Shown here: in pieces, positions 1 to 52,997 of the stretch
How the letters are laid out: each line of letters starts with the position of its first letter
How positions within the stretch are numbered: the first letter of the stretch is position 1
Assembly: GCF_028689785.1 (NCBI RefSeq)
Contig: NZ_JAQVCN010000031.1
Span: 1-52,997, forward strand
Reading direction: 5' to 3'
Length of the DNA stretch: 52,997 nt
Source: Zoogloea sp.
Lineage (GTDB): Bacteria > Pseudomonadota > Gammaproteobacteria > Burkholderiales > Rhodocyclaceae
Notes under the pieces: model-generated
What the model was told of the DNA's origin: nothing
The model's database searches: none
The model's input: only the letters and a program-made list of their open reading frames with translations
Translations under genes and position numbers: made by a program

Positions 1-644
1 CGGCTGAAGCGCTGGATGTTGGCGGGCAGCGGGCCGCTGCGTCCATTGGCGTGGCGTGCCCACCAGTCGGTGCTGCCGGCCTCCTGGATGAGGGCGATGG
101 GCTCGTCGTTGACCACCGCGGCGCTGGCCCGGACGATTTCATCGTGGCTGGCCTCGAAGGTCCAGCCCAGTTCGCGGCCCAGCAGGTCCACCGCCAGGGT
201 TTGGCGGGCATCCGACGCGGTAGTGAGCACCGGTGTGGCGTCGAGGGCCTGGGACAGGACGCCAGCGAGGGCGTTGGCGCCGCCCAGGTGGCCTGACAGC
301 ATGGGAATGACGAAGCGCCCGGCCTCGTCAATCACCACTACACCGGGATCGGATTCCTTTTTGACCAGGTAGGGTGCTACCAGCCGCACCATGGCACCGA
401 GGGATACGATGGCAACGATGCCGTCAAAGTTGGAGAACAGGATGGGGATCTGCTCGGCGGTCTTGCCGGCGTAGCAGGCGTGGGCGCCGGGGGCTGCGGC
501 TGCGGCCTCGGCGGCGAATTTTTCGGGGGCGAACAGCCGGGCGCCAGGCAGCGCGGCAACCACGTGGCCGGCCAGGGCGATGCCGTGTCGGGTGATGGAA
601 ACGACGGCGATGCGGTCGTGGGAGAAAGGCAGGTGCTGGGTCAT
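1..644 (-). CDS. cbiG: Cobalt-precorrin-5A hydrolase CbiG (3' end beyond window)
   Basis: CbiG opens the delta-lactone ring of cobalt-precorrin-5A, releasing the C2 unit as acetaldehyde, a step specific to the oxygen-independent cobalamin route. About 214 residues are visible on the minus strand and the gene continues past the left edge. The N-terminal part contains AIVSLGAMVRLVAP and a GGANALA stretch (VIPMLSGHLGGANALAG), both typical of CbiG. The ATG at 642-644 overlaps the cobI stop (TGA 641-643) as ATGA, so the two genes are probably translationally coupled. It is the most distal gene of the riboswitch-controlled operon that is visible here. It could be fused to another Cbi domain beyond the edge. 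Confidence 0.85.
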   Translation of the reverse strand, partial: MTQHLPFSHDRIAVVSITRHGIALAGHVVAALPGARLFAPEKFAAEAAAAAPGAHACYAGKTAEQIPILFSNFDGIVAIVSLGAMVRLVAPYLVKKESDPGVVVIDEAGRFVIPMLSGHLGGANALAGVLSQALDATPVLTTASDARQTLAVDLLGRELGWTFEASHDEIVRASAAVVNDEPIALIQEAGSTDWWARHANGRSGPLPANIQRFS

Positions 645-1453
645 CGGGGGCTCGCTGAGATGAGGGCTTCGGGGGCGGGTGTCAGGGCCGGCTGGCGCTT
701 GCGGCAACCCCGGCGCAGCTCGCCGCGTACCCGTTTGGGGTTCTGGACGAGTAGCAGCGAGAGATAGTTCACCTTTTCGCCAGCCAGGGTCGCCACGTTG
801 CGGACGATGCGTTCGTCGGGTGAGCCGACCTTCTCGACGAAGCAGCTGGTGGCCAGCAGTTGGCGCCGGTCCAGCAGTTCGAGCACCTCGTCGAGGAGCG
901 GCTTGACCTTGAGCAGCACCAGGGTGTCGAACTCGTCGAGGAGGTGGTCGATCAGTTGGACCCCGTAGGCGGCCGGGATGACAGCGAAGGTCTCGTCCTC
1001 CTCGGCCAGAGTTGTGCCGGTGGTGGCTGCGGCGGCGGCGAAGGAACTGACGCCGGGGATGGTCTCGACGACGACCTCGGGGGCGAGTTCGCGCACCACC
1101 CGGGCCAGGTGGCCGAAGGTGGCAAAGGTGGAGGCATCGCCTTCGACCAGGAAGACCAGGTCGCGCCCTTCCCGCAAGAGCTCCACCGTGCGGCTGGCGG
1201 CGCGGGCCCAGGCCTTGGCCAGGGCTGCCGGGTCGCGGGTCATCGGGAAGATCAGTGCTTCGGCGTCATCCGGTACGGCCAGCCCGCCGCGCTGGACGAT
1301 GCCCAGGGCGTAGGAGGACTCCTCGGCCTTTTTCACCGGATACAGCCAGCGCGCCCCTGACTGCAGGGCGGCCCAGGCCCGGCGGGTGATCAGCTCGGGG
1401 TCGCCGGGGCCGAGGGAGGCGCCGATCAGGCGCCCGGGGGGCGGAGTGTTCAT
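641..1453 (-). CDS. cobI: Precorrin-2 / cobalt-factor II C20-methyltransferase
   Basis: S-adenosylmethionine-dependent methyltransferase that methylates C20 of the corrin precursor (CobI in the aerobic scheme, CbiL in the anaerobic one). The 270-residue length is usual. The N-terminal loop LIGASLGPGDPELIT and the ETIPGVSSFAAAAA segment are hallmarks of tetrapyrrole methylases, and FLVEGDASTFATFGHL matches the CobI/CbiL subgroup. The ATG at 1451-1453 overlaps the cobL stop by 4 nt, and the stop overlaps the cbiG start by 4 nt. Because cbiX, cbiD and cbiG lie in the same operon, the natural substrate is probably cobalt-factor II rather than metal-free precorrin-2. Confidence 0.93.
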   Translation of the reverse strand: MNTPPPGRLIGASLGPGDPELITRRAWAALQSGARWLYPVKKAEESSYALGIVQRGGLAVPDDAEALIFPMTRDPAALAKAWARAASRTVELLREGRDLVFLVEGDASTFATFGHLARVVRELAPEVVVETIPGVSSFAAAAATTGTTLAEEDETFAVIPAAYGVQLIDHLLDEFDTLVLLKVKPLLDEVLELLDRRQLLATSCFVEKVGSPDERIVRNVATLAGEKVNYLSLLLVQNPKRVRGELRRGCRKRQPALTPAPEALISASPR

Positions 1454-2739
1454 GGGTTCTCCTTGGTCGCAGAGACGATCCACACCGGGTTTTGGGCGGC
1501 GAGGCGGTGCATGTCGAGGATGGGCTGGCTGCGGGCGGCCTGGAGCTGGACCACGTCCCAGCTTGCGCCAGCCTCGGCCAGGGTGGCGGTGGCGGTGGCG
1601 AGGTTCTCCAGGGTCACGAAGTTCATCACCAGCCGGCCGCCCGGGCGCAGGCGGCCGAGGATCAGGCGGATCAGCCCGGCCAGCTCGCCGCCCGAGCCAC
1701 CGATGAAGACGGCGTCGGGGTCGGGCCAGGTGTCGAGGCCGGCAGGGGCCTTGCCCTCGACCAGGGTGTAGTTGGTGGCCCGCAGACGCAGGGCGTTGGC
1801 GCGGGCGTTGGCGGCATCGCCGGCGTTTTTCTCGATGGCCCACACATGGCCGTTGTGGGCGAGGCGGGCGGCCTCCAGCCCCACCGAACCGGACCCGGCG
1901 CCGATGTCCCACACCAGACTGTCGGGGCACAGGCCCAGCTTGGCCAGGGACAGGGCGCGGGCTTCCTGCTTGGTGATCAGGCCTTTTTCGGGGGCGCGCT
2001 GGATGAAGTCGGCGTCGTCGAAGCCAAAGGTGGCGCGGCGCTCGGGCGGGCCGACGCGCGTCAGCACGACGATGTTGGGGTCGGCAAAGTTTCGGCTGGC
2101 GGCCTCGGCCAGGGGCAGGTCGGCGTGCACCACCTCGTCGGGCAAGGCCAGGCGGGCCGCGACCGACATGCGGAAGTCGTCGCCCAGGCCGGCGCTGATC
2201 AGTGCCCGGGCAATGCGGTCGGGGCTGTTGGCGGGGCTGGTGAAGGCGCCGATGAGGTGCTGCTGCGAGGCGGCGCGCATCAGGGGGTAGAGGCCGTGAT
2301 CTGGGCCTGCGCCCGGTTGCCATTCGCCAGCGTCGTGGCCGTGCACCGAGACGATGGTGGCACCCTGCCAGCTCTGGCCGAGGCGGGCGAAGGCCAGCTG
2401 CAGGGTGGAGGGGGCCGGATGCACGGCGATGGCCGCAGTACCCAGCTTGCCGGCCAGGAAGCTGGCGATACCGTGACACAGGGGGTCGCCGGTGGCGAGT
2501 ACGGCGCAGGATTGGCCGGCGCTCCGCGCCGCACGGACCCACTCGGGGACACGGCCAAGGAGGCCGTCCATCACTCGTTGTTCCACCTGGGAGGGGAGGT
2601 GGGGGGCAACGAGCTCAAGCGTGCGGCGGGCGCCGATTAACAGATCACATCCGGTCAGGCGGGCGCGGGCGGCTTCGCCCAGGCCGGCCCAGCCGTCGTC
2701 GAGGATGCCGATGAGCTGGCAGGGTTCAGGCGAGTTCAT
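1450..2739 (-). CDS. cobL: Precorrin-6B/7 C5,15-methyltransferase, CbiE-CbiT fusion (CobL)
   Basis: Bifunctional enzyme that methylates C5 and C15 and decarboxylates the C12 acetate side chain. Residues 1 to about 200 are a CbiE-type tetrapyrrole methylase (LIGILDDGWAGL, then SVHGHD). Residues from about 230 form a CbiT-type Rossmann methyltransferase, with the SAM loop DIGAGSGSVGLEAARL near residue 278. The predicted protein is 429 residues. The reading frame also has an ATG at 2757, but 2739 is preferred because GGAAG lies about 5 nt upstream. That start lies inside the last codons of cbiD, so the overlap is 14 nt. The end overlaps cobI by 4 nt. Confidence 0.92.
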   Translation of the reverse strand: MNSPEPCQLIGILDDGWAGLGEAARARLTGCDLLIGARRTLELVAPHLPSQVEQRVMDGLLGRVPEWVRAARSAGQSCAVLATGDPLCHGIASFLAGKLGTAAIAVHPAPSTLQLAFARLGQSWQGATIVSVHGHDAGEWQPGAGPDHGLYPLMRAASQQHLIGAFTSPANSPDRIARALISAGLGDDFRMSVAARLALPDEVVHADLPLAEAASRNFADPNIVVLTRVGPPERRATFGFDDADFIQRAPEKGLITKQEARALSLAKLGLCPDSLVWDIGAGSGSVGLEAARLAHNGHVWAIEKNAGDAANARANALRLRATNYTLVEGKAPAGLDTWPDPDAVFIGGSGGELAGLIRLILGRLRPGGRLVMNFVTLENLATATATLAEAGASWDVVQLQAARSQPILDMHRLAAQNPVWIVSATKENP

Positions 2740-3877
2740 GTTCTTCCACGGTGACAATGGGGACGCCTTCGAAATTGCAGGCCAGTACGCTGAGGCGGTG
2801 GGGGCCGGGGTAGCGTTGGCGCAGGCTGCGGATGGCCCTTTCGGCCAGGGCCCGGTGAAAGGCCACGGCCAGGTTCAGTTCGGCCAGGCGTTCGGCGGCA
2901 AAGCGGGCTGTTTCGGCGGCACGGATCTCGTCCACCAGGTCGGGCGGTGCGCCCACCTCGGCGGCGGCGGCGGCGATCAGCTCCCGGTCCACCTCCTCGC
3001 GCCAGGCGTGGGTGACCGACAGGCCTTGGGCGATTTTGGTGAGCTTGCCCACCATGGCGCCGACGATGATGCGCTGCATGCCCTGCTTCACTGCGGTCTG
3101 GAAGGCGGCCTTCACAAAGTCGCCCATCTGTACGAAGCAGGCCTCGTCCAGTTCGGGGAAACAGCGCATGGCGCATTTTTCGGTGCGCCCGCCGGTGGTG
3201 AACACCACGCTGGTCTGGCCCTGGTTGGCGGCCACGTCCACCGCTTGCACCACGCTGGCCCGGAAGGCTGCAGTGGAGTAGGGGCGCACGATGCCGGTGG
3301 TGCCCAGGATGGAGATGCCCCCCAGGATGCCCAGCCGGGCGTTGAGGGTCTTGGTGGCCATCACGTCACCGCCAGGCACCGAGATGGTCACCGCGATGCC
3401 GTCGCCAGTAGCGAGGATGGGGCCGCCGGCGGCGCGCACGTTGTCGGTGATGTTGCGGCGGGGCACCGGGTTGATGGCTGGGCCGCCCACATCCAGGCCC
3501 AGGCCGGGCTTGGTGACGGTGCCCACGCCGGGCCCGCCGCGCAGCACGATCTGCCCTTCGGCCCCGGGCAGGCGCTCGACCTCGGCGGTGAGGTGGGCGC
3601 CATGGGTGGCGTCGGGGTCGTCACCGGCGTCCTTGATGCTGACGGCCCGGGCGCGGCTGCCATCGGTCCAGCCGTCGGTGATGGTGAAGCGCACCCGCTG
3701 GGTGTTGGGCAGAACGCATTCCACTGCGTCCGGCACCCGACCATGCACCAGCCCGAGGGTGGCGGCAGCCGCGGCGGCGGCCGAGTTGGCGCCGGTGGAA
3801 AAACCCGTGCGGTTGCCGCGATCCCGCGTGGGGTCGCCCTTGCGGACTTTCTCGGGGAGGGTGTGACCTGCGCTCAT
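2726..3877 (-). CDS. cbiD: Cobalt-precorrin-5B C1-methyltransferase CbiD
   Basis: CbiD methylates C1 of cobalt-precorrin-5B. It is the marker enzyme of the oxygen-independent pathway and is unrelated to the other corrin methylases. The 383-residue protein has the CbiD signature GFSTGANSAAAAAAA near the N terminus and RCFPELDEACFVQMGDFV further on. The start is set at 3877 because GAGG lies 6 nt upstream. An in-frame ATG at 3883 leaves no spacing from that ribosome site, and a GTG at 3889 would give a 4-nt overlap with cbiC. Its presence, with cbiX and cbiG, argues that cobalt goes in early in this organism. Confidence 0.93.
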   Translation of the reverse strand: MSAGHTLPEKVRKGDPTRDRGNRTGFSTGANSAAAAAAATLGLVHGRVPDAVECVLPNTQRVRFTITDGWTDGSRARAVSIKDAGDDPDATHGAHLTAEVERLPGAEGQIVLRGGPGVGTVTKPGLGLDVGGPAINPVPRRNITDNVRAAGGPILATGDGIAVTISVPGGDVMATKTLNARLGILGGISILGTTGIVRPYSTAAFRASVVQAVDVAANQGQTSVVFTTGGRTEKCAMRCFPELDEACFVQMGDFVKAAFQTAVKQGMQRIIVGAMVGKLTKIAQGLSVTHAWREEVDRELIAAAAAEVGAPPDLVDEIRAAETARFAAERLAELNLAVAFHRALAERAIRSLRQRYPGPHRLSVLACNFEGVPIVTVEEHELA

Positions 3878-3885
3878 CGCCATCC

Positions 3886-4563
3886 TCACGTTGCTGGGCG
3901 CTGGTGGGCTTCCGCCAGACCGAGGAGGGCGTGGACGGCCGCCACCACCAGGGTCGAGCCGCCCTTGCGGCCACGGATGGCGATCCACGGCACGCTGTCG
4001 ATCTCCATCAGCAGATCCTTGGACTCGGCGGCGGCGACGAAGCCGACTGGCATGCCGATCACCAACGCCGGGCGCAGACCTTCCTCGCGGATCAGGCGCA
4101 CCACCTCGATCAGCGCCGTGGGGGCGTTGCCGATACCGATGATGGCCCCGTCGAGCAGGCCCTGGCGCCAGGCCTTGCGCATGGCCTGGACGGCGCGGGT
4201 GGTGTCCTCGGCCCGGGCGGCGGCGATCACGTCGGGGTCGGAGATGAACTGGTGGGTGTGGATACCGAAGTGGGCCAGGCGGGGTGCCGACAGGCCGACG
4301 CAGATCATCTCCACGTCGGCCACCAGGGGCGTGTCGCCGGCCAGGATGCGAGCCAGCCCGGCGCTCATGGAGGCAGGGTGAAAGGCGGTGAGGCCGTTGA
4401 ACTCGAAGTCGGCGTTGGCGTGGATCATGCGCCGCACCAGAGGCCATTGTTCGGGGCGGTAGGCGTGGGGGCCCACCTCCCGGTCGATGATGGCGAAGGA
4501 GTCGTGCTCGATGGCCCGGCCGGCGGCAGTGAGCTGTTCGGTGACGGTGTTGGGTGTCGTCAT
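3886..4563 (-). CDS. cobH: Precorrin-8X / cobalt-precorrin-8 methylmutase
   Basis: CobH/CbiC moves the methyl group from C11 to C12 to give hydrogenobyrinic or cobyrinic acid. The protein is 225 residues, normal for the family. The expected signatures are IEHDSFAIIDREVG at the N terminus, VADVEMICVGLS in the middle, and GNAPTALIEVVRLI followed by GMPVGFVAAAESK near the C terminus, which build the substrate pocket. In-frame ATG codons exist further upstream (for example 4584), but they lie inside cbiX. The ATG at 4561-4563 sits 7 nt after the cbiX stop and is preferred. Confidence 0.93.
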   Translation of the reverse strand: MTTPNTVTEQLTAAGRAIEHDSFAIIDREVGPHAYRPEQWPLVRRMIHANADFEFNGLTAFHPASMSAGLARILAGDTPLVADVEMICVGLSAPRLAHFGIHTHQFISDPDVIAAARAEDTTRAVQAMRKAWRQGLLDGAIIGIGNAPTALIEVVRLIREEGLRPALVIGMPVGFVAAAESKDLLMEIDSVPWIAIRGRKGGSTLVVAAVHALLGLAEAHQRPAT

Positions 4564-4570
4564 GGCGGAC

Positions 4571-5455
4571 TCAGGCGTGGGCATGCCCGGCGTGGTGGTC
4601 GTGGTGGTGGTGATCGCAGCCGGTGTGACTGTGGTCGTGGAGGTGCTCGGCCTCGGCGGCCTGGCGATACTTGCAGCCGTCGCATTCGAGCAGCCCGCCC
4701 TCCGCCTTGCCGGCTTCGGTGGCTCGGGTGTCGAGCAGGTCGAACACCCCCTTGTCGAAACCGAAATGGCTGCCCAGGGCAAAGGCCGCTTGCGGGTGCT
4801 GGCTGCGCAGGCGCGCCACCTGGGCCTGGATGCGCTCCATCAACACGCCGGTGAACAGGTATACCGGGACGATGCAGATCTGCCCCATGCCCAGGCGCAG
4901 CTGGCGCTGGACGACGGTTTCCAGGCGCGGCCAGGTGACGCTGGTGAAGGCCAGGTCCACCAGCTCATGATGGTTGTCCTCGAAGAGCCAGCGGCTCATG
5001 CGCGCCAGCTCGCCGTTGGCGCCAGCGTCGGACGAGCCGCGGCCGAGCAGGATCACCCCGGTGGTCTGGGGGTCGGGCATGGCCAGGGACTGCATCAGAT
5101 GGTCGAGCTGGGCCTGCAGCACGGCGAGGATCTCCCTGCCCATGCCCAGGTGGCGGGTGCACACGAATTCGACGGCAGGATGGCGCTGGCGGGCGGCGGC
5201 GATGGCCGCGGGCAGCTCCATCTTGACGTGGCCGGCGGCGTTGAGGATGAAGGGCAGCACGATGACCCGCCGGCTGCCGGCGGCAGCCAGGTCGAGGCCG
5301 GCGGGTACCAGTATCTCGGCGTGCTCGATGAAGCACACGTCGATACGCCAGTCGGGGTGGCGGGCCCGCCAGGCGGTGGCGAAGTCCTGAATCTCGGCGT
5401 TACCGGCGCGGTTGCGCGAGCCGTGGCCGACGAGGAGGAGGGTGGTGTGTTTCAT
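4571..5455 (-). CDS. cbiX: Sirohydrochlorin cobaltochelatase CbiX with His-rich tail
   Basis: ATP-independent class II chelatase that inserts Co2+ into sirohydrochlorin. The 294-residue protein is the long form, with two tandem CbiX domains. The first half has the metal histidines H11 (VGHGSR) and H76 (NAAGHVKMELP). In the second half the equivalent loop is GRGSSD, without histidine, so the N-terminal half should carry the active site. After a C258-x2-C261 pair comes a 24-residue tail (271-294) with 12 histidines and C280, a probable cobalt reservoir or delivery arm. It overlaps cobM by 4 nt (ATGA). Confidence 0.93.
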   Translation of the reverse strand: MKHTTLLLVGHGSRNRAGNAEIQDFATAWRARHPDWRIDVCFIEHAEILVPAGLDLAAAGSRRVIVLPFILNAAGHVKMELPAAIAAARQRHPAVEFVCTRHLGMGREILAVLQAQLDHLMQSLAMPDPQTTGVILLGRGSSDAGANGELARMSRWLFEDNHHELVDLAFTSVTWPRLETVVQRQLRLGMGQICIVPVYLFTGVLMERIQAQVARLRSQHPQAAFALGSHFGFDKGVFDLLDTRATEAGKAEGGLLECDGCKYRQAAEAEHLHDHSHTGCDHHHHDHHAGHAHA

Positions 5456-6252
5456 GCAGGGGTCTCCGGGGCGGGGGCAGTGGCCTTGCGGAAGCGGTGG
5501 CTGAAGCCGGGGTCGTAGAGCCGGGAGCGGGCCAGGGTCGGCCAGTCGGCTGCGCCCAGCGTCGGGCTGGCAATGATCATGGCCTGGCTGGCGATCTTTT
5601 CGGCCTGACAGCGTCGCTTGATGTCGGCCAGGGTGCCTCGGACGATCTTCTCCTCGCCCGGCCAGCTGGCCTTCTGCACCACCAGAATGGGCGAGTCCTC
5701 GGCCCAGCCGGCGGCGCGCAGGGCGCGCTGGACTTCATGCAGCAGGGTGATGGACAGGAAGATGCATAGGGTGGCGCCGTGGGCGGCCAGGGCCTCCAGG
5801 TCTTCGCCAGGGGGCATGGGTGTGCGCCCGGCCATGCGGGTGAGGATCACCGTCTGGGTGACTTCCGGCAGGGTCAGGGTCTCGCCGGCGGCCGCGGCCG
5901 AGGCGAAGGCCGACGACACGCCCGGAACCACCGCCCAGTCGATGCCTGCGGCGGTGAGGGGGCGGGTCATCTCCACCAGGGCGCCATACAGGCCGGGATC
6001 GCCGGTCTGCAGGCGCACCACGCAGGCGTGGCGGGCGGCCTGGTCGAGGAGCCAGGCGGTCATCTCCTCCAGGGTCATGTCCTTGGAGTCGCGGATCTCG
6101 CAGCCTGCCGGGGCGAACAGGGTGGCCGCCTGATTGACCAGAGAGCCGGCAAAGAGCACGGCGCCGGCCGACGCCAGCAGGCGCTGGCCCTTGAGGGTGA
6201 GCAGCTCCGGGTCGCCGGGGCCGGCGCCCACGAACCAGACCTTGCCGGTCAT
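5452..6252 (-). CDS. cobM: Precorrin-4 / cobalt-precorrin-4 C11-methyltransferase
   Basis: CobM/CbiF transfers a methyl group from SAM to C11 of the corrin precursor. The 266-residue length is usual. Visible signatures are the N-terminal VWFVGAGPGDPELLTLKG loop, RLQTGDPGLYGAL, and the VVPGVSSAFASAAA segment of tetrapyrrole methylases; LARSRLYDPGFSHRFR is typical of the CobM C terminus. The ATG at 6252 lies 3 nt downstream of the cbiM stop, and the stop overlaps the cbiX start by 4 nt, so it belongs to the riboswitch operon. Confidence 0.94.
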   Translation of the reverse strand: MTGKVWFVGAGPGDPELLTLKGQRLLASAGAVLFAGSLVNQAATLFAPAGCEIRDSKDMTLEEMTAWLLDQAARHACVVRLQTGDPGLYGALVEMTRPLTAAGIDWAVVPGVSSAFASAAAAGETLTLPEVTQTVILTRMAGRTPMPPGEDLEALAAHGATLCIFLSITLLHEVQRALRAAGWAEDSPILVVQKASWPGEEKIVRGTLADIKRRCQAEKIASQAMIIASPTLGAADWPTLARSRLYDPGFSHRFRKATAPAPETPA

Positions 6253-6255
6253 GGC

Positions 6256-6882
6256 TCAGGCGCTCCGGGGCAGCAGGGCGTGACGCAGAGGGGCGCTGGC
6301 CTGGCGGCGGGCCAGGGCCCGCAGCACGAGCAGGGTGATCACCGGTTCAACGGCGACGATGCTGGCGTAGGACGCCGCGAAGGCCGCCCAGGCGGACAGG
6401 GGCGTGGCTAGGTCGCTCAGGGCCAGCCAGAAGCCGACCATCAGGGTCACGCCGGTGTAGTAGGCCGCGTCGAGCTTCATGATGCTGCGCAGGCTCATCG
6501 TGTCGAGGCGCTGGCCAAAGGTGGCGTGGACGAGCACCAGGGGCAGGGCCAGGGACAGGAAGTTAACCCCCAGGTGGGCAAGGTCGACCGGGTTGAAGAA
6601 CAGGCCCTGGACGAGGAGGCCCATGGCAAAGCCGAACAGGGTGGGGATGAAGCCGAGGCTCAGGTAGAGCGGCATGGCCCCCAGGAAATGCAGCTCCGAT
6701 GGCCCGACCGGCAGATGGAAGGCCTGCATGGCGATGGTGAAGAAGACTGCGGCCAGCAGGCTGCGGAAGATCTGGGTGGGCGCTTTGAGGAGGCGGACCG
6801 ACTGACTGCCGAGAAGGGCGATGGCGGCAGCGTTGGCGGCGAGGATCTTGGCACTGGCGACGTACCCCGGTTCGATGTGCAT
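6256..6882 (-). CDS. cbiM: Solitary CbiM-type cobalt transporter permease
   Basis: Substrate-specific membrane subunit of an energy-coupling-factor type Co2+ importer. The 208-residue protein begins MHIEPGY, and the N-terminal Met-His pair is the part of CbiM/NikM that binds the metal. Five or more hydrophobic segments follow (for example LLAAVFFTIAMQAFHL and FLSLALPLVLVHATF). The reading frame continues upstream into the riboswitch, but the start at 6882 is fixed by the family N terminus and an AAGGA about 9 nt upstream. No cbiN, cbiQ or cbiO lies in this window, so it either works alone or uses components encoded elsewhere. It is first in the corrin operon, directly under a cobalamin riboswitch. 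Confidence 0.85.
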   Translation of the reverse strand: MHIEPGYVASAKILAANAAAIALLGSQSVRLLKAPTQIFRSLLAAVFFTIAMQAFHLPVGPSELHFLGAMPLYLSLGFIPTLFGFAMGLLVQGLFFNPVDLAHLGVNFLSLALPLVLVHATFGQRLDTMSLRSIMKLDAAYYTGVTLMVGFWLALSDLATPLSAWAAFAASYASIVAVEPVITLLVLRALARRQASAPLRHALLPRSA

Positions 6883-7104
6883 CTTTGCTTTCCTTCGTTT
6901 GAATTGAACGAAGTGGGGCATGAGGACGGGGGGCGCAGAAGCAAGAAAACCAGGAAACGGACCGGCGGCCGGGAGGCCGGGCAGGCGCTGACGCGGTCGG
7001 GAAGGGTTCCGGAAACGGCGGGGAACGGATCGGACGAAGCGGAGCGGGCAAGCCCATCGGTCGGATCTGCCCACACCCCGGGGCCAAATACCACACCACT
7101 CGTC

Positions 7105-7300
7105 ACAGGCCGGTCTTCTGGCTCGCCTTCATCCTCATCTGTCACCTTCCCGGGGGCGGACACCCAGTGGCGTGGAGCAGATTTGTCAGGCCTACAGCAG
7201 CGGGGGCTGCGCCGGAATGTTCGGGGAGAGCATGCTCACCGAGGTCACCGGACTTCCCGTTTCACCTTGCCCGCAGAAGCGGGCTCGGCACCTTTGACGG
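7105..7300 (-). ncRNA. Cobalamin riboswitch 1 (leader of cbiM-cob operon)
   Basis: Read on the minus strand, this leader has the ordered blocks of the AdoCbl riboswitch: GGTGCC (7292-7287), GGTGAAACGGGAAG followed by CCGGTGA, the central CCACTGGG, GGGAAGG, and the closing AGCCAGAAGACCGGCC (7123-7108). It sits between the promoter at 7306-7335 and cbiM, about 220 nt before the start codon. It accounts for most of the 485-nt gap between cbiM and the DUF2149 gene. In this family, ligand binding lowers expression, so the corrin operon should be on when B12 is scarce. Confidence 0.93.
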
Positions 7301-7305
7301 CGCGG

Positions 7306-7335
7306 AGTCTAACCGCTCGCACCGTTCCGGTGCAA
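7306..7335 (-). promoter_or_regulatory. Sigma-70-like promoter of riboswitch 1
   Basis: On the minus strand a -35 TTGCAC (7335-7330) is followed after 18 nt by a -10 TAGACT (7311-7306). Transcription would start at about 7299, right before the aptamer. The same arrangement, TTGCAG-18 nt-TAGACT, precedes the second riboswitch. A 6-bp inverted repeat GCACCG-TTC-CGGTGC (7319-7333) fills the spacer and is absent from the other copy. Confidence 0.6.
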
Positions 7336-7367
7336 GCATTCTGCATGGCGGGGGAGGCGGCGGCGAT

Positions 7368-7703
7368 CTAGGGGCGGGCGGGCGCCGGGCCGGGCTCGAT
7401 GAGGATCAACTGGCCGGTCTTCGGGTCGCGGAAGACCTCGCCGACCCGATCCATGCCAGCGCCGGCCTGACCTTGGCCGTCGGCAGGGCGTTCGATGGCG
7501 CGGCCTTTGTCCACCGGCTTGGGCGGGGGCAGGGCACCCTGGGTGCTGGCCGCCAGGGCCGCGAGCAGGCCGCAGGCGAAGACCAGCATCACGTCCACCA
7601 GGTTTACCAAGCTGGCGCGGGGGTCTTCGTCCCGGTCGTCGAAGCGGGCATCCAGACGCGAGTAGAGGCGCAGGCGTTTGCGGGGTGGCCGGGCAGCGCT
7701 CAT
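7368..7703 (-). CDS. DUF2149 protein, ExbD-like partner of chelatase module 1
   Basis: Small membrane protein of 111 residues, probably the ExbD/TolR-like stator partner of the adjacent proton channel. One membrane segment near residues 32-52 starts NLVDVMLVFACGLLAAL. The aspartate (D37) lies where ExbD, TolR and MotB carry their proton-pathway Asp. The C-terminal half is charged and should face the periplasm. ExbD-like function is inferred from this segment and from invariable pairing with an ExbB-like gene. It overlaps that gene by 4 nt (ATGA at 7700-7703) and ends about 30 nt before the next promoter, with no clear terminator, so read-through into the cbiM operon is possible. Confidence 0.8.
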   Translation of the reverse strand: MSAARPPRKRLRLYSRLDARFDDRDEDPRASLVNLVDVMLVFACGLLAALAASTQGALPPPKPVDKGRAIERPADGQGQAGAGMDRVGEVFRDPKTGQLILIEPGPAPARP

Positions 7704-8158
7704 GCGTCATCCTCCAGGTTTTCCAGCAGCTCTTCGTACCAGCGCCGCCGCAGCTTGCCGACCACCAGCCCGCCGATGCCGGCCACCAGCCCGAGCACGG
7801 TGGCGTCGAAGGCGGTGGTGACCGCGCTGGCCAGCTCCGAGGGGTTGCCCTGACCCAGGGCGGCGAGGCCCGGTCCGAGGGGAATGATGGTGGCCATCAG
7901 GCCTAGCATGGGCGGGATGCGGGCCAGCAGGTCGGCCCGCTCCAGACGGTGGCGGGCGACGCGCTGGATCAGCAGCAGGTCGCCACTGGCTGCGAGGCGG
8001 CGCAGGCCCCACAGGCGTTCGCCGGTGGCCAGGCCCGCTTCGGCGAGGGCGATAGCGCAGGCGGCGATGAGGGCCAGCAGCACGGGGGCCAGCAGCCAGG
8101 TGACGGCCTGGTGGAGCCAGGCGAGGGTGAGCAAGTCGTTCATGGTGGGATCAGGCAT
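7700..8158 (-). CDS. MotA/TolQ/ExbB-like proton channel, chelatase module 1
   Basis: Inner-membrane proton-channel subunit of 152 residues. It has an N-terminal membrane helix (about 14-38) and two later helices. The MLGLMATIIPLGPGLAAL stretch corresponds to the conserved TolQ/ExbB pore helix, and AFDATVLGLVAGIGGLVVGK to the final helix. It is shorter than E. coli ExbB (about 240) because the cytoplasmic loop is reduced. The ATG at 8158 lies within the end of the cobN-like gene; an internal ATG at 8143 is also possible and neither has a clear ribosome site. It is expected to work with the downstream DUF2149 protein and the upstream chelatase. Confidence 0.85.
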   Translation of the reverse strand: MPDPTMNDLLTLAWLHQAVTWLLAPVLLALIAACAIALAEAGLATGERLWGLRRLAASGDLLLIQRVARHRLERADLLARIPPMLGLMATIIPLGPGLAALGQGNPSELASAVTTAFDATVLGLVAGIGGLVVGKLRRRWYEELLENLEDDA

Positions 8159-11100
8159 GGGTGGAGGTTGAAGGGCCGCGGCGGCTCCAGGCGAGGCCGA
8201 GAAGGAAGAGCAGCGGGGTAAGGGTGAGTAGAGCTACCGGTGGCGCGTGTGGGGTGGCGAGCGGCGCCGGGCGGGTATGGAGTTCGTAATGACGTTCGGC
8301 GGCTTCCGGGGGGGCAGCGGCGGCCGGGTTGGCGGTGGGTTGTGGTGCCGCAGCAGCCTGGTCGCGACGGGGTGTCGCGGCCTCGTGGCGGGGGCGCTGT
8401 TGTCGGGGCGTGGCGGCCATGGCAGTGGTGGGCGCGATGGGGCCGGGAGACAGCCCTTCACCCTTGGCCCGGGCCAGGGCTACCCCGAGGGCGTCGGCGT
8501 CGGCGGCGTCGATGCGGGGTTTGAGCCAGTTCCACATCGGATGGTTGGGGGCGGTGTGGCCGCTGCCGGGCAGGCCGTTCTTCGCCACCAGCCGGGCCAG
8601 TTCGCCGCCCATCTGCTTCAGGGTGGCGTCATCGGCCTGCCAGAAGCCCTTCTCGGCGGCGACCATGAAGATGGCCAGCATCTGCGCCTTGACATGGGCG
8701 TTGTGGCCCTGGGCAAGAAAGCGCGGCAGCCCCAGCTTGTGCCGGTCGTCGAACCAGGTCTCTTTGACCTCGTCCCAGGCCCATTGCTGGATCAGGTCTG
8801 GTCGGGTGACCTGCCAGCCCCACAGGTTTTCCAGGAACTCCTGGCCCATGGTGCGGGCACCGGCATAGCCGTGCTTCATCAGGGGCTTGAGCCATTCCGG
8901 GTTGAGGTAGCGGCCGCGCAGTTCTGACAGCAGGGCGGTGGTCAGGGGCTCCACGGCGGGGTGAGCCGGGTCGGCGTGTTGCAGGATCAGGCCTTCGGGG
9001 CGACGCCCGGTGAGGGTCTCGATGGCCACCGACATGCCGCCCAGATAGTCGAAAGCATCGTTGTTGTCGAGCAGGCCATACAGGTTGCTGGCGCGGCCGT
9101 GGTAGCTGCGGGCCACGCCGGAGAGGGCGGTCTCGAAGGCCTGGTGGGCGGCATCGCCGCTGGCGTCGAGCCCATAGGCGTGGCCCAGGCGGTTGAGGTA
9201 GACGCGGCCCAGCTCTTCCCGCTCGCGCCAGGCACCGGAGCGTTCTGCCAGGCGATTGACGCCGGCGCTGTAGCTCCCCGGGGCGTCGCCGAAGATGCGC
9301 AGGGCGGCGCTACGGCCAGCTTCGGCGATATTGAGGCCAGTCTGGCTGAGCTGCTTGGTGCGGGCCAGCCAGCGGGCCGCGGCGATGTTGTCGGTGAGTG
9401 CCTGCTGCCCCCGGACGACGCTGCTGCCCAGGGGAGCGAGGGCGGCGTCGAGAGCGGTGCCCAGTTCTGGGTGCTGCTCGGCGATGATGCCGGCGGAGGC
9501 GGCCAGGGCCAGGCGGCCGGCCCGGTCGATCAGCCTGAGCAGATTGGGGTAGAGGTCGCGGAACAGGCCCGAGGTGGTGACGATCACATCGCGCCGGGGT
9601 GTGTCGTCGAGCAGGCGCACGTCGCTGACAATGCCGCGGGCGTTCCACACCGGTTCGGCACCGAGCAGCGACAGGCAGAAGGCGACCATGGCACCTTCGT
9701 CGCGCACCGCGTCGGAGGCCCACAGGATGACGGCGTCGCTGTCGGCATCGCCCTGGACCTTGCGGGGGCGGGCGGTGGCCTGTTCTGCCAGGCGGGCGCC
9801 GAGGGCGTAGCCCAGCCGGGTGGGCAGCAGGTCGCCATCAACGGCGTGGAAGTTGCGCCCGGTGGGCAGGGCTTCCGGCGAGCGCAGGGGGTCGTTGCCC
9901 TTGCCCGGGGCCACGAAGCGGCCGTCCAGGCCGGCCAGCAGGCCTTCCATTTCCAGGCGTGGCGAGGCGGCGAGCTTGTCGGCGATGGTGTCGTCGTAGC
10001 CGCCGGCCACCTGGCTCATGGAGTCGGCCATCAGCTTCAATGATTCGGTGCTCCAGTCCTGCCCGAAGATGTGCAGGCCGTGGGGCATGAACTTCTCCTG
10101 CAACTTGGTGAGGTAGTGGCCGATTTCGTGGGCCAGCAGGTCGTCGTCGGCGTCTTCGAAGCCGATGCCGCGCACTTCCAGTACGTCGGCCATCGAGGCT
10201 TCCAGCTCGGCCCGCAGGTTGAGGGCGGCGACCTGTTCGCGCATGCGGCGGGCGGCCTGGTGTTTCAGGCTCTCGCTGCCGGCGGCCTCGAAGCTCTCCA
10301 CCACCTGGCGCAATTCCAGCAGCTTGTCGTAGAGCGGGGTGGCGGAGAGGGGCGGGGTGAGATGGTCGACGATCACGGCAAGGCCTCGGCGTTTGGCCTG
10401 GATGCCCTCGCCGACGCCGTCGACGATGTAGGGGTAGATGCCCGGCAGGTCAGCGGCGATGAGGCTGGGGTAGTCGTCGGCGGTCAGACCGACCGCCTTG
10501 CCGGGCAGGAACTCGTAGGTGGAGTGACGCCCCAGGTGCACCACCGCATCGGCGCGGAAGACGTCGCGGATCCAGTGATAGAAGCCCAGAAACTGGTGGG
10601 GGGGAGGTACGCTGGTGTTGGCGTGGAGGAGTTCTTCATCGACCTCCCAGCCCCGGGGCGGCTGGGGACCGACAAAGATCTTGCCGAAGGTGAGCCCGGG
10701 TACCAGTAGCTTGCCATCGCTGACCATTACTTTGCCTGGTGCTGGTCCCCATCCCTTGAGGCCTTCGATGCCGTAGCCGACGATCTTCCAGGTGAGGCCG
10801 GAATGGCGGCTGCAGGTGCCCTGGGGAATATCCGCGAGGCAAGCCAGGTAACCGGCTTCGAGAGCCTTCAGCCCGGCAATGGCTTCGGTCCGCCGGGGGT
10901 GGTCGGCGCCTTCGGCGAGGTGGTGGAGTTCCTTCATCGCCGACTCGACACGCTTGCGGCCGAGGCTGCGTTCGCCGGTACGCTCGGCTTCCAGCACTTC
11001 GGCGTGAAGGCGGCCGAGGGGGCCGGAGACCATTTCGCCCTGGACGCGCTCCGGCAGCCCGGCAAACCAGCGCCGGTAGTCGGCGGCACTGAGGCCTTCC

Positions 11101-12533
11101 ACCTCGCCGGCCAGCTCGCGCAGGGCGGTCTTGTCTTCGGGCAGGTTGACCCCGTGGGCCATGATGCGGTCGAGCAGCGCTTCGGGGGTGGCCGGCAGCT
11201 CGCCGGTGTCGTAGCCCTCGGCCTTCAGCCGCAGCAGGATGCCGAACAGGGAGGCGGGCACGTCCAGGTTGTCGGCGCCGATGTTCTGCCGGCCGGGCGG
11301 GTGGTTGTAGTAGATGATGGCCAGGCGCTTGTCGGCCCGGGCCTTGGCCTGGAGCTGCTGCCAGCGGGCCGCGCGAGACACCAGGCGGCTGATCTCGACG
11401 GGGATGGGCTCGGTGCGGCGCAGCTCGACGCCAGTGACGGGGTCGATGCGGCCGGCACCCACGGCGGACACCACGATGGGTTGGCCGATGCCCTGGAGCT
11501 CCGGCAGGGCCACCCGGTATTGCACGGAATCCACCGGCAGCCCTTCCGGCGACAGGCGCCACTGGGTAGCGCTGCGTTCGGTAAGGCGGATGGCCTTGAT
11601 GACCGGGATGTCGAGTCGCTGGAGCGCCTCGGTGACGGCCTCCCGGTTTTCGGCGGCGCCGATGACGAAGTCCTGGAGCACCACCAGGGCGGCCGGACGG
11701 GCCGGGGCGAGCAGGGCGGGCAGGCCCTCGATGGCCTCCCGGGAGCTGCCTCCCCAGCGGGTCAGGACTTCGGCGCAGGGCAGATTCTGGCGGCGGGATT
11801 CGGCGCAGATGGCGGCGGCCGTGCCGGATTCGATGTTGGACAGGTCCAGCACGGCCAGGGCCGGGCCGGCGGGCAGCAGATGGGCGTTCCAGGCGTCGGC
11901 ATCGACGCGTTCGACAGTTCCGACGCGCAGGCGCAGGCTGGCCTCGGCCCGGGGTGGGGGCAGGGGGCTGCCGGCCAGCAGGTGCTTGAACAGCCTGCCC
12001 AGGTTGTCGCTGCCACCGGCCTGCCAGGTGCGCCGGGCGTCGAACCACTGCTGGGCCGCCGGTGCCGCTGCTGCGGCGGCGAGGGCCTCTCGGGGAGGGC
12101 TTTCTGCGGTCAGCTGGCGCAGGGTCTCAGCGGGAAAGCTGCCCAGCGCACCCGCCTTCGAGCGGCTCAGCAGGTTGAGGCGTTGTTCGCCGTTGATGGC
12201 CAGTACGGTGCTGGCACGGCTGGCGGGTATGGCCTCGATGAGGCGCCGCGCCGGGTCGCCAAAGGCCGAGACGGTCAGTACGGAATCGGCGTCGAGCCAT
12301 TGGCGCAATTGCCGGTCGCTGGCCGCCTGGATCTGGGCCGGGGTGCGCAGCAGGATGCGGTCGCGGGGGTTGCGGGCGAGGTGCTGGTGGGCGGCCTCGA
12401 CAGCCTGGGGCGCGGCGCGGTCGGTGACGACGCCGAACAGGGTGGCGGCGTGCGCACTGCCGACGGCGGCGAGGGCTGCCAGCAACCCGCTGCCGTGGGT
12501 GAACATCCGGTGAATCGATCTGCGTACTGCCAT
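8151..12533 (-). CDS. cobN: Secreted, membrane-anchored CobN-like metal chelatase (copy 1)
   Basis: Large chelatase of the CobN/ChlH family (1460 residues). Unlike cytoplasmic CobN it has a signal sequence ending AAVGSAHA near residue 29, a long Pro/Ala/Gln/Arg-rich linker, and a C-terminal membrane helix (TLTPLLFLLGLAW) followed by a short basic tail. The bulk should therefore be periplasmic. The family motif HxGTHG-x-x-E-(W/F)-LPGK near residue 670 appears as HLGRHSTYEFLPGK, with Thr replaced by Arg. The frame extends 58 codons upstream into the riboswitch, but GGAGG just before the ATG at 12533 fixes the start. There is no cobS or cobT. B12 control and the neighbours suggest metal removal from, or insertion into, a corrinoid or porphyrin; the substrate is unknown. 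Confidence 0.88.
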   Translation of the reverse strand: MAVRRSIHRMFTHGSGLLAALAAVGSAHAATLFGVVTDRAAPQAVEAAHQHLARNPRDRILLRTPAQIQAASDRQLRQWLDADSVLTVSAFGDPARRLIEAIPASRASTVLAINGEQRLNLLSRSKAGALGSFPAETLRQLTAESPPREALAAAAAAPAAQQWFDARRTWQAGGSDNLGRLFKHLLAGSPLPPPRAEASLRLRVGTVERVDADAWNAHLLPAGPALAVLDLSNIESGTAAAICAESRRQNLPCAEVLTRWGGSSREAIEGLPALLAPARPAALVVLQDFVIGAAENREAVTEALQRLDIPVIKAIRLTERSATQWRLSPEGLPVDSVQYRVALPELQGIGQPIVVSAVGAGRIDPVTGVELRRTEPIPVEISRLVSRAARWQQLQAKARADKRLAIIYYNHPPGRQNIGADNLDVPASLFGILLRLKAEGYDTGELPATPEALLDRIMAHGVNLPEDKTALRELAGEVEGLSAADYRRWFAGLPERVQGEMVSGPLGRLHAEVLEAERTGERSLGRKRVESAMKELHHLAEGADHPRRTEAIAGLKALEAGYLACLADIPQGTCSRHSGLTWKIVGYGIEGLKGWGPAPGKVMVSDGKLLVPGLTFGKIFVGPQPPRGWEVDEELLHANTSVPPPHQFLGFYHWIRDVFRADAVVHLGRHSTYEFLPGKAVGLTADDYPSLIAADLPGIYPYIVDGVGEGIQAKRRGLAVIVDHLTPPLSATPLYDKLLELRQVVESFEAAGSESLKHQAARRMREQVAALNLRAELEASMADVLEVRGIGFEDADDDLLAHEIGHYLTKLQEKFMPHGLHIFGQDWSTESLKLMADSMSQVAGGYDDTIADKLAASPRLEMEGLLAGLDGRFVAPGKGNDPLRSPEALPTGRNFHAVDGDLLPTRLGYALGARLAEQATARPRKVQGDADSDAVILWASDAVRDEGAMVAFCLSLLGAEPVWNARGIVSDVRLLDDTPRRDVIVTTSGLFRDLYPNLLRLIDRAGRLALAASAGIIAEQHPELGTALDAALAPLGSSVVRGQQALTDNIAAARWLARTKQLSQTGLNIAEAGRSAALRIFGDAPGSYSAGVNRLAERSGAWREREELGRVYLNRLGHAYGLDASGDAAHQAFETALSGVARSYHGRASNLYGLLDNNDAFDYLGGMSVAIETLTGRRPEGLILQHADPAHPAVEPLTTALLSELRGRYLNPEWLKPLMKHGYAGARTMGQEFLENLWGWQVTRPDLIQQWAWDEVKETWFDDRHKLGLPRFLAQGHNAHVKAQMLAIFMVAAEKGFWQADDATLKQMGGELARLVAKNGLPGSGHTAPNHPMWNWLKPRIDAADADALGVALARAKGEGLSPGPIAPTTAMAATPRQQRPRHEAATPRRDQAAAAPQPTANPAAAAPPEAAERHYELHTRPAPLATPHAPPVALLTLTPLLFLLGLAWSRRGPSTSTHA

Positions 12534-12679
12534 TGCGCCTCCGCGTGCCATCGGGCTGGCCGTGGAGCGAGGGGACGATACGAAGTCGCTGGGCGGGCGC
12601 TGAGAATGAAGGAGTGCGCGGGAAGGCCGACGTTTCGCTCGCCACTCCCACACCCCGGGGCACAGCTGAACCAGTGTTG

Positions 12680-12878
12680 TCGGGCCGGTCTTCTGGCTCG
12701 CCTTCATTCAACCCGCTCCGACCTTCCCGGGCCAAAAGCCCAGTGGTGTGTGTGGAGGTGGCGTCAGGCTTACAGCAGCGGGGACTGCGCCGGAATGCCC
12801 GGCGAGCCAATACTCGCGGAGGTCACCGGACTTCCCGTTTCACCTTGCCCGCAGACGCGGGGTCGGCACCCGAAATGC
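12680..12878 (-). ncRNA. Cobalamin riboswitch 2 (leader of cobN module)
   Basis: A second AdoCbl-type aptamer, very similar to the one at 7105-7300. On the minus strand it has GGTGCC (12870-12865), GGTGAAACGGGAAG with CCGGTGA, CCACTGGG, GGGAAGG and the terminal AGCCAGAAGACCGGCC (12698-12683). It ends about 150 nt before the cobN start. It accounts for most of the 512-nt gap between cobN and the plus-strand gene at 13046. The rest of that gap holds the promoter at 12884-12913 and a palindrome at 12964-12979. Confidence 0.93.
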
Positions 12879-12883
12879 CGCGG

Positions 12884-12913
12884 AGTCTAACCGCCGCCCC
12901 CGTCGCACTGCAA
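12884..12913 (-). promoter_or_regulatory. Sigma-70-like promoter of riboswitch 2
   Basis: On the minus strand TTGCAG (12913-12908), an 18-nt spacer and TAGACT (12889-12884) form a promoter matching that of riboswitch 1 in both hexamers and spacing. The block GGTTAGACTCCGCG is identical in the two copies. Confidence 0.6.
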
Positions 12914-13045
12914 GTCCAGGCGCCGCTGCGGTGAGACGGGTTCCCAAGCGCAGATAGTTCATTACAATAACGTCATTGTTCCGCTGGTCTCCCGCTCGCG
13001 TCTCGCGTTCTTGATGCACGGGTTTTCGTCCGCCCTTTTCTCGCC

Positions 13046-14053
13046 TTGATTACCGCCGTGCCTTTCAAGCCTTCTGCCACCCCGCCCGACCTCACTGACC
13101 CCCAGCATCCGGCTCTGCCCGGGGCTCCGGCGGCGGACAGTGACGCGTCGAGCCTGGATGCTGATGCGGCGGCATTGCTGGCGGATATCGCGTCTTTCGA
13201 CATTGAGGCGGCGCGCCGGCGGGTACAGCAGATTGATGCCCGTTACACCGGCATTCGCAGAACACAGGCGGATTTTTCCGGTGCGGCCCGGGATCTGGGT
13301 TTTCCTGAAGTCAGTGGGCTGCGTACGCCGGCTGTTTCTGATGTGGGTGCATCCGAGGCGCAGCTCCCGGCACCCGAGCCCGCGGCCCGGTCTGTACTGA
13401 GTGGTGGGGTGCTTGAGCAGTTGCGCGATGAAGTCGCCCAGCGTCAGCGTGGTGCCAGCATCGCCTCCCAGGAGGCGGAACGGCTGCGCGAGGGTCTGGA
13501 TCGTTCGCTGCGCGCTGTGTTTGACTACTGCCGGGATCTCAGCACGCAACTGAACTTCCTGAAGCCCCAGGTGGGGCGCAACTACTACCTTCTCGATTCC
13601 GACGATCCCATTCGCAACCTGTCCTGGCAGGAGGGCTATGCCGATTTTCGGACCTGTTCGACCGGTGAGGGCGGCAACATCGAGCGCGTGAGCATGGGCT
13701 ACACCCTGCACGGGCCGGGGCAGCGCAGCCTGGAGCGCGCCGGAGGGGCAGTCGAACGGCTGCGCCAGATGCTCTTCGACCTGGGGCTTAAATTCGAATG
13801 CCAGGAGCGTCGCAACCGCATGCGCGAACTGGAGTCGGCGCTGTTTACCGTGGCCGACGAGATCAGCGTGCAGGTGGTGTGGCGGGCAGATTTCGAGAAG
13901 GGTGAAGTGGTGGTGGAGTCCCGCAATCTTGAGCGCCTTGGGTTCGTCACCTTCACCCTCAAGCCCGAGGCCATCTGCCCGAGCCTGCTCGACGAGTTCG
14001 GGCGCCTGGTGCTGGGCCGGGAAAACCGTTTCCGCTCCTGTCTGGCCCGCTGA
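13046..14053 (+). CDS. Conserved hypothetical coiled-coil protein
   Basis: I do not recognise a family. The 335-residue product has an acidic, Ala/Pro-rich N-terminal third, a helical stretch at about 125-165 with charged heptad-like spacing (LEQLRDEVAQRQRG, then EAERLREGLDRSLRAVF), and a compact C-terminal half beginning CRDLSTQLNFLKP. No signal sequence or membrane helix is evident. The start is uncertain: TTG at 13046 or GTG at 13058 are both possible and no strong ribosome site is seen. It stands alone, divergent from the cobN module and convergent with the oxidoreductase gene. A partial palindrome (ACAAT...ATTGT, 12964-12979) lies 67 nt upstream. Confidence 0.7.
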   Translation: MITAVPFKPSATPPDLTDPQHPALPGAPAADSDASSLDADAAALLADIASFDIEAARRRVQQIDARYTGIRRTQADFSGAARDLGFPEVSGLRTPAVSDVGASEAQLPAPEPAARSVLSGGVLEQLRDEVAQRQRGASIASQEAERLREGLDRSLRAVFDYCRDLSTQLNFLKPQVGRNYYLLDSDDPIRNLSWQEGYADFRTCSTGEGGNIERVSMGYTLHGPGQRSLERAGGAVERLRQMLFDLGLKFECQERRNRMRELESALFTVADEISVQVVWRADFEKGEVVVESRNLERLGFVTFTLKPEAICPSLLDEFGRLVLGRENRFRSCLAR

Positions 14054-14095
14054 GCACTGCGGAGCCTTGCGGCCCCGGGGAGTGGTCCGCTGTGG

Positions 14096-15709
14096 TTAGC
14101 CCTGGCCCAGCAGGCTGGCTGTAAGGGCTTCGGCAACCCGGATACCATCCACGCCGGCTGACAAGATGCCGCCCGCGTAACCGGCCCCTTCACCTGCCGG
14201 ATAGAGCCCCTTCACATTGAGACTCTGACAGTTTTCCCCGCGGGTGATGCGCAGGGGCGACGACGTGCGGGTCTCCACACCTGTCAGCACCGCGTCGTAC
14301 ATGTTGAAGCCGCGGATCTGCCGGTCGAAAGCCGGCAGGGCTTCACGCAGGGCGCTGATGGCGTAGTCGGGGAGGGCAGTGGACAGATCGCCCAGCTTCA
14401 CCCCCGGCTTGTAGGAGGGCTCCACATTCCCCAGGGCCGTCGAGGCCTTGCCTTTCAGGAAGTCCCCGACCAGCTGGCCCGGTGCCTCATAGGTGCTGCC
14501 GCCGAGCACGAAGGCACGGCTTTCCAGCTCGCGCTGGAAGGCGATCCCGGCCAGGGGGCCGCCAGGGTAGTCGTCCGGGGTGATGCTCACCACAATGCCG
14601 GCGTTGGCGTTGCGCTCGTTGCGGGAGTACTGGCTCATGCCGTTGGTGACTACCCGGTTCGGTTCCGAGGTGGCGGCCACCACGGTGCCGCCGGGGCACA
14701 TGCAGAAGCTGTACACCGCGCGGCCATTGGATGCGTGATGCACCAGCTTGTAGTCGGCCGCGCCCAGCTCCGGGTGGCCGGCGTGGGGGCCGAGGCGTGC
14801 CTTGTCGATGAGGCTCTGGGGGTGTTCGATGCGGAAGCCCACCGAGAAGGGCTTGGCTTCCATGAACACGCCGCGCTCGTGCAGCATCTCGAAGGTGTCC
14901 CGGGCGCTGTGGCCAAGGGCCAGTACCACGTGCTTGCTGCGGATCTCCTCTCCACTGGCGGTGCTGACACCAAGCACCTGGCCGTCCTCGATCAGGACGT
15001 CGGTGACCCGCTGCTGAAAGCGGATTTCGCCGCCCAGTTGCTCGATCTCGGCGCGCATGGCTTCGACCATGCCCACCAGCCGGAAGGTGCCGATATGAGG
15101 CTTGGCCACATAGAGGATTTCAGGTGGCGCGCCGGCCTTGACGAACTCGGTGAGCACCTTGCGGCCGTAGTGCTTCGGGTCCTTGATCTGGCTGTAGAGC
15201 TTGCCGTCGGAGAAGGTGCCGGCGCCGCCTTCGCCAAACTGCACGTTGGATTCGGGGTTGAGCGTGTGCTTGCGCCACAGCCCCCAGGTGTCCTGGGTGC
15301 GTTCGCGCACGGCCTTGCCGCGCTCCAGCACGATGGGCCGGAAGCCGGCCTGGGCGAGGATGAGGGCGGCAAAGATGCCGCAGGGGCCGAAGCCGATGAC
15401 CACCGGACGTTCGCTGAAGCCTGGCGGGGCCTTGCCGACAAAGTGATACTCCATGTCGGGCGTCGGCTTCACATGCATGTCGCCGGCAAAGCGCTTGAGC
15501 ACCGCGGATTCGTTTTTTACCTCGGCATCGATGATGTAGATGAAGCTGAGGCGGACGTTCTTGCGGGCATCGTAGCTGCGCTTGTGAACCTTGAAGCCAG
15601 TCAGCGCATCGGCAGGAATGCCCAAACGCTGAATGATGGCGGCGGGGAGGTCATCGGCCGGATGGTCGAGGGGCAGGCGGAGTTCGGAAATTCGCAGCAT
15701 GGCAGTCAT
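14096..15709 (-). CDS. NAD(P)/FAD-dependent oxidoreductase
   Basis: A 537-residue flavoprotein of the uncharacterised FAD-dependent dehydrogenase family. The dinucleotide fold starts near residue 102 with VIGFGPCGIFAALILAQAG, a GxGxxG variant, followed by VLERGKAVRERTQDTWGLW. Further family blocks are FGEGGAGTFSDGKLYS, FCMCPGGTVVAATSEPN and, at the C terminus, GLYPAGEGAGYAGGI, which closes the FAD site. The N-terminal 90 residues form a small domain with KVHKRSYDARK. The substrate is not known; some relatives are annotated near tRNA or quinone metabolism. ATG at 15709 is used; ATG at 15700 is also possible. It is a single gene with no operon partner visible. Confidence 0.88.
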   Translation of the reverse strand: MTAMLRISELRLPLDHPADDLPAAIIQRLGIPADALTGFKVHKRSYDARKNVRLSFIYIIDAEVKNESAVLKRFAGDMHVKPTPDMEYHFVGKAPPGFSERPVVIGFGPCGIFAALILAQAGFRPIVLERGKAVRERTQDTWGLWRKHTLNPESNVQFGEGGAGTFSDGKLYSQIKDPKHYGRKVLTEFVKAGAPPEILYVAKPHIGTFRLVGMVEAMRAEIEQLGGEIRFQQRVTDVLIEDGQVLGVSTASGEEIRSKHVVLALGHSARDTFEMLHERGVFMEAKPFSVGFRIEHPQSLIDKARLGPHAGHPELGAADYKLVHHASNGRAVYSFCMCPGGTVVAATSEPNRVVTNGMSQYSRNERNANAGIVVSITPDDYPGGPLAGIAFQRELESRAFVLGGSTYEAPGQLVGDFLKGKASTALGNVEPSYKPGVKLGDLSTALPDYAISALREALPAFDRQIRGFNMYDAVLTGVETRTSSPLRITRGENCQSLNVKGLYPAGEGAGYAGGILSAGVDGIRVAEALTASLLGQG

Positions 15710-15803
15710 GGCGGGGCAGTTGGCCCCGCAGATGGCGTTCGGGCTGCGATTCTAGCCGGAATCACCGGGGGCGGTGAGCCCTCCCGGTGATCGGATCATG
15801 GCA

Positions 15804-16160
15804 TCAGGCCTTGATGGGCACCAGCTCTGGTTCGGCGATCATCAGCATCTGGCGGTTGACCCGTGCGAGCTTCTCCATCTGCCGGGCCACGTTGTACTGG
15901 ACACGCTCGGTGAGGCGGTCGATGACCCGGCGCATGTCGTCGCCGAGCTCTTCCATCACGAGGGAGCGGTTCTTCATCTGGATGACGATCCGGCACAGCT
16001 TGTCAGCACCGCCGCGGGGGCCATTGATGTCGGAGAGGCGAACGGTGACGCTCTGGACCGCGTGGCCGAAGCGGCCGAGGGCGGTACGGATACGACGGCT
16101 GGCGTGATTGCGCAGGTTCTTGGCGGCCGGCAGGCCGCGGGCCTTGATCTGGACTTCCAT
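15804..16160 (-). CDS. HPF/RaiA family ribosome-associated protein
   Basis: A 118-residue protein of the ribosome hibernation factor family, which binds the 30S decoding region in stationary phase and blocks initiation. The N terminus MEVQIKARGLPA and the segment VTVRLSDINGPRGG follow the family beta-strand pattern. CRIVIQMKNRSLVMEE gives the third strand, and an amphipathic helix (MRRVIDRLTERVQYNVARQM) follows. It has the length of the short form and lacks the dimerisation domain of long HPF. It is transcribed away from the nhaR-like gene across a 123-nt intergenic region with repeated TCGAAGTG motifs. Confidence 0.8.
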   Translation of the reverse strand: MEVQIKARGLPAAKNLRNHASRRIRTALGRFGHAVQSVTVRLSDINGPRGGADKLCRIVIQMKNRSLVMEELGDDMRRVIDRLTERVQYNVARQMEKLARVNRQMLMIAEPELVPIKA

Positions 16161-16176
16161 TTTCGTCTCCTGTGTG

Positions 16177-16263
16177 TATCGAAGTGCTTACTATATTGGT
16201 ATCAATCAATCAGGTAAAGTCGCATTACATGAAGTATTGTTTCGATATATTCGAAGTGTTACA
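16177..16263. promoter_or_regulatory. Divergent hpf/nhaR control region with direct repeats
   Basis: The AT-rich 123-nt gap contains TCGAAGTGCTTAC (16179-16191) and TCGAAGTGTTAC (16251-16262), with a weaker GAAGTATTG between them. They are candidate operators for the adjacent LysR-type protein, which usually binds its own upstream region. No clear hexamer pair could be fixed. Confidence 0.4.
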
Positions 16264-16283
16264 TCTTCCCCCGGGAGCCCTGG

Positions 16284-17222
16284 ATGAACCTCAAGCATCT
16301 CTTCTATTTTTGGAAAACGGCTCGCAGTGGCGGTGTGGTGAAGGCTGGCGAGGCCCTTCATGTGACGCCCCAGACCATCAGTGGTCAGATCCGCCTTCTG
16401 GAAGACAGCCTGGATACCCAATTGTTCGCTCGGGATGGTCGCGCCCTTGAGCTGACCCCCGCCGGGCGGCTGGCCATGGAGTATGCGGATGAGATGTTCT
16501 CCCTCAGCGCCGAGCTGGAGCAGGCCCTGCGCCACTATCCCAAGGGGCGTCCGGTGGAGTTCCGGGTGGGGGTGTCGGATGCGGTGCCCAAGTCGATCGC
16601 CTACCGCCTGCTCCGTCCGGCGGTGGACCCGGCTGATCCGGTGCGCATCATCTGCCGGGAATGGCGGCTCGACCGTCTGCTCACCGAGTTGGCCATCCAC
16701 AAACTGGATCTGGTGATTGCCGACTCCCCCATCCCGCCATCGGTGGATGTGCGCGCCTACAACCATCGGTTGGGAGAGTCGGGTCTGAGCTTCGTCGCAG
16801 CCCGGTCTCTGCTGGCGGGGCAGAGCACTGACTTCCCTGCCTGCATGGGCACCCTTCCAACCTTGCTGCCTGGTGAGGATTCGGCGATTCGCCGCAAGTT
16901 CGAGGATTGGCTCGATCGTAAGCGGCTGCGGCCGCGCATCGCCGGAGAGTTCGACGACACGGCCTTGATGACGGCCTTCGGGTGTGCCGGCGTGGGGGCC
17001 TTTGTGGTGCCGACGGCCATCGAGCAGGAAACCCTGGCCAGCGGTGATCTAGTGGTGCTGGGCCGTGCCGAGGAGGTTCGCATCGAGTATTACGCGATCT
17101 CGGTGGAGCGCCGTCTGACCCACCCTTGCGTGCTGGCCATCTCCGACGCGGCCAAGGCCGGTCTGGGCACTATGGAGGGGGGGATGAGGCCATCTGAAGG
17201 GCCCCCGGGCGGGTCTGCCTGA
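16284..17222 (+). CDS. nhaR: NhaR-like LysR-family transcriptional regulator
   Basis: DNA-binding regulator of 312 residues. The N-terminal winged helix-turn-helix begins MNLKHLFYFWKTARSGG and contains HVTPQTISGQIRLLE, closely following the E. coli NhaR pattern (YFW..., LTPQTITGQIRALE). The effector domain follows (from about 90). NhaR activates the Na+/H+ antiporter gene nhaA in response to sodium, but no antiporter gene lies in this window, so the target is not known. It is divergent from the hpf-like gene and convergent with the Tim44-domain gene. The Pro/Gly-rich last 20 residues are probably not conserved. Confidence 0.85.
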   Translation: MNLKHLFYFWKTARSGGVVKAGEALHVTPQTISGQIRLLEDSLDTQLFARDGRALELTPAGRLAMEYADEMFSLSAELEQALRHYPKGRPVEFRVGVSDAVPKSIAYRLLRPAVDPADPVRIICREWRLDRLLTELAIHKLDLVIADSPIPPSVDVRAYNHRLGESGLSFVAARSLLAGQSTDFPACMGTLPTLLPGEDSAIRRKFEDWLDRKRLRPRIAGEFDDTALMTAFGCAGVGAFVVPTAIEQETLASGDLVVLGRAEEVRIEYYAISVERRLTHPCVLAISDAAKAGLGTMEGGMRPSEGPPGGSA

Positions 17223-17232
17223 GGCCTGCCGG

Positions 17233-17274
17233 GCAAAAAAAGACCCCTGCTACGAGAGGGCCTCGTGCAGGGGC
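17233..17274 (-). terminator. Rho-independent terminator of the Tim44-domain gene
   Basis: The minus strand reads CCCCTGCACGAG, a short loop, and CTCGTAGCAGGGG (one bulged base), followed by a run of seven T (17236-17242 on the plus strand is all A). It lies about 50 nt after the stop of the 17322-18269 gene. Confidence 0.8.
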
Positions 17275-17321
17275 TAGGGGGTACTGCCAGAGTCGGATCG
17301 GGCGGCGCAGCCGCCGGGAGC

Positions 17322-18269
17322 TCAGCCGTTCTGTTGAATGCCGGCCACCAGCCAGCCGTTGTTGCCGCTGCGGGGCTTGGTGAGGTGCCAGACTTCGTCG
17401 ATGCCTTCGGGGGCGGCGTTGGTTTCTTCGCGCAGCAGGCCGGTGAAGCGGACGCTGACGATGTAGCGCTCTGCTTCCTCGCTCACATCGATGACCTCGG
17501 CGTTGAGGGACACCACGTCGGTCTTCTGACCGGCGGCGCCGTCATCCATCCAGTTCATCTTGATCTCGGCGAACATCTCGGGCGTGGTGTACTCGCGAAT
17601 ATCGTCCAGATTGCGGGCGTCATTGGCGGCCTGCAGGCGGATGAAGTTGACCTTGGCGTTACGCACGAAGGCGTCGGCGTCAAAGTCGGCCGGGATGTTG
17701 CCGACAGCTGCCGTGGTGGCAGCCGCCGCAGTTGTCGCTGCCACGGGGGCTGCAGCACCACCGAAAGCCGGGGTGGCGGTGGACGACGGTGCCTTGTCGT
17801 AAGTACCCTGGTTGGCGGTGTACTGCATGCCACCGGCGCCCGCACCGGCCAGGGCCGGCTGGTTGGCGGCGGCGCGCTTGCGCAGGAAGAAGCCGATCAC
17901 GGCGATCACGGCAAAGGCGATCAGGGCCATCATCATCATGGAGGCGAGCTCTTCACCGAACCCCAAGTGGGAAGCCAGGGCGGCCAGACCGATACCAGCG
18001 GCCAGGCCGGCCAGGGGGCCCATCCAGGAACGCTTGGGCTGGGCCGCGGGGGCCGCGGCTGCGGCCTGGGAACGGGCTGGGGCAGCGGCCGCGCCAGGCT
18101 GTTGGGCCGGGGTGGCTGGGGTGGCGGTGGGGGCCTTGGGTTGGCTCAGCTCCTGGCGTTGCATGCCCGACGATTTGCCACCACCGAAACGCTTGGCGGC
18201 ATCGGCATCGCCGGCAACGAGGGTCAGGCCCAGCGCCAAGGCGGCGCCCATCAGGGCAAAGGATTTCAT
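17322..18269 (-). CDS. Tim44-like domain protein, membrane-associated
   Basis: A 315-residue protein with an N-terminal signal-like segment (MKSFALMGAALALGLTLVAG), a low-complexity Ala/Pro/Gln-rich region (about 40-80), hydrophobic segments at about 84-100 and 108-127, a second low-complexity linker, and a C-terminal Tim44-like domain from about 195. That domain includes FVRNAKVNFIRLQAA and ends with a strand-rich part (VSVRFTGLLRE, DEVWHLTKP). Bacterial Tim44-domain proteins are membrane-linked and of unclear function. The gene is monocistronic: a terminator follows and 126 nt separate it from the chaN-like gene. Confidence 0.85.
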   Translation of the reverse strand: MKSFALMGAALALGLTLVAGDADAAKRFGGGKSSGMQRQELSQPKAPTATPATPAQQPGAAAAPARSQAAAAAPAAQPKRSWMGPLAGLAAGIGLAALASHLGFGEELASMMMMALIAFAVIAVIGFFLRKRAAANQPALAGAGAGGMQYTANQGTYDKAPSSTATPAFGGAAAPVAATTAAAATTAAVGNIPADFDADAFVRNAKVNFIRLQAANDARNLDDIREYTTPEMFAEIKMNWMDDGAAGQKTDVVSLNAEVIDVSEEAERYIVSVRFTGLLREETNAAPEGIDEVWHLTKPRSGNNGWLVAGIQQNG

Positions 18270-18395
18270 TCGTGTCTCCTGTAGTTGGGGGATTCAGCCT
18301 GGCAAGGATAATCGGGAGTTCGATTAAATAAAATCAGAATTGTTGGTAGTCTGATTTCGATAAAAATTGAATGTCGAGCAGTTTTCCATGACTGT

Positions 18396-19241
18396 TCAGG
18401 ATTGCGGAGCTGGGAAGCGCTTGCAGGGGTCGTCCCGCTGGACGGCCGGGGTGATCCAGAGGTGGGTGTAGGCCCGATGCGGTTCTGCGCTGTGCTCACT
18501 TTCCAGAAAGGCGATGTTCAGGATGCGTGTACCCGGACGCAGTTGGGCCAGGGTAACGGGCACGCCATAGTCGGCCCGCACGTGGCCGTTGCCGGCCACC
18601 AGGATGGCGGGGCGGTCTTTCAGGGCCGCGACGCCGGTGGCCATGGCGGCATCCCGGGCGCGCTGGGCGAGGCGCATGCCCGGCACGCGGGTGGCGGGGA
18701 GCTGGCCGCAGTGATCATCCACCAGATCTTTGTCCAGCGCCATTTGTGCTGTGGCCGGCAAAGGGGCTGCCGTCAGGGTGGTAGCGAGGGCCGGGGGCAG
18801 GGCGCTCTCCCCTTCGCGTACCAGGCGGCGGGCCAGGTCGCGGGAGATGTTTGCACCTGCCACGCCGATTGATGCCTGGGCCAGGCCGGCGAAAAGGGGT
18901 TCGTGGAGGGGCCACTGCCAGGATCGGGCGTCGAAGCCGGCGCTGCTCAGTTGATCCGCCACCGATGGGCCGTTGGGCGACGCCCAACTCACCCGCTGCC
19001 CGTCTTCCAGGTGCTCGGCGGCGATTGAGCTGGGCGCCAGCTCGGCGATCAGGGCCGCCCTGCGTTGGTGGTGATAGGGGTTGTCGTGGATCTCCCCCAG
19101 GAGGACGAAGTCACTCTGGCGGGCCTGGGCCAACAGGTCGGCCCGGCTGATCTCCCGGCCGGTGGTGGTGTCGATGATGCGGTCGGCGGCCTGGGCTGCA
19201 CCGGTCAGGCAGATCAGCAGCAGGGTGAGTCGGAGGTTCAT
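18396..19241 (-). CDS. ChaN family haem/iron-associated protein
   Basis: A 281-residue exported protein of the ChaN family. Known members (Campylobacter ChaN, Pseudomonas PhuW) bind haem and are induced by iron limitation. The N terminus MNLRLTLLLICLTGAAQA is a signal sequence; the cysteine at 10 lacks a good lipobox, so lipidation is doubtful. The family hallmark FVLLGEIHDNPYHHQ follows at about residue 46, and NGHVRADYGVP lies near the C terminus. The frame is open to 19355, but 19241 is preferred because the signal sequence starts there. It is 67 nt downstream of the second DUF2149 gene, so it is probably the last gene of the Fur-controlled haem operon. Confidence 0.82.
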   Translation of the reverse strand: MNLRLTLLLICLTGAAQAADRIIDTTTGREISRADLLAQARQSDFVLLGEIHDNPYHHQRRAALIAELAPSSIAAEHLEDGQRVSWASPNGPSVADQLSSAGFDARSWQWPLHEPLFAGLAQASIGVAGANISRDLARRLVREGESALPPALATTLTAAPLPATAQMALDKDLVDDHCGQLPATRVPGMRLAQRARDAAMATGVAALKDRPAILVAGNGHVRADYGVPVTLAQLRPGTRILNIAFLESEHSAEPHRAYTHLWITPAVQRDDPCKRFPAPQS

Positions 19242-19308
19242 GGTCGGGTGTGCCGTTGGGGCCGGAGCACCGGCAGGTCCTGTATGGACGAGCCGGACGG
19301 GTGGGAGT

Positions 19309-19641
19309 TCAGTGCGGGGTGTCGGTGCCTTCGGGGACATACACGATGGAGCCATCCTTCATGCGGTAGGCGACGCCGGCCTTTTCGCCATCACCGCTGC
19401 CGATCGCACCGCTGGCCTTGTAGTGCTCGACTTTTTCGCCTTTCTTGATGGTGATCTCCATGTTCGGCTTGCCGGGGTCGGTGATGACGGTGACGTCCTT
19501 CTTGCTGAAGGGGTTCATCAGCGGGTTCTTGGCGATGGTGATGAGCAGGGCGGCGATGACGACCAGGAAGATGTCGATGAGATTGACCACCGACAGGATC
19601 GGGTCTTCGGTTTCGGGTTCGTGCAGCAGCTTGAGCGCCAT
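19309..19641 (-). CDS. DUF2149 protein, ExbD-like partner of chelatase module 2
   Basis: A 110-residue membrane protein paralogous to the one at 7368-7703. One membrane segment (about 15-38) reads DPILSVVNLIDIFLVVIAAL, with D23 at the position of the ExbD/TolR aspartate. The C-terminal half is strand-rich and polar (VTVITDPGKPNMEITIKKG), consistent with a periplasmic domain. It starts 2 nt after the ExbB-like gene. The conserved pairing and Asp suggest an ExbD-type stator; no experimental function is known to me. Confidence 0.8.
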   Translation of the reverse strand: MALKLLHEPETEDPILSVVNLIDIFLVVIAALLITIAKNPLMNPFSKKDVTVITDPGKPNMEITIKKGEKVEHYKASGAIGSGDGEKAGVAYRMKDGSIVYVPEGTDTPH

Positions 19642-19643
19642 GT

Positions 19644-20123
19644 TCAGCCCTCCTTGCGCAGACGGGCGATGTATACGATCTCCTCGGCCAGCCAGCGCCG
19701 CCGCACATTGGTAACCCAGAAGGTGATCGATGCGGCGATGAGAGCCAGGATGACCGCCGAGAACGCCACCGTGAGGTTGTGGGATACCTGGGCCAGGTCA
19801 CCGTCCGACAGGGACTTGAGCGCCGGGCCCATGGGAATCATGGTGGCAACCAGACCCAGCATTGGCGTGATGCGGCTGGCGACCCGGGGTGCTTCGAGGA
19901 TGGTGTGGGCCTGCAGGTCGAGTTCGTCGTCGGTAAGCGAGCGGTTGGCCCGGAAGGCTCGGATCAGCGGCCGACCGCCATCGCTGCGGCGGCGCCAGGC
20001 GATCATGGCGAATTCTCCCAGGGACCAGAAGGCAAACAGGAAGAGCACGGCGATGAGGAGGAGGGTGGGCAGCAGGAAGAGCTGCGCCACGTCGTACATG
20101 GTGTTTTCGAGGGACTGGTTCAT
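19644..20123 (-). CDS. MotA/TolQ/ExbB-like proton channel, chelatase module 2
   Basis: A 159-residue inner-membrane protein. Its N-terminal membrane helix is FLLPTLLLIAVLFLFAFWSL. A short charged cytoplasmic loop follows, then ITPMLGLVATMIPMGPALKSL, the TolQ/ExbB-type pore segment, and AFSAVILALIAASITFWVTN as the last helix. The PMGP motif matches PLGP in the module 1 paralogue and distinguishes this subfamily from ordinary ExbB. It sits 27 nt after the second cobN-like gene and just before DUF2149, so all three are probably co-translated. It could also energise the TonB receptor of the operon, but no tonB gene is present. Confidence 0.85.
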   Translation of the reverse strand: MNQSLENTMYDVAQLFLLPTLLLIAVLFLFAFWSLGEFAMIAWRRRSDGGRPLIRAFRANRSLTDDELDLQAHTILEAPRVASRITPMLGLVATMIPMGPALKSLSDGDLAQVSHNLTVAFSAVILALIAASITFWVTNVRRRWLAEEIVYIARLRKEG

Positions 20124-20150
20124 AGTGAAGTTCAGGCGGGTTGGCAGGAG

Positions 20151-23100
20151 TTAGCGGAAGGCGGAGCGGGCCCGCAGCATGCCGCCCAGGCTTGCCATGG
20201 CCACGAGGAATAGCCCCCAGGCGGCATGTGCGGGTACGGGCGGGGCAGGGGGCTCGACCCTGTCGAGGCGCATGCCCTGGATGGGCGGCGGTGGTGCCGG
20301 GGCAGGTTCGGGTGCTTGTTCGCCCGAGGGCGCTTCGGCGGCGGGGGGCGGCGTGAGCGGGGAAGGCTGGGGGGTGTTCTGGGCCAGACCGAAGCCGACG
20401 AAGGTAGGCAGGGCTGCGTTGTCGGTTTTTACTTGGTGACGCCTGGCCAGCTCACGGTAGCGGGCCTTGAGCTCGTCCACAGTGGCCCTGTCGGCCTTCC
20501 AGTAGCCCTGGCGGGCGGCTTCAAGCATGCGTTCGATGCTTTGGGCGAGGGCATGGGGGTTCTGGCGCTCGAACCAGTCCTTGAGGCCGAGTCTGTGCTT
20601 GTCGCGCACGTAGACGTCGACGAACTCCTGCCATTGGTCATCGCGCACGATCTCCCGGGCTACGGACTGCCAGCCCGAGAAGTTGTTGATGCCATCGAGC
20701 ACCTGCAGGGTGCCGGCGTAGCCTTCCTTCATCAGGCCCTGGATGTAGCCGGGGTGGAAGTTGCGGGTGGCCAGCTCCTTGGCCAGGAATCCTGCTGCGC
20801 CTTCGACCTTGCCGCCGCCCTGGCCGCGCAGGTTGGAGATGTAGAGTTCCGGCGCTTTGCCATCCAGGTGGCGCACGGCGAGGGCGATGCCGCCCAGGTA
20901 CTGGAAGGGATCGTCGGTGGTGAGCATGCCGTAGAGGTTGGAGCTGCGGGACAACACCGCGCCTTCGGTGCCCTTGAGGTGGGCGGCGTAGAGGTTCTCG
21001 CCCCCGGCACCGGACTGGCCCCATTGGCTTTCGTCAGGGCCGTAGCCGAACTGCATGCGTGACAGATATAGGCGGGCGAGCTTGCGATCACCTTCGGCCT
21101 TGCCCTTCCAGGTGTCGGTGGCCAGGGCCGCGTCGTCCAGGCCGGTGCCATAGCGGCCGGACTCGGAGGAGAAGATGCGGGTCTGGGCGGCGTTGGTGGC
21201 CTGAGCGTCGGTCCAGCCCCGGGCGCGCAGGGATGCAGCGATGCGGCGGGTGTTGGCGGCCACGGGGTTGTCGGCTTCGTCGGCCTCGGCGGCCAGTTTT
21301 GCGGCCTTGGCGAGCAGGCGCATCACGTTGGGAAAGTGGTCGCGGTACAGGCCGGTGGCCGACAGCACCACATCCACCCGGGGTCGGCCGAGGGCTTCCC
21401 GGGGTACGAGGCGGACATCGTCTACCCGGCCGCCGGCATCCCACACGGGTTCGACACCCAGTGCCCACAGGGCCTGGGCTTCGAGCAGGCCGAAGTGGCG
21501 CATGGTTTCCACCGACCACAGGGTGAAGGTGAGCTTCTGCGGCGTCTTGCCCGCTTTTGCGCGGTGGGTGGCGAGGAGCTGATCGAAGGCCTCGCGGCCG
21601 GCAGCCCAGGCGGCCCGGGTGGGCACGCGGGAGGGGTCGAAGCCGTACAGGTTGCGGCCGGTGGGCAGGGCGTCGGGGTTCTTGATCGGGTCGCCGCCGT
21701 AGCTGGTGGGAATGTGACGCCCCTCCAGGCCGGCCAACAGGGCTGTAATTTCGGGGCTGGCGTCGAGGGCGGCGTACCACTTGCCGGCTTGCTCTGCGGC
21801 GGCGCGGGCCCTGGGGGGCAACGCGGAGATTTCGGCCGTGCCTTGCAGGATGGCCTTCAGGCGACGGTAGGGGGAGGACTCCTTCAGCCGGGTGTAGTCG
21901 CCGACGAGGAGTTCGACGGCATCTTCGCCCGGGCTGGCGACGCCTTCCCAGAAGTCCTTGCCAACCATCATCAGTACGGTGGCGATGCGACCGTCTTCGC
22001 CGGCACCCTGGCCGAAGGTGTGCAGCCCCAGGGGTTGCGCGGTGCGGGCCAGTTCGTGGAGGTGATCGTGGACCTCGGTGACAAAGCCGGCGAAATCCTT
22101 GCCGATGCGCGCCTCGTTCCAGCCCAGGTCCTTGTCGATGTTTTCCTTGCGCACCGCGGCGAGAAACTGGCTGCGGATCTTGTCCTTAACCGCGCCTTCG
22201 TCCTGGGTTAGCCAGGCGTGAAGTTGGTCGTGGATGCCGGTGAGGGCGGAATGCAGGCCGGCGGGGGCAAAGGGTGGAGTGAGGTGGCTGATGATGGTGG
22301 CACGGCCCCGGCGCTTGGCCTGGGTGGCTTCGCCAATATTGTCCACGATGTAGGGGTAAAGCACGGGCACATCGCCGACGGCGAGCATGGGAAAGTCGGA
22401 TACGGCGAGGCCGCGCTCCTTGCCGGGCAGCCACTCCTGGCTGCCGTGGGTGCCGTAGTGGATGAAGGCGTCGCTCCGGGCCTGTTCCCGGGCCCACAGG
22501 TAGGCGGCCATGTAGAAGTGGGAAGGGGCGGCGCTGGTGGAGTGGTAAAGGGCCTTCTCCTTTTCCTCCCAGCGTTCGCCCCGAGGCGGCTGGGGCAGCA
22601 GGGCAAGATGGCCAAGGCGCAGGCGCGGGATGACGAAACCGGGTTGGCCCCGGTGGATCACCACCATGGACGAGCGCTCGGGCTCGCCCCAGCGTTCGTG
22701 CAACTGCTTGCGCACGCTGTCGGGCTGGCCAGCAAGCCAGCGCCGGTAGGTGGTCAGGGGCAGATGCTCGGCCAGGTCGTCCCGGAGCAGGGATTCGAGG
22801 ACGCTGTTGTCACCGGCGGGCTGGTAGTAGGGGGCGAGCAGGCGCTGGAGCGACAGGGTGAGCTCGGTTTCGCCGGGGGTCTCGGTGGTGTAACCGTGGG
22901 CCTTGAGGGCGGTGAGGGTGGCCACCAGGCTGCGCGGCAGGTTCATGAACGAGGCGGAGAGGTTCTTCTCCCCCGGGGGGTAGTTCCAGAAGAACAGGGT
23001 GACGCGCTTGTCCTTGTTGGCCCGGGTCTGCAGCCGGGCCAGGCGCAGGGCCTTGCCCACCACGGCGTCGGCTTGGGCGGCGATGGGGGCGATCTGGTCG

Positions 23101-24116
23101 TCGGACTTGCGGGTGGCGGCGGCAATCTGGATGTCGGTGACGCCGGCGTATTCAGCCTGGGCCAGGTAGAAGGGCACGTCCATCAGGGCGACGCCCTGGG
23201 GGTCGGCGGCCCACGCGGCCTCGTCGCCCTTGCGGTAGGGCATGGCCTGGACGACGGGGATGCCGAGCTCGGCAAACTCTGTTCTACGGCCCTCCGGGTT
23301 GAGCATGATCTGGGTGTTGATCAGGGCGTTGGCGAGGAGCCGGCCGTTTGCCCGCAGCATGCGCCGGACGGCGTCCGGATCCATGACCGGGCTGTAGAAG
23401 GGCAGGGCCGTGGCGCCGGCCTTTTCGATGCGCCGGATCAGGTCGTCGATGAATGCGGTCTGCTCGGCGGCGATGTACTGCTGATGGAGGGCGATGGCGA
23501 TGACCGGGGCGTCGGGGGCGGAGCCTCTCCAGCGCAGGTAGGCGGTGGGGTCGGCGAAGACGAGGCCGGGGTGGTCCGGGTGATAGACGCCGCTCTTGGG
23601 AAAGACGATCGGGTCGGGAATACCCGCCGTGGATTTGCCTGCGAGCAGGGCGGCGAGGCTGGCGAGGAAGGCATCGCTGTTGAGCCGGCCACCGTTTACA
23701 TAATAGGTGTGGAGCCGCCGCGCCACGCTGTCGGGCAGGCCTTGCCAGCGGGGCTGACCTTCGTGCAGCCACAGGTGCGGTGCATGCAGGCCGGGGAGTG
23801 CGCTGGCCAGGCGACTCTCTACGAAGGCCTGGAGGTGATCCCGCGGGGTATCGAAGAGCACCAGGTCGTAGCCCTTGAAGAGCGCAGGGCCGGTGTCGGA
23901 GGGGAGCTTCTCGGCGAAGCGGGACTCCAGCTCCAGGCCATGCCGCCGGGCGCCTTCGGCCATCTTGAGGAACTTGCCCGGCTGGACCGGGGAGGTGCTG
24001 ATGACCAGGATGCGCCCGGCTGCCGCCGGCCCGCTCCCGGTGAGCAGGAGCAGGCACAGCACGGGGAGGGCCAGCGCGGCAAGGAAGCGCCGGGGCAAAC
24101 GGGCTAACGAGTGCAT
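20151..24116 (-). CDS. cobN: Secreted, membrane-anchored CobN-like chelatase (copy 2, HmuS-like)
   Basis: CobN/ChlH-family chelatase of 1321 residues. A signal sequence (FLAALALPVLCLLLLTGSGPAAAG, residues 11-34) and a C-terminal helix (AAWGLFLVAMASLGGML) after a Pro/Ala-rich linker place it in the periplasm, tethered to the inner membrane. The family motif is intact near residue 558: HYGTHGSQEWLPGK. The start at 24116 lies 2 nt after the receptor stop. Gene order (haem-type receptor, CobN, ExbB-like, DUF2149) matches hmu operons of Bacteroidota, whose HmuS is reported to remove iron from haem. I infer haem de-metallation here. It has no AAA+ partner, and cobaltochelatase activity in B12 synthesis is unlikely because the corrin pathway in this window uses CbiX. 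Confidence 0.88.
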   Translation of the reverse strand: MHSLARLPRRFLAALALPVLCLLLLTGSGPAAAGRILVISTSPVQPGKFLKMAEGARRHGLELESRFAEKLPSDTGPALFKGYDLVLFDTPRDHLQAFVESRLASALPGLHAPHLWLHEGQPRWQGLPDSVARRLHTYYVNGGRLNSDAFLASLAALLAGKSTAGIPDPIVFPKSGVYHPDHPGLVFADPTAYLRWRGSAPDAPVIAIALHQQYIAAEQTAFIDDLIRRIEKAGATALPFYSPVMDPDAVRRMLRANGRLLANALINTQIMLNPEGRRTEFAELGIPVVQAMPYRKGDEAAWAADPQGVALMDVPFYLAQAEYAGVTDIQIAAATRKSDDQIAPIAAQADAVVGKALRLARLQTRANKDKRVTLFFWNYPPGEKNLSASFMNLPRSLVATLTALKAHGYTTETPGETELTLSLQRLLAPYYQPAGDNSVLESLLRDDLAEHLPLTTYRRWLAGQPDSVRKQLHERWGEPERSSMVVIHRGQPGFVIPRLRLGHLALLPQPPRGERWEEKEKALYHSTSAAPSHFYMAAYLWAREQARSDAFIHYGTHGSQEWLPGKERGLAVSDFPMLAVGDVPVLYPYIVDNIGEATQAKRRGRATIISHLTPPFAPAGLHSALTGIHDQLHAWLTQDEGAVKDKIRSQFLAAVRKENIDKDLGWNEARIGKDFAGFVTEVHDHLHELARTAQPLGLHTFGQGAGEDGRIATVLMMVGKDFWEGVASPGEDAVELLVGDYTRLKESSPYRRLKAILQGTAEISALPPRARAAAEQAGKWYAALDASPEITALLAGLEGRHIPTSYGGDPIKNPDALPTGRNLYGFDPSRVPTRAAWAAGREAFDQLLATHRAKAGKTPQKLTFTLWSVETMRHFGLLEAQALWALGVEPVWDAGGRVDDVRLVPREALGRPRVDVVLSATGLYRDHFPNVMRLLAKAAKLAAEADEADNPVAANTRRIAASLRARGWTDAQATNAAQTRIFSSESGRYGTGLDDAALATDTWKGKAEGDRKLARLYLSRMQFGYGPDESQWGQSGAGGENLYAAHLKGTEGAVLSRSSNLYGMLTTDDPFQYLGGIALAVRHLDGKAPELYISNLRGQGGGKVEGAAGFLAKELATRNFHPGYIQGLMKEGYAGTLQVLDGINNFSGWQSVAREIVRDDQWQEFVDVYVRDKHRLGLKDWFERQNPHALAQSIERMLEAARQGYWKADRATVDELKARYRELARRHQVKTDNAALPTFVGFGLAQNTPQPSPLTPPPAAEAPSGEQAPEPAPAPPPPIQGMRLDRVEPPAPPVPAHAAWGLFLVAMASLGGMLRARSAFR

Positions 24117-24118
24117 GC

Positions 24119-26404
24119 TCAGAAGTCCACCTGCAGTGCCGCGCTCAGGTTGCGGCCGGGCTGGGTGTAGAAGGCCGGGCCGGCGTCGGTGGTGCTGAGC
24201 GCCACCTGGCGCACGTCGCTCCACACCCAGTACTTCTTGTCGAAGAGGTTGTTGAGGGCAAGGTTGACGCGGGCCTTGGGGTGGATCTGAATGCTCGCGC
24301 TGAAGTCCACGATGGCGTAGCCCGGGGTGCGGAAGTAATCCACTTCGCTGGTGTCTACGCGGTCTTTCTTGAGGGCGGCGCGCAGGCGCGCATCCAGGGC
24401 GACGGGGCGGCTGGCAAGGCTGCCATCCCAACCCAGGTTGAGATAGAGGCGGGCCGGGTCGATGGTGTTGAGGGGCTGGTCGGCGGAGGTGACATCGCCC
24501 TGGGACCAGGCCAGCGCGGTGGCGGTGCGGAAGCCTGCGGGCAGGGCCCAGTTGCCACGCACTTCCAGACCCTGGATGCGCACGCTGGACAGGTTGATGG
24601 ACTGGTACACCGAGCGCACGGCGTTACCCAGGCAGGCAGGGCTGCTGGCGCTGCTGGGGGTGGAGCAGACCAGCTCGTTGCTGATGAAGTTGCTGTACTT
24701 GTTGTGGAAGGCGGCGAGCTGCATGTCCCCGCCAACCAGCTTGAAACGGGTGCCGATCTCGATGCCGGTGCTGGTTTCGGGCTTCAGGTTGGGGTTGGGC
24801 AGGCTGGCGTAGTTCTGGGCGGCGTTGTAGAAAAGGCCGTTGACCTCCTCGTAGTTGGGGGCACGGAAGCCGCGTACCACCTGGCCATACACGGAGAGCT
24901 CCGGGCTGTGGCGCCACACGGCAGCGAGCTTGGGGGAGATCGCTGAGTGATCCTGGCCGGTGGCGCTGAAGGCTTGATTGCCGATGGTCTTGGCAAGGCC
25001 CTCGGGGCGAAGCTTGACCGAGTCGACGCGCAGGCCGGGGGTGACGGTGAGACGATCCAGGCGGATCTCGTCCTGCGCGAAGAGGCCGAGGCTGCTCGAT
25101 TCGCCAGGCGCAAAATCCCGCAGGGGGTAGGTGTCTCCGGCAAGCGATTTGCCTACGGTGCCAGTGGTCTGGTTGGTGACAACGTAGTCGCGCAGCTCGT
25201 CCAGCTTGTGCCGGCGCCAGTCGGCGCCAAGACTGAAAAAGTGATCCAGGGGGCCCGTGCGCAGCCCTTTTTCAAGCTGTACGCCTGCGCCGGTGGTTTC
25301 CTGACGGAAGTGGAAGTGCATATCCACCAGGCAGCTATTGGTGCCGCGGGTGGTGCCCGAGCAGCCCGCGGTGGTGGCTGTGCGCTGCTGCAGCGTTGTG
25401 TCGTGATTGGCGGCGTTCTGGTGATAGACCGTGAGGAGCAGGCGGTCCACCAGGCCGTCGGTGGGCTTCCACTCCCAGTCCGCCGAGAAGCGCTCGCGGC
25501 GGGCATCCTCGCTGCCGCTGGCGCCGCTGACTCGGGGTAGCGATGTGGCGAGACGCAGCAGGGAGGCATCGGCGTGCTGATTGCGGTCTTCGTAGGTGAA
25601 GCGGATGCGATGCCCCTGCGCAGGCTTGATGATCAGCTTGGCCAGGGTGCCCCGGGAGCGGGTGTCCTGAGGGTTGGGTTGCTCACGCCCGTTGCTGGTG
25701 CCGCCGACCTCACCCCGGTTGTCGAGCTCTTCGCCAGTGCGGCGGGTGACGGCCACGAGGCCCTCGACCATTTCATTACGGCCGGCAAAGTACAAGGTGT
25801 TCTGAAAGCTACTGTCGGCCCCGCGCCAGGTGCCCTTGTAGCGGACGGCGCTGTCACGCTGGCCGAGTATGTCCGCAGGGTCCAGAGTGAAGTAGCTGAC
25901 CACGCCGCCCAGGGCATCGGAGCCATACAGGCTGGATGCGGGCCCGCGAAGCACCTCTGCTCGTTTCAGAAAGTCCATCTCGGGGCTGTCCGAGCTCGCG
26001 GTGGTGGCGTTGGACGGACCCCCGCCGCTATAGAAGTCGGGCATGCGTACGCCGTCCACTTGCTGCAGCACCCGGTTGCCTTCGATGCCCCGGATATTCA
26101 CCGAGCTGGCGCCGAAGCGGCGCAGGTCGCGGGCGACAGCCAAGTCGGGCTCGTCGGCAAACAGGCTGGTCTCGTCGTGGGGCATGCGCCGATCAATGCT
26201 CTGGCGATCGACGCTGGTGATGGTGGTCGGTATGGCTTCGACCAGTGCTTCGCTGCGGGTGGCCGAGACGACGACCCGATCGAGGGTGGGGGTGCCTCCC
26301 TCGCCGCTGGAGTGGGCGAGGGAGGTGCTTCCGGCAAGCGCTGCACCGATGAGGAGAGAGAGGGGATGCTTTCCGTAGAGGAAGGCGTGGCTGGGCGTGG
26401 ACAC
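24119..26404 (-). CDS. TonB-dependent haem/haemoglobin-type receptor
   Basis: Outer-membrane receptor of 761 residues. A GTG start (26404) begins a signal sequence (PLSLLIGAALAGSTSLAHS), then a TonB-box-like segment (TLDRVVVSATR) and a plug domain with SSVNIRGIEGNRVLQQVDGVR and EVLRGPASSLYGSDALGGVVSY. The barrel follows and ends in a terminal Phe (QVDF). FRAP (about 509) and NPNL (about 536), the paired motifs of haem receptors, are both present. The histidine commonly found between them is absent (the stretch reads NYEEVNGLFYNAAQNYASL). It is the first gene after the Fur box at 26538-26556 and is followed 2 nt later by the CobN-like gene. Haem or a related metalloporphyrin is the likely ligand. 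Confidence 0.87.
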   Translation of the reverse strand: MSTPSHAFLYGKHPLSLLIGAALAGSTSLAHSSGEGGTPTLDRVVVSATRSEALVEAIPTTITSVDRQSIDRRMPHDETSLFADEPDLAVARDLRRFGASSVNIRGIEGNRVLQQVDGVRMPDFYSGGGPSNATTASSDSPEMDFLKRAEVLRGPASSLYGSDALGGVVSYFTLDPADILGQRDSAVRYKGTWRGADSSFQNTLYFAGRNEMVEGLVAVTRRTGEELDNRGEVGGTSNGREQPNPQDTRSRGTLAKLIIKPAQGHRIRFTYEDRNQHADASLLRLATSLPRVSGASGSEDARRERFSADWEWKPTDGLVDRLLLTVYHQNAANHDTTLQQRTATTAGCSGTTRGTNSCLVDMHFHFRQETTGAGVQLEKGLRTGPLDHFFSLGADWRRHKLDELRDYVVTNQTTGTVGKSLAGDTYPLRDFAPGESSSLGLFAQDEIRLDRLTVTPGLRVDSVKLRPEGLAKTIGNQAFSATGQDHSAISPKLAAVWRHSPELSVYGQVVRGFRAPNYEEVNGLFYNAAQNYASLPNPNLKPETSTGIEIGTRFKLVGGDMQLAAFHNKYSNFISNELVCSTPSSASSPACLGNAVRSVYQSINLSSVRIQGLEVRGNWALPAGFRTATALAWSQGDVTSADQPLNTIDPARLYLNLGWDGSLASRPVALDARLRAALKKDRVDTSEVDYFRTPGYAIVDFSASIQIHPKARVNLALNNLFDKKYWVWSDVRQVALSTTDAGPAFYTQPGRNLSAALQVDF

Positions 26405-26518
26405 GACAGGAATCTCCAGACGTTGAGGGCATCTGGCTAGCTGGCGTGCGGGTGTCCCGTGGTGGCTGGCTTGACGCTTTTCAGGGCGGTGAAGGCAGGC
26501 AGGGCTGCCGGAAGGCGC

Positions 26519-26556
26519 AATGTACCGAAGCTGATTTATAAATGCAAATCATTATC
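26519..26556 (-). promoter_or_regulatory. Fur-controlled promoter of the haem operon
   Basis: On the minus strand TTGCAT (26547-26542), a 17-nt spacer and TACATT (26524-26519) form a promoter. Plus-strand 26538-26556 (ATAAATGCAAATCATTATC) matches the 19-bp Fur consensus at 14 positions, with a perfect AATCATTATC half, and covers the -35. Iron-replete Fur should therefore block transcription of the receptor-cobN-exbB-DUF2149-chaN genes. Confidence 0.75.
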
Positions 26557-26557
26557 G

Positions 26558-26586
26558 TTTACATTTTTGTCTTTCGATCTTAAGAT
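26558..26586 (+). promoter_or_regulatory. Divergent promoter beside the Fur box
   Basis: On the plus strand TTTACA (26558-26563), 17 nt and TAAGAT (26581-26586) form a good promoter that starts 1 nt after the Fur box core. It would drive the 24-residue ORF and the rpsD paralogue. Iron control of this direction is inferred from proximity. Confidence 0.55.
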
Positions 26587-26620
26587 TCAATCCGGTTTCC
26601 CTGTTTCCGGAGGTCCATCC

Positions 26621-26695
26621 ATGCGCTCGATGCTTCTGAATGTCTGTGTCCTAGGTCTTCTGCTGACGGGGTTTCTTGCGGCCGGCCCTTTCTGA
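26621..26695 (+). CDS. Small hydrophobic peptide (24 residues)
   Basis: The ORF MRSMLLNVCVLGLLLTGFLAAGPF has a strong ribosome site (GGAGG, 7 nt before the ATG) and follows the divergent promoter at a natural distance of about 30 nt. The whole peptide is one hydrophobic segment, so it would be a tiny membrane protein or a leader peptide. I recognise no family. It ends 61 nt before the rpsD-like gene and shares its direction. The good ribosome site is the main reason to call it real. Confidence 0.45.
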   Translation: MRSMLLNVCVLGLLLTGFLAAGPF

Positions 26696-26756
26696 GGGCG
26701 GCTCGCATCCAACAATCGAATTGTTTTCTCTCTGCAAGAAAAGGAAATCCCCGTCG

Positions 26757-27368
26757 ATGTCACGCTATACCGGCCCCCGTTTGAAGGTCATTCGCGCCCT
26801 GGGTTGCGAGCTACCCGGTCTGTCCCGAAAATCCATGGGGGAGCGGGACTATCCGCCTGGACAGCACGGCAACCGTCCCCGGCGCAAGTCTGATTTCGGC
26901 GTCAAGTTGATGGAAAAGCAGAAGCTGCGAATGAACTACGGACTGACTGAATCCCAGCTCCAGCGCCTCTTCCGTGAGGCCAAGGCATCCAGAGCGCCAA
27001 CTGGCAACAAGCTGCTCGAGCTGCTTGAGCGGCGGCTGGATAACGTGGTGTTCCGCGCAGGCTTTGCGCCAACCGGGGTGGCTGCGCGCCAACTGGTGAG
27101 ACACAAGCACGTGCAGCTGAACGGACGTCAGGTGAATATCCCGTCCATCCGCGTCAAACCTGGTGACGTGATCGTGCTCACAGAGCGTGCCCGCAAGATT
27201 CCCTCTGTGATTGAGTGCATCGAATTGCCGGCTCTGGCGCAGCCTGAATGGCTGAGTTGCGACGGCAAAAGCTTCAGTGCGACGGTGACCCGCCTGCCGG
27301 ATGCCTCCGAGGTGCCCTTTCCGGTCGAGGTGCAGCACGTGGTCGAGTACTACGCGGTGCGTATATGA
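26757..27368 (+). CDS. rpsD: Ribosomal protein S4 paralogue, cyanobacterial/plastid type
   Basis: S4 nucleates 30S assembly by binding 16S rRNA. This 203-residue protein has the full S4 layout: N-terminal MSRYTGPRLKVIRALG, PPGQHG near 36-41, KQKLRMNYGLTE, and an S4 RNA-binding domain (about 95-160, RLDNVVFRAGF to VKPGDVI). The N terminus and the phrase LPGL...YPPGQHG resemble cyanobacterial and plastid S4. Proteobacterial housekeeping S4 instead has a DLFLKSG...K-C-K region. The N-terminal zinc-type cysteines are missing. It is isolated from any ribosomal operon and lies in the Fur-linked transcription unit, so it is probably a second, conditionally used S4. It shares ATGA with the next gene. 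Confidence 0.88.
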   Translation: MSRYTGPRLKVIRALGCELPGLSRKSMGERDYPPGQHGNRPRRKSDFGVKLMEKQKLRMNYGLTESQLQRLFREAKASRAPTGNKLLELLERRLDNVVFRAGFAPTGVAARQLVRHKHVQLNGRQVNIPSIRVKPGDVIVLTERARKIPSVIECIELPALAQPEWLSCDGKSFSATVTRLPDASEVPFPVEVQHVVEYYAVRI

Positions 27369-27664
27369 GCACGCGCTGCGACTGCGCCCCGGAGGAGGTG
27401 GAGGGTGCCCTGCCGGACTACGAGGCCTGCCCGGAACTGGCCCTGGCGGCCTTGATCACTCTCATGACGAGCTTTCCGTCCCGACGTAGCCCGGCTATCG
27501 CCCGTTCGGTGCTGGCCCACCTGGAGGTGATAAGTCGTGATGCGGACCTCGATGCCGTGCTCCGCGAATGCGCGTTGCAGTTGATGGGGCGTTGGGCTGC
27601 CCTTGAGCAACTGTGTGAGCCGGAAGGCGCCGTTGTGGCGGGAGGCGTCCGCATCCTCAATTGA
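27365..27664 (+). CDS. Hypothetical protein coupled to the rpsD paralogue
   Basis: A 99-residue product of unknown family. The start overlaps the S4 stop by 4 nt (ATGA), a strong sign of coupled translation. The N terminus has a Cys-x-Cys pair (TRCDCAPEE) followed by an acidic stretch. The rest looks all-helical (LALAALITLMTSF, SPAIARSVLAHLEVI, AVLRECALQLMGRWAAL), with no signal sequence. A role with the alternative S4 or in the iron response is possible but not shown. A terminator follows 49 nt after the stop. Confidence 0.65.
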   Translation: MSTRCDCAPEEVEGALPDYEACPELALAALITLMTSFPSRRSPAIARSVLAHLEVISRDADLDAVLRECALQLMGRWAALEQLCEPEGAVVAGGVRILN

Positions 27665-27712
27665 CAAAATCCTGCCCGAAGACAATACGGGTGTTTAATT
27701 ATTGATCACAAT

Positions 27713-27754
27713 AGACCGGTGCGGCGCCCTGAAATGGGTGCGACCGGTCTTTTT
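27713..27754 (+). terminator. Rho-independent terminator after the rpsD unit
   Basis: AGACCGGT (27713-27720) pairs with ACCGGTCT (27743-27750), an inner GCGCCC/GGGTGC pairing extends the stem around a GAAAT loop, and TTTTT follows. The remaining stretch to 28027 (about 270 nt) shows no ORF with coding character and no repeat I can name. Confidence 0.85.
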
Positions 27755-28027
27755 GCCTTTCATTACACCTATTTTTTCTTCCTACCCATTCAGGGTTATG
27801 GCCGACTTTTCGTTCCTTGTCGAATGAATAGGGGCTAATGCCTCACGGTGCCGGTGATCGTTGGGCCGTAGTCTTGGGAAGCCTTGCGCTACGCGACTTT
27901 CCGCCGCAAGTGCGGATACCGGCCAGTTACTTGCCGGGATCATTTTCGAGCCGAATCCCTGTAAGGCGCCACCTCGTGGAGAGCCTCACGGAGCAACGAC
28001 TCCCGGCCGGTCAAGGGCGCAGTCGAG

Positions 28028-28068
28028 TTGATCTGTGTCAAAATGTCGCCCTTATCGCGGCGTATCCT
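28028..28068 (+). promoter_or_regulatory. FNR/ANR-type site and promoter of ccoN
   Basis: TTGAT-CTGT-GTCAA (28028-28041) differs from the FNR consensus TTGAT-N4-ATCAA at one base. A -10-like TATCCT lies at 28063-28068, which puts the site centre near -40.5 from the expected start at 28075, the position of class II activation. This fits oxygen-limited induction of a high-affinity cbb3 oxidase. Confidence 0.75.
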
Positions 28069-28143
28069 TCCGCGGAAGCTTGCCGACGGTCCGTTGTTGC
28101 GCAGGCAGGGGGGTTTTGTTTTTTTTAAGATGAGGTGACTCAC

Positions 28144-29565
28144 ATGCAATCGCAGACTTACAACTATAAAGTCGTGCGGCAGTTCGCCATCATGACGGTG
28201 GTATGGGGCATCGTGGGCATGCTGGTCGGCGTTATCGTCGCAGCACAGCTCGTGTGGCCCGAATTGAACGTTGCCGAATGGCTGCACTTTGGACGGCTTC
28301 GCCCGCTCCACACCAACGCGGTGATCTTTGCGTTTGGTGGCTGTGCTCTTTTTGCCACGTCGTACTACTGTGTGCAGCGTACCTGCCACACCCGTTTGTT
28401 CGCCCCGGGCCTTGCTGCCTTCACCTTCTGGGGCTGGCAACTGGTCATCGTTCTCGCCGCGATCACCTTGCCCCTGGGCTGGACGTCCGGCAAGGAATAC
28501 GCTGAACTCGAATGGCCGATCGACATCTTGATCACGCTTGTGTGGGTTTCCTACGCAATCGTCTTCTTCGGCACCATCGGCACCCGTAAGACCACCCACA
28601 TCTATGTGGCCAACTGGTTCTACGGCGCCTTCATCCTGACGGTTGCCCTTCTGCACCTCGTCAATAGCGCCGAAGTGCCGGTCACCCTTGGCAAGTCCTA
28701 TTCTGCCTATGCGGGCGTCCAGGACGCCATGATCCAGTGGTGGTACGGTCACAACGCCGTGGGCTTCTTCCTGACCGCCGGCTTCCTGGGCATGATGTAC
28801 TACTTCGTCCCGAAGCAGGCTGGCCGTCCGGTTTACTCCTATCGCCTGTCGGTGGTTCACTTCTGGGCCCTGATCTTCACCTACATGTGGGCGGGTCCGC
28901 ACCACCTGCACTACACCGCGCTGCCTGACTGGACCCAGTCCATCGGCATGGTCTTCTCCCTGATCCTTCTGGCTCCCTCCTGGGGCGGCATGATCAACGG
29001 CATCATGACCCTGTCCGGCGCATGGCATAAGCTGCGTACCGATCCGATCCTGAAGTTCCTGATCACCTCCCTGTCTTTCTACGGCATGTCGACCTTCGAA
29101 GGTCCGATGATGTCGATCAAGACGGTCAACGCGCTGTCGCACTACACCGACTGGACTGTTGGTCACGTGCACTCAGGTGCCCTGGGCTGGGTTGCCATGG
29201 TCTCCATCGGTGCCATGTACTACCTGATCCCGCGCATGTACGGCAAGACCGAGATGTACTCGACCAAGCTGATCACCACCCACTTCTGGATTGCGACCAT
29301 CGGCATCGTGCTGTACATCGCCTCCATGTGGATTTCTGGTGTGATGCAGGGCCTGATGTGGCGTGCCACCAACCCTGACGGCACCCTGACCTACTCCTTC
29401 GTCGAATCCGTGAAGGCCAGTTACCCGTTCTGGGCCATCCGTGTGCTCGGCGGCGTGCTGTTCCTGACGGGCATGCTGATCATGTTCTACAACATGATCA
29501 AGACGATTGCCGGTCAAAAGGCCTATGAAGCTCCGGTGCTGGCACCTGCCGGCGCCCACGCCTGA
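28144..29565 (+). CDS. ccoN: cbb3-type cytochrome c oxidase subunit I CcoN
   Basis: Catalytic haem-copper subunit of the high-affinity terminal oxidase; it reduces O2 at the haem b3-CuB centre and pumps protons. The 473-residue protein has about 12 membrane helices and family motifs such as [48 protein letters not shown] and [14 protein letters not shown], which carry the histidine ligands. ATG at 28144 is chosen because GAGGTG lies about 6 nt upstream; a GTG at 28135 overlaps that ribosome site. An FNR-type promoter lies 76 nt upstream. It is followed after 18 nt by ccoO. Confidence 0.97.
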
Positions 29566-29583
29566 TCGGGAGGAATAATAATC

Positions 29584-30561
29584 ATGGCTCAATCGAATCA
29601 CGACTTTATTGAACGCAAGGTTGGCTGGCTGATCGTCTTCACGCTGATGACTGTGAGTATCGGCGGTCTGGTGGAAATCGTCCCGCTGTTCTTCCAGCAC
29701 TCCACGACGACCCCCGTCGAAGGCCTCAAGCCCTACGATCCGGTTCGCCTGGTCGGGCGTGACATCTATATCCGGGAAGGCTGTTACAACTGCCATTCCC
29801 AGATGATCCGCCCCTTCCGCGCCGAAACCGAGCGTTATGGTCACTATTCCGTCGCTGGTGAGTATGTGTACGACCACCCCTTCCAATGGGGCTCTAAGCG
29901 CACCGGTCCCGACCTGCACCGTGTAGGCGGCCGTTACTCGGACCAGTGGCACCGCATCCATTTGCTGAATCCTCGTGATGTGGTGCCGGAGTCCAACATG
30001 CCGGCCTTCCCGTGGCTCGACCGTCCCGTCAAGTCCGATGACATCGAAGCCAAGATGAATGCCCTGCGCAAGGTGGGTGTGCCTTACTCCGACGAGGAAA
30101 TCCAGGGTGCCCGCAAGGCGCTCGAAGGCAAGACCGAGCTGGATGCTGTTGTGGCTTACCTGCAGGGTCTGGGCACCGCTCTCAAGGCCGGCAAGGCAGC
30201 CGCCCCGGTTGTGGAAGCCGCCCCGGCTCCCGCTTCGGCGGCAGCTGATGCTCTCGGCAAGGTCTTCTTCGAAGTTGGCTCCAGCACGCTTCCTGCTGAC
30301 GCCGCCGCTGCGGTCGACGCGACGGCCAAGTTTCTCCAGGACAAGGCTGACGCGAAGGTCGATGTGACGGGCTACACCGACAAGACGGGGGACGTGGAGA
30401 AGAACCTCGAACTCGCCAAGGAGCGTGCTAGGGCTGTTCGCGACGCCCTCAAGGCTGCTGGTGTGGCTGAAGACCGGATCAACATGAAGCCACCGGTCAG
30501 CATCACCGGGTCGGGCGACAATGCTGAGGCCCGTCGAGTGGAGCTCAATCCGGGTAGCTGA
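29584..30561 (+). CDS. ccoO: cbb3 oxidase subunit II CcoO fused to an OmpA-like domain
   Basis: Mono-haem cytochrome c subunit that passes electrons to CcoN. Residues 1-203 are a normal CcoO: an N-terminal membrane helix (about 15-35), the haem site C67-YN-C70-H71 and the likely axial Met in [10 protein letters not shown]. Most CcoO proteins end here at about 200 residues. This one continues through an Ala/Pro linker (204-224) into a domain of about 100 residues with OmpA features: [20 protein letters not shown] (D266) and [16 protein letters not shown] (N274, R281). Those positions bind diaminopimelate in OmpA-like proteins. CcoO faces the periplasm, so the domain could tether the oxidase to peptidoglycan. 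The frame is continuous, without signs of error. Confidence 0.95.
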
Positions 30562-30603
30562 TGCTGCCGGGAAAGACCATTCTGAGAACGAAGGAGCGTG
30601 AGC

Positions 30604-30795
30604 GTGGATATCAATGATGCGCGTACGGTAGTAACTGTCCTGGGCTTTGTATGTTTCATCGGTATAAGCCTCTGGGCCTTCAGTGGGCGTGCGCGAAAGG
30701 GGTTCGACGAGGCAGCGCTCCTGCCGTTCAGCGAGGACGACTTGCCGGCTCCCGACGCGGGGCGGCAAACCAAGGAAGGAAATAAAAATGGCTGA
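30604..30795 (+). CDS. ccoQ: cbb3 oxidase small subunit CcoQ
   Basis: A 63-residue single-helix protein that stabilises the cbb3 complex. The membrane segment is VVTVLGFVCFIGISLWAF (about 8-26), followed by a short cytoplasmic tail including ARKGFDEAALLPF, typical of CcoQ/FixQ. The GTG at 30604 is preferred because AAGGAG lies 7 nt upstream; the GTG at 30598 leaves only 1 nt. It overlaps ccoP by 8 nt. Confidence 0.9.
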   Translation: MDINDARTVVTVLGFVCFIGISLWAFSGRARKGFDEAALLPFSEDDLPAPDAGRQTKEGNKNG

Positions 30796-31708
30796 CTTTG
30801 TTAGCGGTTTCTGGAACGCCTATGTGATGGTGCTGGTGTTCCTGAGTATCGGCTTCTGCGTGTTCGTGCTCGTCTCGAACATGACGAAGCGGACCTCCGG
30901 GCCGGTGGGCCTGCATGATCACATCTGGGATGAGACCTTGCAGGAGTACAACAACCCCTTGCCCAAGTGGTGGATGTACATGTTCTGGATCACGATCATC
31001 TTTGCGATCGTTTATCTGTCCATGTACCCCGGCTTTGGTAACAACCAAGGCAAGCTGGGCTGGTCCTCCGGCAGCCAGTGGCAGGCCGAGCAGAAGGCCG
31101 CAGCCGAGAAGTACGGTCCGATCTTTGCGAAGTTCCGTAGCATGGATCTCAATGCAGTTGCGGGTGATAAAGAAGCCAATGCAATGGGCCATCGTCTGTT
31201 CCTGACCTATTGTGCCCAGTGTCACGGTGCTGATGCCAAGGGTGCAAAGGGCTTCCCCAACCTGACCGATGCTGACTGGTTGTATGGCGGCGAACCCGAG
31301 ACGATCCGCACCACGGTGCTGGGTGGTCGCATGGGTATGATGCCCCCGTTCGGCCCGGCGCTGGGGGCTGATGGCACCAAGGATGTCGCCAACTATGTGC
31401 GTTCCCTGTCCGGGCTGGCCCACGACTCCCTGCGGGCTCAGCGTGGCAAGGAACTCTTTGCTGCCAATTGTGTGGCCTGTCACGGCCCGGAAGCCAAGGG
31501 CACGCCCGCACTCGGCGCTCCGAACCTGACAGACAAGACCTGGCTCTATGGTTCTTCCGAAGCCACCATCATCGAGACTGTGACCAACGGTCGCACCAAT
31601 CAGATGCCGGCATTCAAGGACTTCCTTGGCGAAGACAAGGTACACTTGCTCGCAGCCTATGTGCTGAGCCTTTCCAAGGGCGCGGCCCCGGCCGAAGAGA
31701 AGAAGTAA
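30788..31708 (+). CDS. ccoP: cbb3 oxidase subunit III CcoP (di-haem cytochrome c)
   Basis: A 306-residue membrane-bound cytochrome with two c-type haems, which accepts electrons from soluble cytochrome c. Two N-terminal helices (about 11-31 and 61-80) are followed by haem sites C142-AQ-C145-H146 and C228-VA-C231-H232, with MGMMPPFG and TNQMPAF supplying likely methionine ligands. The ATG at 30788 follows AAGGAAATAAA and lies inside the last codons of ccoQ. A terminator follows 35 nt after the stop, so ccoNOQP forms one unit. Confidence 0.96.
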   Translation: MADFVSGFWNAYVMVLVFLSIGFCVFVLVSNMTKRTSGPVGLHDHIWDETLQEYNNPLPKWWMYMFWITIIFAIVYLSMYPGFGNNQGKLGWSSGSQWQAEQKAAAEKYGPIFAKFRSMDLNAVAGDKEANAMGHRLFLTYCAQCHGADAKGAKGFPNLTDADWLYGGEPETIRTTVLGGRMGMMPPFGPALGADGTKDVANYVRSLSGLAHDSLRAQRGKELFAANCVACHGPEAKGTPALGAPNLTDKTWLYGSSEATIIETVTNGRTNQMPAFKDFLGEDKVHLLAAYVLSLSKGAAPAEEKK

Positions 31709-31743
31709 GTTTCAGGAGGAGTACTTCGTGCTCCTGCTGATCG

Positions 31744-31772
31744 ATTCCCCGGGCACGCCCGGGGAGTTTTTG
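31744..31772 (+). terminator. Rho-independent terminator after ccoP
   Basis: TCCCCGGGC-ACG-CCCGGGGA (31746-31765 core) forms a strong GC stem and is followed by GTTTTT. It separates ccoNOQP from ccoGH. Confidence 0.85.
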
Positions 31773-31806
31773 AACTGTAATATTAGAATATTATTATTTG
31801 GCAATC

Positions 31807-33246
31807 ATGAGCCAGCCAGACACCCAGACCTCCAAGAGCGCTGAACCGAAGTCAAAGGCTCCGGCAGAAGCTGAAGATACCCTCTACGCAGTCCGGCAGA
31901 AAGTGTATCCCCGTGCCGTCACAGGGCTGTTCGCCACTTGGCGATGGATCCTGGTGTGGGCGACCCAGCTGATTTTCTACGGGCTGTGCTGGTTGCCCTG
32001 GGGAGATCGGCAGGCTGTTCTGCTGGACGTGGTTGAGCGCAAGTTCTATATCTTCGGCTGGGTCTTCTGGCCTCAGGACGTGTTCTTCCTGGCCATACTG
32101 CTGATTATCAGCGCCTACGCCTTGTTCTTTTTCACCGCAGTGGCGGGGCGCCTGTGGTGCGGCTACGCCTGCCCCCAGACGGTCTACACCGAGATCTTCA
32201 TGTGGGTCGAAGAGAAGATCGAAGGCAACCGCAGCCAGCGCATGAAGCTGGATGCTGCTCCGATGAGTGGGCGCAAGTTCGGTATCAAGGCTGCGAAGTT
32301 TGGTGCGTGGGGTGCAATCTCGTTGTGGACCGGCTTTACCCTCGTGGGCTACTTCACCCCTATCCGTGAGTTGGTTCAGGAAGCCCTGACCTTCAGTTTC
32401 GGGCCCTGGGAGCTGTTCTGGATCTTCTTCTATGGCGGTTTTACCTACCTGTTTGCTGGTGTGATGCGCGAGCAGGTGTGCAAGTACATGTGCCCCTACG
32501 CCCGCTTCCAGGGGGTTATGTTCGACCCGGACACGCTGGTCATCACCTACGACCCGGAACGCGGCGAGCCCCGCGGTCCGCGCAAAAAGGGGATGGATCC
32601 GAAGACCCTCGCCAAGGGAGATTGTGTCGATTGCGGGATCTGCGTCCAGGTCTGTCCGACAGGAATCGATATCCGTAATGGCATGCAGTACGAGTGCATC
32701 GGCTGCGCAGCCTGTATTGATGCCTGCGATCAGGTCATGGAGAAGATGAACTATCCGAAGGGGCTCATCCGTTACACCACCGAAAACGCGATGAAGCGCC
32801 ATTGGGGCATGAAGGAGATCATTGGCCACGTGATGCGGCCGCGGATCATGATCTACGCGGTGGTGTTGATTGCCATCTGTGGCGCCTTTGTGTGGGGTCT
32901 GGCAACGCGCTCTACGCTGCGGGTCGATGTGATCAAGGATCGCTCAACCCTCAGCCGAGAAGTCGAAGGGGGCTTGATCGCCAACGTGTACAATCTTCAG
33001 GTCATGAACATGACCGAAAAGCCGCGCCGCTTTGCCCTTTTGGCCAGCGGGCTTGAGGGTGTGAAGATTACGCCGTCCGAGCCCTTTGAGGTGGATGCTG
33101 CAGGCCTCAGGGCAGTGACGGTGGAGGTTGCCGTTCCGCCGGAGTCCGGTAAACCTGGTTCCAATACGGTCTACATTGAGGTCAAGGCGCTCGATGACGA
33201 GACGGTCTCTGTTCGTGAAAAAACTGCATTCCTCATTCCACGATAG
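31807..33246 (+). CDS. ccoG: cbb3 oxidase accessory protein CcoG (FixG/RdxA)
   Basis: Membrane ferredoxin-like protein of 479 residues needed for copper reduction and cbb3 assembly. It has several membrane helices. Two Cys pairs near membrane ends (CGYACPQT, CKYMCPYARF) precede a ferredoxin module with two 4Fe-4S binding sets: CVDCGICVQVCPTGID and CIGCAACIDACD. A periplasmic immunoglobulin-like C-terminal domain begins after the helix AVVLIAICGAFVWGL. ATG at 31807 gives the expected N terminus; there is no good ribosome site and the 40-nt leader is AT-rich. It is followed after 12 nt by ccoH. Confidence 0.95.
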   Translation: MSQPDTQTSKSAEPKSKAPAEAEDTLYAVRQKVYPRAVTGLFATWRWILVWATQLIFYGLCWLPWGDRQAVLLDVVERKFYIFGWVFWPQDVFFLAILLIISAYALFFFTAVAGRLWCGYACPQTVYTEIFMWVEEKIEGNRSQRMKLDAAPMSGRKFGIKAAKFGAWGAISLWTGFTLVGYFTPIRELVQEALTFSFGPWELFWIFFYGGFTYLFAGVMREQVCKYMCPYARFQGVMFDPDTLVITYDPERGEPRGPRKKGMDPKTLAKGDCVDCGICVQVCPTGIDIRNGMQYECIGCAACIDACDQVMEKMNYPKGLIRYTTENAMKRHWGMKEIIGHVMRPRIMIYAVVLIAICGAFVWGLATRSTLRVDVIKDRSTLSREVEGGLIANVYNLQVMNMTEKPRRFALLASGLEGVKITPSEPFEVDAAGLRAVTVEVAVPPESGKPGSNTVYIEVKALDDETVSVREKTAFLIPR

Positions 33247-33258
33247 AGATTTGACCTC

Positions 33259-33792
33259 ATGAATATGTCCGCAACTGAAGCCAAGCGCAGTCCGATCCCC
33301 TGGTACAAGGAGCGCTGGACCTGGCTGCTGATGCTGATGCCCGCGACGGCAATTGTCGCAGGCAGCATCACTCTCTGGCTTGCCATCAAGTCTTTTGACG
33401 GGCTGGTGACGGATGATTATTACAAGCAGGGGCTGGCGATCAATCAGACCTTGGCTCGGGCCACGACAGCACAGGATATGGGGCTGGTTGCCCAGGTCCG
33501 TTTCTCTGCGGAATCCTTGTCGGTCGAGCTATCTGCCAAACCTGGTGTTGATTTGCCCAACCGCTTGAATGCAACACTGGCTCATCCCACTCGTGGTGGG
33601 CTGGACCAGCAGATCGTGCTGGAGCGCAAGGATGGCGCCTATCGTGCTGCCATCCCTGTCGCTCTAAGCACGGCGCACTGGAAAGTTCTACTAGAAGACG
33701 AGTCCCGCAGCTGGCGGCTGTCAGGGACCGCATTCCTCCCCACAGAGACCGAGATCAGGATCGATTCAGCCGATCTCAAACCTGTTGATTGA
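33259..33792 (+). CDS. ccoH: FixH/CcoH family protein
   Basis: A 177-residue membrane protein needed for maturation of the cbb3 oxidase. A single N-terminal helix (WLLMLMPATAIVAGSITLWLAI, about 23-44) precedes the FixH hallmark SFDGLVTDDYYKQGLAIN. A periplasmic beta-rich domain follows, with TLAHPTRGGLDQQIVL and WKVLLEDESRSWRLSG. It lies in the ccoG operon, 12 nt after ccoG. Confidence 0.92.
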   Translation: MNMSATEAKRSPIPWYKERWTWLLMLMPATAIVAGSITLWLAIKSFDGLVTDDYYKQGLAINQTLARATTAQDMGLVAQVRFSAESLSVELSAKPGVDLPNRLNATLAHPTRGGLDQQIVLERKDGAYRAAIPVALSTAHWKVLLEDESRSWRLSGTAFLPTETEIRIDSADLKPVD

Positions 33793-33805
33793 CAAGGAGG
33801 ATGTC

Positions 33806-33946
33806 ATGGCCTGGAAAGAGTTGTTCAGTACCGATATTGGGCTCCTGAGCCTGTTCACCATCGGTTTCGTTCTCGTTATCGGTGGGTATATCTACCGTTT
33901 TGCGAAAAATCATATCGCTGAGGACGAAAGACATTCACATAGTTGA
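33806..33946 (+). CDS. Small membrane protein, DUF3149-like
   Basis: A 46-residue ORF with a strong ribosome site (AAGGAGG, 5 nt from the ATG region), 13 nt after ccoH. It starts MAWKELFSTDIGLLSLFTIGF, continues with a hydrophobic helix, and ends in a charged, His-containing tail (ERHSHS). The WKELF...D-GLLSL pattern matches DUF3149 small membrane proteins, which commonly sit next to cbb3 accessory genes in betaproteobacteria. Function is unknown; a role in oxidase assembly is inferred from position only. Confidence 0.8.
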   Translation: MAWKELFSTDIGLLSLFTIGFVLVIGGYIYRFAKNHIAEDERHSHS

Positions 33947-33982
33947 GGGGAGGGGCATTGCCCACCCCGGGGGAGCCAGAGC

Positions 33983-34225
33983 ATGTTGAAACTGATTCAG
34001 GTCTTGTGGCCGTCGTTTCTGGTAGCGGGTGTTGCCGAAGTTGTCTTTTTTACGGTGATCGCGCCCCAGGAACTTTACCTGTTTGGGCAGCCTGTTTATT
34101 TCTCGCCTATCGCCACATATTCCATCGGCTTCTTTGGGTTCTGGCTCGTATGTGCCGGATCAAGTCTGATGACGCTCTTCTTTCAGCGAACCTCCGCTGA
34201 GATCAATCAGAGCACTTCCGACTAG
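33983..34225 (+). CDS. Two-helix membrane protein of unknown function
   Basis: An 80-residue protein with two predicted membrane helices (about 8-30 and 44-66): VLWPSFLVAGVAEVVFFTVI and YSIGFFGFWLVCAGSSLMTLFF. GGGAG lies about 10 nt before the ATG. It is 36 nt after the DUF3149-like gene and directly before a terminator, so it is the last member of the ccoGH unit. I do not recognise a named family. Confidence 0.8.
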   Translation: MLKLIQVLWPSFLVAGVAEVVFFTVIAPQELYLFGQPVYFSPIATYSIGFFGFWLVCAGSSLMTLFFQRTSAEINQSTSD

Positions 34226-34258
34226 CAGGGCGCCGCAGCCAGGGATCATGCTGGCATA

Positions 34259-34300
34259 AGAAGCAATAAGGCCTCGCAGTAGCGAGGCCTTATTGCTTCT
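34259..34300. terminator. Bidirectional terminator, perfect 19-bp hairpin
   Basis: Two perfect 19-nt arms (34259-34277 and 34282-34300) flank an AGTA loop. The stem is GCGAGGCCTTATTGCTTCT with its complement. It lies between convergent genes (the 80-residue protein and usp) and can serve both strands, with AT-rich stem ends instead of a long T run. Confidence 0.75.
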
Positions 34301-34316
34301 GCCGGGTGTTGCAACG

Positions 34317-34760
34317 TTAGCGATAGACGAGTACCGGGATCTTGCTGTGGGTCAGTACTTTCTGGGTTTCGCTGCCCAGAAGCAGGCCGCTCAGGCCGCG
34401 TCGGCCATGGGATGCCATGAAGATCAGGTCGCACTTATTGCGCTCGACGGCTTCGATGATGGCTTCGTAGGGAACTTCACTGACCTGGGTGTCGGCGGAC
34501 GAGGAAACGCCTGCGGCCTCTGCAGCCGCTCGGGCTTTGGCCAGGATACGCTCGGCCTCCAAGGTGGCCGCGCGACTGAACTGTTCGGGGGTTGTGGGGT
34601 CGATCAGGGCACCTTCCCCGTAGATCGGCATGGGGAAATCGGGCTGTGCATAAAAGAAGGTGATACGGGCACCCGCTTCGCTGGCGAAACTGACTGCTCG
34701 TGCGACCGTCGAATCAGACAGCTCGGAACCATCGGTGGGAACGAGAATGTTCTTGAACAT
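34317..34760 (-). CDS. Universal stress protein (UspA family)
   Basis: A 147-residue single-domain Usp. It starts MFKNILVPTDGSELSDST and has the nucleotide-binding loop DLIFMASHGRRGLSGLLLGS and the terminal strand KIPVLVYR, all typical of the ATP-binding class. The length is normal. A TATAAT element and an FNR-like site lie upstream, so it is probably induced when oxygen is limiting, as known for some pseudomonad Usp proteins. Confidence 0.93.
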   Translation of the reverse strand: MFKNILVPTDGSELSDSTVARAVSFASEAGARITFFYAQPDFPMPIYGEGALIDPTTPEQFSRAATLEAERILAKARAAAEAAGVSSSADTQVSEVPYEAIIEAVERNKCDLIFMASHGRRGLSGLLLGSETQKVLTHSKIPVLVYR

Positions 34761-34792
34761 TGAGTTGCTCCTGCTTGGGTCTGGGTGCTTCC

Positions 34793-34836
34793 ATTATAGG
34801 GTCCGTGCTCATTGTACTTGGCTTGACCAATGTCAA
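34793..34836 (-). promoter_or_regulatory. FNR-like site and promoter of usp
   Basis: TTGAC-CAAT-GTCAA (34823-34836) is a perfect inverted repeat that differs from the FNR consensus at the symmetric T/A positions. On the minus strand a perfect TATAAT lies at 34798-34793, placing the site centre at about -43, close to the class II position. Confidence 0.6.
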
Positions 34837-34928
34837 TCAGGGCGCACTAAGGCAAGCTCAGGATTCAAAACATGGAGTCCGATGTTCAGGATGTGTATTC
34901 CGCATCAAGACTTTCAGGAGTGATCATT

Positions 34929-36662
34929 ATGACCCGTCACAGCGCCGCGCCATCCCTTGATCTTGCGCGCAAGTCGATTCAGCAGTTCCATGATTCTGTG
35001 GAGTCGTCTATCGATCCTCTCGGCATGGCTGCACCCTTGGTGCATGCCCAGTTGGCCTGGGCCGCGCATCCCCAGGAGCTGGCGCAGGCTCTGGCCAAGG
35101 TGTCCTCCAGCCTGTGGGAGCTACAGTGGCACAGCTGGCGACGCATGCTGGGTTTGCCTAGTGCGGATCCTGTGAAGCCCCACGGCGACGACACGCGATT
35201 TACCGATCCGGTGTGGGCCGAGTCGCCGACCTGGGATCTCTCCAAGGAGTGGTACCTGGTGCTGACCCGCCACATGCAGGACATGCTCTATGAAACCCCG
35301 GGGCTCTCCCAGAAGGAGAGACGCCGCGCGGCGTTCTGGTGGCGCAACTGGCTGAACGCCGTCGCCCCGTCGAATTTTCTGTGGACTAATCCGGTGGCCA
35401 TGCGTTTGGCCGTCGAGTCGAAGGGGGAGAGCCTGGTGCGGGGCTTTCGCAATTTCCTGGCTGACATGGAGGCTGGGAACATCCGCATGACTGACCCCGA
35501 TGATTTCAAGGTCGGGCAGAACCTTGCTACGACGCCGGGCAAGGTAGTGTTCCGCAATCGATTGCTGGAGGTGCTCCATTACACCCCCACATGCAAACGC
35601 GTGTACCAGACGCCCATCGTCATCGTTACTCCGTGGATCAACAAGTTCTACATCCTCGACCTCAATCCGAAAAAGAGCATGATCCGTTTTCTGCTTGATC
35701 AGGGGTTCGAGGTCTTCATCACCAGCTGGAAGAACCCGGGCGAGGAGATGCGTGACGTTAGCTTTGACGACTATCTCGTCGAAGGCGTCCAGGCCCTGGT
35801 GGACACGGCGCGGGGGCTGACCGGTGCGGCCAAGGTTCATGCGGTTGGCTACTGCATTGGTGGTACGGCCCTGAGCACCTATATGGCGTGGGCCAACCGG
35901 CATTTTGCTGCGGAGGACGTGCCGGTCGCCCACTTCACGCTGTTTACTACGCTGGTGGATTTCCACAAGCCGGGCGATATCGAGGTTTTCGTGGACGAGG
36001 GCAGCATCCGCTTCATCACCCAGAACATGGCGCGCAAGGGCTACCTGGATGGCGCGGAGATGGCCTCGTCTTTCCGGCTTCTGCGTTCCAACAGCCTGAT
36101 CTGGCATTACGTCGTGCATGGTTGGCTGTATGGCGAAACTCCACCGCCGTTCGACGTGCTGTTCTGGAACATGGATACCACACGCATGCCCTACGCCATG
36201 CACGCCTGGTATCTGCGGGAGCTCTATCTGCACAATAAGCTGATCGAGAAGGATGCTCTCACCGTGGCCGGGGAGCCCATCGACCTCGGTGCCATCGTTC
36301 AGCCTGTGTACGCCGTGTCGGCGGAGGACGACCACATCGCTCCCTGGCGGCAGACCTTCCGTACGATGAATTACGTGGCGGGCTCGAAGCGTTTCGTGCT
36401 GTCGAGTTCCGGGCACATCCTGGGGATCGTCAATCCCCCGGTCAAGCCGCCGAAAAGGCAGTACTGGGTGGCACCGGCACGGTGCAGCGACACCGCCGAA
36501 GGCTGGCGTGGCGCAGCTGTCGAGAACGCGGGCAGCTGGTGGGATGACTGGATGGCCTGGCTCAAGCCCCAGGCAGGCGAGATGGTGGAGCCGGCCCCCG
36601 TTTCAAGCAAGGCCTATCCGGCCTTGGCGGATGCGCCCGGCACCTACGTGCTTGAGCCCTGA
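34929..36662 (+). CDS. phaC: Class I poly(3-hydroxyalkanoate) synthase PhaC
   Basis: Polymerises (R)-3-hydroxyacyl-CoA into storage polyester on granule surfaces. The 577-residue protein fits class I. An N-terminal domain (about 1-180) precedes an alpha/beta hydrolase domain with the lipase-like box GYCIGG, nucleophile C309. D468 (in AEDDHIAPW) and H496 (in SSGHILGIVNPP) complete the triad. AGGAG lies 8 nt before the ATG at 34929; the frame is open further upstream but without a ribosome site. No phaA, phaB or phasin gene is adjacent. It is convergent with the DNA glycosylase gene, overlapping by 19 nt. Confidence 0.95.
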   Translation: MTRHSAAPSLDLARKSIQQFHDSVESSIDPLGMAAPLVHAQLAWAAHPQELAQALAKVSSSLWELQWHSWRRMLGLPSADPVKPHGDDTRFTDPVWAESPTWDLSKEWYLVLTRHMQDMLYETPGLSQKERRRAAFWWRNWLNAVAPSNFLWTNPVAMRLAVESKGESLVRGFRNFLADMEAGNIRMTDPDDFKVGQNLATTPGKVVFRNRLLEVLHYTPTCKRVYQTPIVIVTPWINKFYILDLNPKKSMIRFLLDQGFEVFITSWKNPGEEMRDVSFDDYLVEGVQALVDTARGLTGAAKVHAVGYCIGGTALSTYMAWANRHFAAEDVPVAHFTLFTTLVDFHKPGDIEVFVDEGSIRFITQNMARKGYLDGAEMASSFRLLRSNSLIWHYVVHGWLYGETPPPFDVLFWNMDTTRMPYAMHAWYLRELYLHNKLIEKDALTVAGEPIDLGAIVQPVYAVSAEDDHIAPWRQTFRTMNYVAGSKRFVLSSSGHILGIVNPPVKPPKRQYWVAPARCSDTAEGWRGAAVENAGSWWDDWMAWLKPQAGEMVEPAPVSSKAYPALADAPGTYVLEP

Positions 36663-37171
36663 GCTCCGGAGGAGGCCGGGCAGAGGATCTGCCAGGCCTC
36701 CAGGTGGTGCTGAAGGGTGAAGCGGGCATTCGCCGGGCTGGTGGATGGCAGCCGGTGCAGGCTGCACGACAAGGCCGGCAGGGCCGGTGTTACGAAGCGC
36801 CGAAACGCCGTTTCGGCGGCTGAGCCGTTGAAGAATATCCGCCGCACGCCCGGGTGGGCAGCTAGGAATGTGACGAAATCGTTGGGCGTAATGCTGGAGG
36901 AGATTATGCTGCTGTCAAGGCTGCCGTGTCGTTCGCAGCTCTGAAGTACATCCCACAGGGCGAAGCCCGCGCCGGTCAGCTTGTCGAGGCGTGCAGGATA
37001 GGGCAGGTCGGGGCCGGCCCCCACGAGGGTACCTAGAATTTTCCAGAAGTGATTTCTGGGATTCGCATAATATTCGCCCGCACGCAGCGACGCGTCGCCG
37101 GGCATGCTACCAAGGATCAAGGTGTGGGCGTCGTGGGCTGCGGCAGGTGGAAAGCTGTGGATCAGGGCCAT
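36644..37171 (-). CDS. DNA-deoxyinosine (hypoxanthine) glycosylase, UDG superfamily
   Basis: Base-excision repair enzyme of 175 residues that removes hypoxanthine produced by adenine deamination. The sequence begins MALIHSFPP and carries LILGSMPGDASLRAGEYYANPRNHFW, the active-site region of this UDG family, and later RIFFNGSAAETAFRRF. An upstream in-frame start at 37222 would add 17 residues; 37171 fits the family start better. Its 3' end overlaps that of phaC by 19 nt in opposite orientation. Confidence 0.85.
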   Translation of the reverse strand: MALIHSFPPAAAHDAHTLILGSMPGDASLRAGEYYANPRNHFWKILGTLVGAGPDLPYPARLDKLTGAGFALWDVLQSCERHGSLDSSIISSSITPNDFVTFLAAHPGVRRIFFNGSAAETAFRRFVTPALPALSCSLHRLPSTSPANARFTLQHHLEAWQILCPASSGAQGSST

Positions 37172-37297
37172 AAGGTGGATGAAGGTGCCTGTGTCCGATG
37201 AGCGAAAATCGCCGGATATCACTTTTTGCGCTATAGAACAGCGAGGGGGCGCCGTTGTTTACCCCTCACAAACCGGTTACGGAGCCAGGAGCAAGGC

Positions 37298-38455
37298 ATG
37301 AAGCAGCGCGCTCACGTGCTGATCGTTGATGATCAGGCGGACAATCTGTTGATCCTGGAAGATGTGCTTTCCGAGCAGTACGAGGTGCACCCTGCCAGCA
37401 GCGGTCTGGATGCCTTGCGCTACCTGGCCGGTGGGGGCGTCGCTGATCTCATTCTGCTCGACGTGATGATGCCAGAGCTTGACGGCTTCGAGGTGTGCCG
37501 GCGTCTCAAGTCATCCGAGTCCACCCGCACCATTCCCGTCATGTTCCTCACCGGGCTGGACCGGCCCGAAGATGAGGAGCTGGGCTTTTCGTTGGGGGCG
37601 GAGGACTTCATCCACAAGCCAATCTCACCGGCAGTGGTCATGGCGCGGGTGCGTACCCACCTGGCCCTGTCCCGGGCCACCCGGGCGTTGGAACGGCGCA
37701 ATGCCGACCTCGAACTGCTGGTGGCAGAGCGGACGGCGGAAATCAGCGAGCAGTCTCGGCGTCTTGTATCCAGCAAGCAGGAGGTCATTGCCGCCCAGGC
37801 CGCCACCATTACTGCTTTCTGTGCTCTGGCCGAAGCCCGCGACAATGAAACGGGCAATCACATCCGGCGTACCCAGCACTATGTACGCATCCTCGCCGAG
37901 GCGCTGTGTGATCACCCGCGCTTCAAGGCCGAACTCGATGAAGACATCATCCAGCTGCTGTTCAAATCAGCTCCGCTGCATGATGTGGGCAAGGTGGCCA
38001 CCCCGGATGCCATCCTCCTCAAGAAGGGCAAGCTCACCCCCGAAGAGTGGGTGATCATGAAGCAGCACTGCGAGTACGGTCGCAACGCCATCCTCCAGGC
38101 CGAAAAGGCCCTGGGCGAAGCCGCTGATGCCTCCTTCCTGCGCTATGCCGCGCAGATCGCCTACGGGCATCATGAGCGCTGGGACGGGACGGGCTATCCG
38201 CAGGGAGTAGCGGGGGACGCGATCCCTCTGTCGGCCCGGCTCATGGCCGTGGCAGATGTTTACGACGCGCTCATTTCCCGCCGGGTCTATAAGCCGCCCT
38301 TCTCCCACGAAACGGCCCTGGCCATGATCGTGGAGGAGAGGGGCAGCCACTTCGATCCGGACATCGTGGACGCGCTGATCCGGGTGGCGAGTCAGTTTGC
38401 CGCGATTGCCCGAAACTTCCGTGACGAGCCCGACCCAGAAGAGCCCGCCCCCTGA
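37298..38455 (+). CDS. Response regulator with HD-GYP cyclic-di-GMP phosphodiesterase domain
   Basis: A 385-residue two-domain protein. The receiver domain (5-125) has D10-D11, phosphoacceptor D55 (LILLDVMMPELDGFE) and K110-region HKPISP. A coiled linker (about 130-170) joins an HD-GYP domain with the metal pair H228-D229 (APLHDVGKV), HHERWDGTGYPQG with G299-Y300-P301, and VADVYDALIS. All catalytic residues are present, so it should hydrolyse cyclic-di-GMP when phosphorylated. GGAG lies about 8 nt before the ATG. No cognate kinase gene is adjacent. Confidence 0.94.
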   Translation: MKQRAHVLIVDDQADNLLILEDVLSEQYEVHPASSGLDALRYLAGGGVADLILLDVMMPELDGFEVCRRLKSSESTRTIPVMFLTGLDRPEDEELGFSLGAEDFIHKPISPAVVMARVRTHLALSRATRALERRNADLELLVAERTAEISEQSRRLVSSKQEVIAAQAATITAFCALAEARDNETGNHIRRTQHYVRILAEALCDHPRFKAELDEDIIQLLFKSAPLHDVGKVATPDAILLKKGKLTPEEWVIMKQHCEYGRNAILQAEKALGEAADASFLRYAAQIAYGHHERWDGTGYPQGVAGDAIPLSARLMAVADVYDALISRRVYKPPFSHETALAMIVEERGSHFDPDIVDALIRVASQFAAIARNFRDEPDPEEPAP

Positions 38456-38470
38456 GCTGGAGGCTGCGCC

Positions 38471-39328
38471 TTAGGCAGCCAGAGTGCCGTCCCGGTAGTC
38501 GGCCAGAGCCTGTTCGATTTCCTCCCTCGTATTCATCACGAACGGACCGTACTGCACCACCGGCTCGCCGATGGGGCGCGCCGCCAGCAGCAGGAAATGC
38601 CCGCCGTCCTCGCCGGCCTGTACCTCGATGCAGTCGCCAGCCGACAGCACGCCGGCCTGCCGATTCGGCAGGGGTTGCCCTTCGCTACCGCCCACTCGCA
38701 GGCTGCCCGCGTAGGGATACAGGAAGGCCGAGTGTCCGTTCTCCACCGCCTGGCTAAAGCGGGCGCCGCTCTCCAGGCGCACATCGAGGAACAGCGGCGC
38801 GGTACTGAGCCCCTGGATCGGACCATCGGCGTGCTGACCGTCGGCCGTTTCCAGCCGGCCGGCTACCACCTTCACCGTGCCGCCGCTGATGGCCAGTTGG
38901 GGAATCTCCTCAGGCTGGATGTCCCGGTAGGCAGCGGGCTTCATCTTCTCTTTGGCGGGCAGGTTGATCCAGAACTGGAAGCCGTGGAGGCGGCCGGCCT
39001 CCTGCAGCGGCATCTCCGAGTGGATGATGCCCCGGCCTGCTGTCATCCACTGGGCGCCGCCGGCCCGCAGGTGGCCCTTGTGACCCAGGTGGTCCTCATG
39101 TTCGAAGTCGCCGGCGAGCATGTAGGTGACGGTCTCGAAGCCCCGGTGGGGATGGGGCGGGAAACCGGCGATATAGTCGTCCGGGTTGTCTGAGGCGAAT
39201 TCGTCGAGTATCAGGAAGGGGTCCAGCCGCAGCCCCTGGCTCTGGCCCAGGCTGCGCCGGAGCTTGACGCCAGCGCCGTCGGAGACAGGGATCGACGGGA
39301 TGATCCGGGTGAGGCTGCGGTGGGTCAT
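38471..39328 (-). CDS. Pirin family protein
   Basis: Cupin-fold iron protein of 285 residues. The N-terminal cupin carries the metal motif PHPHRGFETVTYML and later GRGIIHSEMP, giving the three His and one Glu ligand set. The C-terminal cupin is less conserved. Some bacterial pirins have quercetinase activity and others act as redox-sensitive regulators. The ATG at 39328 is chosen; the frame is open further upstream into azoR. It is 13 nt downstream of azoR and probably co-transcribed with it. Confidence 0.92.
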   Translation of the reverse strand: MTHRSLTRIIPSIPVSDGAGVKLRRSLGQSQGLRLDPFLILDEFASDNPDDYIAGFPPHPHRGFETVTYMLAGDFEHEDHLGHKGHLRAGGAQWMTAGRGIIHSEMPLQEAGRLHGFQFWINLPAKEKMKPAAYRDIQPEEIPQLAISGGTVKVVAGRLETADGQHADGPIQGLSTAPLFLDVRLESGARFSQAVENGHSAFLYPYAGSLRVGGSEGQPLPNRQAGVLSAGDCIEVQAGEDGGHFLLLAARPIGEPVVQYGPFVMNTREEIEQALADYRDGTLAA

Positions 39329-39341
39329 GGTGTTCTCCGTG

Positions 39342-39953
39342 TCAGTTGGCGGCATCGGCCAGTTCGGCCAGCTTGCCGTGGGCGGCGGCGAGGGCGGCGC
39401 TCTTGCTTTCCTCACCCATGTTCAGGCCTTCAGCGTAGACGAACTCCACGTCGGTGATGCCGAGGAAGCCCAGGAAGTCACGCACATAGGTGGTCTGGCT
39501 GTCCTTCGGGGTGCCGGCGTAGAGGCCGCCGCGGGCTGCAAACACGGTCACCTTCTTGCCGGTCAGCAGGCCTTCCGGGCCGGTGGCGGTGTAGCGGAAG
39601 GTGACGCCGGCGCGGGCAATGTGGTCGAACCATGCCTTGAGCGTGGAGGGTACGCCGAAGTTGTACATGGGCAGGCCAATGACGATTTCGTCGGCCTGGC
39701 GGATTTCTTCGATCAGGGCGTCGGAGTAGGCGACGACGGCCTGCTGCTCGGCGCTGCGCTCTTCTGGCTTGGCCAAAAAGGACAGGAAGCGGGCGGCGTC
39801 CAGGTGGGGCACCGGCTCGGCGGCCAGGTCGCGGCTGACGACCTTCAGGTCGGGGGTGGCCGCCAGGCGGGCGGCGACGAAGCGCTCGGCGAGTTGACTG
39901 GACTGGCCTTGGGTGGAAAACAGGCTGGCGTTGATCTTGAGCAGGGTGGTCAT
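39342..39953 (-). CDS. azoR: FMN-dependent NADH-azoreductase AzoR
   Basis: Flavodoxin-fold quinone/azo reductase of 203 residues. The FMN-binding N terminus LLKINASLFSTQGQSSQLAE and the family block PMYNFGVPSTLKAWFDHIARAG are both clear. The natural substrates are quinones and electrophiles; azo dyes are reduced in a side reaction. It is divergent from a LysR regulator with 96 nt between the starts, and it forms a probable operon with pirin. Confidence 0.92.
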   Translation of the reverse strand: MTTLLKINASLFSTQGQSSQLAERFVAARLAATPDLKVVSRDLAAEPVPHLDAARFLSFLAKPEERSAEQQAVVAYSDALIEEIRQADEIVIGLPMYNFGVPSTLKAWFDHIARAGVTFRYTATGPEGLLTGKKVTVFAARGGLYAGTPKDSQTTYVRDFLGFLGITDVEFVYAEGLNMGEESKSAALAAAHGKLAELADAAN

Positions 39954-40005
39954 GGTGGTTCTCCGTGTGGGGTGTCGATGGCTGTATTTAATGATTTACG
40001 GAGAA

Positions 40006-40035
40006 GATAAAAAAGAACAAGATTTCGTTTTTATC
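40006..40035. promoter_or_regulatory. Inverted repeat between azoR and its LysR regulator
   Basis: GATAAAAA (40006-40013) and TTTTTATC (40028-40035) form an 8-bp inverted repeat with a 14-nt spacer, in an AT-rich 96-nt intergenic region. The position suits a LysR-type operator controlling both directions. Confidence 0.4.
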
Positions 40036-40049
40036 TATCGATTTATTGG

Positions 40050-40988
40050 ATGGTTCCGGTTCCCCATGTTTCTCTGGAGCAGTGGCGTGCACTGATTGCA
40101 GTGGTCGAGGCTGGCGGCTATGCCCAAGCCGCCGAGGCCCTGCACAAGAGCCAGTCGGCAGTGACCTACGCGGTACAGAAGATCGAATCCCAGCTCGGCA
40201 TCCAGGCCTTCGAGCTGCAGGGGCGCAAGGCCGTTCTCACCCCCACCGGGCGCATGCTTTACCGGCGCGCGCTTGCTTTGGTGGGTGAGGCGGGTGACCT
40301 GGAGCGGGTGGCGCGCAAGCTGTCGGCGGGCTGGGAGGCCGAGATCGGGCTGGCAGTGGAGATCCTCTTCCCCCCGGCGCTGCTCCTCGATTGCCTGGCC
40401 CGCTTCGGGCAGGAGGCCGCCCGCACCCGGGTGGAGGTGATCGAATCGGTGATGGGCGGGAGTGGCGAGGCGCTGCTGACCGGCAAGGCCGATCTGGCGG
40501 TGACGCCCCATGTGCCGCCGGGCTTTCTGGGGCGGCCGCTGATGCGCATGCGCCTGGTGGCCGCGGCGCATCCGGGCCACCCCCTGCACCAGCTCGGGCG
40601 GCCCGTGGAGGAGCGTGACCTGCGCGCCCACCGCCACCTGATGGTGCGGGAGACGGGATCGACCCGCAATTCCCGCAGCCAGACCATCGACGTGGATCAG
40701 CGCTGGACCTTCAGCAGCATGGCCATGTCCATCGCCGCCGCCGCCGCGGGACATGGCTTTGCCTGGTATCCCGAAGCCCTGATCGCGGCCGAGCTGGCTG
40801 CCGGACAGCTGAAGGTGTTGCCCCTGGGGGGCGCGGAGGTCCGCTTCGTGGACATGTATCTGGTGTTTGCCGACCCGGAGATGTGCGGGCCGGGGGTGGT
40901 GCGCCTGGCGGAGATCGTTGCGGCGGTGGTGGCCGAGTCAGGCCTGGGTGAGGCGCTGGCTGATGCGGGCCAGCAGGGCGCAGCCTAG
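40050..40988 (+). CDS. LysR-family transcriptional regulator
   Basis: A 312-residue regulator. The N-terminal helix-turn-helix contains VVEAGGYAQAAEALHKSQSAVTYAVQKIESQLGI, and a periplasmic-binding-like effector domain runs from about 95. It is divergent from azoR-pirin and likely controls them. Its last 51 bp overlap the end of the convergent aapM gene. A fairly conserved FSSMAMSIAAAAAGHGFAWYPE block lies in the C-terminal half. The inducer is unknown; quinones are a guess from the neighbour. Confidence 0.88.
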   Translation: MVPVPHVSLEQWRALIAVVEAGGYAQAAEALHKSQSAVTYAVQKIESQLGIQAFELQGRKAVLTPTGRMLYRRALALVGEAGDLERVARKLSAGWEAEIGLAVEILFPPALLLDCLARFGQEAARTRVEVIESVMGGSGEALLTGKADLAVTPHVPPGFLGRPLMRMRLVAAAHPGHPLHQLGRPVEERDLRAHRHLMVRETGSTRNSRSQTIDVDQRWTFSSMAMSIAAAAAGHGFAWYPEALIAAELAAGQLKVLPLGGAEVRFVDMYLVFADPEMCGPGVVRLAEIVAAVVAESGLGEALADAGQQGAA

Positions 40989-41960
40989 CCAGTAGATGGC
41001 GGCGATGAAGAGCCAGGCCTCAAGGTAGAAAGGGCGCCACTGGGCGTCGCCCGAGAGGGCCAGGCCGAGGGCGCCGGTGAGCTCGTAGAGGCTCACGATG
41101 GTGACCAGGGAGGTGTCTTTGAACAGGGCGATGGCGCTGTTGGTCAGGGACGGCGCCACGTGGCGCAGCACCTGGGGCAGCACGATCCAGCGCTGGATCT
41201 GCCAGGGGCTGAAGCCCAAGGCCGCCGCTGCGCTGCGTTGACCCTCGGGAAAGGCCTGCAGGCCGCCCCGGATGATCTCCGACAGGTAGGCGGCGGCAAA
41301 CAGCACGATGGCGATGAGCACCCGCCAGAGCATGTCCGGGGCCAGGTCGCCGGGAAAGAACAAGGGCAGCAGGAAGGACGCCACGAACAGCGCCGCCACC
41401 AGGGGGATGCCCCGGGCCAGCTCCACGTAGGCGGTGAGCAGCCCGCGCAGCAGGGGCAGGGGGGCACGTCGCCCGTAGGCCACGGCGATGCCCAGGGGCA
41501 GGGCCCCGGCCATGCCGAGGCCAGTGAGCAGCAGGGTCAGGGGCAGGCCGCCCCACAGTTCGGTGGGGACCGCGTCGAGGCCGGCAAAGCCGCCGGCCAG
41601 CAGGGGCAGGGCGAGCAGGGGGAGCACCGTCAGGGCAGCGATGAGCGCGCGGCCACGCAGCCAGCCCGAAGCGGCGGCCACCCAGCTGCCGGCAATCAGC
41701 CCGGCCGCCAGTGCGGGGCGCCAGCCCTGCTCGGCCGGATAGCGCCCGAGAACAATGAAGCGCGCCTTCTCGGTGACTACGCCCCAGCACGCGCCGCTGC
41801 GTTCCAGGGCCTCGCAGGCCGCCACATCGGGGGCGAAGCGGGCCTTGAGCAGTGCCCAGTCCACGAGCGAGGGCAGGGTCAGGGCCAGTACCGCCAGAAT
41901 GAGCAGGCTCAGGGCGGCATTGAGCGGGTCGCCGAACAGGGCACGGCGCAGGGCGATCAT
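40938..41960 (-). CDS. aapM: Amino-acid ABC transporter permease (AapM type)
   Basis: Inner-membrane permease of 340 residues from the polar amino-acid uptake family. An N-terminal helix and a large periplasmic loop (about 40-80) typical of AapM precede the permease core. The core has GLPLTLLLTGLGM, YVELARGIPLVAALFVASF and the EAA loop SAAAALGFSPWQIQRWIVLPQ. ATG at 41960 has GAGAG upstream; a GTG at 41969 overlaps the aapQ stop by 4 nt and is also possible. No ATP-binding subunit gene follows; the next gene is the convergent LysR regulator. Confidence 0.88.
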   Translation of the reverse strand: MIALRRALFGDPLNAALSLLILAVLALTLPSLVDWALLKARFAPDVAACEALERSGACWGVVTEKARFIVLGRYPAEQGWRPALAAGLIAGSWVAAASGWLRGRALIAALTVLPLLALPLLAGGFAGLDAVPTELWGGLPLTLLLTGLGMAGALPLGIAVAYGRRAPLPLLRGLLTAYVELARGIPLVAALFVASFLLPLFFPGDLAPDMLWRVLIAIVLFAAAYLSEIIRGGLQAFPEGQRSAAAALGFSPWQIQRWIVLPQVLRHVAPSLTNSAIALFKDTSLVTIVSLYELTGALGLALSGDAQWRPFYLEAWLFIAAIYWLGCALLARISQRLTQA

Positions 41961-41965
41961 CGCTC

Positions 41966-42922
41966 TCACGGCGCCATACCCCGCAGGCTGCGCCGTTCCA
42001 GGCGGTGGCTCAGCGCCGCCGCGAGCAGGGACAGCAGCAGGTACACCCCGATCACGATCAGCAGACATTCGATGGCCCGCCCCGTCTGGTTGAGGCTGGT
42101 GCCGGCCACCGACACCAGGTCCGGGTAGCCGATGGCCACCGCCAGGGACGCGTTCTTGAACAGGTTGAGGAGCTGGCTGGTGACCGGCGGCAGGGCGGCC
42201 CGCCAGGCCTGGGGCAGCAGCACCAGCACAAAGGCCTGGCGTGGCGTCATGCCCAGGGCCAGGGCCGACAGACGCTGGCCCGGCGGCAGGGCCTGCACCG
42301 CGCCGCGCAGGGTTTCGGCGATGTAGGCTGCGGAGTAGGTGGACAGGCCGATGAGCAGGGCCAGGTATTCCGGGGTCAGGCGGGCGCCGCCATCGATGCC
42401 GAAGCCGGCGGGCTCCGGCAGCTCCCAACCGGCTTCGCCCCACCAGGGCAGGGCCAGGCCGGATTTGCTGAGGAACACCCCCGGCGCCAGGCGCAGGGCC
42501 GCATCGGCCGCCGGCAGCAGATCGGTGAGGATGAAATACCAGGCCAGCAGATGCAGCAGCAGGGGCACATTGCGCACCCCGTTTACAAAGACGCCGGCCA
42601 GGGCGCGCACCAGCGGATTGTCGCCCAGGCGCCCGAAACCCACGACCACGCCCACCACGACGGCCAGCAGCGCGCCGGGCAGGGCCACCCGCAGGGTGTT
42701 GAGCAGCCCGGCAGCGAAGGCCCGCAGGGTGCTGTCACCGGAGTCGAAGGGCAGCAGGCTCTCCCCCAGGGCAAAGCCGGCGGGCTCCAGCAGAAAATCG
42801 AAGCCGCTGCGGATGCCCCGCTCCTGCAGATGCCCGGCTGTGGTGGTCACCAGCAGCCCGCCGAGCACTAGCAGAGCAAGCAGCAGCAGCGCCTGCCAGG
42901 CGAGGCGAGCGGGGTGCTTCAT
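41966..42922 (-). CDS. aapQ: Amino-acid ABC transporter permease (AapQ type)
   Basis: A 318-residue permease paired with AapM. Helices include WQALLLLALLVLGGLLV and the core GLLNTLRVALPGALLAVVVGVVVG. A periplasmic insertion follows at about 140-180. The EAA loop SALALGMTPRQAFVLVLLPQAW is near the C terminus, and VNGVRNVPLLLHLLAWY matches the AapQ subgroup. It starts 3 nt after the substrate-binding protein gene ends. Confidence 0.9.
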   Translation of the reverse strand: MKHPARLAWQALLLLALLVLGGLLVTTTAGHLQERGIRSGFDFLLEPAGFALGESLLPFDSGDSTLRAFAAGLLNTLRVALPGALLAVVVGVVVGFGRLGDNPLVRALAGVFVNGVRNVPLLLHLLAWYFILTDLLPAADAALRLAPGVFLSKSGLALPWWGEAGWELPEPAGFGIDGGARLTPEYLALLIGLSTYSAAYIAETLRGAVQALPPGQRLSALALGMTPRQAFVLVLLPQAWRAALPPVTSQLLNLFKNASLAVAIGYPDLVSVAGTSLNQTGRAIECLLIVIGVYLLLSLLAAALSHRLERRSLRGMAP

Positions 42923-42925
42923 CCG

Positions 42926-43957
42926 TCAGCGCAGGGGCTGGGCGTACATCAGGCCGCCCTTGTTCCATTGGGCGTTGAGGCCGCGGGGCAGCTTGAGGGG
43001 GGAATCCGCCCCCAGGTTGCGGTTGAAGATCTCGCCGTAGTTGCCCACCGCCTTGATCGCCCGGGCGGCCCATTCCCGGTCGAGGCCGAGACTCTTGCCC
43101 AGGTCTTCGCCTACCCCCAGGAAGCGCTGCACGGCCGGGTCGGGGGAGGATTTGAGGCTGTCCACCCGGGCTTGGGTGATGCCTAGCTCTTCGGCTTCGA
43201 TCAGTGCGTTGAGGGTCCATTTGACGATGGCGAACCACTCGTCGTCGCCGCGCCGCACGGCCGGGCCCAGGGGCTCCTTGGAGATCAGCTCCGGCAGCAC
43301 CAGGTAGTCGTCGGGCGCGGGCGCTTCCTTGCTGCGGATGAAGGCCAGGGCCGAAGCGTCGGTGGTGTAGGCCTGGCAGCGGCCGCTGAAGAAGGCCTTG
43401 AGGGAGGCCTCGAACTTGTCGAAGACCACGGGCTTGAGCTTGATGCCCTGGGCCCGGGCGTAGTCGGCCAGATTCTTCTCGGTGGTGGTGCCCGATTGCA
43501 CGCACACCTCGGCGTTCTTCAGTTGTTTTGCACTCGTCACCTTGAGCTTCTTCGGGACCAGGAAGCCCTGCCCGTCGTAGTAGCTGACGCCCGCAAAATG
43601 CAGGCCCAGGGCCGCGTCGCGGGTCAGGCTCCAGGTGGTGTTGCGGGACAGGACGTCCACCTCGCCGGACTGGATGGCCGTGAAGCGCTGCTGGGAGCTC
43701 AGGGGCACCCAGCGCACCTTGTCCGGATTGCCCAGCACGGCGGCGGCCAGGGCCTTGCACAGGTCCACGTCCAGGCCCTTCCACTGGCCCTGGCTGTCGG
43801 CGGCGGAGAAGCCGATCACCCCGGTGCTGACACCGCAGGTGAGCTGCCCTTTGGCCTTGATGGCATCCAGGGTCTTGCCGGCAAAGGCCGACGGGGTGGC
43901 AAGGAGGGTGGTGAAGGCAAGGGCGCCGGCAAGGCGCCCGGGGCGAAAGCGGGTCAT
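42926..43957 (-). CDS. aapJ: Amino-acid ABC transporter substrate-binding protein (AapJ type)
   Basis: A 343-residue periplasmic binding protein. The signal sequence LAGALAFTTLLATPSAFA is cleaved at about residue 27. The mature part begins KTLDAIKAKGQLTCGVSTG and contains VDVLSRNTTWSLTRDAALG, characteristic of the general L-amino-acid binding subgroup. The frame is open to 44026, but that extension would cross the hairpin at 43975-44007; ATG 43957 is preferred. It is the first gene of aapJQM. Confidence 0.92.
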   Translation of the reverse strand: MTRFRPGRLAGALAFTTLLATPSAFAGKTLDAIKAKGQLTCGVSTGVIGFSAADSQGQWKGLDVDLCKALAAAVLGNPDKVRWVPLSSQQRFTAIQSGEVDVLSRNTTWSLTRDAALGLHFAGVSYYDGQGFLVPKKLKVTSAKQLKNAEVCVQSGTTTEKNLADYARAQGIKLKPVVFDKFEASLKAFFSGRCQAYTTDASALAFIRSKEAPAPDDYLVLPELISKEPLGPAVRRGDDEWFAIVKWTLNALIEAEELGITQARVDSLKSSPDPAVQRFLGVGEDLGKSLGLDREWAARAIKAVGNYGEIFNRNLGADSPLKLPRGLNAQWNKGGLMYAQPLR

Positions 43958-43974
43958 GGCGGATGCAGGACAAA

Positions 43975-44007
43975 GGCCGAAGCCCGACAGCTTATCGGGC
44001 TTCGGCC
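43975..44007 (-). terminator. Hairpin between the efflux operon and aapJ
   Basis: Perfect 13-nt arms GGCCGAAGCCCGA / TCGGGCTTCGGCC with a 7-nt loop. On the minus strand it is followed by CTTTGTCC, a weak T stretch. It probably ends the efflux operon; an attenuator role in the aapJ leader cannot be excluded. Confidence 0.6.
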
Positions 44008-44063
44008 ATGTGATGCAAAGCAGCAATCGTTCGGAGCTTATGAAGGAATCGGGATGAGGGCCT

Positions 44064-45518
44064 TCAGCCCGCGGTCCAGCCCCCGCCCAGGGCGCGGATC
44101 AGGTTCACCGTTGCCCGGGCCCGCTCCCCGTCCAGGCCCACGGCGACGCGCTGCTGCTGCAGCACGCTGCGCTCCGCGTCGATGACGTTGAGGTAGCTCA
44201 CGGCGCCTTCCCGGTATTGCAGGCGGGCGATGCGCGCGGCCCGCTCGGCGGCGCCCACGGCGTCGTCCTGCTCCCGGTGCTGTTCGCCCAGGATGCGCAG
44301 CTGGGCCAGGTTGTCCTCCACCTCGCGGAAGGCCTGCAGCACGGTCTGACGATAGCGGGCGCCGTCTTCGGCGTGGGCCGCGCGGGCCTGGGCCACGCCG
44401 GCCTCCCGGGCGCCACCGTCAAACACCGGCAGGCTCAGGGCGGTGCCCACCAGCGGCCCGAAGACGAAGCTGCGGCTGGCGTACTTGAAGAGATCGCCCA
44501 GCCCGTCGGACTCGTAGCCCAGGGCGCCGGTAAGGGACAGGCGCGGGAACCAGGCCGCCCGGGCCACGCCGATGCGGGCGTTGGCGGCGGCCATGGCCCG
44601 CTCGGCCGCGGCAATGTCGGGCCGGCGTTCCAGCAGGGCCGAGGGCAGGCCGGCCGGCACATTCACCGCGAGGCGCGTCAGGGGCATCACCGGCAGGTTG
44701 AACTCGGCCGGCGACTTGCCCAGCAGGATGGCCAGCGCGTGTTCGGCCACGGCGCGCTGGCGGGCCAGGCCCAGGGATTCGGAGCGGGCCGAGGCCAGCT
44801 CGCTGCGGGCCCGGGCCAGGTCCAGCTCGGCGATGTCGCCCTCGTCGAAGCGGCGCTGGAGCAGCTTTGCCGTGTCGGCGCGCAGGCGCACGGTGTCGGC
44901 GTACAGGGCTTGGGCGGCGTCCAGCTCGCGGATCAGGAAGTAGGCCTGGGCCACGTCGGCCTGCAGGCTGAGCAGGGTCACGGCAAACAGGGCTTCGCGC
45001 TGGGCGCTGTCGAGGCGGGCGGCCTCTTCGGCGCTGGCCAGCCGGCCGAACAGGTCCACCTCGTAGGCGATGGTGGCCTGGCCGCGCCACAGGGTGCGGG
45101 CCTGGGTGTCGGCGTCGGCGGCCAGGCCCTGGGCGGCCGGTGACGGCCGCTGGCGGGTCGGGCCAAAGCCCACGCCGACCTGCGGCGCGCGGGCTGCCCT
45201 GGCCGACTGCTCCAGCGCCCGGGCCTGGCCCAGGCGGGCGGCGGCGGCCATCAGGTCGGGGTTGGCCAGCACCGCGTCCCGCTCCAGGCGGTCGAGGAGC
45301 GGATCGCCGAAGACATGCCACCAGTCGCCCCGGGCGGCGCTGTCGGCGGGCTCGGCGGGTTTCCAGTGGGCGTCGACGGGGGCCGCCTCCTTGAAGGCGG
45401 CGGGGGTGGCAATGTTCGGCTTCTCGTGGATGGGGGCCACCGAGCAGCCGGCCAGGATCAGCAGGCTGGCCAGCAGGCCGGTGGCGTGGCGGTGCAGGGG
45501 CAGGTTGCGCAGGGTCAT
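44064..45518 (-). CDS. RND efflux outer-membrane lipoprotein (NodT/OprN-like)
   Basis: TolC-like outer-membrane channel of 484 residues. The lipoprotein signal ends ASLLILAGC, so the mature protein is lipidated on Cys. Two outer-membrane efflux repeats follow, with AQAYFLIRELDAAQALY and RRPDIAAAERAMAAANARIG, typical of the NodT family. AGGAG lies 8 nt before ATG 45518; the start is 4 nt after the RND stop. It completes the tripartite pump. Confidence 0.93.
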   Translation of the reverse strand: MTLRNLPLHRHATGLLASLLILAGCSVAPIHEKPNIATPAAFKEAAPVDAHWKPAEPADSAARGDWWHVFGDPLLDRLERDAVLANPDLMAAAARLGQARALEQSARAARAPQVGVGFGPTRQRPSPAAQGLAADADTQARTLWRGQATIAYEVDLFGRLASAEEAARLDSAQREALFAVTLLSLQADVAQAYFLIRELDAAQALYADTVRLRADTAKLLQRRFDEGDIAELDLARARSELASARSESLGLARQRAVAEHALAILLGKSPAEFNLPVMPLTRLAVNVPAGLPSALLERRPDIAAAERAMAAANARIGVARAAWFPRLSLTGALGYESDGLGDLFKYASRSFVFGPLVGTALSLPVFDGGAREAGVAQARAAHAEDGARYRQTVLQAFREVEDNLAQLRILGEQHREQDDAVGAAERAARIARLQYREGAVSYLNVIDAERSVLQQQRVAVGLDGERARATVNLIRALGGGWTAG

Positions 45519-45522
45519 CGTC

Positions 45523-48500
45523 TTACTCCTGGCCGGCGTGGGCATGAACGGGGGCCACCAGGGGCGCTTCGTGGTGAGTGGCCGAATGAAGGGGATGGCG
45601 CTTGTCCAGGGTGCGCAACAGCACGTAGAACACCGGCGTCAGGAAGAGCCCGAACAGGGTCACGCCGAGCATGCCGAAGAACACCGCGATGCCCATGGCG
45701 TGCCGCATCTCGGCCCCGGCGCCGGTGGAGATGACCAGCGGCACCACGCCCATGATGAAGGCGATGGAGGTCATCAGGATGGGGCGCAGGCGCAGGCGGC
45801 TGGCGTCGATGGCGGCCTGCCGCGGGGTGTGGCCCTGCAGCTCCAGCTCCCGGGCGAACTCGACGATCAGGATGGCGTTCTTGCACGCCAGCCCCACCAG
45901 CACCATCAGCCCGATCTGGGTGAAGATGTTGTTGTCGCCCCCCGTCAGCCACACGCCGGTGAGGGCCGCGAGGATGCTCATGGGCACGATCAGGATCACC
46001 GCCAGGGGCAGGGTCAGGCTCTCGTACTGGGCGGCCAGCACCAGGAAGACCAGCAGCACGCTGATGGGGAAGACCCACACGCCGGCGTTGCCGGCCAGGA
46101 TCTTCTGGTAGGTGAGGTCGGTCCATTCGAACTTCACGCCCCGGGGCAGGGTTTCGGCGGCGATGCGTTCGGCGGCGGCCTCGGCCTGGGCCGACGAGTA
46201 GCCCGGCGCCGGCCCGCCGTTGATGTCGGCGGCGGTGAAGCCGTTGTAGCGCACCACCATCTCGGGGCCGTAGGTGGGCGTGACCCGCAGCAGGGACCCC
46301 AGCGGCACCATCTCGCCGCTGGCGTTGCGGGTCTTCAGGCGGGTGATGTCTTCCGGCTGGGCGCGGAACCCGGCGTCGGCCTGGGCGCGCACCTGGTAGA
46401 CGCGGCCGAAGCGGTTGAAGTCATTCACATACAGCGAGCCCAGGTAGATCTGCAGGGTGTCGAACACGTCGGTCACCGCCACGCCCTGCTGCTTGGCCTT
46501 GGTGCGGTCCAGGTCCACGTCCAGCTGGGGCACGTTGATCTGGTAGCTGGAGAACATCGGGCCCAGCTCCGGCGCCTTGCTGGCGGCGGCCATGAAGGCC
46601 TTGGCGGCCTTGTCCAGTTCGGCGTAGCCCACACTGCCCCGGTCTTCGATCTGCATCTTGAAGCCACCCACCGTGCCCAGGCCCATCACCGGCGGCGGCG
46701 GAAAGACGGCGATGAAGGCTTCCTGGATGGCCGAGTATTGCTGGTTGAGGGCGCCGGCGATGGCCCCCGCCGACAGCTCGGGCGATTTACGCTCGGCAAA
46801 GGGCTTGAGGGTGACGAAGACGATGCCGGCGCTGGAGCTGTTGGTGAAGCCGTTGATGGACAGGCCGGGGAAGGCCACGGCGCTCTCCACACCCGGCTGC
46901 TTGAGGGCGATCTCGCCCATGCGGCGGATTACCGCCTCGCTGCGGTCGAGGGATGCGCCGCTGGGGAGCTGGGCGAAGCTGACCAGGTATTGCTTGTCCT
47001 GGGCCGGCACGAAGCCGCCGGGCACCACGTAGGAGATGCCCACGGTGAGCCCGAGGAGCAGCGCATACACGCCCATGGCCGAGGCCTTCCGCTGGATCAC
47101 CCCGGTCACGCCGCGGCCGTAGCGCTCGCTGCTGCGGTTGAAGAAGTGGTTAAAGCGCGCAAAGAAGCCGCCGAACCAGCGCTGCATCTGCACCGTGAGC
47201 CAGTCGGGGGGCGTGTCGTGGCCCTTGAGCAGCATCGCCGCCAGGGCCGGCGACAAGGTGAGGGAGTTGAAGGCCGAGATCACCGTGGAGATGGCGATGG
47301 TCATGGCGAACTGCTTGTAGAACTGGCCGGTGAGGCCGGTCATGAAGGCCAGGGGTACGAACACCGCCACCAAGGTGAGGGCGATGGCGATGATGGGGCC
47401 GGAGACTTCGCGCATGGCCCGGTAGGTGGCCTCGCGGGGCGACAGGCCGGCCTCGATGTTGCGCTCCACGTTCTCCACCACCACGATGGCATCGTCCACC
47501 ACGATGCCGATGGCCAGCACCATGCCGAACAGGGACAGGGCGTTGATGGAGTAGCCGAAGCCCAGCATCAGCGAGAAGGTGCCGATGATGGACACCGGTA
47601 CCGCCAGCAGCGGAATGATGGACGCGCGCCAGGTCTGCAGGAAGACGATCACCACCAGCACCACCAGGGCGATGGCTTCCAGCAGGGTGGTGATCACCGC
47701 CTTGATGCTGGCCCGCACGAACTGGGTGGGGTCATAGACGATGCTGTACTGCACCGAGGGCGGAAAGTCCTTGGCCAGTTCGGCCATGGTCTCGCGCACC
47801 TGGGCCGAGATATCCAGGGCGTTGGCGCCCGGTGTCTGGAAGATGGGGATGGCCACGGCGGGCTTGTTGTCGAGCAGGGCGCGCAGGCCGAACTCGGCGG
47901 CGGCCAGCTCGATGCGGGCCACGTCGCCCAGGCGCGTAACGCCGCCATCGGGGGCGGTCTTGAGGATGATCTGCGCGAACTCCGCTTCGTCCTTGAGGCG
48001 GCCCTGGGCATTGACGTTGAGCTGCATGGGTGTGCTGCGCTCGTTGGGCGGCGCGCCGATCACGCCGGCGGCCACCTGCACGTTCTGCTCGCGGATGGCC
48101 TTCACCACCTCGCCGGCGGTGAGGCCGCGCTCGGCCACCTTGCCCGGGTCCAGCCACACGCGCATGGCGTAGTTGCCGGAGCCGAACAGGCCCACCTCGC
48201 CCACGCCCTTGATGCGCGCCAGGCGGTCCTTGACGTTGAGGACCGCGTAGTTGCGCAGGTAGGTCATGTCATAGCGGTCGTCCGGCGAGGTGAGGTGCAC
48301 CACCATGGTGATGGTAGGGGTGCTCTTGGCGGTGGTCACGCCCAGGCGCTGCACGTCCTCGGGCAGGCGCGGGAGGGCCTGGGAGACCCGGTTCTGCACC
48401 AGTTGCTGGGCCTTGTCGGGATCGACGCCGAGCTGGAAGTGCACGGTGAGGGTCAGGTTGCCATCGCTGTTGGCCTGGGACTGCATGTACAGCATGTTCT

Positions 48501-48723
48501 CCACGCCGTTGATACTTTCCTCCAGGGGCGCGGCCACGGTTTCGGCGATCACCTTGGGGTTGGCGCCGGGGAACTGCGCGCGCACCACCACCGAGGGCGG
48601 CACCACCTCGGGGTATTCGGCGATGGGCAGCTGGAAGACCGACAGCAGGCCGGCCAGCAGGATCAGGACCGACAGCACCCCGGCAAAGATGGGGCGGTCG
48701 ATGAAGAACTTGGAGATGTTCAT
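45523..48723 (-). CDS. RND multidrug efflux transporter, HAE1 family (MexF-like)
   Basis: Proton-driven inner-membrane pump of 1066 residues. It begins MNISKFFIDRPIFAGVLS and has the porter-domain blocks of MexF (LTSPDDRYDMTYLRNYAVLN, NYAMRVWLDPGKVA). The twelve-helix layout has the proton-relay aspartates in GIVVDDAIVVVENVE. An unusually His-containing C-terminal tail ends the protein. The resemblance to Pseudomonas MexF, with a LysR regulator alongside, suggests substrates such as phenicols, quinolones or aromatic stress metabolites (inference). ATG 48723 is preferred over the longer frame. Confidence 0.94.
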   Translation of the reverse strand: MNISKFFIDRPIFAGVLSVLILLAGLLSVFQLPIAEYPEVVPPSVVVRAQFPGANPKVIAETVAAPLEESINGVENMLYMQSQANSDGNLTLTVHFQLGVDPDKAQQLVQNRVSQALPRLPEDVQRLGVTTAKSTPTITMVVHLTSPDDRYDMTYLRNYAVLNVKDRLARIKGVGEVGLFGSGNYAMRVWLDPGKVAERGLTAGEVVKAIREQNVQVAAGVIGAPPNERSTPMQLNVNAQGRLKDEAEFAQIILKTAPDGGVTRLGDVARIELAAAEFGLRALLDNKPAVAIPIFQTPGANALDISAQVRETMAELAKDFPPSVQYSIVYDPTQFVRASIKAVITTLLEAIALVVLVVIVFLQTWRASIIPLLAVPVSIIGTFSLMLGFGYSINALSLFGMVLAIGIVVDDAIVVVENVERNIEAGLSPREATYRAMREVSGPIIAIALTLVAVFVPLAFMTGLTGQFYKQFAMTIAISTVISAFNSLTLSPALAAMLLKGHDTPPDWLTVQMQRWFGGFFARFNHFFNRSSERYGRGVTGVIQRKASAMGVYALLLGLTVGISYVVPGGFVPAQDKQYLVSFAQLPSGASLDRSEAVIRRMGEIALKQPGVESAVAFPGLSINGFTNSSSAGIVFVTLKPFAERKSPELSAGAIAGALNQQYSAIQEAFIAVFPPPPVMGLGTVGGFKMQIEDRGSVGYAELDKAAKAFMAAASKAPELGPMFSSYQINVPQLDVDLDRTKAKQQGVAVTDVFDTLQIYLGSLYVNDFNRFGRVYQVRAQADAGFRAQPEDITRLKTRNASGEMVPLGSLLRVTPTYGPEMVVRYNGFTAADINGGPAPGYSSAQAEAAAERIAAETLPRGVKFEWTDLTYQKILAGNAGVWVFPISVLLVFLVLAAQYESLTLPLAVILIVPMSILAALTGVWLTGGDNNIFTQIGLMVLVGLACKNAILIVEFARELELQGHTPRQAAIDASRLRLRPILMTSIAFIMGVVPLVISTGAGAEMRHAMGIAVFFGMLGVTLFGLFLTPVFYVLLRTLDKRHPLHSATHHEAPLVAPVHAHAGQE

Positions 48724-48733
48724 GGGGCGGCCC

Positions 48734-49954
48734 TCAGATGCGCGTCTTCTGCGCACGGGGCTCGGCCACGGCGCCGGCCGTGGCCAGGGGAGCGCTGCCC
48801 TCCATGGCCACCGGGTGCGGTGTCACCGGGTCGCCGGGGCGGACCCGCTGCAGGCCATTGACCACGATGCGCTCGCCCGGCTTGAGCCCCTCCTCGACGA
48901 TGCGCAGGCCGTCCTGCAGCTTGCCCAGCTGCACTTCCCGGTAGGCGGTGCGGTTGCCTTCGCCCACCACCAGGACAAAGCGCTTGGCCTGGTCGGTGCC
49001 CACGGCCCGGTCGTCGATCAGCAGGGCCTCCCGGGGGGCCGCGCTGCCCAGCTGGATGCGGGCGTACAGGCCCGGCAGCAGCTGGCCGTCGGGGTTGCTG
49101 AAGACGGCCCGGACGCGGATCGTGCCCGAGCGGGTGTCGAGGCGGTTGTCCACCGAGTGGATGTGGCCGCTGAAGGGGTGGCCCTCGCCATCGGCCAGGC
49201 CGAGCTTCACCGGCAGGCGGGCGCCGCCGTCCCGGGCCAGGCTGATGGAGCGGAGGTAGGTCTGCTCATCCACATCAAAGGCGGCGTAGATACGGTCGGA
49301 CGACACCAGGGTGGTCAGGGCTGGCCCGCTGCCGGGGCTCACCAGGTTGCCCACGGTGACTTCGGCCCGGGACATGCGGCCGTCGATGGGCGCCTTGATG
49401 GTGGTGTATTCCAGGTTGAGGAGGGCGATGCGCAGGGCGGCACGGGCAGCCTGCAGGTTGGCGGCGGCGTCCCGGGCGCCGTTCTGCTTCTCTTCCAGGT
49501 CGCGGCGCGACACGGCGTTGTCGGCAATCAGGCGCTCGGAGCGGGCCAGGTCGGAGGTGGTGTAGGCCACCCGGGATTCGGACGCGGTGAGCTGGGCCTC
49601 GGCCCGGGCCACCTCTGCGGCGAAGGGGCGCGGATCGATGGTGAATAGCACCTCACCCTTGCGCACCACGGCGCCGTCCTTGAAGTGCACCTGGGTCAGG
49701 AGGCCGGCGACCTGGGGGCGCAGCTCGACCCGGTCCACGGCCTCGAGCCGGCCCGAGAACGCGTGCTGTTCGGTGATGCTGCGGTGGATGACCTCGGCGG
49801 TGTCCACGACGGCGGCCTGGGGAGCGGCGGCGGGCTCGTCACGGGTGGCGTGGGCGGCGATGCCGATGCCTGCCAGCGCAAATCCGGCGAGGGCGGCGCC
49901 AATCACGGCACGGCGACGGCGGAGGGCTGCGGGGGGGAATGTGGTGTTGGGCAT
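48734..49954 (-). CDS. RND efflux periplasmic adaptor (MexE-like)
   Basis: Membrane-fusion protein of 406 residues linking the RND pump to the outer-membrane channel. An N-terminal membrane anchor (AVIGAALAGFALAGIGIAA) precedes the biotinyl-lipoyl half-motif (SGRLEAVDRVELRPQVAG), an alpha-hairpin, and the second half-motif (TTIKAPIDGRMSRAEVTVGN). The beta-barrel and membrane-proximal domains end near PVAMEGS. It is the first gene of the pump operon and divergent from a LysR gene. Confidence 0.93.
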   Translation of the reverse strand: MPNTTFPPAALRRRRAVIGAALAGFALAGIGIAAHATRDEPAAAPQAAVVDTAEVIHRSITEQHAFSGRLEAVDRVELRPQVAGLLTQVHFKDGAVVRKGEVLFTIDPRPFAAEVARAEAQLTASESRVAYTTSDLARSERLIADNAVSRRDLEEKQNGARDAAANLQAARAALRIALLNLEYTTIKAPIDGRMSRAEVTVGNLVSPGSGPALTTLVSSDRIYAAFDVDEQTYLRSISLARDGGARLPVKLGLADGEGHPFSGHIHSVDNRLDTRSGTIRVRAVFSNPDGQLLPGLYARIQLGSAAPREALLIDDRAVGTDQAKRFVLVVGEGNRTAYREVQLGKLQDGLRIVEEGLKPGERIVVNGLQRVRPGDPVTPHPVAMEGSAPLATAGAVAEPRAQKTRI

Positions 49955-50040
49955 GCTGTCCTCTCTGATATCGGAAGCGAGGGGTAGGTAGGGATGGGAT
50001 CATTCTTATTGTTTTGTTGGGCTGGATAAATATTAAAAAT

Positions 50041-50078
50041 TTGACTTCACTATTCGATAGTGACTAATAATTAAGTCA
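50041..50078. promoter_or_regulatory. Palindrome and promoter between the efflux operon and its LysR regulator
   Basis: CACTAT-TCG-ATAGTG (50048-50062) is a perfect inverted repeat. On the plus strand it lies between TTGACT (50041-50046) and TAATAA (50065-50070), an 18-nt spaced promoter for the LysR gene. An outer TGACTT/AAGTCA pair (50042-50047, 50073-50078) surrounds it. It is a likely autoregulatory and pump-control operator. Confidence 0.55.
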
Positions 50079-50115
50079 TGGTCACCGCCGGAGACCGAAA
50101 GCAGGAGCACAGCGA

Positions 50116-51132
50116 ATGGACAGATTTCAGGCGATGCGGGTGTTCATGGGAGTGGTCGAGGCCAACAGCTTCACCCGCGCGGCCGACAACCTGAGCATGC
50201 CCAGGGCCACGGTGACGACCACCGTCCAGGCTCTGGAGAATCTGCTCAAGGTGCGCCTGCTCAACCGCACCACGCGCAGCGTCAGCCTGACCCCCGACGG
50301 CGCGGCCTACTACGAGCGCTGTGTGCGCATCATGAAAGAGCTCGAAGAGATGGAGACCGCCTTCCAGGACGCTGCGCGACGCCCCCAGGGGCGGCTGCGG
50401 GTGGATGTGGTCGGACCCATCGGCCGGCGCATCCTGATCCCGCGCCTGTGCCAGTTTCGCGAGCGCTACCCTGACGTGGAGCTGGTGATCGGCATTGGCG
50501 ACCGGCCGGTGGATCTGGTGCAGGAGGCGGTGGATTGCGTGATCCGGGCCGGCGAGCTGGCGGATTCATCCCTGGTGGCGCGGCGCATCGGCAGCCTGAG
50601 CTTCGTCACCTGCGGCGCCCCGTCCTACCTGGAGCGCTACGGGGAACCCCGCACCCTGGAAGAGCTGGCGCAGCACCACGCGGTGCATTTTTTTTCCAGC
50701 GTCACGGGGCGCAACTTTGACTGGGACTTCGTGGTGGACGGGGTCAGCACCCCGGTGCGCATGCAGGGGCAGGTGGCGGTGAACGACGCCGATGCCTACA
50801 ACGCCTGCGGCCTGCAGGGCCTGGGGCTGATCCAGCCGGCCCGCTTTATGGCCTTGCCGCACCTCGAAAACGGCGAGCTGAAGGAGATCCTGCCCGCCTG
50901 GAAACCGCCCCCGCTGCCCATGTCGGTGCTCTATCCCCAGAACCGCCACCTGTCCCCCAAGGTGCGGGCCTTTGCCGACTGGGTGGCCGAGCTGTTCAGC
51001 CAGTGCCCGCTGCTTAATGGCAGCGACGGCGAGGGCTTCACGGCGGGGGAGTGCCGCTACCCGGAGCGCCCGGCCACCTACACCGTGCGCGAGATGCTGG
51101 AGCAGGAGAACCAGCTGGCGGGGCTGAGCTAA
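50116..51132 (+). CDS. LysR-family regulator of the RND operon
   Basis: A 338-residue regulator. The N-terminal helix-turn-helix is FMGVVEANSFTRAADNLSMPRATVTTTVQALE; the effector domain begins near residue 90 with GRLRVDVVGPIGRRILIPRL. The C terminus carries about 35 extra residues (from PLLNGSDGEGF) beyond the usual 300. It is divergent from mexE-like by 161 nt, matching MexT-type control; whether it activates or represses cannot be read from the sequence. Confidence 0.9.
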   Translation: MDRFQAMRVFMGVVEANSFTRAADNLSMPRATVTTTVQALENLLKVRLLNRTTRSVSLTPDGAAYYERCVRIMKELEEMETAFQDAARRPQGRLRVDVVGPIGRRILIPRLCQFRERYPDVELVIGIGDRPVDLVQEAVDCVIRAGELADSSLVARRIGSLSFVTCGAPSYLERYGEPRTLEELAQHHAVHFFSSVTGRNFDWDFVVDGVSTPVRMQGQVAVNDADAYNACGLQGLGLIQPARFMALPHLENGELKEILPAWKPPPLPMSVLYPQNRHLSPKVRAFADWVAELFSQCPLLNGSDGEGFTAGECRYPERPATYTVREMLEQENQLAGLS

Positions 51133-51207
51133 TTCGGGTTGAGTGGATGGTAAACTTGGCCAAACTTTGGAAGACTTCACGGTGCGATACCAAGCGAGCC
51201 GCCTGAC

Positions 51208-51408
51208 ATGAACCAAGCCGATAGCGAAATTCTCACGCTGGATGAAGTGGCGGTCTACCTCAAGGCAGGGAAGAAGACCGTCTACCGGCTGGCCCAGCAG
51301 GGGGAGATACCGGGGTTCAAGCTGGGCGGAACCTGGCGGTTTCGTCGCAACGAGTTGGATCGCTGGATTGCCGCGCAGATAGCCGAGAAGACGCAGGACA
51401 AGACATGA
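51208..51408 (+). CDS. Excisionase-family helix-turn-helix protein
   Basis: A 66-residue DNA-binding protein of the MerR-like excisionase type. The block ILTLDEVAVYLKAGKKTVYRLAQQGEIPGFKLGGTWRF is the complete domain, and the tail (RNELDRWIAAQIAEKT) closes the helix. Small proteins like this often sit immediately upstream of restriction-modification genes and may control them. The next gene, 61 nt downstream, is a DNA methyltransferase. Confidence 0.85.
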   Translation: MNQADSEILTLDEVAVYLKAGKKTVYRLAQQGEIPGFKLGGTWRFRRNELDRWIAAQIAEKTQDKT

Positions 51409-51469
51409 GCAGCACCCCGCAAAACAACAGTAGTCAGGCGGCCTCGCCCAGAGGGAGGGCTGCACGCCC

Positions 51470-52903
51470 ATGAACGCCGTAGAAATCGAACAGGCCATCA
51501 CAGACCTCGCGGAGCAGCCCTTCGACCCTGCAGAGTTTCCCTATGCCTTCCTTGAGGCTTTCGGCAACAAGGCGACGACCCTCAAGCGCCTGCGCGCAGG
51601 GGCATCGAACAAGTCCGACCTCGGCGGTGTTCTCCAGACCAGCAACATCCACATTCTGAGTTGCGATGCTGGGCGGGTGACGCAAATGCTGGCCGCCCTC
51701 AAGGCCAGCCCGGCCACGGCCAAGGCCAAGGCCAAGTTCATCCTTGCCACGGACGGCGCGGACTTCGAGGCCGAAGACCTGGCCAGCGGCGAGACCGTCG
51801 CCTGCGCCTTCAAGGACTTCCCGGATCACTTCGGCTTCTTCCTGCCGCTGGCGGGCATCAGCACCGTTCGCCAGATCAGTGAAAACGCCTTCGACATCCG
51901 GGCCACCAGCCGCCTGAACCGGCTGTACGTCGAACTGCTGAAAGACAACCCCGCCTGGGGCACGGCGGAGCGGCGCCACGACGTGAACAAGCTCATGGCG
52001 CGGCTGATCTTCTGCTTCTTTGCCGAGGACACCGATATCTTCGGCGGCAGGGGCAAGTTCACCGAGACCGTCGCGCGGATGAGCGCGGGGGATTCGACCA
52101 ATACGCACGAGGTCATCGCCACGCTGTTCCGCGCCATGAACACCAAGCGTGAGAACCGGGCGGCCGCCGGGCTTCCCCGGTGGGCCAATATCGACGACTT
52201 CCCTTACGTTAATGGCCAGTTGTTCTCCGGCAGCGACGAAGTGCCGCGATTCAGCAAGATCGCCCGCTCCTACCTGCTGCACGTCGGCGGGCTGGACTGG
52301 ACGAAGATTAACCCCGACATCTTCGGCTCGATGATCCAGGCCGTCGCCGAGGACGAGGAGCGCGGCGAGCTGGGGATGCACTACACCAGCGTCCCCAACA
52401 TCCTGAAGGTGCTGAACCCGCTGTTCCTCGACGACCTTCGGGAGAAACTGGAGGAAGCGGGCGATAACGCCCGCATGTTGCTCAACCTGCGCAAGCGCAT
52501 GGCGAGGATCAGGGTTTTCGACCCGGCCTGCGGTTCGGGCAATTTCCTGGTCATCGCCTACAAGGAAATGCGCGCCATCGAGGCCGAGATCAACCGTCGG
52601 CGCGGTGAGCCGGATCGTGCCTCAGAAATTCCGCTCACCAATTTTCGCGGGATCGAACTGCGCGACTTTCCGGCGGAGATCGCCCGCCTTGCGCTGGTCA
52701 TTGCCGAGTATCAGTGCGACGTGCTTTATCGGGGGCAGAAGCTGGCACTGGCTGAATTCCTGCCATTGCGCAACGAGAACTGGATCACGTGTCACAACGC
52801 ACTGCGGATCGACTGGTTGAGCGTGTGCCCGCCGACCGGTACCGGCGTGAAACTCCAGGCCGACGACCTTTGGGCACCTCGAATAACCCGAGGTTTTCAA
52901 TGA
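51470..52903 (+). pseudogene. DNA methyltransferase of a type IIG-like restriction system, truncated
   Basis: The N-terminal part (477 residues in frame) of a large class I SAM-dependent DNA methyltransferase, probably a fused restriction-methylation enzyme. It has RLIFCFFAEDTDIFG near residue 185 and the SAM motif FDPACGSGNFLVIAYKEMRA near residue 350. Later blocks include FRGIELRDFPAEIARLALVIAEYQ. Relatives run to roughly 900 residues and should have an NPPY-type catalytic motif soon after this point. Here the conserved sequence stops at LQADDL and the frame ends 10 codons later in unrelated sequence. The catalytic motif and target-recognition domain are missing, so the gene is probably interrupted by an insertion that begins near 52871. 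Confidence 0.75.
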
Positions 52904-52997
52904 ATTCCGCCGCGCAACGATGATCGCGACCCAATTCGATTCAATTTCGCTGAGCAAACGCCGCCTTTCCCTGCGGTGTAGCCCCGTTTTTGCCTCG
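52871..52997. mobile_element. Possible insertion-sequence end (cut by window edge)
   Basis: Sequence character changes at about 52871, inside the methyltransferase gene. The new stretch begins GGGCACCTCGAATAACCCGA, contains a small hairpin CCTCG/CGAGG followed by TTTT (52877-52897), and has an ORF opening with ATG at 52919 that is still open at the window end. The position and sequence resemble a transposon terminal repeat, but no transposase motif can be seen, so this is inference. Confidence 0.35.

Follow-up and report, generated by a model that had tools for sequence, protein, structure and literature searches.

Two CobN-like chelatase gene sets with ExbB-type and DUF2149 partners in a Zoogloea contig: a candidate ion-driven motor for periplasmic CobN proteins

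Gene content of the two CobN sets

The window, i.e. the whole stretch of 52,997 nucleotides analysed here (Zoogloea sp., contig NZ_JAQVCN010000031.1), contains two genes coding for CobN proteins, named CobN1 and CobN2, each lying within a set of genes on the minus strand. The B12-linked CobN1 set comprises:

12666..12888, minus strand: cobalamin riboswitch, 5' of CobN1 (Rfam RF00174, 105.2 bits)
8151..12533, minus strand: CobN1 (type 1), 1460 aa, with signal peptide and C-terminal membrane helix (PF02514, E=2.1e-243)
7700..8158, minus strand: ExbB/TolQ-type channel, CobN1 partner, 152 aa (PF01618, MotA_ExbB, E=7.4e-8)
7368..7703, minus strand: DUF2149 protein, 111 aa, with an ExbD-like membrane helix bearing a conserved Asp (PF09919, E=3.7e-9)
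7091..7310, minus strand: second cobalamin riboswitch, 5' of cbiM (Rfam RF00174, 103.5 bits)
6256..7074, minus strand: CbiM, substrate component of a cobalt uptake transporter (PF01891, E=2.1e-29)
641..6252, minus strand: cobalamin synthesis genes for a tetrapyrrole methylase (PF00590), CbiX (PF01903), CbiD (PF01888) and a tetrapyrrole methylase (PF00590)

The CobN2 set comprises:

26544..26562, minus strand: weak Fur-box-like site, 5' of the receptor gene (13/19 positions; position derived by hand)
24119..26404, minus strand: TonB-dependent outer-membrane receptor, first gene of the cluster (PF00593, E=1.9e-60; PF07715)
20151..24116, minus strand: CobN2 (type 2), 1321 aa, with signal peptide and C-terminal membrane helix (PF02514, E=2.5e-298)
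19644..20123, minus strand: ExbB/TolQ-type channel, CobN2 partner, 159 aa (PF01618, E=1.1e-6)
19309..19641, minus strand: DUF2149 protein, CobN2 partner, 110 aa (PF09919, E=3.4e-29)
18396..19355, minus strand: ChaN-type haem-binding protein, next in the cluster (PF04187, E=1.2e-34)

As stated in a preliminary description of this DNA, a TolQ/ExbB-like channel gene and then a DUF2149 gene come after each CobN gene (PF01618 and PF09919 matches), all of them on one strand; the best stretch of the PF09919 match in the CobN1 set spans 24 residues only. The absence of CobS and CobT claimed there also held, the TIGR01650 and TIGR01651 models finding no match in the genome of the window (98.84% complete). 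Both riboswitches, the receptor and the ChaN-type protein had been overlooked. The TonB and ExbD profiles had no match within the window, and five ExbD matches were found elsewhere in the same genome. The Fur-box-like site is suggestive only, as 0.07 of the shuffled sequences scored equally well; the motif scores derive from what we take to be the Zur and Fur consensus strings.

Predicted location and clades of the CobN proteins

The two CobN proteins had been described as having an N-terminal signal or anchor and a C-terminal membrane helix, and hydrophobic segments were indeed found at the N-terminus (residues 17-36 in CobN1 and 7-34 in CobN2) and at the C-terminus (residues 1429-1451 in CobN1), the C-terminal helix of CobN2 being weaker (uncalled at a 19-residue mean of 1.6; 1.78 over 17 residues). 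A C-terminal hydrophobic segment (mean >=1.4 over 17 residues) was present in 84 of the 86 CobNs of the clades linked to an ExbB-DUF2149 pair, whereas none of five complete cytoplasmic CobN/BchH controls had a C-terminal helix, their 17-residue means being 0.06-0.73, and 0.06-0.38 across the last 60 residues. The exceptions were the type-1 CobN of locus L160, with no C-terminal helix, and the CobN of L054, with a weak one only (1.00 and 1.06, respectively). At the level of sequence, these terminal segments support the proposed periplasmic location of the CobN body.

The two copies, previously treated as equivalent, belong to two deep clades that differ in regulation and active-site residues. 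The type-1 clade (12 sequences including CobN1, support 1.0) lies in B12 operons, the neighbours including a B12 receptor, CobO, CobB, BluB, CbiB and CobQ, and a cobalamin riboswitch was found near 10 of its 12 members. Residues were compared, in HmuS numbering (79, 254, 538, 1209 and 1212), among type 1 (n=12), a zur clade (n=16) and the other type-2 sequences (n=50, the group of CobN2); the name of the zur clade was chosen once motif scores had been inspected, and its shuffle test is not independent of that choice. His538 (HFG(T/A)HG motif) was kept in 12/12, 16/16 and 50/50 sequences, respectively; type 1 reads GRHS around this position. The haem site 1 ligands Met79 and His254 were absent from type 1 (Val, Ala, Leu or Ile at 79 and Val at 254, 12/12), and the group of CobN2 showed Pro (21/50) or Ile (11/50) at 79 and Ile (31/50) at 254, in loops whose alignment is loose. 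His1209 and Glu1212 (LSLDHxxEFMGG) were replaced by Asp/Asp in 12/12 type-1 sequences, and by Asp (47/50) and Gln (43/50), respectively, in the other type-2 sequences, with CobN2 reading TTDDPFQYLGG in this region, whereas both residues were kept in 14/16 members of the zur clade. Asp was also found at 1209 in 5/6 cytoplasmic CobN/BchH sequences. The Met-rich insertion was absent: where HmuS has 156 residues, 21 of them Met, type 1 has 8-19, of which 0-1 are Met, and the other type-2 sequences have 30-44. That the window CobNs are simply HmuS was ruled out, since they lack the site 1 ligands, the Met-rich insertion and His1209. We infer that the most likely substrates are iron or haem-like chelates for CobN2, given its receptor, ChaN and the weak Fur-like site, and cobalt or corrinoids for CobN1, given the B12 riboswitch and CbiM, with metal removed from scavenged tetrapyrroles or exchanged.

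The arrangement itself is already known: it forms the core (HmuS, HmuU and HmuV) of the hmu operons of Bacteroidota, corresponds to PA1923-PA1925 of the Pseudomonas Zur regulon and is found in Trichlorobacter pSZ77. One window copy, though, is a B12-controlled variant from a distinct clade. The resemblance to hmuYRSTUV (HmuS being BtuS in Bacteroides fragilis) covers the periplasmic CobN-like body, its membrane helices at the termini, its two partners (ExbB-like and DUF2149) and a nearby TonB-dependent receptor (PMC12583661, PMC13227078, PMC10434189). Unlike that operon, one window copy is under a B12 riboswitch; among the main ORFs between 641 and 26404, Pfam scans detected neither HmuY nor HmuT. 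Pseudomonas aeruginosa PA1922-PA1925 has the same order of receptor, CobN-like, ExbB-type (annotated ExbD) and DUF2149 genes (PMC4542158, PMC9431628), and it is zinc-regulated through Zur, unlike the window sets; CobN2, with Asp/Gln, also differs at 1209/1212 from the zur clade, which was defined on a tree without PA1923. The cobN cluster of Trichlorobacter lovleyi pSZ77 (NC_010815; PMC3403914) has CobN, DUF2149 and ExbB-type genes between receptors and beside cobalamin genes, without cobST; it additionally has DUF2162 as well as TonB, ExbB and ExbD of its own, and its CobN is not a member of the type-1 clade. The CobNST cobaltochelatase and ChlHDI Mg-chelatase share the CobN/ChlH body, with His538 in 6/6, but unlike the window CobNs they are cytoplasmic, driven by AAA+ ATPases and devoid of a C-terminal helix.

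The ExbB-DUF2149 pair and its genomic neighbours

The AlphaFold2 model of the CobN1-set ExbB-type protein (pLDDT 92.9) consists of three long helices, and its best PDB matches in Foldseek were ExbB and TolQ (probability up to 1.00, best E 7.4e-3). One Thr of the second channel helix was invariant in 19/19 aligned ExbBs. By hhalign, the DUF2149 family matched ExbD with a probability of 73.5% over 30 columns, corresponding to the membrane helix, in which an acid is kept (Asp in 16/17, Glu in 1/17). Neither window DUF2149 protein matched the ExbD model PF02472, DUF2149 alone being matched even at E <= 10, and the AlphaFold2 model of DUF2149 was poor (pLDDT 58.7). A plasmid search with the CobN1-set ExbB gave no match. 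The pair shares the ExbB/TolQ fold and an ExbD-like helix with the 5:2 motors TonB-ExbBD, TolQRA and MotAB, but has a shorter ExbB and its own axle family, and its putative client carries the anchor helix at the C-terminus instead of the N-terminus.

We then surveyed 107 ExbB-DUF2149 pairs, including the two of the window; L141 and L147 apart, all others were reached through similarity to ExbB or DUF2149. The genome-contig scan contributed the best 80 of 593 confirmed matches, nearly all Proteobacteria by title. CobN was present in the fetched locus of 94 of the 107 pairs (in 84 cases no more than 1 kb away on the same strand, in 9 at 2-3.4 kb and in 1 on the opposite strand), which supports the proposed tie between CobN and an ExbB/ExbD-like pair. 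A receptor lay within 6 kb in 75 of the 82 non-type-1 pairs with CobN; none was found in the fetched loci L027, L134, L160 and L161, nor within 15 kb of the type-1 set of the window. TonB and ExbD genes accompanied the pair in the same locus in 8 cases, Trichlorobacter included, and TonB without ExbD was found in 2 of the 12 type-1 loci (L130 and L133). The genome of Methanosarcina acetivorans matched both DUF2149 and CobN, a result that concerns presence in the genome irrespective of gene order. Archaea of the Methanosarcina/Methanomicrobia kind are not known to have an outer membrane that a motor could energise. Methanomicrobia are among the organisms listed with HmuS and HmuV clusters in PMC10100974.

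Thirteen pairs had no CobN, and seven of these were directly preceded by another, unrelated protein with a similar C-terminal helix, so that the idea of a second client wherever CobN is missing was rejected (7/13 only). Sel1 repeats were detected in the 5/5 replacement proteins scanned, four of them above the Pfam cut-off, and a signal-like N-terminus in 4/7 (L043, L056, L089, L106), whereas none was seen at the start codons called for L018 and L050; the protein of L080 is cut by the contig end. No receptor was found in any of these seven loci as fetched. With a tail motif trained on 66 type-2 CobN tails only, the seven replacement proteins scored 9.5-21.6 bits, and the top score among 39 C-terminal helices from other proteins was 8.7 bits. 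These control proteins were at most 1000 aa long and lacked a strong inner helix, and CobN pieces, the seven replacement proteins, ExbB and DUF2149 were excluded from them. With a motif from all CobN tails, the weakest replacement protein scored 11.5 and the best unrelated control 9.8, in a looser set of 80 controls that still contained CobN pieces and replacement proteins. The motif is type-2 specific, as held-out type-1 tails scored -8.2 to 15.9 and deep clades -7.0 to 17.3, and the tail of the replacement proteins may just have been inherited from a CobN. In Cupriavidus (L079, L095, L096, L103) the pair adjoins neither CobN nor a Sel1 protein; CobN-tail-like stretches lie 5' of the pair in L095 and L103. 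The CobN-less loci L033 and L062 stop at contig edges.

A possible motor for periplasmic CobN proteins

Our main reading, to which we assign a probability of about 0.5, is that each set forms a tail-anchored periplasmic CobN body with its own two-part ion-driven motor, the proton motive force (PMF) cycling CobN; the energy coupling, like the substrates, is inferred. The short ExbB-type protein would be the motor ring and DUF2149 an ExbD-like axle, and the motor would dock on the C-terminal helix of CobN, in place of the single helix of TonB in ExbBD. The PMF might then be used to cycle the CobN body, opening and closing its head and cavity so that a metal-tetrapyrrole or metal chelate is loaded and the products are released, and a periplasmic metal-removal enzyme could thereby turn over without ATP.

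HmuS is a demonstrated haem de-chelatase. Given NADH, the purified protein strips haem in vitro with no need of ATP, HmuU, HmuV or PMF, but for 1-2 turnovers only, and dialysed membranes are also active without PMF (PMC12583661). Because purified HmuS needs neither ATP nor HmuU and HmuV, which nearly contradicts the earlier suggestion that the PMF replaces ATP as far as the chemistry goes, we do not favour that suggestion: metal-ligand chemistry itself probably needs no energy, and the best fit is a step of loading, release or resetting that the PMF drives, the halting of HmuS after so few turnovers leaving room for a motor role. HmuU/HmuV have been assigned by homology to TonB energisation or haem transport (PMC10100974, PMC12583661, PMC8456098, PMC13227078), HmuT, HmuU and HmuV may affect HmuS activity (PMC13227078), and a complex spanning the periplasm has been proposed (PMC6460266); no statement that HmuUV drives HmuS appeared among the matches listed from the open-access literature.

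The TonB and ExbD genes of 8 loci, the receptor-less B12-type loci and the refilling of the CobN slot in 7/13 favour pairing of motor and chelatase, and suggest, as far as gene content and sequence go, that the motor serves the chelatase itself. We also counted in favour the C-terminal helix (84/86 versus 0/5 controls), the 94/107 linkage, the replacement tail scores, the five ExbD matches elsewhere in the genome, the invariant Thr and helix acid, and the occurrence in Methanosarcina/Methanomicrobia. Counted against a motor acting on CobN were the PMF-free activity of HmuS and dialysed membranes, TonB without ExbD in L130 and L133, the receptor near 75/82 pairs, the L160 and L054 tails, the type-2-specific motif, the possibly inherited tail, the Cupriavidus loci and the poor DUF2149 model.

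Several of these points bear on an auxiliary Ton motor, in which the pair, with TonB from elsewhere, would energise the receptor of the operon and leave CobN unpowered. HmuU/HmuV and PA1924 have been interpreted in this way in print (PMC10100974, PMC12583661, PMC8456098), which agrees with the frequent nearby receptor and with L130 and L133. We nevertheless regard it as somewhat unlikely, since 8 loci already contain TonB and ExbD, no receptor was found in the fetched loci L027, L134, L160 and L161, within 15 kb of the window's type-1 set or in any of the seven replacement-protein loci, HmuV-type proteins are listed in Methanomicrobia (PMC10100974), and the window DUF2149 proteins do not match the ExbD model.

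For the B12-controlled copy, the reaction could run in reverse, a PMF-assisted cobaltochelatase inserting cobalt into metal-free or wrongly metallated periplasmic corrinoids. The riboswitch and the neighbouring genes fit making corrinoids rather than destroying them, and the Asp at 1209 is that of most cytoplasmic CobN/BchH proteins. However, free periplasmic cobalt is scarce, a CbiX chelatase is already encoded in the window and the nearest characterised relative, HmuS, removes metal, which makes this reading unlikely.

Less probable still is a transporter with CobN as its large binding component in the periplasm, in which the motor and a permease such as HmuT or DUF2162 would together move a tetrapyrrole or metal across the inner membrane. 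HmuTUV has been drawn as presumably moving haem across this membrane (PMC13227078), DUF2162, a predicted transporter family, occurs in the Trichlorobacter set, and the head and neck of CobN are similar to binding proteins (PMC12583661); but the scanned genes of the window's type-2 cluster gave no permease match, beside type 1 only the cobalt-related CbiM did, and HmuS was shown to be an enzyme (PMC12583661). Finally, although CobN is usually cytoplasmic, an annotation artefact placing such genes beside unrelated ExbB genes is very improbable in view of the terminal helices and the clade split (support 0.917), and chance neighbourhood was ruled out by the presence of CobN beside 94/107 pairs.

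At somewhat below even odds, ExbB-DUF2149 may be a class of ion-driven rotary motor separate from Ton, Tol and Mot, whose clients are periplasmic proteins held by a C-terminal helix. Its main client would be the CobN body, which with power from the PMF would strip tetrapyrroles or chelates of their metal outside the cytoplasm, and lineages would have brought this module under the control of riboswitches, Zur, Fur or nickel genes to harvest cobalt, zinc, iron or nickel, with the Sel1-repeat protein as a second client of what would be a modular motor. HmuV-type proteins have been called diagnostic of haem transport (PMC10100974), and the pattern of regulators (riboswitch, Zur-like, Fur-like, hydrogenase genes) argues against that use. 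The loci with their own TonB/ExbD, those without a receptor and those in which CobN is replaced make the role of HmuU/HmuV relatives directly testable, and with the B12-riboswitch clade the scope of these enzymes widens beyond haem iron to the metabolism of cobalt and corrinoids.

CobN genes and their adjoining motor genes

In both CobN clusters of the window, each CobN gene was followed by genes for an ExbB-type channel and a DUF2149 protein (hereafter, the pair), as the preliminary description had stated.

Cluster A
12888-12666, minus strand, cobalamin riboswitch heading CobN1
12533-8151, minus strand, CobN1
8158-7700, minus strand, ExbB-type protein, 152 aa
7703-7368, minus strand, DUF2149 protein, 111 aa
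7310-7091, minus strand, second cobalamin riboswitch, after the DUF2149 gene
Then, minus strand and in this order, CbiM, a tetrapyrrole methylase, CbiX, CbiD and another methylase

Cluster B
26404-24119, minus strand, TonB-dependent receptor
24116-20151, minus strand, CobN2
20123-19644, minus strand, ExbB-type protein, 159 aa
19641-19309, minus strand, DUF2149 protein, 110 aa
19355-18396, minus strand, ChaN-type haem-binding protein

CobN2 and a protein of Zoogloea sp. LCSB751 (L068) share 83% identity, which makes a Zoogloea-like genome probable. The reported absence of CobS and CobT also held, as neither gave a match in the window's own genome (98.84% complete), whose four PF02514 matches were all inside CobN1 and CobN2; five ExbD matches and a third DUF2149 locus were also present. 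A FixG-type 4Fe-4S protein (31798-33246) had no connection to the CobN clusters.

The N-terminal signal and C-terminal helix previously ascribed to both CobNs were likewise predicted here, with a hydrophobic signal/anchor at each N-terminus and a C-terminal helix that was clear in CobN1 and weaker in CobN2, where it was missed at the 19-residue cut-off of 1.6 but reached 1.78 over 17 residues. The C-terminal segment was also measured in 86 CobNs from the clades linked to the motor, with truncated L060, truncated L105 and shorter pieces excluded. Its mean was at least 1.4 in 84 and at least 1.6 in 82, the two exceptions to the 1.4 level being L054 (1.06) and L160 (1.00, no helix), and none of five complete cytoplasmic CobN/BchH controls had the helix. 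The L160 protein (7312-11547) is a CobN of type 1, the B12-linked clade that includes CobN1; its C-terminal helix was not recognisable, yet ExbB and DUF2149 follow, and truncation, frameshift or real loss are possible. For HmuS, the Bacteroidota CobN-like de-chelatase, data in PMC13227078 (P. gingivalis protein in E. coli) favour an inner-membrane anchor and periplasmic exposure.

The model of ExbB1 showed three long helices (pLDDT 92.9), and its top PDB matches were ExbB and TolQ chains (best E 7.4e-3, none at E <= 0.001). A Thr in the second channel helix was invariant in 19/19 aligned ExbB sequences, and we take it to be the E. coli channel Thr. DUF2149, whose structure model was poor, gave no hit to the ExbD model at any E up to 10; hhalign aligned it to ExbD across the Asp-bearing helix (probability 73.5%).

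DUF2149 was found in 11 of 299 genomes of the phylum, and CobN shared its locus in 10/10, the window's own genome not counted. A genome-collection scan using the ExbB alignment as query confirmed 593 matches, of which the 80 listed are biased toward sequences close to the query. The fetched loci held 107 pairs, including the window's two, after exclusion of duplicates (L032, L139, L140), short search loci, L142-L146 and L148; L141 and L147 are not independent in this count because they were found via CobN or a paper. For 84 pairs CobN lay no more than 1 kb away and in the same orientation; for 9 it was 2-3.4 kb away (often with a receptor between), for one (L135) it was on the opposite strand, and 13 pairs had no CobN in the locus. 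Azonexus hydrophilus (L082, 3851-15953) carried two CobN-motor sets in opposite orientations, the second close to a riboswitch-like sequence.

Type-1 clade, active-site residues and metal context

A tree built from 93 sequences split the motor-linked CobNs from cytoplasmic CobN/BchH (support 0.917), united the 12 B12-type CobNs including CobN1 in one clade (1.0) and put B. theta HmuS on the type-2 side (0.918), which includes CobN2. A cobalamin riboswitch was present in 10 of the 12 type-1 loci or their extensions (that of L158 called by pattern, in extension L162) and was not found in L134 and L139 (the L027 place); riboswitch-like sequences also occurred in type-2-side loci L019, L026, L082, L083, L086 and L147. 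NCBIfam scans of ten chosen genes of L130, L132 and L140 identified CobO/CobA, CobB, BluB, PduO, CbiD, CbiB, CobQ and a B12 receptor above cut-off, and CbiE and BtuF below it. In the type-1 operon of L132, the genes for ExbB and DUF2149 are separated by a CbiE-like methyltransferase gene (12117-12785). Type 1 was patchy, its ExbB being detected at E <= 1e-20 in 5/101 family members, the window's own included, and in neither of the two same-genus genomes among those listed.

Residues were numbered as in HmuS, checked at 12 known positions. His538, essential in HmuS, was kept in 12/12 type-1, 16/16 zur-clade (a clade within type 2) and 50/50 other type-2 proteins, and position 1209 was Asp in 12/12 type 1 and 47/50 other type 2 and His in 14/16 of the zur clade. 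Arg537/Ser539/Ala506 formed a signature peculiar to type 1 (12/12), which is without Met79, His254 and the Met-rich insertion. CobN2's group differed from HmuS at both ligand positions, 79 and 254, and the zur clade had His at 254 in 15/16; two of eight deep sequences had odd letters at conserved positions, where they are probably misaligned. By these active-site differences the window CobNs are relatives of HmuS, outside its definition as worded in PMC12583661.

Sites were scanned with Zur and Fur consensus strings. Zur-like palindromes (at least 10/11 positions) occurred in 6/16 operons of the zur clade, named after a first look at the motif scores, in 1/56 other type-2 and in 0/11 type-1 operons (window CobN1 excluded). 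Fur-like sites (at least 14/19) occurred in 10 of the 56 other type-2 operons and in none of the 16 zur-clade or 11 type-1 operons, and the CobN2 operon matched just 13/19. The Runella set (L141, 1-11821) lies amid hypF, hypC, hypD and hypE (hydrogenase maturation), a setting that suggests nickel; a protein annotated as urease accessory is also present, with NicO and DsbD matches below cut-off. PA1922-1925 of P. aeruginosa are listed as Zur regulon members in PMC4542158 and PMC9431628. Given the riboswitch, Zur, Fur and hyp contexts, we infer that one module recurs in settings that involve cobalt, zinc or iron, and possibly nickel.

What the motor serves

Alternatively to driving CobN, the pair could energise an outer-membrane receptor through TonB, the role assigned to HmuU/HmuV (the ExbB-type and DUF2149 proteins of the Hmu system) and PA1924 in PMC10100974, PMC12583661 and PMC8456098; PMC13227078 instead assigns HmuTUV to haem transport across the inner membrane. 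A receptor lay within 6 kb of 75/82 non-type-1 pairs with CobN, and L130 and L133 carry TonB without ExbD, both as expected if the pair serves TonB. Against this, TonB and ExbD matches share the pair's locus, several some kb apart, in eight cases (L030, L031, L038, L051, L076, L109, L138, L147), and the receptor was not found in type-1 loci L027, L134, L160 and L161. L147 (18773-30182), on a Trichlorobacter plasmid, holds TonB, ExbB and ExbD, a separate ExbB-DUF2149-CobN set and DUF2162, both motors being annotated within a single gene run.

Also against service to a receptor, 7 of the 13 CobN-less pairs (L018 of the own genome, L043, L050, L056, L080, L089, L106) had a protein with a C-terminal helix directly upstream, and none of these seven loci had a receptor. 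Sel1 repeats were present in 5/5 replacement proteins scanned, and all seven scored 9.5-21.6 bits on the CobN-tail motif LLLLAFLGGALRQARR, learnt from 66 type-2 tails, against a maximum of 8.7 and a median of -2.1 for 39 control C-terminal helices. Type-1 tails fitted this motif poorly (-8.2 to 15.9), so CobN tail and ExbB subtype may be coupled; alternatively, the tails of the Sel1 proteins could derive from a CobN. L018 (C125, 7911-9954) is the own genome's third pair; the gene before it encodes a Sel1-like protein that ends in a C-terminal helix, and the fetched locus shows neither CobN nor a receptor. In Cupriavidus L095 and L103 (about 9700-9990), ExbB-DUF2149-ChaN occurs without CobN, and the upstream frames hold short CobN-tail-like stretches.

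Mechanism and relation to published work

As described in PMC12583661, HmuS requires a reductant and not ATP (B. theta extracts and pure protein), the pure protein halts after 1-2 turnovers, and a dialysed membrane fraction still yielded about 80% protoporphyrin. That fraction was presumably unable to hold a proton motive force under the assay conditions, and HmuS activity without ATP or such a force suggests that ion flow would be unnecessary for HmuS-type chemistry. Ion flow could instead act by way of the CobN C-terminal helix to power loading, reset or the release of products; this is the weakest link of the proposal. Type-1 proteins may work in either direction, taking cobalt out or putting it in.

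The gene trio and HmuS activity are already known from published work. New, so far as the literature was searched, are the clade under B12-riboswitch control, which has an active-site signature of its own, the evidence for a swap of the motor's client, and the TonB/ExbD genes in the same loci, by which the published model can be tested.
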